Shown here: one piece after another, positions 1-64,000 of the stretch
Position numbering within the stretch: position 1 is the stretch's first letter
How the letters are laid out: every line of letters begins with the position of its first letter
Source of the DNA: Corythucha ciliata
Taxonomy: Eukaryota > Arthropoda > Insecta > Hemiptera > Tingidae
Assembly (NCBI GenBank): GCA_038030265.1
Contig: CM075942.1
Span: 12,668,029-12,732,028 of the forward strand
Direction of reading: 5' to 3'
Length of the DNA: 64,000 bases
The notes under the pieces: generated by a model
What the model was told of the DNA's origin: nothing
Database searches by the model: none
Seen by the model: the letters and a program-made list of their open reading frames with translations, nothing else
Position numbers and translations under genes: made by a program

Positions 1-2525
1 TGGCATCTATAATTTTTCCAGGGACCGTGATTTAAACGATGTACTATGCCCAGGTGAATTTAGTTTTTGAGCTTGCGAGGGTTCAATCGTCAAATGCATA
101 GCGAATATTCGGTTACTGGGGCTAAAGAATTAAAACTTGTTCTGGCCTACCAGAGGGACCAGTCACGGGTCCAGTGATGTGGATGGGAGGGGGGTAATTA
201 AATCCTGCATTAGCCCAGCGTCGGCCAATACATCGGAGAAAAAGCAGAGTGAACGACACCTATGTGAGACGTTTTCGGTGCTGCAAGCCATTGCTGATTT
301 GCAGGTGAGAAGGGCTCCCCCCCCCCTTTGTGTGCTAATTTCAAACAAATTTCTTCTAATATGAATTTCTTCAAAATCTCCAATAAATTGCTTACTAAAA
401 GAGAACAATTGGCTAATTTCATTACTTACGCGTCATGTCCTAACTCTGATGAACTTCCAAGGCATACTGTGGCCCTCAACTTCTTTAAGGGATCTTTCTT
501 TTTTTTTTTGTTACCTGCATGAAGGGCAGTACCGTTAACTTTGTTTGAATTGTTACGCGAAAAGAACCCCGAATAAGTCTCTTTACCTTTTTATTTGTCT
601 CCGCTTTAAAAAAGTGACCTTCGAATTGAACCCTCCACGGTGATATATTGAAGGGAGGGCAGTTACCTTTTTTTACCTTCGTTTTCTTTCTCTTTTTCCC
701 AGGAATGGTTTACACGAAACAAGTACTTACCTTATTTCACCTTAAAATCTGTTACATATTATCTTCCCCGAACAAATTTATTTTCTCCCTCGTTAATTGA
801 ATTGCCCCACAAGAATAAGCTATTAAGTTGTGATTTAAAGCAATTGCGCTTTGACGTGACGCCCCAACATGACCATTCAACAGGGTTTAAGTGAGTTTCA
901 GGATGAAAGGCCCAGTCCATGGGCGCTATGCTCTTCCTTTCACTTGCCCCCCACCCACACCCCACCCAACACAACCAAAAGCATTCCTTTATCATAGAGA
1001 TTTGATACTGATAGCCTCTTGTCATGGAATTATTTAAAAGCTGCGAATGTTCATTTTCTCCCCCCCTCCTCTGCGTCGCGTTTATTCATGTGTACCACGC
1101 TCTTGTGTACAGTTTATACCTGTGTTTTACGACTTGTCGAACGATACATGTCTGATTGTTACGTGTAGGGGCTGCAGGGGGGAGTGTTCAATCAGCTGGT
1201 CCGTTGACAAAGTATGCTTCCTCGGTGTTTTAAGTCTTTTAAAAAAAACAAAAAAAATAGGCAGTATATCATAAAGGAACAATAAAAAATATGAGAAAAA
1301 ATTTCATAAAAAAGAATGAAAAATTGTACTATGCTGTGAAAAATGCGATTTTATAAGTGAAACTGGGCCGACCCACGTGGTTGTGTGTGTTTTTTGGGGT
1401 TTGGGTGTTTGTCACATTGAAGGCGGGGGGTTGGGAGTGTTAGAGTTTATAAAATGCTGAAGTGCAGGGGACCCCGAAATAGGAGTATGAGAAGCATGGA
1501 GAAGAGATCTCTCTTCTCGCGTTTAGAGTATGACGTATGGTTTTGAAGTTTTCTCTCGGTATTGTAGCCCTGATCGCAACGTCACAAGCATTGTACAATG
1601 GGTCATCGCGCATCCCTCACACCCTTTTTACTCGCGTGGAAACAAATCAACGTCAGTAAAATAATGGCTGAAGGTTTGAATAGTGCGAGGGGGTGGTGGG
1701 GGACAGTGTGTGTGATAGTATGAGTGGGGAAGGGGTGCCCTTCAAACTCGCAGACTGAACGGTTCAAGAAGGGTGGGGAGGGGAGTCACTATTGGGTCCA
1801 TCCTTCTCTTTTTCCAGTTTTTTAACCCCCTTCAACCCATTACTCTTTGGGGTTTTTTATTATTATCGTACATAAACCTTTGGCCCGGAATCAACAGTTC
1901 ACACTAATGCTCTAAATTTTATTCAATGTATGCACCTTGGATCTTATTCAAAATGCCTCCCCCTCACACATCATTCCAGCCTTGGAGGCTAATTAATTAA
2001 TTATTCCCCGTAGGGTTGAAACCCCTTCCCCAAAGCTTTTTCCGTTTTTACTCGCCCATTACTCACCAAAAATAAAAGTATAATAGTATAACCTTTTCTA
2101 AATCGCTACCAACCCCCCCCCCCCAACTCCACTAATTCTCAAGCTCGATACTACGTGCGCGGAATATTGAATTATTGCCCCGCGGGTCGTTTTGTTTCTA
2201 GTACAGGTTATGGGGGGGAGGGGTAAGCTGCGGTGAATCACTCCAGGGACCCTGTGGACTACAGGTGGAGAGGTGAGGAGGTGTGTTTGGCACAGGGTGT
2301 GACAAAATTATACCCCCGCAAACACAATTCAATTCGTCGTCAACTGTAAAGGGTTGCGACAGGGGCGTAATCGTGTCATTTTGATGACCGAGGCGGTCGT
2401 CATACCGACCTCCCCACCACCATCCCAACAATATTCTCAAGATTTTTTTTATAATAGGCGATGAAGACTCTAAGAGAGGGTTTAGAAGGAGTCAATAACA
2501 GCTTAGGTCGCGTTTGCAGAGTTGT
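1..2525. other. Unique spacer, low-complexity, no supported gene
   Basis: This stretch contains no recognisable gene apart from a speculative cysteine-rich ORF listed separately. It holds poly-C, poly-G and poly-A runs, GT-rich tracts near 1,380-1,440, and C-rich runs near 2,110. A strong acceptor-like site ends at 702 and a strong minus-strand donor-like site (AAG|GTAAGTA) lies at 730/731. The sequence before that donor has stops in all three frames, so it is not a coding exon end. Confidence 0.5.
1047..1274 (+). CDS. Speculative cysteine-rich exon with cystine-knot-like CxGxC
   Basis: A 75-residue open frame contains a cysteine cluster whose centre reads C, seven residues, CRGEC, then SISWS (CRGEC at 1,173-1,187). 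Cystine-knot hormones of the GPA2/bursicon type have a Cys, 14-16 residues, Cys, about 8 residues, then CxGxC followed by S-rich sequence; the spacings here (14 and 7) are close. A possible exon runs from an acceptor at 1,111-1,112 (TGTACAG) to a donor at 1,212 (AAA|GTATGC), giving 99 bases, but it would leave out the first two cysteines. No neighbouring exons were found. Chance is a real possibility in a TGT-rich stretch, so this is a flag and not an identification. Confidence 0.15.
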   Translation: MFIFSPPPLRRVYSCVPRSCVQFIPVFYDLSNDTCLIVTCRGCRGECSISWSVDKVCFLGVLSLLKKTKKIGSIS

Positions 2526-2529
2526 CCAA

Positions 2530-3215
2530 AGTGGTTTGTGAACCACGTATTGGGCAGCCTAGCAAAAAACCAATTTCGTGCGTTTGATCCTTCAAAAAAA
2601 CCATCTACCATTTTCAGGCACTTCAAAAGACCAATTTTTGGGGGTTGGCTGTGTGATACTCCAATTTCCTCTAGCGAACTTTCAAGATTTTGAAGTGTTG
2701 TTGGTGATGGGTTGGAGGGGGGGGACTCGGGGATGTGACACGTGACCCAGTGGTGAGATCATCCTGTGTGCCAATTTGTATGGGGACTGTCATTAGTGAT
2801 GCCTCGTCCACACACAAATTTCGCGGTGTGTTTCGTCGTTCAAAAACCAAATTTTGCATATTTCTATATTGAAATAACCGTTCTCGTGGATTTGGCTCCA
2901 AATGAAACCAATTTCACGCGTTTTGCAATTGAAAAAAAAAATTTCGCGAGGCTTAGTCGTTAGAATTCTCAACTTTGTGAGCTTCAGTCTCTGAAATAAC
3001 CAATTTAGCCGGCTGAACTCTAAAAAAAAAGTAATTTATGGTTTTTTTCTTAAAACTAACCATACTGTCGGGCTTAGCCACTTGAAAAAAACCAATTTCA
3101 CGGTGTCCAGTAATCGGTAAAGACCTATTCCGATGGATTTGTTCGTTGAGAATCCCGAATTTCTCGGATTTATCTCTTGAAAAAGTCAATTTTACAGCTT
3201 TAGATCACAAAAATC
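2530..3215 (+). repeat. Satellite family A, degenerate ~30-bp units
   Basis: Loose tandem units follow the pattern AATTTCGCGG, then GTTTGGCTC, then TTCAAAAAACC, at about 30 bases per unit. Copies diverge strongly, but the CAATTT(C)(G)CG core and the following A-run recur throughout. It passes into family B near 3,215. Confidence 0.75.
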
Positions 3216-4625
3216 AATGCCACGAGACAGTGGCTCAGCCATCAGTCAGCGTTACGACCATGGAACTTCCAAATCCTTAAACTCTGGGCTCTGGGCTAAC
3301 AATGTTGGATTCGCCACGCCGGCCGCCACGAAAAATGCCCCAAAACTTGCAATTCTGCTTAAATTAACGCCCGTAACTCCGAAGATTTCAATTTCACGGA
3401 TATTCAGTCCGAAAAAATTGTGACTTTGCTCAAATTAGCGCACGACTTAGTAAACTCACATTGATCTCAAAAATATTGCAATTACTGTGTGAGTGCAGTG
3501 CGGACCACTGGCCCAGTGTCTGCGTGCCCAAGAAAAAAAAAAAAAAACGGCCCTGAAACTTGCAGAAACTTGCATCTGCCTCGAAAAGTATGCCTGGAAA
3601 CACCCAAACATCCAATGTCACAGATACTTACTTCCAAAATATCGCAATTTCGTTGGGGGTACAGAGCGCGGCGTCAGTCTGCGACGTGGTCCATTCGTAG
3701 CCCTCTAGCCTGGCGTCCAAGGCCACAAAATTAACAATTTAATAATTCACCATTTTAGGGATACTGAGAATGTATTCGAAATTGAGACTCGTCGTTTTGA
3801 AAATTTCGCAAGATTGAAGACCCGAGACTTGCATTTTTGTAGCAATAATAGCCAAAACTGTTAAATTCGCGTATATTTATATGCAGGAAACTTGTAATTC
3901 ATTCATTCAATGTCATTGCAAATAAATTCGAATTCAAAGTTATGGGTGCAGTCGTTAGCGGGCCGGCATACTCTGATGGGTTTGCGCGCACTTAAAACCA
4001 GAAGGCCCTGAAACTTACAGTTTCGCTGTAAGTTTCCCTGTTGCTTGCAATAAATAGCGAATCACGTGGGTTCACCAGGGCTGGCGTTTCTATCGCCAGT
4101 AAAATTACAAATTCGCGGCTATTTCCTGTCTGCTGCCTGGCTTAGAAGATTTTGAGTTCCGCGGTCATTCAGAAAGATCCCCAAAACTCGAAATTTCGGG
4201 GAAATAAATACCAGAAACCGCAGGCTATTTTGCCATACCGGAAACTGGTAATTCCGCTGATTTTTAGCTCGCCGACAGATGTAATTTCACGGCTAAATTT
4301 TTCATAATTTGCGTACTATTGCGGCTGATTAGCTCTGGGTTCTCGGCCTCTACTCAAAAGTTAAAACAAAAAACCCTGAAACTTATAATTTCACGAAGGT
4401 TAAGACCAAAAACTTGCAATTTGCAGGACAATTAGACCCAAAACTCACAGTTTCGCAGATATTTAGCTTCGAATGATGTAATTCAACGCCTGCGAATCGT
4501 GGGTAAAATTAAAAAGAGTTTTCCAAAATTTAGCTGCGAATTGGCGATTTTTTCCCTTTTATTCTTGAATTATAGCGTTTTCCGTTAGCCACCAGAAACT
4601 GCAAATTAGCTTTTTCTAAATTTTA
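3215..4625 (+). repeat. Satellite family B, degenerate ~30-bp units
   Basis: Units follow the pattern GAAACTTGCAATTTCGCG then (A/G)ATATTTAGCCC. GC-richer interruptions containing GGGC, CTGGCC or GGCGTC words recur near 3,290, 3,500, 3,670, 3,960, 4,070 and 4,330, as in the larger B block at 48.8-51.5 kb. Short ORFs here are repeat translations. Confidence 0.75.
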
Positions 4626-4699
4626 ACCGCGAATATTAAGCCGTAAAGTGATTTTGCTATGAATGGTCTTGATTTCTGCAGAAAATCGTTTTTTTTGGG

Positions 4700-5150
4700 A
4701 CAAAATTTCATGACAAAATAATGTTCAATTTCAATCAGCCAGTTTGAAGGGCCAAATTCACGGTGTCCGATCGTTGGGGGGTGGTTTCGAACAAAAACCA
4801 GTAGGCAGCTGCTCACCCTGGCCCCCTCTTCGCTACTCCTTTACCAAGTGGTCCTTCAAAAGTTCAAATTTTCCCACATCTGGCCATTTATGAGAATCAA
4901 CTATCGTGGATTTGGCTCTTCCAAAAATCATTTCGTTGCTTTGGTTTTTAAAACAAACAAACAAACAGTTTCGCGAGGTTGGCTCTTCAGAAAAACGGAA
5001 AAATTGGATTCGGCTCCCCCAAAACTTTCAAGTCGAAGAATCAGCTTTTGGTCGAAAAATATGATTTTGGGGATGCAATTGACGCTTTCAAGAGGCGACA
5101 GCGGGAACAAACGTAGTAAACTGGTGGACAAATTTCACTTTTCGCATTGA
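4700..5150 (+). repeat. Satellite family A, second short block
   Basis: The A pattern resumes after the B block. Examples include TTTGGCTCTTCCAAAAATCA near 4,911 and TTTCGCGAGGTTGGCTCTTC near 4,970. Units are eroded but the roughly 30-base spacing is visible. Confidence 0.65.
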
Positions 5151-8100
5151 CTAGGACAATTTTATGAGGAAGACAAGCTCACCGAGCGTTCCACGATGTT
5201 ATTTGTGACTTCGTACCGTGTCAAAGCCCGCGTAATGTTTCGTGCCACTTTTCGCTCCAGAATCTCGCGGTGTATCCTGATGCCTGCGTCTGTCGTCGTG
5301 TGATGTCCCAATTTGACTGAAATTCAACATTCGTATACGGTAAAAACCGCGTTGAAAATTATTTCTTAGACAACGAGATCCCCGTAAATCCTAAAAATGG
5401 CGTTTGAATTACGACTGTATCATGGATGGGGGGGGGGCTTGGATTACCCTCCCCCCCGACCAAACCCTGCCACAAATACCACAACGCAGACTTATCTTTT
5501 TCCCAGAGTCTCTCATTCCTCTGTACCAAATACTCGAGCACCAAATCTGCTGCCCCCCCCCCCAAACCATTTGCTACACATTCGGGGGAAGGAAAACTCC
5601 CAGGGAAAACTCCCGCCTTTCCCCATTCTCCTACTTCTTCCTCCCCTCCCTTGCAGGAGATCCTTTTGTAATTAATTGCATTGTCTTTAGTAGCAGGCAG
5701 CGAAAGTTTTCCCACATCCCCCCCCCCCATACTTAGAGCTCTCACCCTGGAATGAGGTACGCTATAGTATAGGTGCCGATGTTGTGGGCGGTGAGGGGTG
5801 GAGGTGGAATGGTCGTAGAGTCACATACCCCTCCTTTTGCAAAAACCCACTCCACCGCTTCATCCCTTTAACATCCTCATTCCTCTTTATAACGACGATA
5901 TTGTTATATCCAGTCCATGAATCATTTCGGCATGAACTGGCTCAACGCAATTACTCTCCCACCCACCCTTCGCACTCATCTGAAGTTCGAAAATTTCTCT
6001 TACAGTGCAGGTGATCACCCTTGCCTTATTGATGTGGGGTGGGGGCGGGGGGTTAGTTTTCGAGGATTTTCTTTGGAAAACAAAACTAATAATAAGTTTT
6101 CGAACATTTTTTTAAAAAGAATTACACTCCAAAAGCGGCGTGATTTATACGGGCAAAATGCGCGACTTTCTTTTCCATTGTTTTCAATGAAATTCTTCTC
6201 GTTCCTCTCATTAAAAAAAAAAAAAAAAAAAAATTGCTTCATCCCTTCACCGCTCCAGTGCTATGTGTTAGTTAAGGGGTGGGGAGGGGGTTAGTGAAAT
6301 GAAGAAGAGGGAAACCGCGCGGGAAATTAAGCGGTCCAGTACGATTAATAAATCAAAAAAGAACTCGCGGGAGGCCCTCGTGAATCATAATGAATAGGAT
6401 TGGACGTGGCGTGGTGGTGGTGGGGGGGTTGTGAAGGTGGTGGAATCGTTGGGTGATTCCTTTTTTTCGGTGGTGCCACATGTGTTTTGGATGTCGCCCC
6501 CCCCCCTCACAATTCAACGACTCAATTTCCTAAAGGTGTTCCAATAAAACCTTTTTTTTTTCGCGATAAATTCGTCTAGGGAAATAGATTGAGCAGACCA
6601 AGGGGTACTGTCCTATCTCAACGCAGTATCTACGCAGAATTGCCTTGAATGAACTTCTTTGAACTCACACTTTATTTGTTTGTATTTTTATTCTGAAGCG
6701 CTGAAACGTAAGCGTTTTCACGGCGACGGTTGTCGGTTACGTCGTTTGGTACGTTTGTGATGACTGAAACAGTATAGGATTTGTTATCTTAGGCTAGCTA
6801 TTTCGGAGGAATGAAAAGGCTTGACAGTATGACACTGTCAGCATTCTAAAGGAGAATAGGTGAATCGGTGAGTGAGTGATGTGTGTGAGTTGGGGGGGGG
6901 GTTTAAAAGATCTCCCCTGGGCTTTGATCACTGATTGATGAATTCAAATCGATTTGTTTGGGTTTTATTTGTTAAACAATAGAAACTCAATTCAAATTGT
7001 TTTTAATTACCTTTCCTTGAAAGGTGTGTGATCGAAAAGAATAAGGGGCTCGATTACTACTTCAACGCCCTCCCACCCTATTAAACCTCAGCGCCCAACT
7101 GGTTTCATTCATTCAAAAAGCCTCCCCCCTCCCACCCATTCTATACAACATCATTGTCGTCAAGTTGGTGATCCTTGCCTTGAAACAGAGCAGAGCACTC
7201 TCTCGCAGTTTCACCACACTCTCAACACTCCCACAGGTTGTTATCCCACTCGAGGTCTAGACTGCCGCTACATCTATTGAGCTAGCCGCCAACCAAGCAC
7301 AGATAGCGCTTCATAACACCAAAATTGCCCTTCTCCAGCCACGCTATGTACACACTTCATCGATTCCTCTTCGGTCTCGTCCTTCGTGCTCTCTTCGGTA
7401 TAGGCATACAATGTCCTCCTCCCGCTCATCCTCCTCTTTCTTCCCCCAAGGCCTATGCAAGTCCTCTCGAGGGAGTTTTTCCTTCCATGAAAAAAGGTCC
7501 TGCCTTTTCAGCCACGCCCACTTCGCGTGGTGTATTTCCCTTTTCTTTATGTTTTACTGAAAATACAAAATAATTGTCATTATTATTATTATTTGTCTTC
7601 CATACATTGTTTTTGTGGAGCTCGGTTAGTTTATTCATACGGTGACGCCATAAAAATTGCTCTAGGCACTTCTCGTCGCTTAACCTGATCACTAATTATC
7701 AACTGGGAGAGTTAGCAATTGCATAACAGTGAACCAGGCAATTCCTGTATCTATATGGCTCCTCGCCTGATTTTGACACGGTAGCTTCAGGTGATCCGAG
7801 CGTATAGCCTCGCACCCCCTCTCCTCCTTCTCATAATCATCCTCACAAACCTCGTACATTATTTTTCCACGCAGCTGATGCGTACGTGGCGAGCGTGTGT
7901 GTTTGGGGTGCTGAGTTAGTCGTTGCCTATGTTTTTTATTTGTTCCTCGACGAACGTAAATTAAAAAAAAAAAAAATCTGTTTCCTGAGCACTTTTTCCC
8001 CTCACTCCCACCACACCACACCGTAAAGAGTTTGTTACAAGGCTGGGGGGTGGGGAACAGCACGGGTTGAGGGGCGACTAAGATAGAGGTTCAGGGTGCG

Positions 8101-10465
8101 TCGTCGTAGGCTCTTAAATCTTTCTGTGCTGGATGGTGCACAGTATGCCCTGGTGGTGGGAAGTCACCCGTCTGCTTCTTTAAAACTTCTTCCAGGTTTT
8201 TCAGATATGATTTAAAATGTTCTTACCTCGCAAATTCTTTAAGCAAACAGGACAGAGAAAAGGATGGAAGGGTGGGGTGGGGGGGTGAATATTAAGCGTA
8301 CTGGAGGAAAAGTGACATATTTTATGCCACGCGTATCCTCGCTATAAGAGACCACCCATGTTGGGTAGCTCGCTGCAGAAATGTTTCTTCCATCCCTTAG
8401 GTAACGACGAAAATTTGTCCTATACAGCTCACTTCTGATAACATTAGAGAGACGGTGAGCTAAACCAGTAGCAAAACGTAAAGTTTAAACAATTAAGTGA
8501 CGCTCTAAAGGATAAATCCGTGCTAATATTCAAACTTGCCCTCAGGAGCTTGAAACTTCATCAATGTCAGCCTGAAAAAGCACGTAGAACTTGGGCTGTT
8601 TATTTAAGCTACGTGTCGATTCACAGGAACGTGGCTTATCACCTTCGCTTAACCCTGTTGTGTCAGATTTTTTTCCTCCTCAAGGAAACGAGTCCTCGAT
8701 TGTTATAGGGTGCCGGGTATTTCTCAATTCAAAGCAGAACTTTTCCGGTTCCTGAGACCCCGGAGCATCTGTATATTTTTCCGGTTGTGCGTTCTCGGCA
8801 CAGTTTATGAGCGCCTGCCGTCGTATAAAACGTGTTGATCAGTTGATCTATTTTAGTTACTCAGCCCATCCCCTTCCCCTCGACAACAAACCCATCATAA
8901 GTCTTCTTTCGTGAATAATGAGTTTAATTATTTAAATGCTGAAGGGCTGGGTCAGTGTGCGTTCTTTGGGTTTGGTCCATAATACTGTTAGCGTGTGTTT
9001 CCCGTTGTATAGGACGCCCATAGGGCTGGTTCATATTAGAACCATAGTGGGCGAGGCTTAATATTTACTGCAGGGGGTAAGATAGAGTTTATAAAGCACA
9101 TTTCGCCCCCTGCCCTGCCCCCTTTCCATCGAGGAGTCCTCCATCCATAAAATACACACCTCTACTACACAACCATAGGGCGCAACGTGTTGATGGTGCG
9201 GGTGTTGGGAGGGGGACGGTGTGCTTCACCTACTAATCTTATAATACTGGGCCGTATGTCCACAGGCCACAAATCAAGCCAACCCTTCTCTTTGCAACCT
9301 AGTGGTGGAGTAGATTAAACTTCTGCGTAGCGGGACGGGGTCATGGGAGGGTGAGGGAGCAGGGCCATACCTTTTCCCTAGGAAAAGAGAATATTGCAGG
9401 ACATGAAAAAAGTTGGATGAGAGAGTGCAAAAACTTTATCCATTTTGTTTACTACATAAAAGAGAAAAATCCTGTATATAGGCCCCAACATCCCTCATAC
9501 TTCACCACCACAAAACCTCAAAACCTCCAAAAATGAATACCCATCCCGGTTTTTACCTGGAAAAAAGGGCGTCAAAAGTCCACCCACCAGTCCGACAATA
9601 TAAATCACAACTCGCGCCGTCATAACTTATAAACAATTAACTCCTAAATGCCTCCTGTATCGCCTTTTCATCTCAACCATCTGCCTGCTGGTTCCCCCTC
9701 TCCCAACCCCTTTATCCATTGCGTAGTCAATGAGAATTAATGCGTTTCACTAATTAACTCTCCCGGCCACCCTAAAACCTTCTCTTGTTCGTAAAAGTGT
9801 CCGGTTTGTCGCTTTTTTCATTGTATGCAAACTAATTTTTTTTTTTTTATTCAAAAACTTTTCGTCTAATTCAATTGCGGGTTATTTATGTTTCATAATT
9901 TTTAATTTTTGTGTGATTGTTTCCGTCAGATAAATTCTTGTTTTTGTTATTATTCGAGCATTAAACCCGCGCTTTATTAATGTAACGAGATTGTAATTGC
10001 TAGCGTTACTTATACACAGGGAGAGAGAGAGGGAAAAAAAGAGATACGACCAGGGTAGGAGGCACTGCTTTAAGCCTGGGCTTGAATGTCAATGAATTCA
10101 TTATAATATGCGATCAAGTGGCACGGGCAGTGAGGGGGGTTGATTGGTGGGAGGGGAGGAGGTTGTTATACCCTCTGATTGCGTGTAAAATCTCAATGAG
10201 TTTTCAAAGTAATCCACGTCGAAATACGAGCGCCTTCAGTTTGAATCGCGCGTTATTCGTTGGTGACGCTTCATGATCTCAATGATTCCTCGGTTTGTTT
10301 GACTTAAACTTCATCATCATAGTTCTTTTATTTGATTTATCAACAATTAAAAGAGGAGGGGGGAAGGTCTTCTTTCCATTTCTCTGTTTATTCTTTCCAC
10401 CTTCATTTCAATTGAAGTCAACTCGAGTTTACCTCGTAACTGCGATGTCCGTAGACCATTTTTCA
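5150..10465. other. Spacer without supported genes
   Basis: About 5.3 kb with no recognisable coding region, tRNA or mobile element. It contains poly-C/poly-G runs (near 5,430, 5,556, 5,720, 6,422, 6,490, 6,892), a poly-A run near 6,210 and an ATT trinucleotide stretch near 7,577. Overlapping proline-rich frames at 5,397-5,745 arise from C-rich sequence and are not treated as genes. Confidence 0.5.
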
Positions 10466-10469
10466 TAGA

Positions 10470-10760
10470 GACGTACTGTCAAGTTTTGGCACGAAACTGT
10501 AAAATTAGCTTGGAAACTGACAATTTCGCCCACATCTCCCTAGACAATCTGCAAATTCTGCCCCGAGAATATGTTTGGTTTAGCTTTAAACCGTCTGTTA
10601 AAGTCCAGCTAAAAGCAATTTTTCGGTCAATGGTGACATTTCTACATCCAGGGTCTGCTCTCTGAGTGAGGTGTAGTCCAATAACTCCCAATCAGCTTTT
10701 TTTTTTGTGAATTTTAACCGGAAATTTTGTCCATTAAGGAAGGCCTATTTCCTCTCTTAT
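10470..10760 (+). repeat. Satellite family B fragment
   Basis: Eroded B-type units (GAAACTGTAAAATTAGC, GAAACTGACAATTTCGCC, CAATTTTTCGG) at about 30-base spacing precede the C block. The short CTCTGAGTGAGG-type interruption near 10,660 may match the GC-rich interruptions seen in other B blocks. Confidence 0.55.
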
Positions 10761-10909
10761 TCTTGATGTAACCCGCGAAATACCACCAGAAGCAACGAAC
10801 CAGCATCCCCCCCCCACCAGTTTTTAGCCCGAACTCAACCAATAAATAACAGATCATAAGCCATAAGAATGCTGGGGCGCTTGTAAAATTGTGTATACAT
10901 ACAAAAAAA

Positions 10910-11300
10910 AATGAAGAAAATGCTAATATTCGTGGCTAAAGCTGTGAAAAATCAGTAAATCTAGGCTGGACGTTGCAAATTCGAGACAAGAATTAAGAAT
11001 AACGCTAAAATGGAGCTAAAGTGGAGACAAAATAGGTGATCCATGAATGAAATTGAGAAAATCACCGATTCACGCACAGAAGTGCAAAATACTCTAGTAA
11101 AAATCAGGGCTACAATTGAGAAAATTCGATAATTCACATGGTAGAAACTCTACTTCGCGGCTACAATTGAGAAAAATCAGTAATTTGAGCATTAAATGAA
11201 AAAAAAAGCTTTAATTCGCGGCTGAAATGAATAAAAATCGCTAATTAGCGTGGCTAAAATAAGGAAAAACGCTAGTTCGCGGCTAAAATGAGAAAAAAAC
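10910..11300 (+). repeat. Satellite family C, first higher-order unit (part P)
   Basis: Tandem units of about 30 bases follow the pattern AATTCGCGGCTAAAATTGAG then AAAAATCGCT. This segment matches 11,906-12,180 in order, including the shared phrases GCAAATTCGAGAC (10,975 and 11,906) and TACTTCGCGGCTACAATTG (11,151 and 12,081), so it is one half of a longer repeated unit. Confidence 0.75.
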
Positions 11301-11640
11301 TCCCTGCAAATGAGAAAAAAACCCAGACAAAGTGAATGGTAACCGTTACCATGGCAACCGTGGCTATGGTAACCGTTACCATGGCAACCGTTGCTATGGT
11401 AACCGCTATCATGGCAACCGTTGCTATGGTAACCGTTACCATGGCAAACGCTTGCATACGAGTCTGCAACGCATTGGGACATTTTCATGTAACACAATTT
11501 CGTCCATGGCACCCGTTGCTATGTTAGCCGTTACCATGGCAACCGTTGCTAGCCGTAACACAATTTCGTTACGCAATTTCGTGACAGTTTTTTGTGCTAT
11601 GTGCCAGGGCAAAGACATGAAAATGTCAAAACGCAAATTA
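11300..11640. mobile_element. Insertion in the C block carrying X-box palindromes
   Basis: The P and Q parts of the C higher-order unit are contiguous in the second copy but separated here by roughly 400 extra bases (P-P' offset 930-931, Q-Q' offset 522). The insert holds the 15-base X-box-like minisatellite and a perfect 13-base inverted repeat (GACATTTTCATGT at 11,478-11,490 and its complement at 11,615-11,627). Exact ends are uncertain because the flanks are degenerate. No coding capacity is seen. Confidence 0.5.
11336..11543 (+). repeat. 15-bp minisatellite of RFX/X-box-like palindromes
   Basis: Alternating 15-base units ATGGTAACCGTTACC and ATGGCAACCGTTGCT make contiguous near-palindromes. 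Matches to the X-box pattern GTTRCYATRGYAAC start at 11,345, 11,360, 11,375, 11,390, 11,405, 11,420 and 11,435, with further copies at 11,515 and 11,530 after a gap. Frames through it give repetitive MVTVTMATVAM-type or HGNRYHGNR-type peptides, which are translation artefacts. Whether RFX factors bind here is inference. Confidence 0.85.
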
Positions 11641-13230
11641 GCGGCAAAACTGATCAAAATAAAGAAGTTCACTAATGAATTTGTCAAAAAGCGGATAAAG
11701 TGTAACGATAAAATTCGCAGCATCTGAAGGCAAGTTTTTGACTGAAATTGAGAAAAATTGCCATTTCATGGCAAAAATTGAGGCAAATTGCTAGTTTGAA
11801 ATTGAGAAAAATCGGATATTCACGCACAAAAGTGCGAAAATCGCTAAAACTTGTATAAAAATCGCTCATTCGCGTTGTAGTAAACATGCTATTTCGTTTG
11901 CCGATGCAAATTCGAGACCAGAATTAGGAAAAACGCTAATTTGGAGGTAAACTGGAGAAAAATTAGGAATTCCACGAATGAAATGGAGAAAATCACCGAT
12001 TCACGTATGCAAGAGCGAAATACGCTTGTAAAATCACGGCTAAAATTGAGAAAAATTGATAATTCACAGGGTAAAAACGCTACTTCGCGGCTACAATTGC
12101 GAAAAATCAGTAATTTGAGCCTTAAATGAAAAAAACCTTTAATTCGCTTAAATAAGGAAAAACGCTAATTCGCGGCAAAACTTATAAAAACAAATAAATT
12201 TACTGTAATAAAGCGGATAAAGTATAGCGAAAAAGTTTGCAGCCTTTGAAGGCAAGTTCCTGAATGAAATTGAGAAAAATCGCCTTTTCTTGGTTAAAAG
12301 TGAAACAAATCGATAATTCGCTGCTAAAATTAAGGCAAATCGCTAAAATTAACGGTTGAAGTTGAGAAAAATCGCTAATTCGCGTTGTAATCAACATGTT
12401 ATTTCGCTGTTAACATTGAGAAAAATCAGTAAATCACGGATAAAAATGAGAAAAAACAGTAATTCGCGGCTAAAATGAGGTAACACTTTGATTCGCGGAT
12501 AACATTTTTTTAGAAATTGATAGAATTTTGCAAGAATGCTGTTTTTGATAGAATCGCGGCTAAAATGAAAAGAAATTATTAGAATTAAGAGGTGAAATTG
12601 TACATAAAAGAGCGTTTATTCCGCGGATAAACCGTTGAAAAAGCGTTAATTCGCGAATAAAACACCGAAAAGGCTAATTCGCAGCCTATGAAGGCAAGTT
12701 CGTGGTTAAAACTGACAAAAAATTGCTATAATTCATCAATAAAATTGAGAAAAAGATCTCAAAATGAGGAAGTGTGGACAAAGCGCTAATTCACAGTTAA
12801 ATGGCGGCTTGTGCAGACAACTTCATGGCTATGAGTTAACAAATGGCTTATCCGCGGCTAGAACTGTTGAAGCAAGCACTAATTTGCGAATAAAATTGAG
12901 AAAAACTCGGATTATTCGCGGCTAGAATGTACAATAAATCTCTTAGTAGCGACTCAAATTTGTACAAATGATTGATCGTGGCTAAAATCGGTCAATATGG
13001 CTAATTCGAGGCAAAAATTGAAAAAAAAAAAAAATTGCTATTTCACTGTTGAAATTGGGGAAAAGCGCTAATTTTCGGCTTTAAATGGAGGAAATGGCAA
13101 GTCGCGGTTTCTGGAGACCGCAAAAAGCGCTAACTCATGGCTAAAAGTGAAAATAATCGCTAATGTGTGTCTGATAAATTGGAAAAAAGTGCTTATTCGT
13201 GGCTTAAATTAAGAAAACACAGGTAGTTTA
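11640..13230 (+). repeat. Satellite family C, main block
   Basis: About 50 degenerate 30-base units of the C type. GCGGATAAAG occurs at 11,691 and 12,213, each followed by GCAGC, a TGAAGGCAAGTT phrase and ATTGAGAAAAAT, defining the Q half of a 522-base higher-order unit. Beyond about 12,450 this order breaks down into individually diverged units. Confidence 0.8.
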
Positions 13231-13309
13231 GTGATATTCGTGAAAATAATATTTCTTGTTTATTTAGACACTAATAAGGAGGCCTCATAGAGATTTCCGC
13301 ACATGCGTT

Positions 13310-13740
13310 ACGGTCACAAATCATATTCGCGTTTTTGATCAATTTTAGCTGGTGAAGGGGCCTCAATTAGCGTATTTTCTTCATTTTGACTGATAATTAG
13401 CACCAATTCTCAATTTCGGCCGCGAAATACCGATTTTTCTCACTTTTATCCGCGAGTTGGTGCGATTTTTCTAAATTTGAACCATAAATGAGCGCTCTTT
13501 TTATATTTTAGCCTCGAGTTAGGGTTTTTCGATTTTGTGACTTTTTGCAATTAGCGTTTTTTCTCTATTTTTGTGGTGGACTATGACCCGTGAACCATAT
13601 CCCCATTAGCGCATTTTGTTAATTTTAGCCAGGCGAGTTTTTCTCAATTTCAGTCGCGGGTTTGCCCTTGGAACAGCACATCAGCACCGCGATGTGACAC
13701 GTTTTTTCAATTTCAGCCATGAATATGCGCTTTTCCTCCC
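13310..13740 (-). repeat. Satellite family C, inverted segment
   Basis: Units now read TTAGCG, TTTTTCTC, AATTTTAGCC, GCGAATT, the reverse complement of the preceding block. The switch occurs within 13,230-13,310, which contains ordinary sequence (ATTTCTTGTTTATTTAGAC). This creates a head-to-head satellite junction. Confidence 0.75.
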
Positions 13741-16700
13741 ATTCAGGCGGCGTCAATGGCCGTCGAGGTTCATACGCAGACGCCGCCGCGCCATGCCACT
13801 CTCATTTCTGCAATGCCTTTCACACCATCGTTGCTATAAGCTGGGGCCTCTATAAGCCGGGCTATATCAACACTTACACGAAAGGCGGAATTAGCCACGT
13901 CCCGCACGTGGCATGGTTCACAACTAGGCCTTCGTACACTATACTGATCAAACCCTCTATACCCGTATAATAATGTGAAAAATAGACGTGAGCGACTCAA
14001 TTGTGGTGAGGGGAACTCAACGCTTCACTGAAACAATTGAGCCTGTATGGAAGCGTTGGCGTCTGAGGGAATGACTCAAACTCGCTCTGTCTATATGTAT
14101 AGCGTCATAGCGTGTGGTTCAGCTCGTTTTACTGCAAGCAAAATAAACTAGCGAGATGTGGTGTTGGTGTTGGGGGGAGAGGGCGATGAGACGGTTCTTT
14201 GACCCAAGTCCAAAAAGTTGGAAATGAGAGAACCACTGCACAGTGCAACCCTTCCTCTCGGCTGTTACAGTCTACAACACTTGGGGAAGAGAGAAAGGTG
14301 CTGAAGATGTTTCATTACAAAATAAATTATAATGGAGTCTTTTGCAAACAACTCCCTCACCCTCCATATCCAGCAACCACAGTACCACAATGTTTCTTCA
14401 ACTGATTCAACCCTTCTCACACACCCCCCTCCACCACACCACCCCTGGCCTCAATCAAGAAAGCCTTGGAAATAGCGGGTCTCTCACTCTTTCCCTCCGC
14501 GCGCACCAGGATCGAGATTCTTGGAAAAAGAGGCCCCATAAATTTGTGTTCGCGAAACAGCATATAAACAAAAAAAAAAAAAAGAGGAAGAAAAACGGTG
14601 GGAGGAATGCGTCTCCAGGCGACTCTCTCAGAGCGAAAGACTTTAGCATGAGATGGATCGGGGGTTGGGGGATGCTGCAAGGAAGAGAGGTGTAGAAGAA
14701 GACAAAAAAGACGAGGCCGTAGAGCTCTTATGTATTAGTAGAACAACCTTTGTTCATACGCGAGCAACACGTGTTCACGTCCAACCGTTCTCGAGGATTG
14801 TGGTGGTGTTGAGGAGGGCAAAGGGGAACGCTGTGACAATCCGCGGGGGGAATGGGAGACATCCAAGCTTTCGCGTCAAAATCTTAAGCGCCGTTGCCCT
14901 CGAGACTTGCGAAGAAAGGGACTTGAATGGAATTCGCGTTTTTTGTTTGTTTTGTTTTGTTTGTTTTTTTTTGGCGCAAAATAGACAGCTCATTGTTTCG
15001 ATTGGTATCTTCTTCGAAACAAATAAAGACGACAAACAGAAGGACACTCCTCCTTTCGCTAGTACTCCTTCTTATTTAGGGTTTCGCCGCATTATGTATG
15101 GAGGAAAAAGGGGTGGAAAGTGTCGTAGGCTTCATAGAAAAAAAGATGTTATCCGTCTCTGTATCTTTCCACTGACTCGGAAAAACGTTTGTTCTTGACT
15201 TTTGTGGAGGAAAAGCTGTTTATTTTCCCTCATTCCCTCTCATAGGACACTCCCTCTCCTTAAAACGGGATCTATTTTCAATTGCTAAAGAAAAGGACTG
15301 AAAGGAGCACCCTTTTCCGTTAGAGACTTCCTGTTTTCGCTAGAAAACTCGCCCCTTTTGACCGTCCACACGTCTATAAATGAAATTATCGAAAAGGAAG
15401 GCGAAGTTTCCATGGAAGCAATTTCCAATAAGCTCTAGGGGGTGTACACCGTCCCCGTTGTTGCAGCTTCGCATCGATAAATTACCAAAAGTGCGGTGCG
15501 GGGGTGGAGAGTCGAGCACGTTCAACTTTATGACAGTCAATAAGTAAGCCTATTACATATATATCGACTAATTGGAGCCGGTATTAGTGGTTTATTAGAG
15601 GGAAGAACCCTCAGCGGGAGGGCGGGTTTTCTTGTTATCTTCACGGGGGCAGGCTTGGGCCACATTTCAAAACCCTCTCCATGCTTGTGCCACCCATCCC
15701 TCTTCAAACGCAAAAGCCCTTTTGTGGGAGGTTTGAGCTTTCGGTGGTTGGGAAATTTTGCGTAAAACGCGTTGTGGGAGGGGAGAATTAGTGGAATTCT
15801 AAAGTGGAGAGGGACATGATGTATTGCACTGGCATAAATCATTGTTTTTAACTCTCTTCGTTGTTCCTTTTTCACTAGAGTGGACGCCTTTCTTCACTGC
15901 AGAAGATTCCCAGCTGAATCTTGAAGAATTTGGCTGAAACAACGCCACAGAATTCCATTACTTTTTATTCATATTTTTAGCGATACGAAAATCTTTTGTT
16001 TCGTCGATAAATACCCTTCTCGCACCCCCTCACCAGCATTCACCTATAGTCAGCATCCCTAAGGGACAACCACGTTCGACTACACTGTTACTTAAAGGCC
16101 TCTCGAGTATCTCCAACCCCCCCCCCCCCAGGACCACCATCACGTCTTCACAATTTAATAAATCATATACACCCTCACCCGCTAAGGAACAATGGAGGGC
16201 TGCCTCACCAATTACACCAAGGTGAGAGGAGATAATACAAGTTTCTCTCTCTTCTGTTTCTCCCTTTTGAGAGAAATATACAAACGCGAATGCCGCTCGC
16301 GTTGGTATATATATAGAGAGATAGAGCGAGAGGGACGAAGAAACAAGCGATACAACGTCCCGTGATTTATTAAAGGCTTCTCTCTCCCTTTAAACTCCCT
16401 TGGGGACGACCGCTTTTACCCGCCAAATTGGCTTGAATTAACTACTTTGGCCTTTTTGCCTTTTCTTTCTTCCTTTAAATTTAGTAAAAGGGCTCCATCT
16501 TCAACCCTCCTCGCAGAGTGATTGGCGAAAAAAAAAAAAAAGTTCCGCCCTTTCTTTGTCAGCTTCTTCAAGAAAAGTAACCCATGAACCCATGAAGAAC
16601 CCTACAGGAATAGTCTTAGTAGGGGTTGTTAGCTGTTAGTTGCGGGGGTGGGGACGGAGGAGGGCAGAGTGGCGTTTAAAAGACAAAGTTGATCGGATTA

Positions 16701-18335
16701 CAAAAACTTCACTTCATCTATCTTTTTCCTTGAGTGGAGCTAGAAGCTCCCCCACTTAAGATTTTATTGGCTCTGCCTCCACAACCCCACCCCTCGATAT
16801 CCACGACAATCACGACCACACTTAAGGGCACAAACTCAATTATAGGTTTTGTGCTCATTTCCACTCAGTTCCCTCGTCAATATTACAGTCTCCCCGAACA
16901 CCCTCAACTCTTCGTGAACGACAAAAGTTTCGACTTAGAGAGTTGAACGTCAGAATGTTGAAGTTTTATTCGGAATATCTAATAAAAAAAATTATAGCAT
17001 CGCTAGAATGTTTAAGTGCAACTTCCAACACACGTGCGTTTTATAAAATTGCCTGAAAAAAAAAAAAAAAATGATAAGTTCTTCGGTCTCTGAAAGAGAT
17101 CCTTTCATTCCCTAATAATCAATAATCAACGCTGAAAAAACCACGAAGCGAAACACACACTCACACAAAGAGCCAGGCCTCCCAGGCAGAAAGCTTTAAG
17201 TGAATATAAAACTTTAAACGGTAACAACATGCTATCATCCTCCCACCCCCACTCCAACCCGTTACCCGCCCGCCCACTGCCACACCAAACCACACCGGTA
17301 CACAAGATTCTCTCTCACTTTTTAATGAAGTAAAGGGGTGTGAGGCGCAAATCGAGCGATCGTGACACATCATCGACCCCGCTAGAAACAAGCCATCAGG
17401 CTCTTTTTACTAAAGAGATAAACATCAGTTTGAGGGCGAAAAAAGGAAGGAGAAAATGCCTTGACTACATAAATCCATTTTTTTCTCGTTGAAATGAAAT
17501 AAAAGGGCTTCTTTTTCTTAAACGGAAATGATAAAGAGCAATTAAAAAATTGAAAGTTAATTAATTTGCTACGCTCAACAATTACGCGCTCGGTTTTATA
17601 ATTTTTTTTTTTTTCATTCGGCGCACGATGAATCAGTCTGTAAACAAACGATGAATGTATAATTTTATGTATTGCTTCGCCTCGAGCACCCCCCCCCCTC
17701 ATCAATCATCAGTTTCTTTCACGCTACAAACGCCATCAACGACGCATTTAATTCAGTTCAAACTCATCTTGGACGATACTGTGAGGGAGGCCTAGGGATA
17801 AAACAGGATTCTTTACGGCCATCTAAAAGGCGTATAGTGGAAATTTTTAAAGCTTTTATTTATTTATTTACGGGCTTTAACGTTGATAGAAGGATTTTTC
17901 TGTAAGAGGATTTTAGCCAGACGTGGAAGATTTGGTTCCCAACGTGAAAGGGGACACGTCCTGCTGGGGATTTTGATATTCGAGGAATTTCAAATTTCGT
18001 AATTATAAAATGACGCCGAATTTACATAAATAAACGTTTGTGTAAACACCTAAACACAATCGCTCACGTGAAAGGGAAAACAATGAGCGCGTGCAATGCC
18101 AAGGACTCGTTACACCCGCAGAGATTCACGATAAAGTCCCAAGATTTTATTTTTATTTTCTTCCGTACCTTTTCACATTGTTGAAAACGTAGCAAACACA
18201 TGCAAACCATTCAGTGACGACAGTGTGACACGGAGCCTGTCACCAAACGTGTGATGGATGCGTTGATCAGCAGAGGGGCAGCTGCGAATTTGACCACGCT
18301 ATTATAGTACCTAGAGCTCACGTTATACCATTGCA
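13741..18335. other. Spacer without supported genes
   Basis: It begins with a GC-rich piece carrying the 9-base inverted repeat GGCGGCGTC/GACGCCGCC (13,746-13,754 and 13,779-13,787). The rest has poly-A, poly-C and GA tracts (near 14,571, 16,117, 16,310). The longest frame, 181 codons at 14,653-15,198, has no recognisable domain and includes a TTTTG-rich low-complexity stretch, so it is not called a gene. Confidence 0.5.
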
Positions 18336-18339
18336 GTTG

Positions 18340-18900
18340 TGGATCTTCGCTTGTTTTTGAACCTGAAAACCCGCAGAAACCGAAGTTTTGAGCCAAAAAC
18401 TGAAAATCTAGCCCCGAAACTGACTACATTACCACAGAATAGAACCTGAAATCCGAGATTCGGCTTTGAAATTACCATGAAACTGCGGGGATTTTCTACG
18501 ATTAAAAGCAGATTCAGACGTGGATGCAGGGAGATGATTAGGGGGGGTTTGAGCCCCTCCTTCTAGCAGTGTTATAGAATTATAGAAGGCTTTGAGCCCA
18601 GGATCTCGCACGCTGGCTCCAGAAAAGGCAAGGAAATCGTTACATTCCCAAAACTTGTAATTCATTTCACACTATAAGCTGCATGTTCATATCGTGAATA
18701 CGATGATTCGATAACGAAACTGTTAATTTCGTGCTCAAGAATCTGCTAATAATAGTGCCCCTCCCCCCGTGCCAACATTAGAAGCATCAAACTAGCTATT
18801 TGGCTGTAAAACTGTTGATTGTTTACGAAAATTCCATGGTAGGTAGCCAAAGAACTAGCACAGCCAACCTCAAGAAAACACCAGGGCGTGAAACTGGAAG
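18340..18900 (+). repeat. Satellite family B, strongly eroded block
   Basis: Phrases such as CCCGAAACTGAC, CCAAAACTTGTAATTC and GAAACTGTTAATTTCGTG recur at multiples of about 30 bases. A GATTAGGGGGGGTTTGAG phrase near 18,536 resembles the dispersed fragment at 60.30 kb and may be an insertion. Confidence 0.5.
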
Positions 18901-20640
18901 CCACATTTACCCATTTTTAGGGCTTGAATAGCCATAGTTTTGCAATTTTTACGGTGCAGCAAAGTCAGATTTGGTATTTTATTGACGAACGGGTCGTCAA
19001 TTATGCCATCCGCAAGGTGCGAACTATCAATTCGGTTTTTTTAGGGCACGATTTGTCTGAATTTCAACCATTTTCAAGGCGCGAAGGCTTCAGTTTAGCT
19101 ATTTTAGAAACACGAATTGCCGTTTTTGGGGGCGTATTAGCCAGTCAGGCAAATTTGTAGCGCGAAAGTAGTCATTTTATTCACTCCTTAGTCCTCAGGG
19201 TGCTTATAACCAACGCTCTCAGGGGGGGGGGGATCAGTCGGTAAGGTGGGGATGGGGCACGTTCGGTGCGCAAACGCTATTGGTCAGTATTGTATCGTTT
19301 TAAGAAGCGAATAGCCATGTTTGGCAATTTTTTTATGTAGATAGCAATTTCGAAAGCGCGAATCGTCATTAACACCATATTTAGCCACTGTACAGGTCGG
19401 AAATCATCAGTTTGACCATTTTTAGAGCGTGATACTTGAGTTGCAAGTACGAGGATGCCATTTTTGAGGCGTGAGTAGCACAGTTTTGCTATTTTTAGGG
19501 CTTGAATCGTCAATTTATAGAAATTCTCAAAGCGTGAAGGCTTAGTTTGACCATTTGCGACCATGCGCGAATAGCTGGTTTTGCAATGATTGGAACTCAT
19601 TGAAGTCTTTTCAAAGCGCGAATCGTCAGTTTAACTATTTATAGGCCACATAATGGAGTCATTTTTAAGGCGGGAATGGCCGGTTTAGTCATTTATACGA
19701 TGCTAACTGTCAGTATGGCCATTTCTAGAGCGATTTCAGTTTCGAAAACGGTCAGTTATGCCGTTTTTAGAGCTGGAACTGCCTGTTTGGTCATTTTCAG
19801 AGCGTGAATTGCCAATTTAGCCATTTTCCAAGGCCGAATGGTCAGTTTGGTTTTTTCATAGAACGAATCGTTTTCTTAGGGCACATAGAGCCAGCATTAC
19901 CGATTTAATGGCAAGAGTATCCCGTCATTTCTAGGGCACGTACAGTCAATTCAACCATTTATGGGGCGCAAATCTATGGCGAGAACGGTCAGTTTGGCAA
20001 TTTTTGGCAAGCGAATTGTCGATGTTGCCGTTTTTGTAGTTGGAATTACCTGTTCAGTCATTTTTAGACCCAGATTGTCAGCTATTTCATTTTCAGGGTT
20101 CTTAAAAGCCAATTCTAACATTTTTTAGAACCTGAATGCGCCAGTTTGGCTATTTTTAGCACAAAAAATAATCAGTTTAGCTATTTCACAGGTGCGAATC
20201 GTCTGTTTTATCATTTTTATGGCGCGAAAAGTCAGCTTAGCCATTATTGGTATGCGAATGGTCAATTTTTCAATTCTTATCAGAATAATCATTTTAGGCT
20301 TTTCCTGGGCGAAAATTGATCAGTTTAACGGTTCTCAGGGTGCAAAATAGTTCGTCAAGTAATGGAGCAAAAATGTCAGTTTGGTCATTTTTGGCACGCG
20401 AATGTTTGATTTAGACATTCTCATGGCGGAAATCACGATCTTTCAAGAATTTTTAGGGTCGCACGGATATTTTGATTGCTATTTTTAGGGCAAAAAACAG
20501 TCTGTTTAGCTATTTTCAATACAGGAATCGTCAGTTTTGCCATTTTGGGGCGTGATAAATGTCAGCATAGCCGTTTTCATGATAGGAATAGCGAATTTAG
20601 CTATTTTTAGTCAGCGAATGGCTGTCAATCCATTATTAGC
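18900..20640 (-). repeat. Satellite family D, minus orientation
   Basis: On the plus strand the units read GCGCGAATCGTCAGTTTAG then CCATTTTTAGG, about 30 bases each and roughly 55-60 units. All diverge by many substitutions, but the TCAGTTT(A/G)GCCATTTTTAG phrase is plain throughout. It abuts B on the left and A on the right. Confidence 0.85.
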
Positions 20641-21560
20641 GGAGCGAAGCCCACAATTTCTCATTAGAAATAGCTTTCTAAAGAACCGAAAACAACGATA
20701 TTGGGTTCTGTAAGTGTCAATCTGTGAAGGTTGGACTTCAAAAGATGTTCCAGATGGTCCAACACCACGAAATTGGCTTTTGAAAGACCCGTATGTGCAA
20801 TTTGGGGACTTTAAATGCTCTAAACCTGCCAACTTAGTTATTTGAATGAGGCAACCCCCTCAGATTTGATTTTCCGGATGAGGCCAAAACCACCCAATTG
20901 TGTTTTATGATGCTGTTAAACTCATGATATTGGTTTTTTCCCAGGTGAGCCATCCCCACAAAATTGTTTTTTAACGAGCCTACGCAGCGAAATTTTATTT
21001 TAGAGGAAGTCGGACCTACAAAATCGGCTATTAGAGTGAGCCAAACCCTAGCAATTGTGTGCGTGGTGGTGGGTGGGAGGCAATGCCTAGAAACTGGTTT
21101 GAAATGAGCCAACCAGGCGAAATTATGTTCTTGGAAGGAGCGATACCAGTGAAATTGCTCTTGAAAATGTGAAAATTTTTATTTGAAAACTTATGAAATC
21201 CGCGAATTTGGCCATTTTTAAGAGCCCAAACTCGCTAAATTAGTCCTTCTGACAGAAGAGACTCACCAAATTTGGATTTTTGGAAAGTTCCAAACCAGTG
21301 GAATTGTGTTTTTCAAGGAGCTAAATGACAAATTTCATCTTGAACTGTCCAAAACCACAAAATTTCCAAATCTTTCAAAACATTTTTATGGATCAAACCT
21401 GCAGAATCGCTTTTTGAATGAGAAAATTCCGTGAAAACTGATTTTAAATGGAGCTGATCCAGCGAAATCGACTTTTTGAAGGAATCAATCTTGTGAAATT
21501 AGCTTTTTTAAGATTGCAAAACTAGTGAAATTCCGAGTTTACTATGAATACAAACGGTTT
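20640..21560 (-). repeat. Satellite family A, minus orientation
   Basis: The reverse complement of the A unit repeats here, for example TGAGCCAAACC, CGAAATTGTGTTTT and GAGCCAACC with a GAAATT core. It follows directly on the D block, so two families are adjacent without a spacer. Confidence 0.65.
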
Positions 21561-24500
21561 TTAGGGAGTTTTTGGTCATTTTCCGGGCTGAATTATCGTA
21601 CAATTACCCTGAATGACCGACGTAACGTTCAATCCCTGGATTTGAATGAATTTTTGTTGTTGGGAATAACCAGTAAACAGGTCTACGCCATTGAATTGTG
21701 AAGCTCTGCTGTTAAATTGACACTTTCGAGGATAGTTCACGCATTTTTAAAATCATTTAGTTAATTATATGAAAGAAAATGGTCAGGACGCCCCATGCAA
21801 CTGGCCAAAATTGGCTAATAGGAGGGCTGATTCCCTTATTTTCCTCAATTGTGACAGCCAAACCGTCGTTCTAGGTGCTATTGAGTAATTAAAAACTTAA
21901 ATTGCCACTTATTTCAAACAAATCGATTCCGTTTAAAATCAGTCAGTCGTAAATCAGTCCCATTTAAAGGTCTAATTAAGTTGTAGCGTTAAAATTGTTT
22001 TAACAGTACGGCCGTAAACATTTTTTTTTTCGTATTGTTTTAAAGTGACTCTTTCGATTTATCGCTTGATTACGGAAAAACTCCGTGGGAAACCACCTCA
22101 CAGTTGTTTAAAGCCGAGGGGTGGAGCTAAGTGCGTGGCTTTCGACCATTTTGACCTGCGCACGATTAATTTTTTTTTCCTCGGAAATTTTGAGCGTTCA
22201 GAACGGTTGAATGCCGTTAATTAAGTGACTCTGTGCGAGTTACAGTTGATTAAAGTTTTAAGTATCCAGTTTCGGTATTGAAGGAAAGCTGTGAAACGTT
22301 TGAAGGTTAGAACGTATGAAAGTGGGTGGTACGACGCATGATCCCTTCTGTATAAAGCACCATCATGGCTGTTGGGTGTCATCCACGCCCCTTGTTTGTC
22401 ACTTTGGGGTTTTTTGTGTACTGTAGGGGTTATTTCGGATAGATGTCTCATTTTCTCATCAAAAACTTTCATGATTCGTGTTTCTTGTCATCCTCTGAGC
22501 AAGGTTGGGTGGTGGAGAGAGATTACTTCAGAAATTTGTCAGGACAAAAAGTTTCCTCCTCCGCTCATAGCCAAGTCATGCCCTCCCTCCCTACCCTATT
22601 TGGCCTCGACTAACAGGGACACGAGTCCCTTCGCCCTCTCCAAAGTGTGCTGCAGTCGCAATCAGTCAAATATACGGTGCGACCAGTGATTTAAAAGCCT
22701 CTACTGCGTGCGCGACATCCGAGAAGACTTGCAGACTACTATTAAGCCTAAAAAACTGGTTTGTCAGTTTGTGCAACCCTTTTTGACATTGCAGAATCCC
22801 AGAAACAAGCACGATCATATTGGGTCATAAATGCTTATATCCAGCTCCCTGCCCATTGCTCCCTCCACAAATTATTTGGGTCAGTCCCCCCCTATAGACT
22901 CGTACAGCAGTAATTTCCCTTAAAGGTGCATTAACACATGAGCATCCTCGTTAATTCTTTACCTGAAAATAAGTGTAGGGGCCCTGATAATGTGGGGGAT
23001 ATAATTGAACAACCCGTCCTGTCCCCAAGACCGTCTCTGATGAGCTCAAGGGACGGACAGGTCTAATAGGACATCTTTATGTGATCGTTAATGTTTATCT
23101 TGTTGCAAATTGAAGAAGAAAAGTATAAAAAATGCTTAATGATACCTCATGAGCATATTGAATTACTTTTCTGTCACATTTAGGACAAGAAGTTTGCCCG
23201 TTCACATTTTCACCTGTCGTTTCTAATAAAAGCGGCTTATTATTTATGGGAATCACCTGGCTGATTTCGTCGTTAGTTCGAAAAAAGGAAGACGAAGATT
23301 ATTAAAAAGTTGGATGAGCGTTGTTTATTGAATTCGGCTAGCTCTGTAAAAATAAATTTACGACGTTCAAATCGGTAGCCAGAATCTTTCTCATTCCCAA
23401 AATAAGGCCTTAAATAGAAAGGAAGGATGGATGAAGAGTGGGAGGGCTTCGCACAGCACTCATGATTTTTGGGGGTCGTTAAAGAAAGAAAGAAAGAAAT
23501 GTTTCTGGTTGTAAATAAACGCTTTCGGTCACCCTTAACCTTTTTTTTTAGAGGGCGAGGACTCAAGGAGGTCTGTAAATTGATTTTATAAAAGGATAAT
23601 GCACTTCATTTAAGGAGTTCGAGAAAAAAAAAAAAAAAAAACTTGGATCTTCCCCCGCATGTCTGTGGTACGAAGCCCTCCAAGATAATTTTGATTTATA
23701 GTCGTGACTGGAGCGTTGTGTAAATGCCCATTGGTGAGGAGGAGAGAACGTTAAGAGAGAGAGCAAGATGAATTAGGCGAGTTCCTGATTTATCACTTTT
23801 AACAATGAAGGTTAAGGATTTCTGTGTGATGTGGCTGGTGGTGCAGTGGGGGGGGGGGGTCCTGTGGTTGATTGGCCGGATAGATTAGAGGCACAGGGGA
23901 ATGTTTAAAAAAGAGTTTAGTCAAAGGGTGTGTCCTTTTATTTCTATATATCTCGTCCCTTGGATAGTCACACTCACACTTCTTTGTCCACCGCAGGGGC
24001 TCCGTCATACTCTCGCAGTCGGTGTAGGCGGTGGGGTGGGCATTAGTGACTCTCGGTCACGACTTTTTACACCGAAACGTCGGAAGTCACGCCATTTGAG
24101 AAGTGGTTGCATAAAGAGGGGAGGGGGGCTTGTAAATCTTTCGAGAGTTGGCGTTGGCTGTGGGCATGGGTCGCTGGTTATTCGATCGTTATAGGGAAGG
24201 GAATGATGAAGAATATTCTTATTAACAACTGGAGTACCTCGAATCGCGATATAGACAGAAGAGGAAGAGTGAGTGAGAAAGGCGAGAAAATATAGAAGTT
24301 ATTCGGTGGGGGCAGTGAGTTGTTTTTAGAGCGGAAAATTATCCAATTCCTTTTCCCAAGTCTGGGATTTGGCGGAAGTGGCTTGGAGAGAAGTTTTCCA
24401 GGAGAAAGAAAGATAAAAAAAAAGGGTTGAGGAAAACTAAGGGCAGAAGGGAGAGAAAAGGCCAAGAAAAAGACTGGTTGGCATGACGAGTACCGGAGGG

Positions 24501-26740
24501 GGCGAATAAGAAAGACTAGCGGGGGTGGAGAAGGAAAATAAAACACTCCGAGATCCCTTGGATGAAGCCGAAGAGGATTCTGCGGAGGGGGATAAGAGAG
24601 GGCCCGTGAGCTGTGTGTAATACGTCAAGCTCGCCCCGCACTGCCGCCTCCCTTACAACCGTGCTTGGAAGCGGCCGCCCCCATTGTGCCTCTTTATTGA
24701 TCTCCCCCTTCCTTTTACCGCCCCCACTTTTTTCTTCTTTTTTTTCCCTCAAAAGTATGCCTTCCAGCCTCTACAACACTGTGGAAACATTCTTTTTAGG
24801 GTTAAATCTTTCACAATGTTCCACGAATCTTGTGACTGGGCACAAAAGGCGAAAAAGGGCTTGTTGGGTTAACGTTCGTGACCAATTAGCCTTTTTGAGT
24901 CTATTCAAGTGCTGATCGTGAGAGGGAGAGGTGTTGCAACTAATTAAAAAGCTACTAGTGAATCGATTTTTTTTTCTCGAATTAGGACATCGTCATGACT
25001 AAACATTCCTGTGTTCTGAGCAGGAACTTGAGTTATGCTCGTCTCCCTAGAGATGAGATTGCGGCAGATTGGTTGGTTGGTTAGTCAGATAGTTCATGTC
25101 CAAAGCTATGGAGACGCTGATAGCTGGTTACTGGGCCAGTACTTGCGTCCTGTCATCGCTATTTTCATGTCTACGCCACCTTTTTGTACCTCATTTGGCG
25201 GTGTTTCACCCTCACGGACACGATTAACGTGGTAAGGAACAGTAATGGTGCAGTGGCTTGGAAACGGTGTCTTAAAGAAAGAAAAGGAGTTCAAAATCGA
25301 GCAAGATGTAATTATTTGGGTGTACCTATAGGATTGAATGGACGTGGTACAGCCCTCAAATTGAGTCGTGTGAGAATCACTGTCGCACTTCTCGAACTTA
25401 TGCCAAACGCGATAATTTTCACGTCTTGTGGTGTTGATCACATCAGAGAAAGGCGCCCAATCCGTTCAGTGCGTGGCCAAAACGTCAGTTTCAGCGGTAA
25501 CTTATTTTATTGAAAAGAGGTGGAGTTCATGGGGCTACCTCCCTCTTTCCTCATCACGTCAGTATTTGCCGTTTTCACTTGGAACGTGATGGTTATAGTG
25601 TTTGGAAACACAAGCCAAAATCACGAATTAACCCTAGAAAGTAGTTTTAAATCGTTTTGGATAATATTACACTCAGTTAAGGTTAGTTGATTGAGGCGGG
25701 GTTCATGGGAGGATTGATTAGAAGCGCGTGCGCTAAATGCAGTGTTCCTCCCAAGTGCTAGAGCCCTGCCCAATGGGTTTCATGAACGAGACATAGCTGC
25801 TGGTCGTAGTTGTAGGTTACTTCACGCTAGCTATCATTACCTAAAGTAATAAAAACGCTCATATTAAGTGATAGATGAACGATAAATAAAGAAGAATCCC
25901 TGGGCCAATCAAAAGTGGCAATCCTTGAGGCCAGCCATTGTCAGTGCGCGGCCATTGGTGATGCGCGCGCTTTTTTCCATCCCTTTATCACACGCCCATG
26001 ATAGTCAATTTCGTCCTGGCTGCCTCTAGTTACTGTCGAGTGTCTATTAACGCTGATGGACACATTTGAGTCAATATACCAACTACATTTTACGGCTGAT
26101 TAGTAGGTACTTTGTGCCCTTGTGGTGTACTACGGCCGACTTAGCTATCTATTGGAAAAAATCGTATTTCAGAGCTTCAAAAACAATCAATTTAACCTCT
26201 TTTTCCCGTGTAAAGGCCAAGGCCACGGTCATATGTTCTGGCAGCCTTGAATGACAGTGGCGGAACAACCACCTATCAGGCTACCCTGGCTGGAATTCTC
26301 AACGAGTTCCCTTATAGTTTTTAATCTCTAAAGCCTATATTTTGGGTTAACAGACCATTTATGAACAGCATGCGGCGCATGGTAGACCCAAGAAATACAC
26401 CCACACAAAAAAAAAAATGAAAAATAAAAAAAATACACTCTGGGATAAACTTTTCAGTTATTTAAGGAGTCAGGACATTCGTTTTTTGGTGAAAATTGGC
26501 GAATGAAAACAAGGTTTTGCACTGAGAAACTCCGTTTCCATAAAGAGCGGACAAGTTTAGAGATCAACGCACCATTTCTTGCGGAAAAAATTGTTCCAGA
26601 TTGAGAAGAAGTACTTCAGTTTTATTCGCTAACCTCCAAGGCGAAGTGTGAAGACGCTTTGGTGTGGTTCATGCCACACAGTACAGCTAAACGTTCGTTC
26701 ACGTTCGTGGCTTCAAGCGCTGTAGGCATTTTGGCGTTTA
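21560..26740. other. Spacer without supported genes
   Basis: About 5.2 kb with no identified gene. It has a GAAA microsatellite (about 23,483-23,500), a poly-A run (23,624-23,641), a poly-G run near 23,848, and long purine- or pyrimidine-biased stretches at 24,300-24,750 that create low-complexity frames. A 25,980-26,110 segment resembles 28,400-28,530 on the far side of the next satellite block. Confidence 0.5.
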
Positions 26741-28210
26741 TTCTTAAGCCTTTCAAGATTCATGAACAGCGCAACAGCGCTTTTCTCCGTGAATTAGCAT
26801 TTTTTCACCAATTTAAGCCGAGAACAATCGCTCCTTCTCCATTTTAGCCACAAATTAGCACTTTTTCCTGTCCTTGGCCGCAAATTAGTGCTGTTTCACA
26901 CTTTTAGCCATGAATTAGCGCATTCCTCTCAACACTTGACCCGCGGACATGATCCACGGAAAGCACACAAGCACAAATTAGCATTTTTTATCATTTTTCC
27001 TCGTAAAAGGTCCTCCGCAAACCACGAATTATCGCGTTTTCACCAGTTTGTCCCAGAAGTTGCTTCGAGAAACCATTAAATGAAGCAATTTTTCATATTA
27101 TAGCAACGAATGAGCGTTTTGTTCTAAATTTTAGCCACCAACGATTAGTGATATTTCTCAATTTCAGAATTGAATTGTAGTTCGCTGGATAAACGAATAA
27201 CGATTTGTTTTTCGTTTTAGCACCGGACAAAAATTAGCGCATTCTGTCAATTTTATCCATGAATGGGCGTTTTTCATTAGCTTTTGCTGCAAACATGCCC
27301 CAAGAACAGCACAATAGCGTTTTTGCACAAAAGCTGTAGGCGCAAACCTCAAAAAACTATGAATTACCCAATTATAACCGCGAATTACCGATTTTTGTCA
27401 ATTTCAGCGACAAATAATGTAGGCTTTTCCTCAATTTTCACCTGCTAATCAGTACTTTTTCTCGATTTAAGCCGTAAATTGGCTATTTTTCTCGATTTCA
27501 ACACTGAATCGCAGTTTCTTTCATTTCTAGTAGCAAATTATATTGTTTTCAAGCTCAGCTATTCAAAAGCCCCGCAAATAGCGCTTTTTCTCAATTTTTA
27601 CCGTACAAATTACCGATTTTTCTCAATTTCAGCCACAATAATGAGAGCTTTGCCTCAATTCTTAAACGCTAATAACCACTTCTTCTCAAATTTAGCAATA
27701 AATCGGCGCTGTTTCTCAATTTAAACCATGAATCCGTGGATTCTTTCATATTTAGCAACGAATCAGCATTTTGTTCTCAAACTTAGCCGTGAAAGAGCCC
27801 TTAAAAGCCATGGACTATTACTTTTTCTTAATTTTAATTGTAAATTTTGTTGAGTTTTCTCAAATTCAGCGACAAAAAATAACAGTTTTTTCTCAATTTT
27901 TCTTTATATTAGCCCCTAATTAGCAATTTTTATGGATTTTAGCAGCAAATTTAACACTTTTTCTCAATTTTAACATTGAATTAGTGTTTTTATTTCATTT
28001 TTAGCAGCGAATTAGCATTTATTTAAAACTTAGCTGTAGAAGGGCCCCTAAAAACAATAAATCAGCGCTTTTTCTCAATTTTAACCGCGAATTGCCGGTT
28101 TTTCGCAATTTCTACCACGAATCAGAAAGTTTTTTTTTTTTCTTCCATTTTTAGCAGCAAATTAGCATTTTTGCTCTCAATTTTAGCCGCAAATTAATGG
28201 TTTGAAAAAA
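26740..28210 (-). repeat. Satellite family C, minus orientation
   Basis: Units read TTTTTCTCAATTTTAGCC then GCGAATTAGCGC on the plus strand, about 30 bases each. Runs such as TTTTTCTCAATTTCAGCC (27,617), TTTAGCAGCGAATTAGC (28,001) and TTTTAACCGCGAATT (28,079) show the unit well. No insert is seen. Confidence 0.85.
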
Positions 28211-31200
28211 ATCGGATTCCGAATTTAAGGAAAATTGGCCAATATTTAAAAATTTAAAAACCTCGTATCTATTTAGGAAAAGTGGGGAGCCCAATAATAA
28301 ACGGTTTTTCGATCAGACGAGTTCTTTGAAGAGGTTCCTAGTCTTGTTGAGTCCTAGTCTTGTTGCTGTGTGTAGTTGACACACTCAAAAGTAGCACTGG
28401 ACGCCTGTTTCCGTCTCTTCATGTCGCCCATGATGGCCAATTTTGCTCCTATTATATATTTCACTTCCTCCCTATTTAGTCGCGTCATTGTGGAGTGTCG
28501 TCTGACGTTTAGTGTACACGATTTAGTTTAGCAACTATTTTGCAGTTTATTAAGGCCAAACATTCGTGTTTTAGTGTTTAAAAAACGCATAATTAAACTA
28601 ATTTGTCCATACCATGTATAGACACGGCCTTCTTTTTTCATTGCGATTGTTATACGGACCTTCGCGAGCTTTCAGTCTCCTCCGTACCACTCTAATGAAG
28701 AGGGCAGCTTCATGTGGAAGTGGGAGGGACAAAGAGTCACGACCGCATTGATTAACCGAATGAGATAGCGTATATATAGCTAAAAGGAAAAAATGAACTA
28801 AATGACCCGAGTATCAGGCGAGAAGGATTTGAATCGAATCCAAGGTATAATCAAGAGAATTATGAATAAAAAATCTGAGGAAGAGGACAAATTGCCTATG
28901 GGGGGAGCCGCCCTGTGGACCTAAACTATAATGATACGAGTTTAATTCCTTCCCCCCTCTCATAAATGCTCAATTTTCGGAAGGAAAAGGCCCCACAACA
29001 AGGCTCAAAATGTAAATTACGGAAATTTAAAAAGGGAAGCTCGCCCACTGGGGCATTGGGGCAGTAGATGGGTCACACTTCACACATAATATTGCCGGGC
29101 CCAGCGTTTTATACACCGTCGCCGCCGTTATAAAGAGAAGAAGGGGTTTCCCCTTTTTTAAACTTTTTTTTTTTAATTCCCCTTTGTGTGTTGGAAGACT
29201 CACAACTCACTCCCCCCCCCCAATTCCTTCTATCCGCATTCACTCACACATACAAGTCATTTCAATTAGTTGTGTTTTCGTTTTATCAAGACTCGGCATC
29301 ATGGGGATAGGAGCATCTTTTAATGGAAATCTCATAATTTATTTGATGACGACTGTGATGGTGATTGGTAGAGTGGGGTGGCTGGGTGGGGTCCTAATTC
29401 TCTATAAATAATTATAGTACTCTGAAACCAAATTCTTGTTTTCCTTCAGGGGCCAAAAACACCGCTAATTTTATTTTAAACTCCGCTGAGACCCGGACGA
29501 GGATTTTTCAATGTATCAAGCACCTGTCCCTCTCCTGTCCTCTATATGGGAGGCGTGCGAGCTGGGTTTGTTGGTGGAGGAGAGAAGCCTAAACCGTCAC
29601 CATTAACACCCCCGTAAATGTTTAAAAAACTCTACTTTTTTTGGAAACAATAAATAACACCTCTCCCTCTCTCCTTGCATACACTTCCTGACCAAAAAAA
29701 CCTCATCCTTCTCATCCCCCTACCACCACGGCGTTCGGTTTGGCACGCCACATGGCTAAATGGTGGTAGTGGTGGGGTGAGGGGCTTCGGTCCTCCTTTA
29801 TAACTTATCCCCAAGTGGAGCGTTTTTCTTTTGAGAATAAATTGAACCTATAAATTACCAGCGTGTTTGTAAACAGTTTCTTTTTTCGTTTTAAGGTTTC
29901 ACCCCCTGAAGAAGTGAAAAACGGGGTGGGGGGGGGTTGAGGTGGTTCTCGAAGGTTTTTTTTTTTTCTTTAATTATCAGATTTTCGGTAGGGTTCGCAC
30001 TTTATAATTGGTTTTGGGCACTATCTTTTTCGAAAGAGAGAGAGAGAGAGAATCAGGTCCGTCCATTAAAGTTGTGGACCGCATTAAAATCGCCCGGGCT
30101 CTGCGGCGAAGGGATTTCAAAATGTGTTCGCGTTATCTTTTGAGCCGACTAGCCGGCCCCCTGGAAGACGTTTTATCTTCCCTCCTCCGGTCGACCATCC
30201 TCCCAGCAATCCAAAAAGGAAGGCCTTAAAGGATTGAAGAAGAGGAATTATATAAAGAGGAGAAGCTCGCCTTCAACTCTTGAGAGCGTTTTTCGTTCGA
30301 GACTTTTACAAGTGCTGGATTTCTTTTTTTTTTTTATTTAACCCCACAACAGTTGCCTCACATTAATCAATGTACGCACGCATCCTGTTCTCTTACTATA
30401 TACCTTCAGGGGTTCCACTGACACCGCACAACTCTTGTAATTCACTCTCTCTATCTCTATTTTCTTCGTCATAGTTTAAAGCCACAGCATCGACGTCGTC
30501 GTTATAGTTGTCTGGAAAAAGTTTTTATTACATCCAATGAATTTCGGCTAGATTTGTCCCTGCTAAGACTAAATTTGTCAAAAAAAAAACGCCAACAAAC
30601 ACTTTCGTCCTTATCCTTTTAAACCATCTCTTTAGTTTTATGGTTGTACCAGCCGAAAAAGCTCCTGTTCTGACAACGGTCGTAAAAGTCTAATAATATG
30701 GACACTTAACACAGTTTTATAGGATTTTAAGAGCCACTTTCTTTATATTTTTTTGATGGGAGATTAAATTATACGGTCTGTCGAGATGGAAATAATAAGA
30801 AAAGAGTGAGAGAGTGTGATATTGAAGTTTTTAACGAGATCGCCTTGAAAGGAGTTTGATTTGTTTGGAGGCATTGATTCAATTAAGGTGAAAAATGTAA
30901 CGCTCAATTTGCATTAACACGCTATAAATTAACAATTAAAAGACGTATTGTGTAAGAATCATTCGAGGCTATAAATTCAACATCTGCCTACCTATCTAAT
31001 CTAGCACAGAACCTCATACATAAATCATGGGCGTTTGATTTTCAATTTGAAGCTTCCCTCCGTATAAATGCTGGCCCTGGGAGCCTGAAGGAAACATGTG
31101 ACAGAGGGTCAAGCCCTCTGATCCTTGAGTGACGTTTTCCCCGAAAATCCTTCCCCCACTGTTCGTTTGGATAGAAATGTAGCTTGAAATGACAGAGTAG

Positions 31201-32400
31201 TCTCCTCCATAGCGTTAGTACAGGAAAAAAAAAAAAAAGGTTTTAAAGAACTGGCCAACAGGGGGACGACACGCAACCTTAACCCCAAACAGGGCTCTCC
31301 GATGGTTTATGGCCGAGCCTGCATAACGACCTCTTATACAACCGGGTCTCTCTCCTCCCTGGGTTTGAGCATACGAGAAACACTGACGTGGTAGTGGCGG
31401 TGGGGGGGGGGGCTGAGGTGGTTGGTTGGAGTGGAACTGGTGGGTTCTGGTCGCGCGGTTGGGGGGGGGGGGCTTGATTTATTCCTTCTAAATCCGTCCC
31501 CCTCTCCGTCCACCCCTACAAACACCACAATCCTCTCGACCCAGTGTTTCTTTTATTTTTAAAAGCAACAACAAAAAAAAAAAAGTTCTCAAGGAAACAC
31601 AAGAAAATTTTCTTGGTCTCGCGTCTCACCTTGCTCGCAATGAAGCCCACCCCCTCACTTAAAAATTCATCCGGTGTATCTTATTCGTCGCCAATGACTT
31701 AATGGAGTCACAAACTCTTCCAAGTTTGTTATTTTCTCACGACTTATACCCGAATTGAGCGCCATACCATCAGAAATGAACGTACGAGAGGTTGACAGAA
31801 TCTCGTTACCGCGCGTTCAATCATTTACGACGTGAGCGGGGATAAAAGTTAGTATACTAAGCGATAAATTCGAGAGTAGCCACCCCTCACCCCTCGCCAT
31901 CTTATTTTCCGGTACACAAAAAATAAATAAGTTCATTCTTTGAGAGGGAAATAAGACGAAGAAGAAGAATGGAGCGCGACTTGTGACTGTGAGTAGGCGG
32001 AGATAGATAGTGTTTGGAATAAATCTTCAAGAAGAGAGAGAGAGTGAGAGGGAAAAAAAGAGGGTTTTTATCAGCATGAGATGAGGCTGAAGTGAGAGGT
32101 TCCCCCCTCCTCTCTTCACCATCACATCAGGCCCTTTTCACAAGGTTTTTGAAAAGCATCCCAAAAAAAGCCATCTTCAAAAGGCGGGGGAACCACGGCG
32201 TGGAAGTTTCTTATCTTTCTGGGTATAGAGTGAATTCCTCCTGTTTGAGACGTGGGAATGCAATGGTGAGGTTTTGTGGGAAGCGGGGGGGTCGAGGAAG
32301 GTATGATGTACGCCATGCCGAAAAATAGAGGGAAAAATTCGTTTCAAAAAATTATTACATCATTTTTTCGATCCGAGTATACTAGAGGCGAGGAACAGGC
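28210..32400. other. Spacer without supported genes
   Basis: No coding exon, RNA gene or element is recognised. The segment contains GA tracts (30,034-30,050, 32,034-32,050), G-runs of about 11 and 12 (31,402-31,412 and 31,461-31,472) and several poly-A runs. Confidence 0.5.
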
Positions 32401-33460
32401 GATTCAGTTTGAGGAATCTTAGAGGTTTCGCCGAGCAAAATGCGATTTTACGGAAAACCCCAAGTTCACGGGGCTTAGTTGTTGAGAAACACCGCCACAA
32501 AATTAATTTCATGGGTTTAGTCAATGTAAAACCCCTGAATTTGTCGTATTTATCTCTTTAAAAAGTCAAGTTTGCAGCTTCGGGTTACAAAAATCAATTT
32601 TTTGTGGTTTTCGCACCTTCGAAAAACCAATTTCCCGAACCCCTGGTCCTTTAAAATTCAGAGATCGCCGATTTGGCTCTTCCATAAACCAATTACGCGC
32701 CTTTGACTCTTCAAAAAGCCAGTTTTTTTTCGGGTTTGGCCCTTCAAAACAAACAAATTTCAGTCAATTTCACAGGTTTGACTTTGAATAGAGCTAAAAT
32801 TACACGTTTTTGGCCCTTTAAACCCAATTTCGTGAGGATGAGCAGCTGAAAAACGAATTTCGCGGGGTTTTCTCTTAAAAATGCATATGACACTCTCAAA
32901 AGTTCAGTTTTGTTTAAAATAACGATTTCACGGGGTTTAGCTATATTTAAAAAGCAAACTTCATGACTGGTTCTTCAAAAAATAAAAATCGCGGGATTGA
33001 CTCACTAAAAAAAACATTTCCGCAGGTTTGACTTTGCAAAAAAATCAATTTCACCTGTTTTGGCTCACTCGAAACCATTTTCAGGCGTTTTTGCTCATCG
33101 TAAAAACAAATTTCACGTGTTTGACTGCAAAATTCGTGGGGTTTACTCATCCAAAAAACTATTTTGCTGATTTATCTCTTGAAAAAAAACAAAAAAAACG
33201 ACGTTGTTGAGGATTCAGTCACGATTAAAACAATTTCACCGGTTTGGTACTTGGAAACCCCATTTTTGCGGGATTCAGTCACTGATAAAACTAATTTCTG
33301 GGGTGATTAGTCACTCAAAATGTAAATATTTTCTAGGGTTTAGTCATTGAAAAGTATAATTTCACGTTTTTAGCTCTTTAAAAATCAATTTTGAGGGTTT
33401 GGATAGCTTTAAATCAATTTTTTGGTGTTTCCTCGTTCAAGAATTCAATTTTGCAGAGCC
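32400..33460 (+). repeat. Satellite family A, largest block
   Basis: About 35 units of the A type at about 30-base spacing, for example CAATTACGCGCCTTTGACTC and CTTCAAAAAGC near 32,690. The array is interrupted at 33,461 by a SINE and resumes at 33,674. Confidence 0.8.
33447..33460 (+). repeat. Left target-site duplication of the SINE
   Basis: AATTTTGCAGAGCC immediately precedes the SINE; AATTTTGCGAGCC immediately follows its tail at 33,674-33,686. The copies differ by one inserted base. Both lie in satellite A sequence, so part of the match could come from the satellite itself, but the position at both ends of the element favours a target-site duplication. Confidence 0.6.
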
Positions 33461-33673
33461 GGTGTGTCCAGGGGGACGGGGCTATATAGGGTATTGCGCT
33501 ACGGGTTCGATTCCCGCGCTTGTCAACTGGCCTCTGGGTTTTTGAGGTCCTAACCCTTCGGGGTAGGTAAGGCGCCAGGCAAAATGGCGAAAGCCTCCGC
33601 CTGGGTCTCCCCCATCCCCGGAACACCACAAGGCACTAAATTCTCTGAAAAAAAATAAAAAATAAAAAAAATA
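33461..33673 (+). mobile_element. tRNA-derived SINE with A-rich tail
   Basis: The element starts with a tRNA-like promoter: a degenerate A box around 33,466-33,477 (GTCCAGGGGGAC) and a clear B box GGTTCGATTCC at 33,504-33,514. A unique body of about 130 bases follows, with an AAGGCGCCAGGC phrase near 33,569. It ends in an A-rich tail with interspersed T, and near-identical 13-14 base direct repeats flank it. The promoter type is that of RNA polymerase III. The body was not matched to a named SINE family. It sits inside a satellite A unit, so it inserted after the array formed. Confidence 0.75.
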
Positions 33674-33756
33674 AATTTTGCGAGCCTGCGCCTCATTAAG
33701 TAAAACAATTTTTGCGGGTTTTAGTCCTATACAAAAACCAATCTTGTTATATTCGC
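33674..33756 (+). repeat. Satellite family A continues after SINE
   Basis: About two to three A units (TTTTGCGAGCCTGCGCC, AATTTTTGCGGGTTTTAG) remain between the SINE tail and the next TIR element. Confidence 0.65.
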
Positions 33757-34277
33757 AATGAGGAAGTTTCACATTTTCCAAAAATATTTTTTTTCGATGA
33801 GGCATATCAATCCTTCCTCGTAAATAAATAAATAAAAATTTAAAACCCTTCACCCCTTCAGAAATATTTTTTATTTATAAACAAAAGTTGGCATTTTTGA
33901 AATCCCGCCAAAACGAACATTTTCCGCAACGTAATATCCCATGTATTCTCTATGTCCTTTTCATGCCTTTAAATAGCTCATCTGTTTATCCTCCATTATT
34001 TTATTATAGGAGAGCTCTTGTAGAAAGTAAGGCAAAGAAACACAACAAACCGCTCTCCGACAACTACGTTACAGGCGAATTTTTTTTCGGAAGGCGCATA
34101 TGACGCAAACATGCTACAGCTGGCTTGTTTGAAATGACCTAAAACTTCAAAAATCGCGTATTTATTAACTGTTGGATTATTTTACGAACGGATCACGATT
34201 TATGCTCTATTTTAGCATAAATAAACATTAAAAAATAGATTTATGAATAAGTTCTGACCCATGAAACTTCCTCATTG
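33756..34277. mobile_element. 522-bp non-autonomous TIR element
   Basis: The 16-base sequence CAATGAGGAAGTTTCA at 33,756-33,771 is matched by its perfect reverse complement at 34,262-34,277. The 490 bases between are AT-rich, hold no transposase-like frame, and differ from the satellite. Perfect short TIRs with a non-coding interior fit a non-autonomous DNA transposon, although no clear target-site duplication is seen and the superfamily was not determined. Confidence 0.65.
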
Positions 34278-34464
34278 TTTGTTCCTTTGAGAGGTAATGC
34301 GATCGCTATGACTCAGCACTTTTTTTTTTGTGACTGCGGCATTGGAGCAGCGTGATGATGGCAGGCTTGCTCCAGGAATTCTGGTATTTGGGATTTCTGG
34401 TACGATGATGAGGCATAGGCCTGTGGTATAAGTCCCGGAAACAAGATAGGTACAGGCTAAATAC

Positions 34465-34609
34465 GATAGCGTTTCCCATTTCCACAAAATTGTACAACGC
34501 GACAGTTAATTTCCACCCGTCTTCTCCAGTAACATGTGATTTAATTAAGAGTGGACGGGTGGAAATGAACAGCCCAAATGCAAAATTTTGGGCGAATGGG
34601 AAACGCTAT
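34465..34609. mobile_element. Fold-back (MITE-like) element
   Basis: Perfect inverted repeats ATAGCGTTTCCCATT (34,465-34,479 against 34,595-34,609) and TTTCCACCCGTC (34,510-34,521 against 34,554-34,565) are nested, so the 145 bases can form one long imperfect hairpin. No coding sequence is present. It lies about 190 bases beyond the 522-bp TIR element and shares no terminal sequence with it. Confidence 0.7.
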
Positions 34610-34800
34610 TATAATGGAGAGTGCGTTTTTAAACCACATCTGTTTTAAAAAACGCAGTATAGGCCAAAAAGTCATTATCCCTTAACTCCCCCCCCCCCTC
34701 CAAGCATACGCACACTACTCACGTTGAATTCAGACCCATAACTCCCGCCAAAAGCAATCGTTTTTAGCCCCCTATAGCACTCCGTTAGAACTGCGACACA

Positions 34801-34822
34801 GTCGTCGTCGTCGTCGTCGTCG
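34801..34822 (+). repeat. (GTC)7 microsatellite
   Basis: Seven uninterrupted GTC repeats plus one base. Read on the minus strand in one frame it encodes a run of aspartates within an otherwise unremarkable short frame. Confidence 0.95.
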
Positions 34823-37108
34823 CCGGCACGAAATTGAAAATAACTTCGTGACTTCCGCCCTCCCACCCCCACCATGAACAGACCCTCCTCCCCACCGGTA
34901 GAACACGTTTTAAACGTTAATTAGAGCTTGAAGAGTGATCGAGCCCCCCCCCCCCCGCGCACTGCTTGCTCTGGTGTACCTGTAGTACTGACTATGAAAG
35001 TGTGTGGTTGGCGGGGGTGGAGGCAAGGGGGCGAAGTTCAGAATAATAGAGTGCGCCTCACTTAAAGCTTCTATCATCATTAAACAAAGCTTATAGGTAA
35101 ATATTTATAGGTAGCAAACTCAACTTAACGCCCTGTTTTGATCACCAATAACTATAGGGGAGATTGCTATCGATTTTTAAAAACTTATTTAGGAAAAAAT
35201 TCAACCATTATTTCTCTCCCACTGTACCGTTTTTAACTAATTTATTCCCTTTAATGACGTTTCCCTCTGTGTAATTCGAGAGATTATCGAAAGAACGCTA
35301 AACTTTACGAGGCTGATTATTATAGGAACGTATGTACAGTGGGGTCTGCTATTTTGCACAGTTAAAAAGCGTGGATTGTACAGACGGACGCAGGAGGGAG
35401 ACAGAAGAGAAATGTTAATTCGCTCACCTCGTAAAGTCTGAAGTTCGACTGCCATTAAGGGGAAAGGGTGTAGTGTTCATTAGGGTGGAAAAAAAAAATT
35501 TACTTACTACGATGGGATTGTTTTCCCGCTCTTTTTTTTTGTATCGGACATAGCACTACACGATCTCACTCAGTATACTGTCGCCTGTAAAGTGACTAAG
35601 GAGCAGAAAAAAAAGAGCGAGTGTTTTACTAAGGGGTTTTACCTATTTGACCTGGTGAGAAAAAAACACGTTAAAAAAATAACGAAAAAAAAAAAAGTCG
35701 GACCCAAACTTTCTAATTTTATTCATTGTAACGTTGGCCGTACCTGATGACCCGAACTTGTGAACAATCTTTGTAAAAAAAGAAAAAATGATTGGAATAT
35801 CCTGAATGACAAAATAAATGTAAAACGGAAAGAAATAACGAATTGGATTTGCAGAAATATGATCAGATTTTTACTGGTTTTGTGCGTTCATCGGAATGAA
35901 TTGTTACCCCCCTCTTCCTAAGCCTACCCACTCACACAAGTACATCAGTCGTTTTTCACTGGACTACCAAATCCCTATGGGGCGGTATGTATTGTGCTGG
36001 TGGTGGGAGGGGGGCAGGAAAGGATCAATAACAAAAAAAAAAAATAAAACTTTTATATAAAAACCTTCCTCTATACCTCGGACTTGTAGGAAACCCTTTT
36101 TTCACGCCCCCCCCCCACCGCCTTAACAATCGGTTTCTCACCTTTTTTTTTTTTTATTATTCGAGTACACAGCCTTTTTGTGAGTGTGCTCGTCGGGGTG
36201 AAGGGATTGGTTGTGGGAGGGTTGTTACCATCCTCGCGGACTGTGGAAAACTCAAAGAACAGCTCTTTTGTTTGATTTCGAACAAAAGAGCTTCAAAAAA
36301 ACATATTTTGACTCGGGTTTCCTTTTAAAAATCTCTCTCCTGGTGGTTTGCACGGGAGGGGGGGGTTGGTTTAAAGGTTTTTAAACGTTATGTGGGGTGG
36401 AAATCGAGCGAAACGGTTATTTATACATAAAACAACCCGAAAAATATAGTTTTTCTCGCGGACAATGTGTTTCTTCCATACAAAGGTGGTCCCAACTGTA
36501 CTGATGACGTTGGCGCGACGCTCCATTCTGGAGGATTTATTTACATTTTTTTTTTTTTTTAAAGGAAGTTTCTTTCACGACTCCGTTATTTCAATATGGA
36601 GGGGGCTGGGAGAAGATTATATTTTAAAACTAAAAATAAACGTCAAATCTTGGAGAGACCCAGAGAGAGAGAGAGAGAAAAAAAAAATGACCCTCTTTGA
36701 AACGTCTCTCGTTTTTCTTTATCGATCCATCAAACCGTGTTCTCTTAAAAACGGGTGGAGGGTTTTCCTCGGCCCAGATGAGCGCTTCCTATCGGTTGAA
36801 AATCTCAGTCGTTTCAGTAAAAAAAAAAGGTAATTTCATTATTAATTAGTTTTATGATTTTGTGACTGCATTGCTTTTTTTTTTCTCAAAAAGTGTCAAT
36901 TTAATCTTAATAATTGTATATAAGCACAAAACACGCCACACAAACAAATTAAAAAAAGATTGCTAGTGAAGAAACTACTGAATACCACTCGTTTAATGTT
37001 TAATTTCGTATAATTTATTAACGTTTCTACTTGAAAACAAAACAAAACCTAACCGGCTGATAACTTTCACCTGAATAGGTAGTGTATTATCTTTTCAATA
37101 AAACTTAC

Positions 37109-37319
37109 GTGTGGATAGTGTAATAAACACAATAAAAAAACACATAACCAGGTTTTTCATCGTGAAAAACAACGGAAAAATCGTCCGTTTTTGTGATATC
37201 CCTCGGGGAGAAATCCAAATGGTGGTTCAATTCATCCTCCATGTTTCCATTAAGCGAGTGAAGGCTTCCCATGGTCCATTGTGCCCCTTCAGTTTCACTC
37301 TTTAAACGCGATTTATTTA
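37109..37319 (-). CDS. Candidate internal exon, unknown protein
   Basis: On the minus strand a pyrimidine-rich acceptor (TTTGTGTTTTTCCAG, AG at 37,320-37,321) is followed by 211 bases open in one frame and then a consensus donor, CACAC|GTAAGT (GT at 37,107-37,108). The encoded stretch is charged and not low-complexity, with short phrases such as GAQWTMGS, NMEDELNHHLDFSPRD and SVVFHDEKPG, ending in an aromatic, hydrophobic segment (YVFFYCVYY). No family is recognised and no flanking exon was located. Good splice sites at both ends of an open frame support an exon, but single examples of this arrangement can occur by chance. A small intronless ORF is the main alternative. Confidence 0.35.
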
Positions 37320-39599
37320 CTGGAAAAACACAAAGCACGACACTGTAATCGTAAAGGGGTTAATACACCGATATTTTAATTACTATTTATTCGTTTAAAA
37401 TTAATAAAAAATTAGATAACGTCCCTAAAAAAAACAAATACCAGCCAACTTGCAAAGGAGAGGGGAGATCCTTGGTGGGCTATCACGCACGCACAGACGC
37501 CTGCGTGATAGAGGGGACTCCTTTTTCCATCGTCCTGAATGAGAGAGGCTGTTTCTGGTGTGGTTTGGATGGAGAGTGAAGGGAATTAACGTCTGGTGGC
37601 GGTGAATAGCGCTTAATGGCCGAAACTAAAAATTCTTAAGGTCCTCAGGGTTTTTGAGTTATTTAATCAAATTTAAAAGAATTTAGCCCAGACTTTTATC
37701 GATTTTATTGGTCACTATAATCTAGGCTACTATACTAACGCTTTTTTTTTATTTATTTTCGTTGTCGTTAAGATTGTTTATTGTCTATAAAAATTCTTGT
37801 CTTATAAAATTTCCTCACTTTATATCATTTCTTTTCAAAACAAGCCATTAAATGAGGGAAGACCGGCTCTTTGATTTAATTTTTACGTCCCCATTTAAAA
37901 CATTAGCACCTCATTTCAAACTCCTTTTTCGTATAAAAACCGCGTTCCTACACTGAGGTAAATCCAGTTTTTTTTTTTTTTTTGTATTTTATATGTATAT
38001 AAAAAAGTATTCTTCTGAGCGATGAGGGTTGGCGGGAACTGGTAGCCAACTAATTATGTAAATCCCCCCCCCCACCCCATCGATTGAAGATTTTATTTTT
38101 GCTCCGTTTAAATAAATCAGAAATATGCGGACCTCGGATTTACTGTGCCTGACCGAAGGTGAACCAGTTTTTTTTAAAAGTTTTTTTTTTTTATGGTAAA
38201 ATTCATTTCAGTTCGGCGTACATAGATATACACTTAATCAAGATACGTCGAGTTGATTAGATTACCGAGGCGTGACCCCCTCCTATTCCCCTTTCCCTTT
38301 ACCCACAAGTTTGTCCCCGAAGGATTTAGTGCCCCTTCCCGTCTAATATCCGTTTGAATTATTGAATTTCCCCGAGATTTATTGAGTGATCGCCGCGTAG
38401 TGGCAGACAATTTCCTTCAAAGATTACGTAGCTTAGATGAATGGATGGGGGGGGGGTAAGGGTGACAGACTAATGAAACCTTAATAAAGGGCTCAGGAAA
38501 CAAAGTGGTCTCAGAATACTGTTTTTTTGCCTGAAAGGTATAAAGCAATCGATAAATTACTCGCCGGAAGGTGGGTGGACAAAAGCGTGGCGAGTTTTCC
38601 GTATTTTCTCGCTATAATGCACATAGCGGCAACCCTGGCTGGAAAATGAGAAGGAGGGGGTGGGTGGAGGTGAGAGAATGGCCTTTTCCGTCTCAATATC
38701 CTGTTAATCTGTTCGAAAAATTAATTGCCGTCCATTAATGCGCTATCTGACGTAAATTCTGAGCACCTATATAAACCCCAAAACGATCCACACATAAAAT
38801 ATACGCGCTCGGGGTGAGCGGTCTCTAAAACTTGCTCCCTTCCCCACAAACACCCTCGAGGCTTATACTCGTTCCATGTCTTTTCTTATATTCGAGATTA
38901 TATTTTCTTGAATCACGGCGCCATCTCGATATAATTCGTTCAACCCTTTCGTAGAACCACGCAGTTACCGACCGTGTGGTACACAAGGTTCCAGGCAAAA
39001 TATATTACAATTCGGAAGAATCCAGCGTTAAAAAGTAATCCATTTTTGAATATAAAACGATCTTTTCATGATATAAAAAAATATTTAATTAGAGCACTGT
39101 CATAAAATTCAAGATTAAGGCGTAACTGACGAAGATCCCGAAGATTTAAGCTCGTTAAGCGAAAAACAAGTCATTGAGGTTAAGATATGGGCTAATTAAG
39201 GTCTCCGTTGTTCTGAAAATTGTGACATTTTAAAAATCAATCTCAAGAAAGTCTTTCTTGTTACACAATCTGGGCCGAGTACTACACAAAACGTCACCAG
39301 AACTCCCTGGAAACGTACTGGCCAGCTTAAAGTGGTCCAATTCAGTTTGAAAAGACGGCTATTCGCCACGGAATAGAGTGCATTCTTTATTGGAATCCAA
39401 TCATTCACCTTAGAAACAGTCAGTTGCAAGAAAACTGCTAAATCTGCTGGAAAACTCCGGCATACAGCCTGAGAGCTTAAGCAATCATGGAACACGAGCC
39501 CCCCTCCCCCTCTCAGGGCACACCGAGAGTACGCTGGAAGAATTGGCGGAGCAGACATCCATGACGCCAACCCCACGTTTGTCTTTTAACGCGGGATCA

Positions 39600-40000
39600 A
39601 TAATAGGGAAATTGTTTTTTGTTATTGTGGTTTTTTGGAGAGTCCATCCCAAGAAATTGTGTTTTTTTTTTTTACTGAGCCAAACCTACGAAATTGTCCT
39701 AATCAACGACTAAACCCCGTGAAATTGGTTCGATGGTGGGCCAAACCAGTAAAATTGGTGTTTGAGTGAGCCAAAACCGTGAAATTGCAGTTTGAAAGCG
39801 CCGAAAGTACGAAATTGTTTTTTTGAGTTAGCCCTATTATTGAATTTTGTGACAGCTCAACCCAAAAAATTGGTTTCTTCAACGACTAAACTCCCAATCC
39901 TGGAACTTATATTTTATGTATAGTTCTTAGAAGAGTCGAATCCACGCGAATTTGGTATTTTAAAGCGTTTTTTGGTCTGATTATTCTGAAAAAAAATCAT
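39600..40000 (-). repeat. Satellite family A, minus orientation
   Basis: GAGCCAAACC, TACGAAATTG, GTGAAATTGG and GAGCCAAAACCGTGAAATTG repeat at about 30 bases, which is the reverse complement of A. A few eroded B-like phrases (GGCAATTTCGGCC near 40,219) follow up to about 40,340. Confidence 0.7.
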
Positions 40001-40569
40001 ACTTTTTGTCTGGCATGCGTGGTAAACACAATGACCATTCAAAATAACAAGCAAACGCCCCTCCCCCCTCCTACGACGTTTTCTGGCTAACTCTCCACTG
40101 GTGAATGGGGGAAGAAAATTGAAAATATACTACGCGCGTTTAACGAACCAAATCGTTCCATTCCACTGTAAAAGTTGGGGATTCAGTCCCAAAATTCTTA
40201 AAAATTGACAAAAAGAACTGGCAATTTCGGCCCAGCCGAGTAAGTAGTTCAGGTACAAATCACAAAAATCGATTCATCGGCCGAAATCTGGATGTTTTCC
40301 TCCTGAATCTCACGATTTTTTTTTTTAAAAATCTACATTTCATGATGAATTCTGTTTAGAGCGTCCTGATTATCGCTGAAAATTAACCACTCGCGCCAGA
40401 ACGGGTACATTATCGACTTTGTTGAGCGAAAATGGCTGTAGTTCACAAGCTTCTATGTTCGCGTTGTGTGGAGCCCATGCAACCAAGCAAATGTATTCCC
40501 TCGAAAAATGAAGCATCTAGAAATGTTGCATAGACACCGCACACAACGAAAACATGGAGCTCGTGAACG

Positions 40570-40910
40570 GGCCGCAATAAGCCTTTTTATGGCCGCCAAT
40601 CAGAGCATTTTCTCACTTCTAGCCATGAATTGGCGCATTTCCTCTCATCAACAGCCTCAAAGTTGCCGCCAGAAGTGTTTTGTCATTTTCTCGATTTTTG
40701 CCGTGAAATTTTCAAGCTTATCTGCTAATTGCCCCAAGAACTGCACATCAGCGTTTGTTTGTTTTTTTGTTTTTGGTTTTCAATTTCAGCAGTAAAAGAG
40801 CCTTCACATACCTTGAGTTAGCTGTTTTTTTCTCATTGATTTTAAAATTGCATCGAGAAACCACAGATTTCGGTTTTTTGTTTGTTTGTTTTTTTTTTTT
40901 TTTTCAAATT
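40570..40910 (-). repeat. Satellite family C, minus, left part
   Basis: Reverse-complement C units (TTTTCTCACTTCTAGCC, GAATTGGCGC, TTTTCTCGATTTTTGCC) are interrupted on the right by a small TIR element. Confidence 0.65.
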
Positions 40911-41061
40911 CCAGACCTGGGGCCTTATTCTGAACGGTTGGGAAAAAATGCTGCGAGCGGGTTCCTAGGACGCCGAATAAGAAATGTAACATTATCCCGC
41001 CATATAGCAACCGCTTTTTGCGTCATTTTCACACGGCTTCGGAATACGGCCCCTGATCTGG
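40911..41061. mobile_element. MITE-like element, GGGGCC(G/T)TATTC ends
   Basis: The left end reads CCAGACCTGGGGCCTTATTC and the reverse complement of the right end reads CCAGATCAGGGGCCGTATTC, giving imperfect terminal inverted repeats of about 27 bases around a 100-base interior. The interior has no frame of note and no C-type repeats. It splits the C block, so it was inserted after the array formed. The superfamily is not known, and whether the CCAGA bases belong to the element or the flank is uncertain. Confidence 0.7.
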
Positions 41062-41592
41062 CAATTTTTCTATATTTTAGCCGATAATTAGCATTGTATT
41101 TTAATTTTAGACGCAAATTGGCGTTTATATTTTCATTTCAGCTGTCAATTGACGCTTTACCACAGTATTAGTCGCGAATTAGCGGTTTTTCTTAATTGTA
41201 ACAGCGAATTAACGCATTTTTTCGATGTTAGCCCGGAATTAGTAGCAGTTTTTACTCAATTCTAGCTGCAAGTTAGGACTTTTTTAAAATTTTATCCGCG
41301 AATCAGCGGTTTTCCCAGGTTTTAGCAGTGAATCGGGTGATTTTTTTCTTTTACATTTATGAGCTAGCGCTTTTCTCGTCCGTACAGTCATAAAGAGTCA
41401 TCGTGTCGTAAAGTACCAGTAGTCTTAAAGCGTCCTCTAGAAACCAAGAATTGGCTTTTTCACGATTTGTTCCGCGGTTTAGTGTTTTTATCAGTTTTAG
41501 CCGTGAATTTGCACTTTTTTCCTGTATTAGCAAAGAATTATCAGTTTTTTTCTTTTCCAGTCGTGAATTAGCGCTTTTCTCGTTCATAATAT
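41062..41592 (-). repeat. Satellite family C, minus, middle part
   Basis: Clear reverse-complement units (AATTTTAGACGC, TAGTCGCGAATTAGCG, TTTATCCGCGAATCAGCG) at about 30-base spacing between the two inserted elements. Confidence 0.75.
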
Positions 41593-41734
41593 CTTAAGGT
41601 GAATTTCACCACGGAGTTAGGGTTGGCGTTACCAAACTCTAACATTGTTTAAATAAATTGTGACGCATTTTTTTCGTAAATTCTGAGTTAACGTAACTCG
41701 AACCTTAACTCTCGGTGGTGGAATCCACCATAAG
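41593..41734. mobile_element. 142-bp MITE with palindromic termini
   Basis: The ends, CTTAAGGTGAATTTCACCAC on the left and CTTATGGTGGATTCCACCAC on the reverse-complemented right, start an imperfect inverted repeat of about 50 bases that continues with GAGTTA(A/G)GGTT and GTTAC. Each terminus itself holds a palindrome (GGTGAATTTCACC; GGTGGAATCCACC). The interior is short and AT-rich. It interrupts satellite C. No target-site duplication could be recognised. Confidence 0.75.
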
Positions 41735-41880
41735 TGTCCTCCAGAAACCACGAATTGGTGTTTTCTCGATTTGTGCTATGAATTTGCGTATTTCTCGGTT
41801 ATGGCCGCAAATTAACACTTTTTCCCATTTTTAGCAGCGATTTATTGAATTCTGGCCACGAATTAGTGATGTTTCTCCTA
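41735..41880 (-). repeat. Satellite family C, minus, right end
   Basis: Units resume (TTCTCGATTTGTGCTATG, CGGTTATGGCCGCAAATTAAC) and end near 41,880 with CCACGAATTAGTG. Confidence 0.65.
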
Positions 41881-42632
41881 GAAATCCGTATTATTCCGAG
41901 GAGGAGGGTTTTAAAGAAGCTAAAAATTTCACCCGAATTCGTAAATCGACATTTTCCGCCCATGTGAATCATTATTCCAATGACGCCTGCGCAGGAACGC
42001 GAGATTTTGATCATGCGTGGATTGATCAACAGGTGTTTTTTTTTTTTTTCGTTTTCTTTAAATTAGTCAATCAACAGGTCGTTCCTATTCGTAAGTTCAT
42101 TTTTGCAAACCCGCTCCACCCCCACCCACCTCTTTCCTAAATAGTTCACCGCATCGTATGCACACTAGCAGACGCGCACTGTATTTGGTCACCTCCGCAG
42201 TTATAATTGATCGCTTCAACCTCAAAAAATCAATTTTGAGCGGCTACATTTAGCAGTGTAAATCGACGTCGTTTGCTTCAAAATCCACATCAGTTGATGG
42301 TTCATCCGCGGTCGCACGATTGTCAATTTGCTGAGTTTTTTCGAGGTTATGCACTATTACTGGTTGTTGGAGCGTTATGATGACGTGGTGAGGCCTAATC
42401 TTTAGTTTCCCAGTGGGTGCTATAATAGCATATTACGGTACGTAGGCGTAAAGGAGCATTTTACGAACGAGGGGCGATGTTTGTGGCACGAGACGAAGTC
42501 GAGTCGCTCGGGGTGACGGGTCGAAGTCACGTCCTCAATTCTTCCACCAAAATGATCAGCTGACTACGGTCATTTTATTAAATAATTTGAATTCCTCCTG
42601 GCGGTTCCATTCCCTCTTCAAATATCTTCACT

Positions 42633-42664
42633 CTTTACGCACGGTAAATTCAGCGTGCGTAAAG
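42633..42664. repeat. Perfect 10-bp hairpin CTTTACGCAC
   Basis: CTTTACGCAC at 42,633-42,642 is followed 12 bases later by its exact complement at 42,655-42,664. Related TTTACG words occur nearby at about 42,461, 42,674 and 42,708. It could be a fold-back element remnant or a stem-loop; function is unknown. Confidence 0.5.
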
Positions 42665-43858
42665 TAGGTCTTTACGCTCGCTGACCATCTACTTAAAACC
42701 CATCTTTACGAACGATCGTAGGAAAAATTACTTGTTGGTGTGGTGCTCTTTCGTACTAGATGTACAGTTTGTACCCAACGAATCCTAAAAAACCAAAAAA
42801 TTGAGCGTCCGATTTCTTTAATTCCTTCTTTTTTCTCTCTCTCTTTCTCTCTCAGTCAATCACCAGCAGTTTAGAAACTTGTCCAACGAGGCCTTATTAA
42901 AGAGACGTTGAAAAGGTCGTAGAACTTATAAATCAGCGGTCACTGGAAACGCAACGCTTCTAACTCACCCCCCCCCCTTTCCACCGGTCACATCATTCCC
43001 ACCCCCGCGGTTTCACCATCGATCGGCCGCCGCCGTCCCGCGTCGAAACCCCCGTCGTTCTGTCGCTCAATTCCCTCTTTTCTATATATTGGCTGTGCTG
43101 CTACACTCTTTAATGGACTTCGCCTCCACCCCCCCCCCCCCTCCACGCCACACGGGCACAGCTTTCAGGAGTGGTTTGTGCGTCCGCCCACACAGACACA
43201 ATTTTCAGCTCTCTCTCTCGGCTTTATGAAAGGCGAGTAATGCTGTCGCCAAAAGTCTAATCCGGACGGATGCTGATTTTTATTTCTGTATTTCTTAATA
43301 AACCGTTTAAAGTCAATTTCTGTAAATTATTGCGGTGGTTTTAGGGGGTTTAATACAAGTTTTTATTGGCTTCCAATGGGACGTTAAAAATAATGAAAGC
43401 CACACCGATGAAAACAGGGACGGTGCACACGCGGACTTGACTTTTAATTGACCAATTAAAAAAGGAACGAGTTAAAGAAAAAAAAAAAAAAGAAATTAAA
43501 AACTAGAGGGAGATTCCTTGGAGCGATACCTGTTGACAATTAATAATTCAATACAGGGAACTTCTGTCCGGTTTCTGCAAAAAGGACTTGAGACTCGCTT
43601 GACCGATTGAGAAATGTCTGGCAAGAGGTGGTTTAGAAAGGGACAGGGGAGGGTTGTTGTGTGTAAAATGAGGAAGCCTTGTGTGACGGTATGTCGTTGT
43701 TGGCTTAAACCAATTTCAATCTTTTGCGGCAGACACGTATTTACACGACCATTTTATTTTCACCGTCGTCGGTGCGAGACCCGCGGCGGTTATGGAATTA
43801 TACGCTATAATAGTTGGATGGACTGCTGAAGGATGAATTCCTGTGAATACTGTCCAAT

Positions 43859-44059
43859 TTGAAACGTCTAGATATGGGTAAAACAAGAATACGTATGCAC
43901 GAAAGGGAAGAAACACTTACGAGTCACGAAGTCACGATAGATGGGGAACGGTTGACCATCCCCGATTTGAAATGCGAGGAGTCTTTTCTTCAGAGAAAGT
44001 CTTATAAGCCGTACCAACTTCAAAAATCTGTTCCTTCAGTAGACACCTACGAAGCATAG
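43859..44059 (+). CDS. Small ORF of 66 codons, unknown, weak candidate
   Basis: The frame begins after an in-frame stop and encodes a charged, mixed-composition peptide with phrases such as HEREETLTSHEV and IDGERLTIPDLKCEES, ending at TAG. Composition is unlike the low-complexity frames around it. A minimal acceptor-like CGTCTAG precedes 43,872. No domain is recognised and no repeat is involved. It could be a terminal exon, a small peptide gene or chance. Confidence 0.15.
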   Translation: MKRLDMGKTRIRMHEREETLTSHEVTIDGERLTIPDLKCEESFLQRKSYKPYQLQKSVPSVDTYEA

Positions 44060-44344
44060 TGATGAGGAGGAGGGGGACAGTCTATAACGCAGCCATGTTG
44101 CCTTTCGTACGATCTTTCCCTTGTAAGGGGTGGCGACCCTTTTTTTCTCTACCTTTTGTACTTTTTTTTTTTTTTTTTTACACACTCTCTCTCCTTTCTT
44201 CACCCCATAGAATGATCGTGTTCCTCGGGTTCGGTCGTCACCTGAGGACGATGGGTGCTTTCCATCCAACTTTTTATCCCCTGTAGTAACAGTAGTTTTA
44301 AGCCGGCAGTGTCTCGTTAGGTTCAAGACTGAAAGACTTAAACA

Positions 44345-44391
44345 ATGACGGTTGTTGTCAGCGTCCAGACAGTACCACTGTTTCCAGTGTT
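44345..44391 (+). CDS. Possible first coding exon, weak candidate
   Basis: An ATG preceded by AAACA (44,345) opens 15 codons of hydrophobic composition (MTVVVSVQTVPLFPV) and two further bases up to TT|GTAAGT, a consensus donor with GT at 44,392-44,393. This resembles a short signal-peptide exon. Neither a promoter nor a matching second exon could be identified. Confidence 0.12.
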
Positions 44392-46638
44392 GTAAGTATG
44401 CGCATTTTTATGTATATTACAAACGATTTGATTCCAAAAATCGCTGAAGGGGAACACCGCATTTTTGAGCCCCCAATAAAGCGGCCATTTTGAGTCGATT
44501 ATTAACCGCCCGTGGTGTAATCACACGTTTTGAATTGAAACGAATCGTTAAAACCAATGGTTTCAGGTATTTTCTTTATCTACATTACGTCCCTGTATGA
44601 TATATCCTAACTAATTCTCTATTCTTTTTTTCCTTTTATTCTTGAAATAACTTATCTTAATTTGTTGATTTAATTATAAATTAATTTAAGTCAGTTGATT
44701 AACGAAACGGCCTTGTTTTTCCATCATCACAATCATCAATCTTCTCCTCTTCTCCCAGCACCGCTGCAATGTCTCGTTTTAACGCCATAATTTGGATTGT
44801 TTCCCCCTTCATCAGACCAAGAAAAACCGCGATAGAGTTAATTATAATTCTCTCTCGGTTCGCTTTTAAAAAGAACTAACTCAGAAAATTCTTCTAATAT
44901 TTTTCTTTTTAACCGTTTGAGCACTTGAAGAGAGAATGGGGCCAAAAGACAGAGAGAGACACAACCTCCAGGGTATTCTAAGCACGGTAGCGTTGTTAAT
45001 TGTAATTGGTTGAACAGGCTGACCCGCCATTTTTAATAAGACGTACACCAACAATGTTGTGTGTATGGGGGGAGGGGGGTGGGGCAGGGAGAAAGATGGT
45101 TCGGAAAAGAGAAATACAAGTAAAAAAAAAGGCGGTGTGTGATCAAAAGAACTCTCTTTGAGAGTGGGGGAAGGAAAAAATAAAAAACAAGAGAGAGATT
45201 GGAGTGGTGTTGTTTAAAATAGTTAAAGGGGGGAGGGTTAAAAATTTACTGGAAAGAGGACAAGCATGTGGAAGAGAGATGGGAATAACACTGGCTTCGT
45301 GTTGTCCCCGATATCCCTTAATGAGAACAACAGTGTCTCTCCTTAACTTGACTCTCCTAGTCCTTTATAGAAACCGATAAGAGAATCTCACAAAAAAACC
45401 TTAAAACTGATAAAACGCTCCCTTTTTCTGCCTATTTAAACTGGATCGTTAGATCTTTTCCAGCCTTTTCGCAGTATTTCACTGTGTCTCCTCGCAAATT
45501 CGTCGATTTTTAATTAAGAAACTCCCCCGCCTATATACCAGTGTTTTTAAGCGTCGAGGGAGCCTAAAACCGCAAAACTATCCTCCCTTCCCTCTGTAAC
45601 TCACCACCCACCAAGCTTGGCAAGTCTTGGCATTCCTAAACTATACCGAAACAGACAGGAAATAAACACACAGGAGGGGTGGGGGCGGGTTTGGTCGTGC
45701 CATTGCTGCATCTTTTCTAGCCAAAGAGGGGCGACGACCAGCTCCACCCCATTGCGAAAGCCTGTGGGGAAGGCTTTTAATTAATTATGTCGTGGCATGA
45801 GAAGGAGCTCGACACGGGGTAGTTGTGCCTGGGGAGGAATTAAGCGAAGTAGTACTGCTGGGGTGGGTGGGGGGTATAATGAGACAAGAAAATTAAAACA
45901 TTGGATGGATAAACGAATCTTTATAAGCGAAAGATTTAAACAGAACTGTGTCATTATTTTTTGTACATCGGAATTTCAGAAATATACTGAAAATCTTAAG
46001 GTGATAGTGGTGGGGACGCGGGTTGGAGCACAATTCCCTTGTAACATTCCCACAAAAGAGCGAAAAAAAAAAAAAAGAAGATATTAACAGGATTTACGAT
46101 GGCTCTAAGGCTGCAGAGTTCACCTGGAGGCCAAATCAGAACGAAAGGTGGTAATGAGGGGTGGAGCTCAACCCTCTTATAATCCGGTGGGGCTCTTTTG
46201 TGTGCCGGCCCTTTGGACATTTTCACAACCAATTCGCTCCCACTTCCTTTTATCCTCTATATGACCATTCTGTATCCCTTTCAATGCTCCCCCCCCTCAC
46301 TGAAAGCATGTCTTTCGTTACGAACAAACCCCTTTAACTTGAAAATTAGCCTATTCATTGGAAGACAAATCTTGTTTCCTGTGCGTGATTGTGGTAACTT
46401 TTCTAATAATCGCGCTGAGTAACTACGTTAAACTAATTATTTTGCATCGTTAATTCACCCTCCATGCTTCTTTAAAGCTCCTGACGTCACAAAACACCTC
46501 TATTTTTTTTGTTTCTATTTTAAAGCGGTGGATTTTCCGTCGTTCCAAATTATAACAGTCGTGCCTTATCGCAAAGTTAACGCGCCGCACATGACTTAAA
46601 TAATGTTTTTAAGTAGCCAACTTGCATCATTCTAAAAC

Positions 46639-46666
<28 letters not shown>
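46639..46666 (+). repeat. Poly-A tract, 28 bases
   Basis: An uninterrupted run of 28 A. No retroelement body with a target-site duplication was recognised on its left, so it is recorded only as a homopolymer. Confidence 0.9.
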
Positions 46667-46669
<3 letters not shown>

Positions 46670-47360
46670 ACCCCGAGGTGAAAATCACGTTCGTTCGTGA
46701 TAGGAGATGAGTTAGATTTCCCACGAGGGACTTTGACTATGTGGAAGGAGACCTTTTATATACCCACACCGCGCGGGTTCGCAAAGGAGTCGTGGACGCG
46801 AAATCGCGGCCATGGACCACCCAGGTAGTGATTAGAACCCAAACGTGAATCTATTGATTTTGAGAGGCAGTAAACGTTTTTTTTTTTTTTTTGCTGGAGA
46901 GTAGGAAGGGGGTAAACAATACGAGTTTCACCGCTTTGGGTGAATCGTCTTAAAATCGCACGAATTCTGGAAGGAAGGTCCTTTCTGGGTTTTATCTGCT
47001 CCTCCGCGTCAACAGGTTAAAAGATTATTAAAAGGCGAGGAAAAGACGTTTATACAGAGGGCCGGATGAACTTAATGAGTTCATCGCGAAATAAAAAAAA
47101 AAAGAGAAAAAGAAGCCGAACATTTATTTTAATTTACAGCTCGCTGAGTGCATTTCGAAGGAAGCGTGCTCTGTGGCTCTTCACTCTTTCTTTTTTTCCT
47201 GCCCCTTTTAAGCCACTGTAATTGAGGGAACGTTTTATACTCTGTATTTTAAAAATGACTCTCCGAAAAAAGTAAAGAGAGAGATAAAAGGGGCGGACGA
47301 TTATGAAAATTGAACCTTTCATGGTTTAGGTATACAGGGCGACCCGCTGAGCATTCGGAT

Positions 47361-47389
47361 GAGAGAGAGAGAGAGTGAGTGAGAGAGAG
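47361..47389 (+). repeat. GA/GAGT microsatellite
   Basis: A (GA)n run interrupted by GTGAGT, then GA again. Similar tracts occur at 30,034-30,050, 36,662-36,678 and 52,437-52,480. Confidence 0.9.
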
Positions 47390-47979
47390 GCTTGCCCCCC
47401 GCCACTCTCTACCATCTCATTGCGTTTGTTCACAAGACACCTATACCACTCTATCATCCCTCTTGGGTCCGTGGCCTTTTGCCACATTATCCCCGTTCGT
47501 GTTATTCGGTTAAAATAATCGCTTAATTTATAGAAGCTACGAGGGTTCTCTTGGGGCCGTGATGGGAGGCGAAGAAGCGAAATGAAGATGGTGTAGATGT
47601 GCGTGGAATGGTGGATGGTGGGTTTCAGAGTGGAAGGGGTGGTGGGAAAAGGACAGTCGGTCTATAAATATTTATGCGGTGGGCCATTAATCAAAAGTTA
47701 AAGGATAAAGCAATAAGACGGTGTGGATGAGACGAAAAAGTCTTCTCAGGGAGCTTCTTTCTTGAAGGCTAAATCCAAAAAGATGAACGATACTTTCTTT
47801 AAGAGGATGGAGGAAGAAAAACATTGTTTTTTCGAATAATTTTTGTTGCACTTAATCCGTGAAACTGGAAAACAACTTAATTTATTGTTAAAGCACCGTT
47901 AAATGAAACAACAGACGACCAATGGGAGTCTCCGCAGATCTGAGGTTTTGGGAACACCTTCAATTGTAACATTGCAGTT

Positions 47980-48628
47980 TTAAAACTTTATTGCTATACA
48001 AAAAAATGATAACCACAAAGTGAAACCCGACAAATGACGGATATATCCACCGAACGACCGAAGTTCACCCGTCACCGGTCTCCCCCTCATAATCACGTCA
48101 ACTCGCAACCTTTCAAACGACGACGTGTTCAAAATATTACAGAAGTCACTTCTACAAGTCGAACAGTCCCAGTTCCACCAACCGGTTATCGCGGCTCTGT
48201 TTGGATCGCGAAACCTATGACAGAAGGCGACGTGATCGTCGGTGCGAGTGCAACCGACGGCGACATATTTCCCAAAGTCTCGATGACTGTAAACGTTATC
48301 GACTCTCAACGGTTTCATAACGATCAGATAGCAGTAGGCACTGAGGGAGTCCCGTCGCATTTCACACTGATCGCTGTTACCGGCGAATGAACCAGACTGG
48401 AGTGTTGGGGCATCGCAATGAACCACTTTGCTGCCAACTGTTTTAACGTTTGAGAAGTAATGAGTGTTATCGCAGTAAGAGTATTTTTTAATTCAGACCG
48501 TGATAATAGTGCTGGTAGTAGTTGATTCCAGGGTCGATCCAATATGACGTGTTAAAGCACTGCAGAGCGTCAATTGTTAATGGGTAGACTGCAAACGTGG
48601 CGAATATTGTCCACAAAAAATGGCTCAT
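47980..48628 (-). CDS. Ly6/uPAR-like GPI-anchored secreted protein, two exons
   Basis: Exon 1 (48,628-48,499) opens with ATG in front of a typical signal peptide, with predicted cleavage before LQCF. A 61-base intron (48,498-48,438, GT..AG, phase 1) leads to exon 2 (48,437-47,980), giving about 195 residues. The mature part has nine cysteines (LQC, HC, QC, YC, GC, FC, DC, TC, FCN) and ends the domain with DCSTCRSDFCN, matching the C-x-C/CxxDxCN closing signature of Ly6/three-finger proteins of the invertebrate quiver type. A linker with an NTSS glycosylation site and a hydrophobic tail (GFTLWLSFFCIAIKF) follows, as in GPI signals, which would place the protein on the outer cell surface. Phase-1 introns are usual in this family. 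The usual second loop-I cysteine after LQC is missing. The donor (GTCTGA) is weak, so a decayed copy is possible. Confidence 0.6.
47987..47992 (-). promoter_or_regulatory. Polyadenylation signal AATAAA inside the last codons
   Basis: AATAAA on the minus strand overlaps the Ala-Ile-Lys codons of the Ly6-like gene, four bases before its TAA stop. Cleavage 10-30 bases downstream would leave an extremely short 3' untranslated region. Confidence 0.4.
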
Positions 48629-48839
48629 TTTATTCAAACGTTTTGGTTTCATGCCAATAAACCATATGGAATTACAGTTGAGATTTTATCTTTTACTGGC
48701 AAATTCCGCTTCCTAAAACAACTACATAGAGCTAGGCTTTATTTTATTGTTTCCGAGATACATTCATGGACGTAATTTTGCGGATATTCATAAAACTTTG
48801 AGCGCTCTCGGGGCCGCCGGCTGCGGACTGAGGTCGATG

Positions 48840-51700
48840 GCCACTGAGAAAAAAAGCTCCGTAACGTGCAATTTCGCAGAAATTAGTTACCCCGAACTTG
48901 AATTTTCATAGGAATCAAGCCCTGAAACTTGCATTCGCGTGGATAATCAGTTTGGAAATGTTCCTCAGGCTTTTGGCGTTGTAGAGGCCAGCTATAGCCT
49001 GGGTTCCACCACCACCAAAATGGTTCAAAACTAGCAAGTTTTTTGAAATTATGACCCGGAATTATCAATTTGCGTGGGAATTCAGCCAGGAAACTTGTAA
49101 TTTCGCTCAAAATAAACTCCAAACTTGTTGCAAAATCACACATTTCCAGCTATAAATTAAATGTTTCAATTACATGGCTATTCTTCAGGCTATGGGCGCA
49201 TGGGGAACAGCATAGCTGGAACACAAATATATGTATACCCTGAAACTTGCAATTCTACCGAAATCACGACCCAAAACACTCAGTTTTGCTGGTTATTTCG
49301 CTGAAATTAGGGCCTGAAACTTTAAATTGCAAGGATATTCGGGCAAGAAGTTGATAATTTCTTGGATATTTGGCTAGCCCGGGGCCTGCCACCAGAAAAA
49401 AAATGTTCCGAAACGAGTTTTTCTGAATAGTCGTCGATTGCAAGGCTATTCGTCAGGCTATGGACATAGTTGAGGTCAGCTAGGCTATGGTCCGCACCCT
49501 CATTTTGGAAAAAATACAATTACGCTTAAATTAATACCCGAAACTTTGCAATATTGTGATTATTCAGCTAGGAATCGTATCAATTTTGTGAATATTTTGC
49601 TCAAATATTTTGTAAATGTGCGGCTATTTGTCAGACTTTGGGCGCTGACTTGCCCCGTTAACACTCAAAGACCCGAAAACTTACAATTTCTAGAAATTAA
49701 ATCCTTAAAACTTAAAATTTCGAGAATATTTGGACCTTAAACTGGCAATATTGCGGATATTTCCAATAGGCACTTGCGATTTGGCCAATTTCCCACTCCT
49801 AATGCTTAATATCGTGGCTGTTCGCTAGAAATTTGGGTACTCTTGCGGCCGGCTAGCCTACGGTCCGGGCCTTCTGAACAACAACACCCTGAAATTTGCA
49901 ATTACGCTAAAATTAAGACCCGAAACTTCCAATTTTACAATTATTCTGCCATAAAATTATCAATTTCGTGGATATTGAGCCATTAAATAATGTTAATATT
50001 ATGTTATGGCATTTGTCAGACTGTGGGCGCTGACATGTCCCGCTAGCCCGCGTTCCATGAAAAAGAATCACTTGAAAAAGTGCAATAGTTGCAATTTCTC
50101 GAAAATAAATCCTCTTAAACTTACAATTTCGTGAATATTAGGACCAGAAACTAGCAATTTTGTGAATATTCACGCAAGACACCTGCGATTTCGCTCCAAA
50201 TGCTCAATATCACGGCTGTTCATCGAACTTTGTGGTACTCTCGTGGCCGGATGGTCCAGGGTCCGCACTGACTGAAAAAAAAAAAGGCCCTGAAATCTGC
50301 AATTTTTCCAAAATTAAGACCCTTAAACTTGCCGTTAAGCGATTAAGCTGCCGTTAAACCTACAATTTCGCTCCAAAATCTTGCTTCTGCGGCTATTCGC
50401 CGGACTTTTGACGCCGATATGGCATGTCCGGGTTATTTTAGCCAAGGGAAACTTTGGCGAAAACAAAACCCCGGAAAACTTCCAATATCGAGAAGGTATA
50501 GCTCCAAAATGTTGTAATTTTGTGGCAATTCGCTAGAAAATGGGTGCTAATACGGCATGCTGGTCACGGTTATGCGTGCAATAAATGAAAAAGCGCCAAA
50601 AAACTTGTCATTTCTCGAAGATGAATGCCTGAAAATTACAATAACGCGATTGTAGGCGGAACACTGGCAATTTTGTGCATATTAACACAAGAGACTTACG
50701 ATTTCGCAATTTTTTTTGCCTCAAATGGTTAATATCGGGGCTGTTCGCTAAAATTAAGGCCAGAAAATATAGCAATTTAATGATTAAGCAGCTAGGAAAC
50801 CTCCAATTTTGCTAAAAAATGTTGCTTCTGTGGCTATTTATCTGACTTTGTGTGCTGTCGTGTCATGCTCACAAGGGTTCTTTGACCACAAAAAAAAAAA
50901 AAAAAAAAAAAAAATGAAATTTCACGAAAACAATCGCAATTTCGCGGAAATAACGACCAGGAACTAGCGATTTTGCGCATGTTCACACTCGACACTAGAA
51001 ATTTCGTAGATTTTTAGCTCCGAATGATTTCATTTCGCAGCTACTCTATAAGCTTTGGGTGCTCACAGGGCCAGCGTTCTCCACAATAAAAAAAAATTAA
51101 AAACCTTTGACAATTTTTTAGAGCTATTTCGCGAAAGAAAATACCAGAAACTTGATATTTCGCTAATATTTGATCCTAAATTTTCAATAATGCCCGGATT
51201 TTTAAGTCAGAATGTATCAAGTTTGCGGTGGCTTGGCTTCGATGTTGCAATTTAGCGGTTTCTTGGCTGCTAGATTTTGTTTATTGACTGTAAAATCATG
51301 CAGTTTTGTGATATTTTAGCTAAAACATTCATTTTACTGTTATTCAGCCTCAAAACATGCAAATATCGACTCTTTTGCCATCGCTTGCATTTCTGGCCGC
51401 TGCTGAGCCCCCGAAACTGGCAATTTCATTGCTTTTTAGCCCTGAGTAATTACAGTTTTGTAACTCGTATTTCACTGATGGTTATTGCCTCCGAAACTTT
51501 GTTTATTGCCCGCCATCGTCTGTTTCGGGGGGATTAAACATTTTCAAACGTCCTTGCCCGTTTATTGGCAAAATTTGGTAGTATCTCAGTGAAAAATAAT
51601 CATTTAAAAGTGAAAAAACTATTTCTCGGGCAAAATTTCGAAATTTTCTTGTTTTTAAGGGCAGAATGCTCAGTTTTGAGGCTGATTAGCCGCAGTTTGA
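48840..51700 (+). repeat. Satellite family B, largest block with ~200-bp superstructure
   Basis: B units (GAAACTTGCAATTTCGC, then GATATT(T/C)AGCCC) alternate with GC-richer segments carrying words such as TGGGCGCTGAC, GGCCGGCTAG and GGTCCGC. These interruptions occur near 48,812, 48,985, 49,195, 49,455, 49,638, 49,845, 50,025, 50,245, 50,415, 50,545, 50,850 and 51,060, mostly 170-220 bases apart, and are often followed by an A-run. The block fades after 51,460. Confidence 0.8.
50890..50914 (+). repeat. Poly-A tract, 25 bases, in satellite B
   Basis: An A-run follows the GC-rich interruption near 50,850. Shorter A-runs occupy the same place after several other interruptions in this block, so it appears to be part of the higher-order unit and not a retroposon tail. 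Confidence 0.8.
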
Positions 51701-52436
51701 AGGGGATAAACGCTGTTGTTTTGAGGACCGTCGTGAACAATAACGAGAAGTGTGCGGCAACTGCCACGTGGCCCTTGACTCATCCTTGCTTCGTTCTGAG
51801 ACAAAATTCCAAGTCCAAAGCCAAATATCAGAATGTTGAGGTGGCATTGTCAGATCCGAGGAGATTCCAAAATTGTTGGGTTTTTAATAAAAATGCAAGG
51901 TTGGAAGTCTTCAACGACATGTTTCCAGGCAAAAGGTTGCCCTTTTAAAATACGAATCAGTTTCTTTGTGTTCCTCATCGTCGATTGGCTGTTTTCAGGA
52001 GACTAATTCTGACGGTTTCTCGGCTCAGTATAGCCGATTTCCCGCAAGACATTGTCATGTTGATGTTTTTATTGTTCCACGGCTCACAATGATGTTTTTT
52101 GAGGGGCAAGTCACCTGCGCGGGCTTTCTAACCAATCCTGTCGTCCGTCCCCTTCCTTCACTGAATCCCCTTTCATGATCACGTGTATAAAATCCAAGGA
52201 ATGTATGACGCGAGTCCGACTGTTGAAGTTAATGATGCGTTCGTATAAAAATATTCTTACATTTTTGAAGTGTGCACGGTTGACTGCTCTTATAACGACT
52301 ACAAGGTCTTAATTAATGGCGCTATTAACGACCCGAAAAATAATTAGATTCGGCAGTAATTTTATTTTTATTAAAATAAGCGTTCACTCGCGATTTAATC
52401 TGATGCGTCGACCTTCATTTCACGACAAATATTATA

Positions 52437-52480
52437 AGAGAGAGAGAGAGAGTGAGAGGGAGTGAGTGAGTGAGAGAGAG
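52437..52480 (+). repeat. GA/GTGA microsatellite
   Basis: (AG)n passing into GTGAGAGGGAGTGAGTGAG and back to (GA)n. Confidence 0.9.
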
Positions 52481-53170
52481 AAAAGTAATTTCACACCTTA
52501 TAGGAGGAACGTCTCAGGACTCTCCAGAAACTTTATGTCCTGTTTTCCAGACTTGGAACGTTGTTCTCATTTGCATCCTTCTGCCACCCCACCTCACCCC
52601 TCAAAACCCTCCTACCTGGCTTCTGTTGAGTCCCTGGACTTTAATTAACAGTCAAGGTCGTCGACTCACGGGAATCTCACCCTTTTTTCAACCCCCTTCC
52701 CTTTCCTAATTAAAAATTAACCCGTTAAATGTTTCCATAGGAAGAACGCTTCTTCGTGCTGTGCACATCGTTGTTGGAGGCACGGAATTTCCATTTTTTT
52801 CTCCTGTCCTTTCATTCCAAAAGGGCGCCGTGTGCGTTTAATAAATCATAATTCGGAGGGGTTGTGGTGAAGAGATGAAAGGGTCGGAGCGAAGTGTAAT
52901 TCGTCCAGTTTTATTAAACAATTTACGTCTTCATTTTTATCTCATATGAGGTTGTGACGGAGGGTTGGCCTTAATCCAGGAGGATGTGTCCTCGGGATAT
53001 TACTCCCCCCCCCTCCCCACTACCCGGACGCTCAATGGTTTTGACGATCTCAATAAATCCTGTATGAGAAAAAGATCCTTTCCTAAGTTGGGAAATGGTT
53101 GATATGTGTCGGAATTCAAATTAAATAAAAATTGTTGGAATTCTGCAACATTTTCTCACGTTTATTAATT

Positions 53171-53196
53171 TTTTTATTTTTCTGTTTCAGGTAAGC
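53171..53196 (+). promoter_or_regulatory. Recursive-splice (ratchet)-like site
   Basis: TTTTTATTTTTCTGTTTCAG is followed directly by GTAAGC, so a strong 3' splice site and a strong 5' splice site abut at 53,190/53,191. This is the known architecture of zero-length-exon ratchet points in long introns. An ordinary acceptor is the main alternative: a 36-base microexon could run from 53,191 to CCCAG|GTTGGT at 53,226. Confidence 0.35.
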
Positions 53197-56100
53197 AAAC
53201 AAAAACCAAATTTCCACGTTTCCCAGGTTGGTGACTCAACACTTTTTGTTTTATTTTTTAAGAAATAATACAAAAATGACGATGATAGAGGGTGTTGGGT
53301 GGAGGGGGAGAGTCGTTCTGGTATTTCAAGTTTTCAAAGATGGTGGAGATAATGTACATACAATGTTTTATCGGTGCGGCCATAAAATATTGCGAAACCG
53401 TTTCCACTGCCGCGAAGACATCGTGAATTGCTTGTATATGCGGTCCCCCGCGCGTGAAACCAAATAGATAAATGACTCAATCCCGAGCCGATGGGGGGGA
53501 GAGGGGCTTGCGTTCCCCTCCCTTTTTGGATAAACAAGAAGCAAAAGGGTGTCAAGTTTGGACTTCGTCTTGGTCTTACAGAAAGGGTTTGAAGGAGGAG
53601 GGCGAGGAGGAAGATGGCGCGAAAGAAAAATTAACAAAGCAATTATTTTCGAGGAGAGGGCTAAATTCCTCAAGGGTTGTTTGTTAGCGTTTTGCCCATC
53701 TTTTTTGGTATGCCCCACCGATAAAGAGGGGGGGTTTACGGCATTGTGAGGGTGTGAGAAGTAATTTTACACCGATCATTTATCCAAAGAAGTGGCTGAA
53801 CAGACTCTGAAAGCCAGTATGAAGGCAGGAGGGCGGTGGTAAGGAGAGAACGAGCGTCTTCCATTAGAGAGGGATTACTGGAGGGCCAGAAAGTCCTTAT
53901 GATTCATTTTAATTAAATGGAAACTGGTAAATTAGGAGCTTTCTCACTTCCTTTCTGTAGAGCTCGCTCTTCCAGACGATGTGGCGGAAGGGTGAAGGAG
54001 TAGGTTTAAAGTCCAAAACCCCAGCCCTTTCCTTTATTAACGCTTCAAGACTGCGAAACAATTTATCTTTTAAGGGGCCAAAAGGCAGGGTTTCCCCGCT
54101 TTAAAGGGTTGCCAGCAATTTGAATTGTAATTTCTCGGGGGTAATCTTTAAGGATCTTCAGTGGAGAAAAAGGAGAACCGCAGAAGGCGTTAGGTAAACA
54201 TCTTTCGAATTGGATTTTTAACGCAATTTTAAAAGCATAAATCCTTCCCTGAAGATGAATAAACAGTCTGGGGATCCCTCAACCGATGATTCGTTCAGCC
54301 ATAAAATCCTTTGTGTAATGGTCGAGGGCGGGGGGTCAGTAAACATTTCCACGAGTGGTTATAACTGGGAGAGGATTGCAGTTCTCAAAACTATAAATAT
54401 TGATGACAAGGAAACATTCGAACAAACTCCAATATTGTTTTATTGCCCCTCCCCTCTTCTACACTACCAATGTCTCCTTCAACTTTATATTACAACTCCC
54501 AAGCGCCACCGCCACCCTTGCTGCATCCTTTTTCTCCTGTAACAAGGGAACTACGCAAATAACCCATAAAAACCTGGTCCAGGGCTAAACTTTATCGCGA
54601 CTCAGCTTATAGTCCCTACGGTGGTCCGTTATGGGGTGGGCGAGTCGTGAAGGGTTTGATAATTAACGACAGTGCAAAACAACAGTGCTATGGGGGTTCT
54701 CCCCGGGGGGAATATTCGCTCTCTTCTCATCACCAATCCTCGCTGCTGCTGCTGCTCCTGTACATAAGGGGAAGGGTGGGGCGCTTAAGTTTACTCAAAA
54801 TTTATCAAAAACCTTGTAGTTTCATTGGTTTATGTGGGCAAACAGTCGCTTTGAATCTGAAAAGGGGCTAGTGGTACGAGGGGGCGGTGTTTGCCTGGAC
54901 GTAAAATAATGGTGCAAACGCGGTTTAGCGTGAGTGCGAGGCTCGGCCAAAACCAGAAATTACGATATTTTGGCAGGGGTAAACCGTTGATAATAAGGAT
55001 GTGAACGCGGGGTAGAGTACACTAACCATAGGTCTCATTACTCATGACTTCGCTAAAACGAGAAAAAGGGATCCGTGAAAAATGGGAACATATTCATGAA
55101 CTGTTAATACGGAAAGAATTCCAATGAATAAGACGTGGGGGACGAAGTACGGTTGTAACTCTCGAGGGATGGGAGGATGTAAAAGGGATTAAAATTAGAG
55201 GACGAAAGAAATGGCGAATCATAGCGAAAGGGGTGGAAGTGGGAGAAACTCGATTTATCGGTCGGTTTGTTTTATACAGTTAGACAAAAAAATCCGCCAT
55301 AACTCCGGTCGCAAATAGAGGGGCCCAAAACAGGGTGAGGTAGAGCGGTGAATTAAAACGAGCGACAGGGGTGAAAGCATAACTCACCCCCTTTTTTTTT
55401 TAACACGCCATCCCAAAGAGAAAGAGACCCAACTGCAAAAGGGAGTATTATCACGATGTGAAATACGGGCTAACAAGTTCTATATTACAGCCTGTATGGT
55501 TTTACCGTAGTGACCTAAAGTGAAACACGTGTACCTTCTCACGTAATTAAAATTTCTTTTTTCACCCTTGCCACTCCTCCCTTCAGGCAAATTCCTTTTC
55601 GTTTTACCTTTCAACGACAAAAAAAAAGCCCTTTTCCATCCCCCCAAAAAAACGAAGAGAAAGTTTTTAACGGACCTCTAAACGTTGCGAGAGGGTGCGG
55701 GTTGACAACTTAACGGTACAATGTGCAGTTATACAAAGGGATGTACAGAAAAAAAAAAACTATGTTTCAGGTGACGCATCACCAGCATTGCACTAACCGA
55801 GTGAAAGTTTAAGGGACAAAGCCCCCCCACCCCCACCATCACAGACATCACAGCCACCCGTAGGGACGTAAAAAACAGGGTTTTATTTGTTCGGGAACTG
55901 TACGAATTCCTGAAATAAAAAAGGTACCTTGTAGATAGTGCTGAACACCCTCAGGGACTTTCTAATTCTTGTTTTTTTTAGTGAGGCTAAAGGAATGAAC
56001 ACAAAATATGCATAGAAAATTTTTAAAAAAAGATACCCCTGAGCTATTCTACCGTCAAGGGGGGGGGGACACTTTTTATTTCCTAGTAATTTCACATGAT

Positions 56101-56734
56101 TAGGGCACGGATACATAGATTTCCTTGCATACAGTGTTTTTATGACGCGCCCCTATGATTTTCTTTAATGACTTGATTAATAATTCCTTCAATTAAAATT
56201 ATTAGTTTTCTGAGACAAAATGGCTAATATTTTTCATTTTTTACTCGTTTTTAAAACGTTTTAATTTGAAATTAATAACGACATGACTGGATATAATTAT
56301 CGAGTTAAGATAATCCTACTCGCTCATCGTGTTTCGCAGGCTCTCATTTTTCGCTCTTCATTCCGGTCCACCCACCTTGCGCTAAATATATTTCAACGCA
56401 AATTTTAACGATCCCTCGTTCCTATGCACGTGTATAAAACGCTTGCCTCACTCACTCGATTCCGACGCTTAATTTTAAAGGAAGACGAGAAAGACGAACT
56501 GTCTTTGCCAATTAATGCCTCCCTACCAACCTACCGTGTTACTCCCCTCACCACTATTTCTACCTTAGACAATTTATTTTTAGCTGAAGCATGCAATGTT
56601 TCTGTAGGTTTCTAACACGCCTAAAATTCGTGGTACCTGCAGGAAACTTCGTGGGTGTTGTTGAGAGAATAAACTAATTCATCACTCGATTTTAATCGTG
56701 AATCGTACATTATGCATACATTGCGTACATTTTT

Positions 56735-56875
56735 GCAAGACCAAGACCAAGATCATGGCTGCAAGACCAAGACCATGATTTTACTGCAAGACCAAGACGG
56801 AGACCAAGACCGCCCTTTCCTAAGCAAGAACAAGACCAAGACCGCCTTGGTCTTCGTCTCGCAAGACCACAACAC
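56735..56875 (+). repeat. CAAGAC/AAGACC hexamer minisatellite
   Basis: GCAAGACCAAGACC-type words repeat about a dozen times with interruptions such as ATCATGGCT and GGAGACC. Near the right end AAGACCAAG (56,832-56,840) faces its complement CTTGGTCTT (56,846-56,854) across five bases. Frames through it give KTKT or DQDQD peptides that are not taken as coding. Confidence 0.8.
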
Positions 56876-57049
56876 TGCGGTTTATGATCAGTTTCTATTA
56901 TAAAATGTTCATCAACCAGGAAGTTCCGAAATTTCTCGCAAGCCCAGGCTATTGCGAGTGCTTCGCGCTCAATACTCTCAGACGCGGATTCAGGATTTTC
57001 TCAAGGGAGGGGCTAGAGAAATTGTGTGCTTCGATCTACAAAAAATGGC

Positions 57050-57603
57050 TTGACAGCCTTTCACTGCCTAAAAATAGCTAAAACTAGCTATTCCCACTGT
57101 AATAACGGCTAAAATAACTAAACTCGCGCCCCAAAACAGAAAACTGACGATTCGCGTTTTGAAAATAACTATAAAAACTGACTTCACGCGCCATAAAAAT
57201 GGCTAAACTGGCGATTAGCGATCCCCAGAAAAGATTATGATTCTCACCCTAAGTCATCCCGCGGCTAAATCGACCGTTCGCGCGCTAAAAATTCGCCATT
57301 CTCGTCCCAAAGATGATCAATACGCGCCTTTGGCTTGACGGGGGACTGACTATTCGCGCCTTAAAATGGCAAAACTTACGATTCGCCCCTTTAAGATGGC
57401 TAAAAGCTAAATTGGCTGTTGCTCACTAGAAATAGCCAAACTAGCGATACCCGGTCTAAGTTATGGTCAAATGCCAATTTGTGGCTCTCTAAATGCCTAA
57501 AAAGATTATTGTATTACCGCCCGGAAAATGCGAAATCGATAATTGACGCGCCAGGAATGGTCAAACTTCATGGCCTTGGTTGGATAGACTGTTTGAGCCA
57601 TAA
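57050..57603 (+). repeat. Satellite family D, plus, left part
   Basis: Units follow the pattern GATTCGCGCC, CTAAAAATGG, CTAAACTGAC, about 30 bases each, strongly diverged. A GCGGATTCAGGATTTTCTC fragment just left of it (56,983) resembles part of the element at 60.3 kb. Confidence 0.8.
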
Positions 57604-58551
57604 AAATGGCAAAAACTGACTATTCGTGCCTCGAAAATGGCAAAACGACTATATTTGCGCCCTCAAATAGCGATTCCCTCTCTGAAAATAGCTAAACTGA
57701 CGATTCACTCCTTGAAAATGCCTAAGAGCAGACGATTCCTGCCCTGAAAATGGCAAAACTGACAATTTTCCTCTAAAAATGGGAAAAATAACTGACCACT
57801 CGGACCCTAAAATTGCTAAACTCCAGATTCGCGCCCTGGAAATGCGTAAAAAGATAATTCCAGGCATGCAAATTGCACTATCGACAATTCGTGCGTCTTG
57901 AAGTCGGCTTTGGTTTGATTGACTAGTATTGCGCTCCAAGGCAAAACTGACAATTATAAGTGTCTTGAAAATGGCTAAAATAACTATAATTTCCGAATTA
58001 AAAATCGCCGAGCTTACTTGAGGAGAGTCACAATGGATAAATTTAGGAATTACGCTCTAAAAATGCCTGAACAGGTGACTCCTGTTCTGAAAATGGTAAA
58101 ATCGGTAATTCTAGCGCGAAAACTGGTCTAACTAGCTGACCATTCTCACCTTGGCTTGGGAAGTACGATTCGCGCCTTTAACTGGCAAAACTGACTCCAT
58201 GTGCCCTAAAATGGTCACTATGGCTAATTCAAGCCTTGAAAACGTCAGAACTAGCTCTATGTGCCATGAAAATAGCTAAACTCACGATTATTAGCGCCTT
58301 GAAAATGCCTAAACAGGCAATTCCTGCCCTCAAAATGGTCAAAATGACCGGAAAATGGCTGTACTGGACATTCCCTTTCTAAAAAAAAAAAATAGGAACT
58401 GGTAATTCCTGCTCCAAAAACTACCAAAACTGACCATTCAGACCCTAAAAGGGCAAAACTGACGATTCGTGCCCTGAAAACTTCGCACTATAGATGACTA
58501 TAATGACAATTTGCGCCCTAGAAATGGCAAACTTAAAATTCGCCCTCTGCG
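57604..58551 (+). repeat. Satellite D higher-order unit, copy 1 (~947 bp)
   Basis: About 31 D units that are repeated almost unchanged in the following segment. The offset is exactly 947 bases at TATTCGTGCC (57,621 and 58,568). Copy 1 lacks a stretch of about 10-11 bases around 58,359 (CATAGGCGCCTG in copy 2). Confidence 0.9.
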
Positions 58552-59511
58552 AAATGGCAAAACTGACTATTCGTGCCTCGAAAATGGCAAAACGACTATA
58601 TTTGCGCCCTCAAATAGCGATTCCCTCTCTGAAAATAGCTAAACTGACGATTCACTCCTTGAAAATGCCTAAGAGCAGACGATTCCTGCCCTGAAAATGG
58701 CAAAACTGACAATTTTCCTCTAAAAATGGAAAAATAACTGACCACTCGGACCCTAAAATTGCTAAACTCCAGATTCGCGCCCTGGAAATGCGTAAAAAGA
58801 TAATTCCAGGCATGCAAATTGCACTATCGACAATTCGTGCGTCTTGAATTCGGCTTTGGTTTGATTGACTAGTATTGCGCTCCAAGGCAAAACTGACAAT
58901 TATAAGTGTCTTGAAAATGGCTAAAATAACTATAATTTCCGAATTAAAAATCGCCGAGCTTACTTGAGGAGAGTCACAATGGATAAATTTAGGAATTACG
59001 CTCTAAAAATGCCTGAACAGGTGACTCCTGTTCTGAAAATGGTAAAATCGGTAATTCTAGCGCGAAAACTGGTCTAACTAGCTGACCATTCTCACCTTGG
59101 CTTGGGAAGTACTATTCGCGCCTTTAACTGGCAAAACTGACTCCATGTGCCCTAAAATGGTCATTATGTTTAATTCAAGCCTTGAAAACGTCAGAACTAG
59201 CTCTATGTGCCATGAAAATAGCTAAACTCACGATTATTAGCGCCTTGAAAATGCCTAAACAGGCAATTCCTGCCCTCAAAATGGTCAAAATGACCATAGG
59301 CGCCTGGAAAATGGCTGTACTGGACATTCCCTTTCTAAAAAAAAAAAAAAATAGGAACTGGTAATTCCTGCTCCAAAAACTATCAAAACTGACCATTCAG
59401 ACCCTGAAAGAGCAAAACTGACGATTCGTGCCCTGAAAACTTCGCACTATAGATGACTATAATGACAATTTGCGCCCTAGAAATGGCAAACTTAAAATTC
59501 GCCCTCTGCGA
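58552..59511 (+). repeat. Satellite D higher-order unit, copy 2 (~959 bp)
   Basis: It matches copy 1 with about ten substitutions, two small length differences and the 10-11 base indel, so about 99 percent by eye, while neighbouring 30-base units differ greatly from one another. A third copy does not follow: similarity stops after CTCTGCGAAAGGGCAAAAC. Confidence 0.9.
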
Positions 59512-60070
59512 AAGGGCAAAACTGACTATTCACGCGCTCAATGAGCTTGGGAAAAATTGCATGCTATTGGCAAATAAACGCTCTAAAAATTGTCAAACTG
59601 ATCATTTGCGCCGTTGGTGTTAGTGACGAAGGTGTCTTGATTTTAATGAAGCAATGCTGTTTTGGCATACAGCCGTCTTAGACACTGACCACTGGTGTTT
59701 ACGAACCGAAGATGGGCCGTTCCCACCTTTCCAACTGGACCACCCTTCTTCCCCATCGCATGGTTACACGCAGCCCAAGAACTGGATAAACTGACTACTC
59801 TTGCGTTATAAAATGACTTTCCTGGCTCATCACGCCCTGGCAAATGGCGAAACTTATCATTCGTACGTGTTTCAAAAATGGCCTAACTGAGCCTCAGTGG
59901 CTAGAAAATGGTTAAACTTTAGACGATTCGTGCCCTAAAAGTAGCCAAACTGATCACTTGCGACTTGCAGATGGTTTAACTGACGATTCGTGCCATTAAA
60001 ACGCCTAATCTGACTTGCTGCGCAGAAATAAATGGCCAAACTGGCTAATACCACCCTGAAAATGGCTACG
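59512..60070 (+). repeat. Satellite family D, right end with a short insert
   Basis: D units continue but 59,612-59,770 is not D-like (GGTGTTAGTGACGAAGGTG, then GGACCACCCTTCTTCCCC), suggesting a small insertion. D units resume at about 59,780 and end near 60,070. Confidence 0.65.
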
Positions 60071-60290
60071 CGGTGGCTTCCCGTTTCATTAAACGCTGAA
60101 TCGTTGTGAGGTCGAATGCCAGTTTTTTGACTGTTGTCGAAAGTGGTACCTACTTTAACAAGGAACGGTTCGTTCCAAACGACCATGGGAAACTGGCCCG
60201 TAGAGGTGTCACGACGAACAGACAGTTTATGGCGTGTCATTGGAAATTTTGGGAAATTTTGGGAATTTCACGAGTCACTTTCCTTTTTCG
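60070..60290. other. Non-satellite piece between D block and retrotransposon
   Basis: A balanced-composition segment opens a minus frame of about 50 codons (60,070-60,240) with no recognised motif, then TTTTGGGAAATTTTGGGAAT. It may belong to an inserted repeat whose other end is the fragment at 60,290-60,365. Confidence 0.35.
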
Positions 60291-60365
60291 AGCCTTTTTC
60301 TACGCGCTGCCCCGAAGGAGGGGGCTGAAGCCCCCTGAGCCCCTCCCTAGATCCGCTACTGACTT
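60290..60365 (-). mobile_element. Fragment of a second repeat truncating the RT
   Basis: On the minus strand the reverse transcriptase similarity ends and AGTAGCGGATCTAGGGAGGG begins. It includes a perfect 8-base hairpin AGGGGGCT/AGCCCCCT (60,319-60,336 on plus). Similar GCGGAT(C/T)..AGG and GGGGGTTTGAGCCCC words occur at 56,983 and about 18,540. The family was not identified. Confidence 0.5.
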
Positions 60366-60760
60366 GTCTCACGTTCTCGTCATGATCTTCTTAATTCTTA
60401 CCCCAGATGAGAACGTCGTCGAGACGTCATCGTATGATGTCCAACCCATCCAGGATCTGCGACATCCTTTTTTGGAAAAATTCCGGTGCCGAGGTTATCC
60501 CGAATGGAAGACCTCTGAATTTGTAGCGGCCGTAAGGCGTCAAAAATGTGCTCAAGTCTTGACTTGACTCCGAAAGTTTGAATTGCCAAAAGCCACTGTT
60601 GGCATCCAATTTTGAGATAGCACCTGCCATTTGAGCTAGGGAAATTTCAATTCTCGAAATCGGATGAAATCTACGTTCGACGCTCTGATTAAGTTTAGAT
60701 AAATAAACACAAATTCTTACGCCAGCCGTTTTCTTTGGTACAACTACGATTGGTGAAAAT
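60366..60760 (-). pseudogene. Ty3/gypsy reverse transcriptase fragment
   Basis: The minus strand encodes the first conserved RT blocks in order: VVVPKK, VRICV, KLDANSGFWQ, TFLTPYGRY, LPFGITSAPEFFQ and LDDVLIWG. These are diagnostic of Ty3/gypsy RT, the enzyme that copies element RNA into DNA. A TGA lies just before the LDD box and a TAA just after it (60,391-60,393), and the frame is cut off by another repeat, so RNase H and integrase are absent. It is fused on its left to gag sequence, with protease missing. It is a non-functional remnant. Confidence 0.9.
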
Positions 60761-61159
60761 GTTGCCGCGTTCGGAGAAATCTAGCGCGTTCATAAATCAA
60801 ATTTCTCTGTGGAACGAAGTTTTGATCGAATTTTTCGACGGTGTCCTTGTGGTCATCGGCGTCGGCGAAAATGAAGCTAAATTTTCTTCGGATTTTTCCT
60901 ACATCTGGTATATCAGGACGTCAATTTGCCGTGGCTCAGACATTTCCGAAAGTCCACTGCCAGTGCGGTACCTTTCGAACCGTTTTTTCCACGATAACCA
61001 CTCACTGGCGTTGAAATTAAATTGATCTGGCGCCTGTAAAAAGAGGTATAATGGCGGAACGACTGCAGTTGCGCTCCTTGGTCGAGGATTCGGAGTAGTA
61101 ACTATTTCCCCGCGCTGGTTTTCGTACCGATTCGATGCACTTGCCGTGTCCTCAGTCAT
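60745..61159 (-). pseudogene. Ty3/gypsy gag fragment
   Basis: A minus-strand frame from 61,159 begins with an ATG and carries the gag (capsid) N-terminal pattern FNASEWLSWKKRFERYR then DVLIYQM. It is broken by a TAG at about 60,896-60,898 and then by a frameshift. The next conserved gag piece, FVPQRNLIYERARF, is readable around 60,780-60,821 in another frame. It then joins directly to RT sequence near 60,755-60,765, so the zinc-knuckle and protease region is deleted. The gag type is common in arthropod and other invertebrate gypsy elements. No LTRs were recognised. Confidence 0.85.
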
Positions 61160-62080
61160 TTTTGCGACGAATTTTTCGGTAGGGCGATCTCTGTAGATTT
61201 AGGTTCGTCATGCAACCGTTGTCTTTTGCTTAACGAGTGACACGCGCTGCCATCATTGTGTTATAATTTAGTCGAAAACGTTTTATTCAAAAAATCCTCT
61301 TTTTTATTTTATTTTAAAACTCTTTCAAAACTGTAGTCTGTCCACTTAGGGATGGACTCTCGCCCGCTCCCAAATTTATTGAAATGAACTTCCCCTTTAC
61401 CCCTTCTTCTAAAAATAACGCACCAGGAATAATGTTAGAACATATGATCACTGTGTAGCGTCTATAGTAACCATAGTGCCCGTTGTAGAAGTTTTTTGTT
61501 CATTTCTTTAAATATTTTTGGTAGGAGTGAACAAATCGAACGATCGAAGTGAAGCAACACGTTCGAGAGTCTATCACTAAGTAGACAGACTATAACAGAT
61601 GAAGCTTTTTAAAAATTGTTATTATGCTTCATCCAACAGTATGTACGTTGGAAAATGTCTTTATATTTCGGTCCATAGCTGGGTACTAGCGGTTTTCATT
61701 GAGGAAAATAACTTCTCGCCGTGCCCCGAAAGAAAAAAGTGCAGTAAAATCTAACGAGTAACGCATTTTTTGTTAAAATAATAGGCCTGTATAAGTATAA
61801 TACTCCTAAAAACCACTCAGTAAGGGAATGCATGCCCGAAAAAAAAAAAAAAAAAAAGGTGAAGGCCACAATCCAAATAGGAATTTGTCACTCAGTTACT
61901 GGTGTTTTACACCTCGCATTATGTCACCCCCGGTGTGACCGTGGATCACGATGTAATAACCTTTAACCTCGTGACCTCACCTCTCCTACAGATGTAATAA
62001 CCCCGTGAATTCGTGAGATTGCGAAAGGTGTGCTGATTCCTGCGTCACCTTCCTTAATATTACGTTACGCCGATGGCTAG
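61160..62080. other. Spacer without supported genes
   Basis: No gene is seen. It contains a hairpin GATGAAGC/GCTTCATC (about 61,599-61,634) and a poly-A run near 61,840. No gypsy LTR could be recognised beside the gag remnant. Confidence 0.5.
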
Positions 62081-62465
62081 AATCTGTGTATGAATGGCTC
62101 CTGGCCTTCTCGCGTGCCTGACTGGCTCGCAGGAGGTCAGGAACAGAATCGCTATTGGTAAAGCCTCCATCTCTACCCGAACCCGAGTACCTTCCCTTGT
62201 CGGGATGGCCCTACTCGGGTTGGGAGAGAGTGCACCAACATCCTCAACCCGGCATCGTCCTAACTGGGCCCGTGGTCCTAACTGAGCACGGCTGGCTGGT
62301 CACCTGCTGTGGCAATGTGGTTGGGAGTTGAGTGATGGGGCTAGGGCTGGGCTAGTCTGCCTGTGGACGATTCGGACCAGAGATGGAGAGATGATTGGGG
62401 CGCAGGCCAGATAAACTCGCGGAAACGGGTGTGGAGCTGGCCACAGCTTAAGGAGCCTCGGCAGG
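62080..62465. mobile_element. GC-rich island, possible repeat fragment
   Basis: About 385 bases much richer in G+C than their surroundings, directly before satellite A. It carries an inverted repeat AACCCGAGTA/TACTCGGGTT (62,180-62,189 and 62,212-62,221, extendable with mismatches) and a direct repeat GTCCTAACTG(G/A)GC at about 62,257 and 62,275. Frames are short and unrecognised. An inserted repeat is the simplest reading. Confidence 0.35.
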
Positions 62466-63000
62466 CTGGAATTTGACGATTTCACTCCTTTCAACACCAA
62501 TTTCGCGCTTAATGAAATCAATTTTAAGGGATTTGACTCCGTAAAAAGCTAATTTACGGGGTTGAACCGTTTAAAAAAGCAAACTCCCTACAGCTCACGG
62601 ATTTGGTGCTCACAGAGACCCAATTTTGCTAATTTAATAATCAAACATTTCTGGAACCTTGTACAAAACAATCGCCAAATCGGCCAAGACAAATCGGCTT
62701 GGCTAATTCGAACAATAAGGAAAAACTAAGAGGGGCTTAAATCCGTCAATTTAATCGTCTCGTTTAATAAAGAATGAAACGAAGACCGAACCGGAACGAA
62801 GAGCGAAACGGAGACGGTGAAATTTTTCCGTCTCGTTTTAATCCCAATTTCAGACAGTTTCGCTCTTTCAAAAGTCAAATTTCTTGGGTATTGCTCCTAT
62901 ATTCAATTAATCAACAACATAATTTCGTGGATTTTACTCCTTTAAACCCAAATTTCGGGGATTTTTTCGATCAATTCGTCTATCCGAGACGAACCACTTT
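62465..63000 (+). repeat. Satellite family A, last block
   Basis: A units (CAATTTCGCGC, AATTTTAAGGGATTTGACTC, AATTTCGTGGATTTTACTCC) at about 30 bases. A GAACGAAGAGCGAAACGGAG purine-rich stretch near 62,793 interrupts them. Confidence 0.7.
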
Positions 63001-64000
63001 ATAGCGTCACCAAAAGTGGAGTGTTCTAGATGCGGACATGGATGAGTCCCATCTTTTGCGAGTCACTACCGACTCAAACTGCTCCCAGAGTGTCGTTTAA
63101 TCGCTGAAATTATATCGGCGAATGATATTTTTCGGCATCCAATCGCTCTGTAACCAGTGGCTAAGCTGAAGAAACAGGTCATAGCAATAGAAGGAGTTCC
63201 CAAGTGAAGGGAAACTTTTTTTTTTTTTTTTTAATGAGTGGCAGCATGCTTCTCAAACCAGGGAAGGTGATACGTCTTTCCATCTAAAGAGACTTGACAG
63301 TCCTTGGAACGAGGAAAAAAAAAATATTCAAGATGGAAAAACAAGTTGAATGAGAAGGGAGGAGGGGTATCAGCGTGACTGGTTGAGCCAACCCAAGAAC
63401 TCCCGCCCCTCCCCTTGTTACAGTAATAAACTGTCGGAGGGGCCCCTCCTGTCAATTTTTTCTCCAATTTTAAAGGAATTTAACGAAGAATTTTCCCTTT
63501 TTTAATTGGGTCCCTTTCCTCACACGTTTCCGCCAGCTCGACATCATTAAAATCCCTACCGGAGAGCGACTGAGATTTCAAATGCCCGCGAGGACAAAAG
63601 AAAGCCCAACCCGAGTATACAACTCAGTGGATTGAGTGTTGTGGTGGTCGAGGGGAGGGGTCGGTTTTTTGTTGGGGCTCCCGCCGCCGCCCTGTGTACA
63701 TGGGGAAAAACTGCTGGAGAGAGAAAGAATAACGGGGAAAACTTTGAAAATATTGACTTTTTGAGAGATTCTAGCCAGGCCCCGTAGAGCTATTGCCCTG
63801 GGTGTTCAGATGATGATGAGGAAGTGGAGGGTGCACACTCCCGAAAGGCATCGTCCCGACTTTATGAGGTCGTATTTTTTCAGCGCGTGGTATAAAACTT
63901 GGCTCGTACTTCTTTCTTGTTATCGAGTTTTTCTTTCCTTTTTTTTTCTTCTTCTGCCCCTTCTTTTGCCCGTCTTAGCTCGGCATCAAACTTCATAACT
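63000..64000. other. Spacer without supported genes
   Basis: Nothing recognised. It holds poly-T runs near 63,213 and a pyrimidine-rich tract at 63,910-63,970. Confidence 0.5.

Follow-up and report, generated by a model that had tools for sequence, protein, structure and literature searches.

The window analysed here, the whole 64,000-nucleotide stretch of Corythucha ciliata contig CM075942.1, holds tandem arrays of four repeat families, A to D, on both strands, together with the following element and retrotransposon sequences:

2562..3224, plus strand: C array of 31-bp units (HMM posterior)
3325..4716, strand given as '.': B array of 31-bp units, its final ~350 bp scored as minus-strand B (HMM posterior)
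4850..5091, plus strand: short C array, with a training gain just slightly over null
10907..13262, plus strand: A array of 30-bp units (HMM)
13360..13748, minus strand: A array running opposite to the preceding A array and facing it
18515..20662, minus strand: D element remnant with a D array at 18896-20648 (flank homology by nhmmer)
20667..21543, minus strand: C array immediately next to the D element remnant
26779..28260, minus strand: A array (HMM)
32452..33749, plus strand: C array broken by an unrelated insert at ~33458-33664
39628..39895, minus strand: C array (HMM)
40774..41877, minus strand: A array holding two MITE-like insertions (40915-41030 and ~41598-41734)
48848..51463, plus strand: B arrays in a higher-order arrangement
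56863..56976, minus strand: RNase H-like fragment of a Ty3/gypsy-like pol (PF17917, E 1.8e-9)
56979..60361, plus strand: whole D element with a D array at 57039-60068 inside
57604..59531, plus strand: tandem duplication within the D array (982 bp, 97.6% identical, offset ~948 bp)
60430..60780, minus strand: reverse-transcriptase fragment of a Ty3/gypsy-like pol (PF00078, E 3.3e-9)
62470..62966, plus strand: weak, interrupted C array, with a training gain modestly over null

The unit families were recovered with cyclic profile HMMs seeded with random units, and training converged on consensus units of 30 bp for A (GCTAATTCGCGGCTAAAATTGAGAAAAATC) and D (CTGACNATTCGCGCCCTAAAAATGGCTAAA) and of 31 bp for B (CTTGCAATTTCGCGGATATTNAGCCCNGAAA) and C (AAACCAATTTCGCGGGTTTGGCTCNTTNAAA), every one of which contains ATT(T)CGCG. 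The initial annotation, whose family letters may differ from ours, had given all families a repeat of about 30 bases; this holds for A and D, whereas B and C repeat mostly at 31. Autocorrelation in 1.5-kb windows gave the expected periodic maxima in the main array clusters, but at 30 or 31 rather than at 30 throughout, mostly with an echo at 60-62 (z 4-10); the signal was weaker in the short clusters at 39.6 kb (z 3-4) and 62.5 kb (z 2-3), and in the short C cluster at 39600-39960 period 30 was slightly better than 31, unlike in most C. With these periods, A to D lie within the unit range of minisatellites (roughly 10-60 bp). A 30-bp unit is not universal, because a fifth family, E, with a 20-bp unit, exists in the sample loci. 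Tandem Repeats Finder, which the initial annotation had proposed to run, reported array fragments but did not recover whole arrays by itself; the duplicated D array appears twice in its output, at an offset of 947. Internal structure is also visible elsewhere: the A array at 10907..13262 contains a duplication at an offset of ~930 bp (280 bp at 84%), the A array at 26779..28260 contains a weak match to an A 5' leader profile (27262-27323, E 4.9e-4), and the B arrays at 48848..51463 are organised in blocks, each combining several 31-bp units with a spacer (TTTGGGCGCTGAC...), with stretches of the B array at 3325..4716 being 61-63% alike to this 48.8-51.5 kb cluster.

Families A to D occupy 24.8% of the window when runs of at least 60 bp are counted and 26.1% when all bases with posterior >0.5 are counted, less than the third put forward at the outset, and ~13-15% of 190 kb sampled on seven chromosomes. 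Coverage was counted on both strands; a control on reversed, uncomplemented sequence, with 2.2% on one strand over all 19 sample loci, would therefore lower it by up to ~4.5 points, but much of this signal came from array-rich loci whose periodicity outlasts reversal, and the control relied upon was Markov-shuffled sequence (0.16% on one strand, 6 of the 19 loci). The occurrence on both strands, the heavy divergence of units and the direct adjoining of families were all seen as first described. On the other hand, the succession B-D-A described at 18.3-21.6 kb keeps its D followed by an adjoining array but reads as a weak stretch, then D, then C, because 18300-18860, like 10480-10830, is no better than null as B. 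A literature search limited to the titles and abstract beginnings of open-access papers found no report of these repeat families, and we do not claim their absence from print.

When set in phase, the four families have in common a block of 17-20 columns made of an A-tract, a few bases and ATT(T)CGCG, which includes the (A/G)ATT(T)CGCG motif noted earlier but is longer by the A-tract, while the remaining 10-13 nt of the unit are family-specific. The four-way in-phase score was reached by none of 200 dinucleotide shuffles. Pairwise alignment of the consensus units gave a mixed picture, with the observed score attained by 8, 29, 4, 0, 2 and 15 of 120 shuffles for the six pairs, so that the proposed comparison with shuffled consensus sequences was clear four ways but not pair by pair. 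A aligned better to reverse-complemented B (score 14.6) than to forward B (10.5), and at a width of 12 other strand combinations scored almost equally in the four-way test (47.1 vs 47.2), so a block of that short width does not fix how B and D are oriented with respect to A. The in-phase block supports common descent of A to D, as in the earlier suggestion of one ancestral 30-mer that split, although the block test does not distinguish this from convergence.

The CGCG core had been said to persist while individual units diverged. It does not outlast the other columns: its own columns have a mean identity of 0.60-0.63 per family, lower than each family's all-column mean, with single core columns ranging from 0.51 to 0.76. 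In core columns one to three, transitions make up most of the changes, D's second core column excepted, and between element copies CpG-type columns changed more often than other columns (17/199 vs 37/653 and 19/186 vs 38/722), so the core decays faster. These observations bear on the idea that selection holds units 30 bp apart and preserves the CGCG core, for instance through a phased DNA-binding protein or nucleosome positioning. Such selection would fit the recurrence of period and core across four families, and changes at consensus positions in copy pairs do fall below a simple neutral count (CN/NX observed vs neutral: 2.7 vs 6.6, 3.2 vs 6.2, 5.3 vs 8.5 and 6.3 vs 7.0), although uneven column mutability could also explain this deficit. 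However, the core is on average the less conserved part and decays largely through transitions, unit spacings are exact in just 31-43% of cases with no compensation seen between neighbouring spacings (lag-1 correlation -0.06 to 0.03), and arrays diverge at about the same pace as their flanks (flank/array identity 0.877/0.898 and 0.906/0.919 in two copy pairs, the 'flank' of the L030/L031 pair taking in one short array segment). Selection on core or spacing is thus not supported, and we consider it very unlikely.

A satellite evolving by unequal exchange and gene conversion, in which one ancestral 30-mer split into subfamilies, would account for the tandem layout and for the block that the families share in phase. 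It would also suit the higher-order blocks of B and the tandem duplication of 982 bp in D, which is recent. In B, unit identity is also slightly higher within arrays (0.548 at lag 1) than between them (0.494), in a set that includes two E-like arrays. In A, on the other hand, identity is flat with distance (0.619 at lag 1, 0.627 at lag 40 and 0.625 between arrays), and in C and D neighbouring units are barely more alike than units of other arrays, so that local homogenisation is absent in A and nearly absent in C and D. Because the arrays are, in addition, short and dispersed, with unique flanks on copies and target-site duplications on some, an ordinary satellite is a very improbable explanation, and with several arrays internal to transposons the label 'satellite' used at first is not retained.

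The order of units is common to 15 of 503 array pairs and links 8 of the 11 D arrays. Each pair was scored by how far it departed from the highest of 20 permutations (15 pairs above +6, 4 below -6), the test leaving out pairs within locus L010, which has recent duplications, and arrays with fewer than 5 units. Loci L028-L034 had been picked by their match to an A query, so A links among them are a biased sample; the D and C arrays there are incidental.

The D array at 57-60 kb lies in what appears to be an inserted element. Its ends are inverted and hAT-like (CAGACGCGGATTCAGG / CAGTAGCGGATCTAGG), the RNase H-like fragment stops where the element starts, and the reverse-transcriptase fragment lies on the other side. 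The flanking 8-mers match at 5 of 8 positions. The remnant at 18515..20662 has a hAT-like end (CAGACGTGG at 18515), and each of its non-array flanks is recognisably homologous to the corresponding flank of the 57-60 kb copy (nhmmer E 2.2e-7 left, 3.7e-5 right), with the outermost ~40 bp of its left flank (20620-20662) missing. The left D flank is common to three copies and the right to two. Matching ends and an interrupted pol, without a clean duplication, thus show in part that D is an inserted element.

Short inverted ends of the CAG...CTG or TAGGGTGACC type are typical of hAT elements, as are target duplications of 8 bp. hAT-like ends of the types CAGTGGCGGATC, CAGKGNYGTAGG, CAGTGGTGGCCAACCC and TAGGGTGACCAGA were found in our loci, and in 5 of 117 inward-facing pairs of such ends in the loci examined the flanking 8-mers match at 7 or 8 positions. 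The rate for end pairs taken across loci was 5 in 10118, and therefore ~0.06 would be expected among 117; this control is the fair comparison because L027 and L030 were among the sources of the motifs and one end can belong to more than one pair. Two of the five pairs enclose A arrays (L027 and L030, both 8/8) and one a C array (L029, 7/8), the others (L005 and L017, 7-8/8) having no A-D array inside. A further C array, at L034, has an 8/8 duplication and a right end that was predicted beforehand. This brings to 4 of 63 the arrays, two each of A and C, whose bounding ends are flanked by an 8-bp duplication matching at 7-8 of 8 positions. The same kind of prediction failed at L032, where the left end is present with no right end in the 3.9 kb examined downstream. 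L026 matches at 6 of 8 positions, and no target duplication was seen by eye at the C elements of L011 and L021. Inverted ends match at 12-13 of the first 20 positions in L026, L027, L029, L030 and the D copy of the window and at only 9 of 20 in L034, the end types for this test having been chosen from these same loci. A first unguided scan of 43 arrays for inverted ends with a duplication found L027 alone to be clear; a second, whose low-complexity filter excluded L027, gave no excess over mismatched flanks (49 candidates vs 47.9 in 61 clusters, 25 vs 23.6 in 44 clusters). The arrays of L027, L030, L029 and L034 each lie in the interior and run in one direction, with none of the long terminal inverted repeats of tandem repeats that define a foldback element. 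Opposite-facing arrays do occur side by side at other places.

Together, these data make it probable that the arrays are transposon cargo, derived from an ancestral unit that split, spread and is now decaying. Their carriers would be small non-autonomous DNA transposons, hAT-like at their ends and mobilised by a predicted hAT-type transposase acting in trans. Each family's founder would have built its tandem array apparently in a single early burst, since there are few signs of later local copying, bar a few long block duplications, and elements would then have spread by cut-and-paste, their copies retaining unit order. The flat unit identity in A, the narrow spread of per-array identity to the consensus within a family (0.74-0.80 for the 21 A arrays) and the similar divergence of flanks and arrays in copy pairs speak for this course. 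The copies would decay, faster at the CpGs within the CGCG motif, possibly through CpG methylation, and the common 17-20-nt half makes one older unit the most likely source of A to D. The model may extend to B, for which no element ends were found, and to arrays whose ends are unreadable.

The main competitor holds that old free-standing minisatellites were abundant everywhere and that hAT-like elements took some of them as passengers, most dispersal having other causes such as block duplication or other elements. This is possible, though we regard it as somewhat unlikely. It would explain why the elements around A arrays have ends of at least two and probably three kinds, and those around C arrays of two, why most arrays show no ends, and why A units (~38% divergence) are far older than the two best element pairs (~10%). 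However, 8 of the 11 D arrays have a unit order in common with another D array, and the C arrays of L011, L021 and L034 have a common non-array flank on each side. Among A arrays, L030 and L031 align at 90-91% over ~1.8 kb, and L026 and L027, on one chromosome 15 Mb apart, align through unique flanks (82-88%) and array (90%); that two copies of one A element turned up when 0.05% of the genome was sampled suggests array-bearing elements at high copy number. Under the favoured cargo reading, a bolder and improbable extension is that the shared 17-20-nt half functions in transposition, for instance as a repeated subterminal site to which a transposase or host factor binds, and was acquired as a module by at least three hAT-like lineages with different ends; if so, it would serve each lineage as a tandem 'enhancer', helping them to fill more than a tenth of the genome.

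Worn repeats of this kind mostly escape a tandem-repeat finder and, being short and dispersed, are easily left unannotated. Should the array cargo of a few element types amount to 13-15% of a 401-Mb genome, this would be a good system for studying how arrays are born in transposons, what preserves one half-unit across several families and what becomes of arrays over time without homogenisation. The in-phase block and unit order would allow descent to be tested directly against convergence, and birth in elements against capture. Among known systems, the closest is Tetris of Drosophila virilis, described as a foldback non-autonomous DNA transposon bearing TIR-220 tandem repeats, with 8-9 bp target duplications in three complete copies and bulk arrays in which neighbouring repeats are reported to be no closer than distant ones (PMC4079207). 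As in the present arrays, tandem repeats lie within a non-autonomous DNA transposon, with target duplications and neighbours that are not closer. However, Tetris repeats are ~220 bp and lie in long terminal inverted repeats, whereas here units of 30-31 bp are interior, between short ends; its repeats group together in two of the three complete copies; and, unlike Tetris, four related families make up ~13-15% of the genome sampled here. hAT MITEs, the non-autonomous hAT elements, that contain minisatellites are similar in their short inverted ends and 8-bp target duplications, but here several end types bear the same kind of array. More broadly, the arrays resemble transposon-derived satellite and minisatellite DNA, in which tandem repeats are born or spread inside transposons, and the relevant passages of a review of such sequences (PMC9659126) contain no case of four in-phase families at such a scale.

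The window, which reads as eukaryotic, belongs to an assembly of 400.9 Mb in 57 contigs, seven of them chromosome-sized, and holds only two open frames of at least 150 codons; Rfam gave no match, and a tRNA scan under the bacterial code called no gene. In 1.5-kb windows, match autocorrelation peaked at a lag of 30 or 31 over the main clusters, usually with an echo at 60-62, and two small clusters, near 39.6 and 62.5 kb, reached z values of only 3-4 and 2-3, respectively. Cyclic profile HMMs (29-31 match states in a loop, allowing insertions and skips, plus an outside state) were initialised with random units and trained cluster by cluster; in the four large clusters, the best five of eight starts reached near-equal likelihood and the top two gave an identical consensus. 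The best unit length was 30 in families A and D but 31 in B and C, against the period of about 30 bases ascribed to every family in the initial annotation. Family assignment agreed in the remaining clusters, trained singly, except in weak stretches. Null gains from Markov-shuffled sequence were 54-74, 65-90, and 73-99 nats at 400, 600, and 1400 bases; 12 of 16 clusters gained 136-1058 nats, and 4735-5060 (81) and 62470-63000 (111) exceeded the null by a modest margin only. Two stretches initially called B, 10480-10830 and 18300-18860, gained 60-72 nats, the null level, and were rejected. One A cluster contains a near-perfect array, to which a stretch at 11504-11551 is related:

11336-11455: 30-bp array, 92% matches, partly palindromic unit ATGGTAACCGTTACCATGGCAACCGTTGCT

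Pairwise profile comparisons of the four families were equivocal, but the best four-way common block of 17 columns scored 54.8, against a mean of 28.4 (sd 4.7, largest 54.5) for dinucleotide-preserving shuffles. None of 200 shuffles of all four profiles reached the observed score at width 17 or at width 20, and 1 to 4 of 200 did so for narrower blocks (widths 8-14), which bears out a common frame. The block opens with an A-tract, continues through a few bases to AATT or ATT, and closes with (T)CGCG; the proposed shared start (A/G)ATT(T)CGCG is thus recovered in its ATT(T)CGCG part, but the likeness runs further upstream to include the A-tract. Common descent of the families is the simplest reading of this block, convergence being a possible one.

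Families A-D cover 24.8% of the window counting runs of at least 60 bp, or 26.1% counting bases with posterior above 0.5, rather than about a third as first estimated. In 19 loci of 10 kb from the same assembly, representing all seven chromosomes, coverage was 13.0% (runs) and 15.3% (bases, standard error 3.1), with a locus range of 1% to 54%; one-strand controls gave 0.16% in Markov-shuffled sequence (six loci) and 2.2% in reversed sequence (19 loci), the latter chiefly from array-rich loci. No lag near 30 was prominent outside A-D, and arrays with periods of 34, 40, and 46 do exist. A fifth family, E, whose reverse complement has AAACTGACGATT in common with D, was found at three sampled loci; about 40-60% of these E stretches scored as B, so that the coverage percentages and the B statistics include some E:

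L026, 9133-10000: E array, 20-bp unit, adjoining a D array
L017, 7050-8563: E array
L018, 8926-9548: E array

Selection on the CGCG core or on spacing, as had been suggested, finds no support in the units themselves. Across 985 decoded units from 43 arrays, CGCG column identity was 0.60-0.64 in A, 0.54-0.65 in B, 0.51-0.70 in C, and 0.54-0.76 in D (averages 0.60-0.63), below the all-column means of 0.76, 0.67, 0.69, and 0.73, respectively; most ATT and A-tract columns reached 0.79-0.96, and a few non-core columns fell below even the CGCG columns. Transitions dominate the changes at core columns 1-3 (0.66-0.79), except D column 2 (0.38), and show no majority excess at column 4 (0.41-0.54). Between element copies, CpG-type columns changed faster than the others (17/199 vs 37/653 and 19/186 vs 38/722; 27/130 vs 57/419 and 27/119 vs 44/382 in two further pairs with one copy common to both). 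CpG depletion is partial, because CpG observed/expected is still 1.03-1.46 within arrays, against 0.91 outside. Only 35% of A, 43% of B, 31% of C, and 41% of D unit spacings were exact, and neighbouring spacings were uncorrelated. Flank and array of copies diverged at similar rates (0.877/0.898 and 0.906/0.919), and consensus positions showed slightly too few changes, for which uneven mutability would suffice.

Identity between A units hardly varied with distance (0.619, 0.632, and 0.627 at lags 1, 10, and 40, and 0.625 between arrays), and values at lag 1 and between arrays were 0.559/0.548 for C, 0.602/0.587 for D, and 0.548/0.494 for B. The sole clear departure, D at lag 32 (0.726), is a 982-bp duplication, 97.6% identical. 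Per-array match to consensus was 0.74-0.80 in A (21 arrays), 0.66-0.68 in B (5), 0.64-0.73 in C (22), and 0.69-0.77 in D (11). A flat distance profile with uniform divergence is the pattern that a single early burst and subsequent decay would leave, and is not what continuing unequal exchange yields. Recent duplications were seen beside A arrays:

L010, 5009-9735: one duplication of 989 bp (99.4%) and one of 346 bp (100%)

Several arrays were found as parts of larger repeated elements. Unit order is not random: in 15 of 503 array pairs the order score surpassed the best of 20 shuffled-order permutations by over 6, with four falling equally far below, and the order-sharing pairs connect eight of 11 D arrays. 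L026 and L027 share one A element together with the unique sequence flanking it on either side (flanks 82-88%, array 90% alike), L030 and L031 another (90-91%), and L028, L010, and L032 an older one (73-79%). Adjacent A arrays may also be opposed, and the segment between them is common to L012 and L016 (73-76% alike):

L012, 1067-6358: divergent A arrays
L016, 8030-9781: divergent A arrays
Window, 10907-13748: convergent A arrays

The L027 copy ends in CAGGGGTGTAGGTATG and, inverted, CAGTGACGTAGGTATG, with GTTTGGGG on either side, and the L030 copy in CAGTGGCGGATCTA and, inverted, CAGTAGCAGATCTA, with AGCTGGAG on either side. Among 117 inward-facing end-motif pairs within the sampled loci, the flanking 8-mers matched at 0-4 positions in 107, five in four, six in one, seven in two, and eight in three, and control ends paired across loci gave at least seven matches in 5 of 10118. 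Of the five pairs at that level, three enclose arrays (A in L027 and L030, C in L029) and two, in L005 and L017, enclose no A-D array; L026 (6/8) holds an A array and, by eye, an apparent LINE insertion. One of two predictions on right ends, made before the sequence was read, held: for the L034 C array, whose left end reads CTAAAATC then TAAGGTTACC, a GGT.ACC.TA-like end followed by CTAAAATC was predicted and TTTTACATCTGGTCACCCTA then CTAAAATC found, and for the L032 A copy the right end, predicted some 2 kb downstream with GTCGACCT after it, was absent from the 3.9 kb downstream of the left end. The main rival to an origin as cargo is that hAT-like elements captured arrays that were already old.

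The window itself carries a D element with both ends:

57039-60068: D array between ends CAGACGCGGATTCAGG and, inverted, CAGTAGCGGATCTAGG
Ending at 56976, minus strand: RNase H fragment (PF17917, E 1.8e-9)
60430-60780, minus strand: reverse-transcriptase fragment (PF00078, E 3.3e-9)
56734-56850: GCAAGACCAAGACC-type repeats in a short array adjoining the RNase H fragment

Its left flank is common to L026 and to the D array at 18.9-20.6 kb, and its right flank to the latter. Because RNase H and reverse-transcriptase fragments stand on its two sides, the element is inside an old Ty3/gypsy-like pol; the stretch normally joining the two was not noticed on reading translated frames, and just 5/8 positions agree between the flanking 8-mers, so the insertion is unclean or decayed. 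No complete ends were found around the window's A, B, or C arrays. A leader profile for A matched two A clusters weakly (E 2.6e-4 and 4.9e-4), matches to which unit likeness may add, as the profile overlaps the array start. B consists of unit blocks plus spacer, which are 61-74% alike in comparisons inside the window and against L021; ends for B arrays were found in neither. Other inserts and repeats of the window are:

40915-41030: MITE-like element, 116 bp, inside an A array; copies at 80-91% in L009, L011, L016, and L027
41598-41734: MITE-like insert, palindromic by eye, inside an A array; 80% copy within an A array of L016
33458-33664: C array interrupted by some 200 bp that carry an A-rich tail and are SINE-like by eye; no tRNA gene called, and no second copy in the sampled loci
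34466-34609: imperfect palindrome, 144 bp; related stretches in L022 and L026

A cargo origin for some families could go together with capture of old arrays for others. Together, these data incline us, with moderate confidence, toward a common ancestral unit and toward arrays that are chiefly the cargo of hAT-like non-autonomous transposons.
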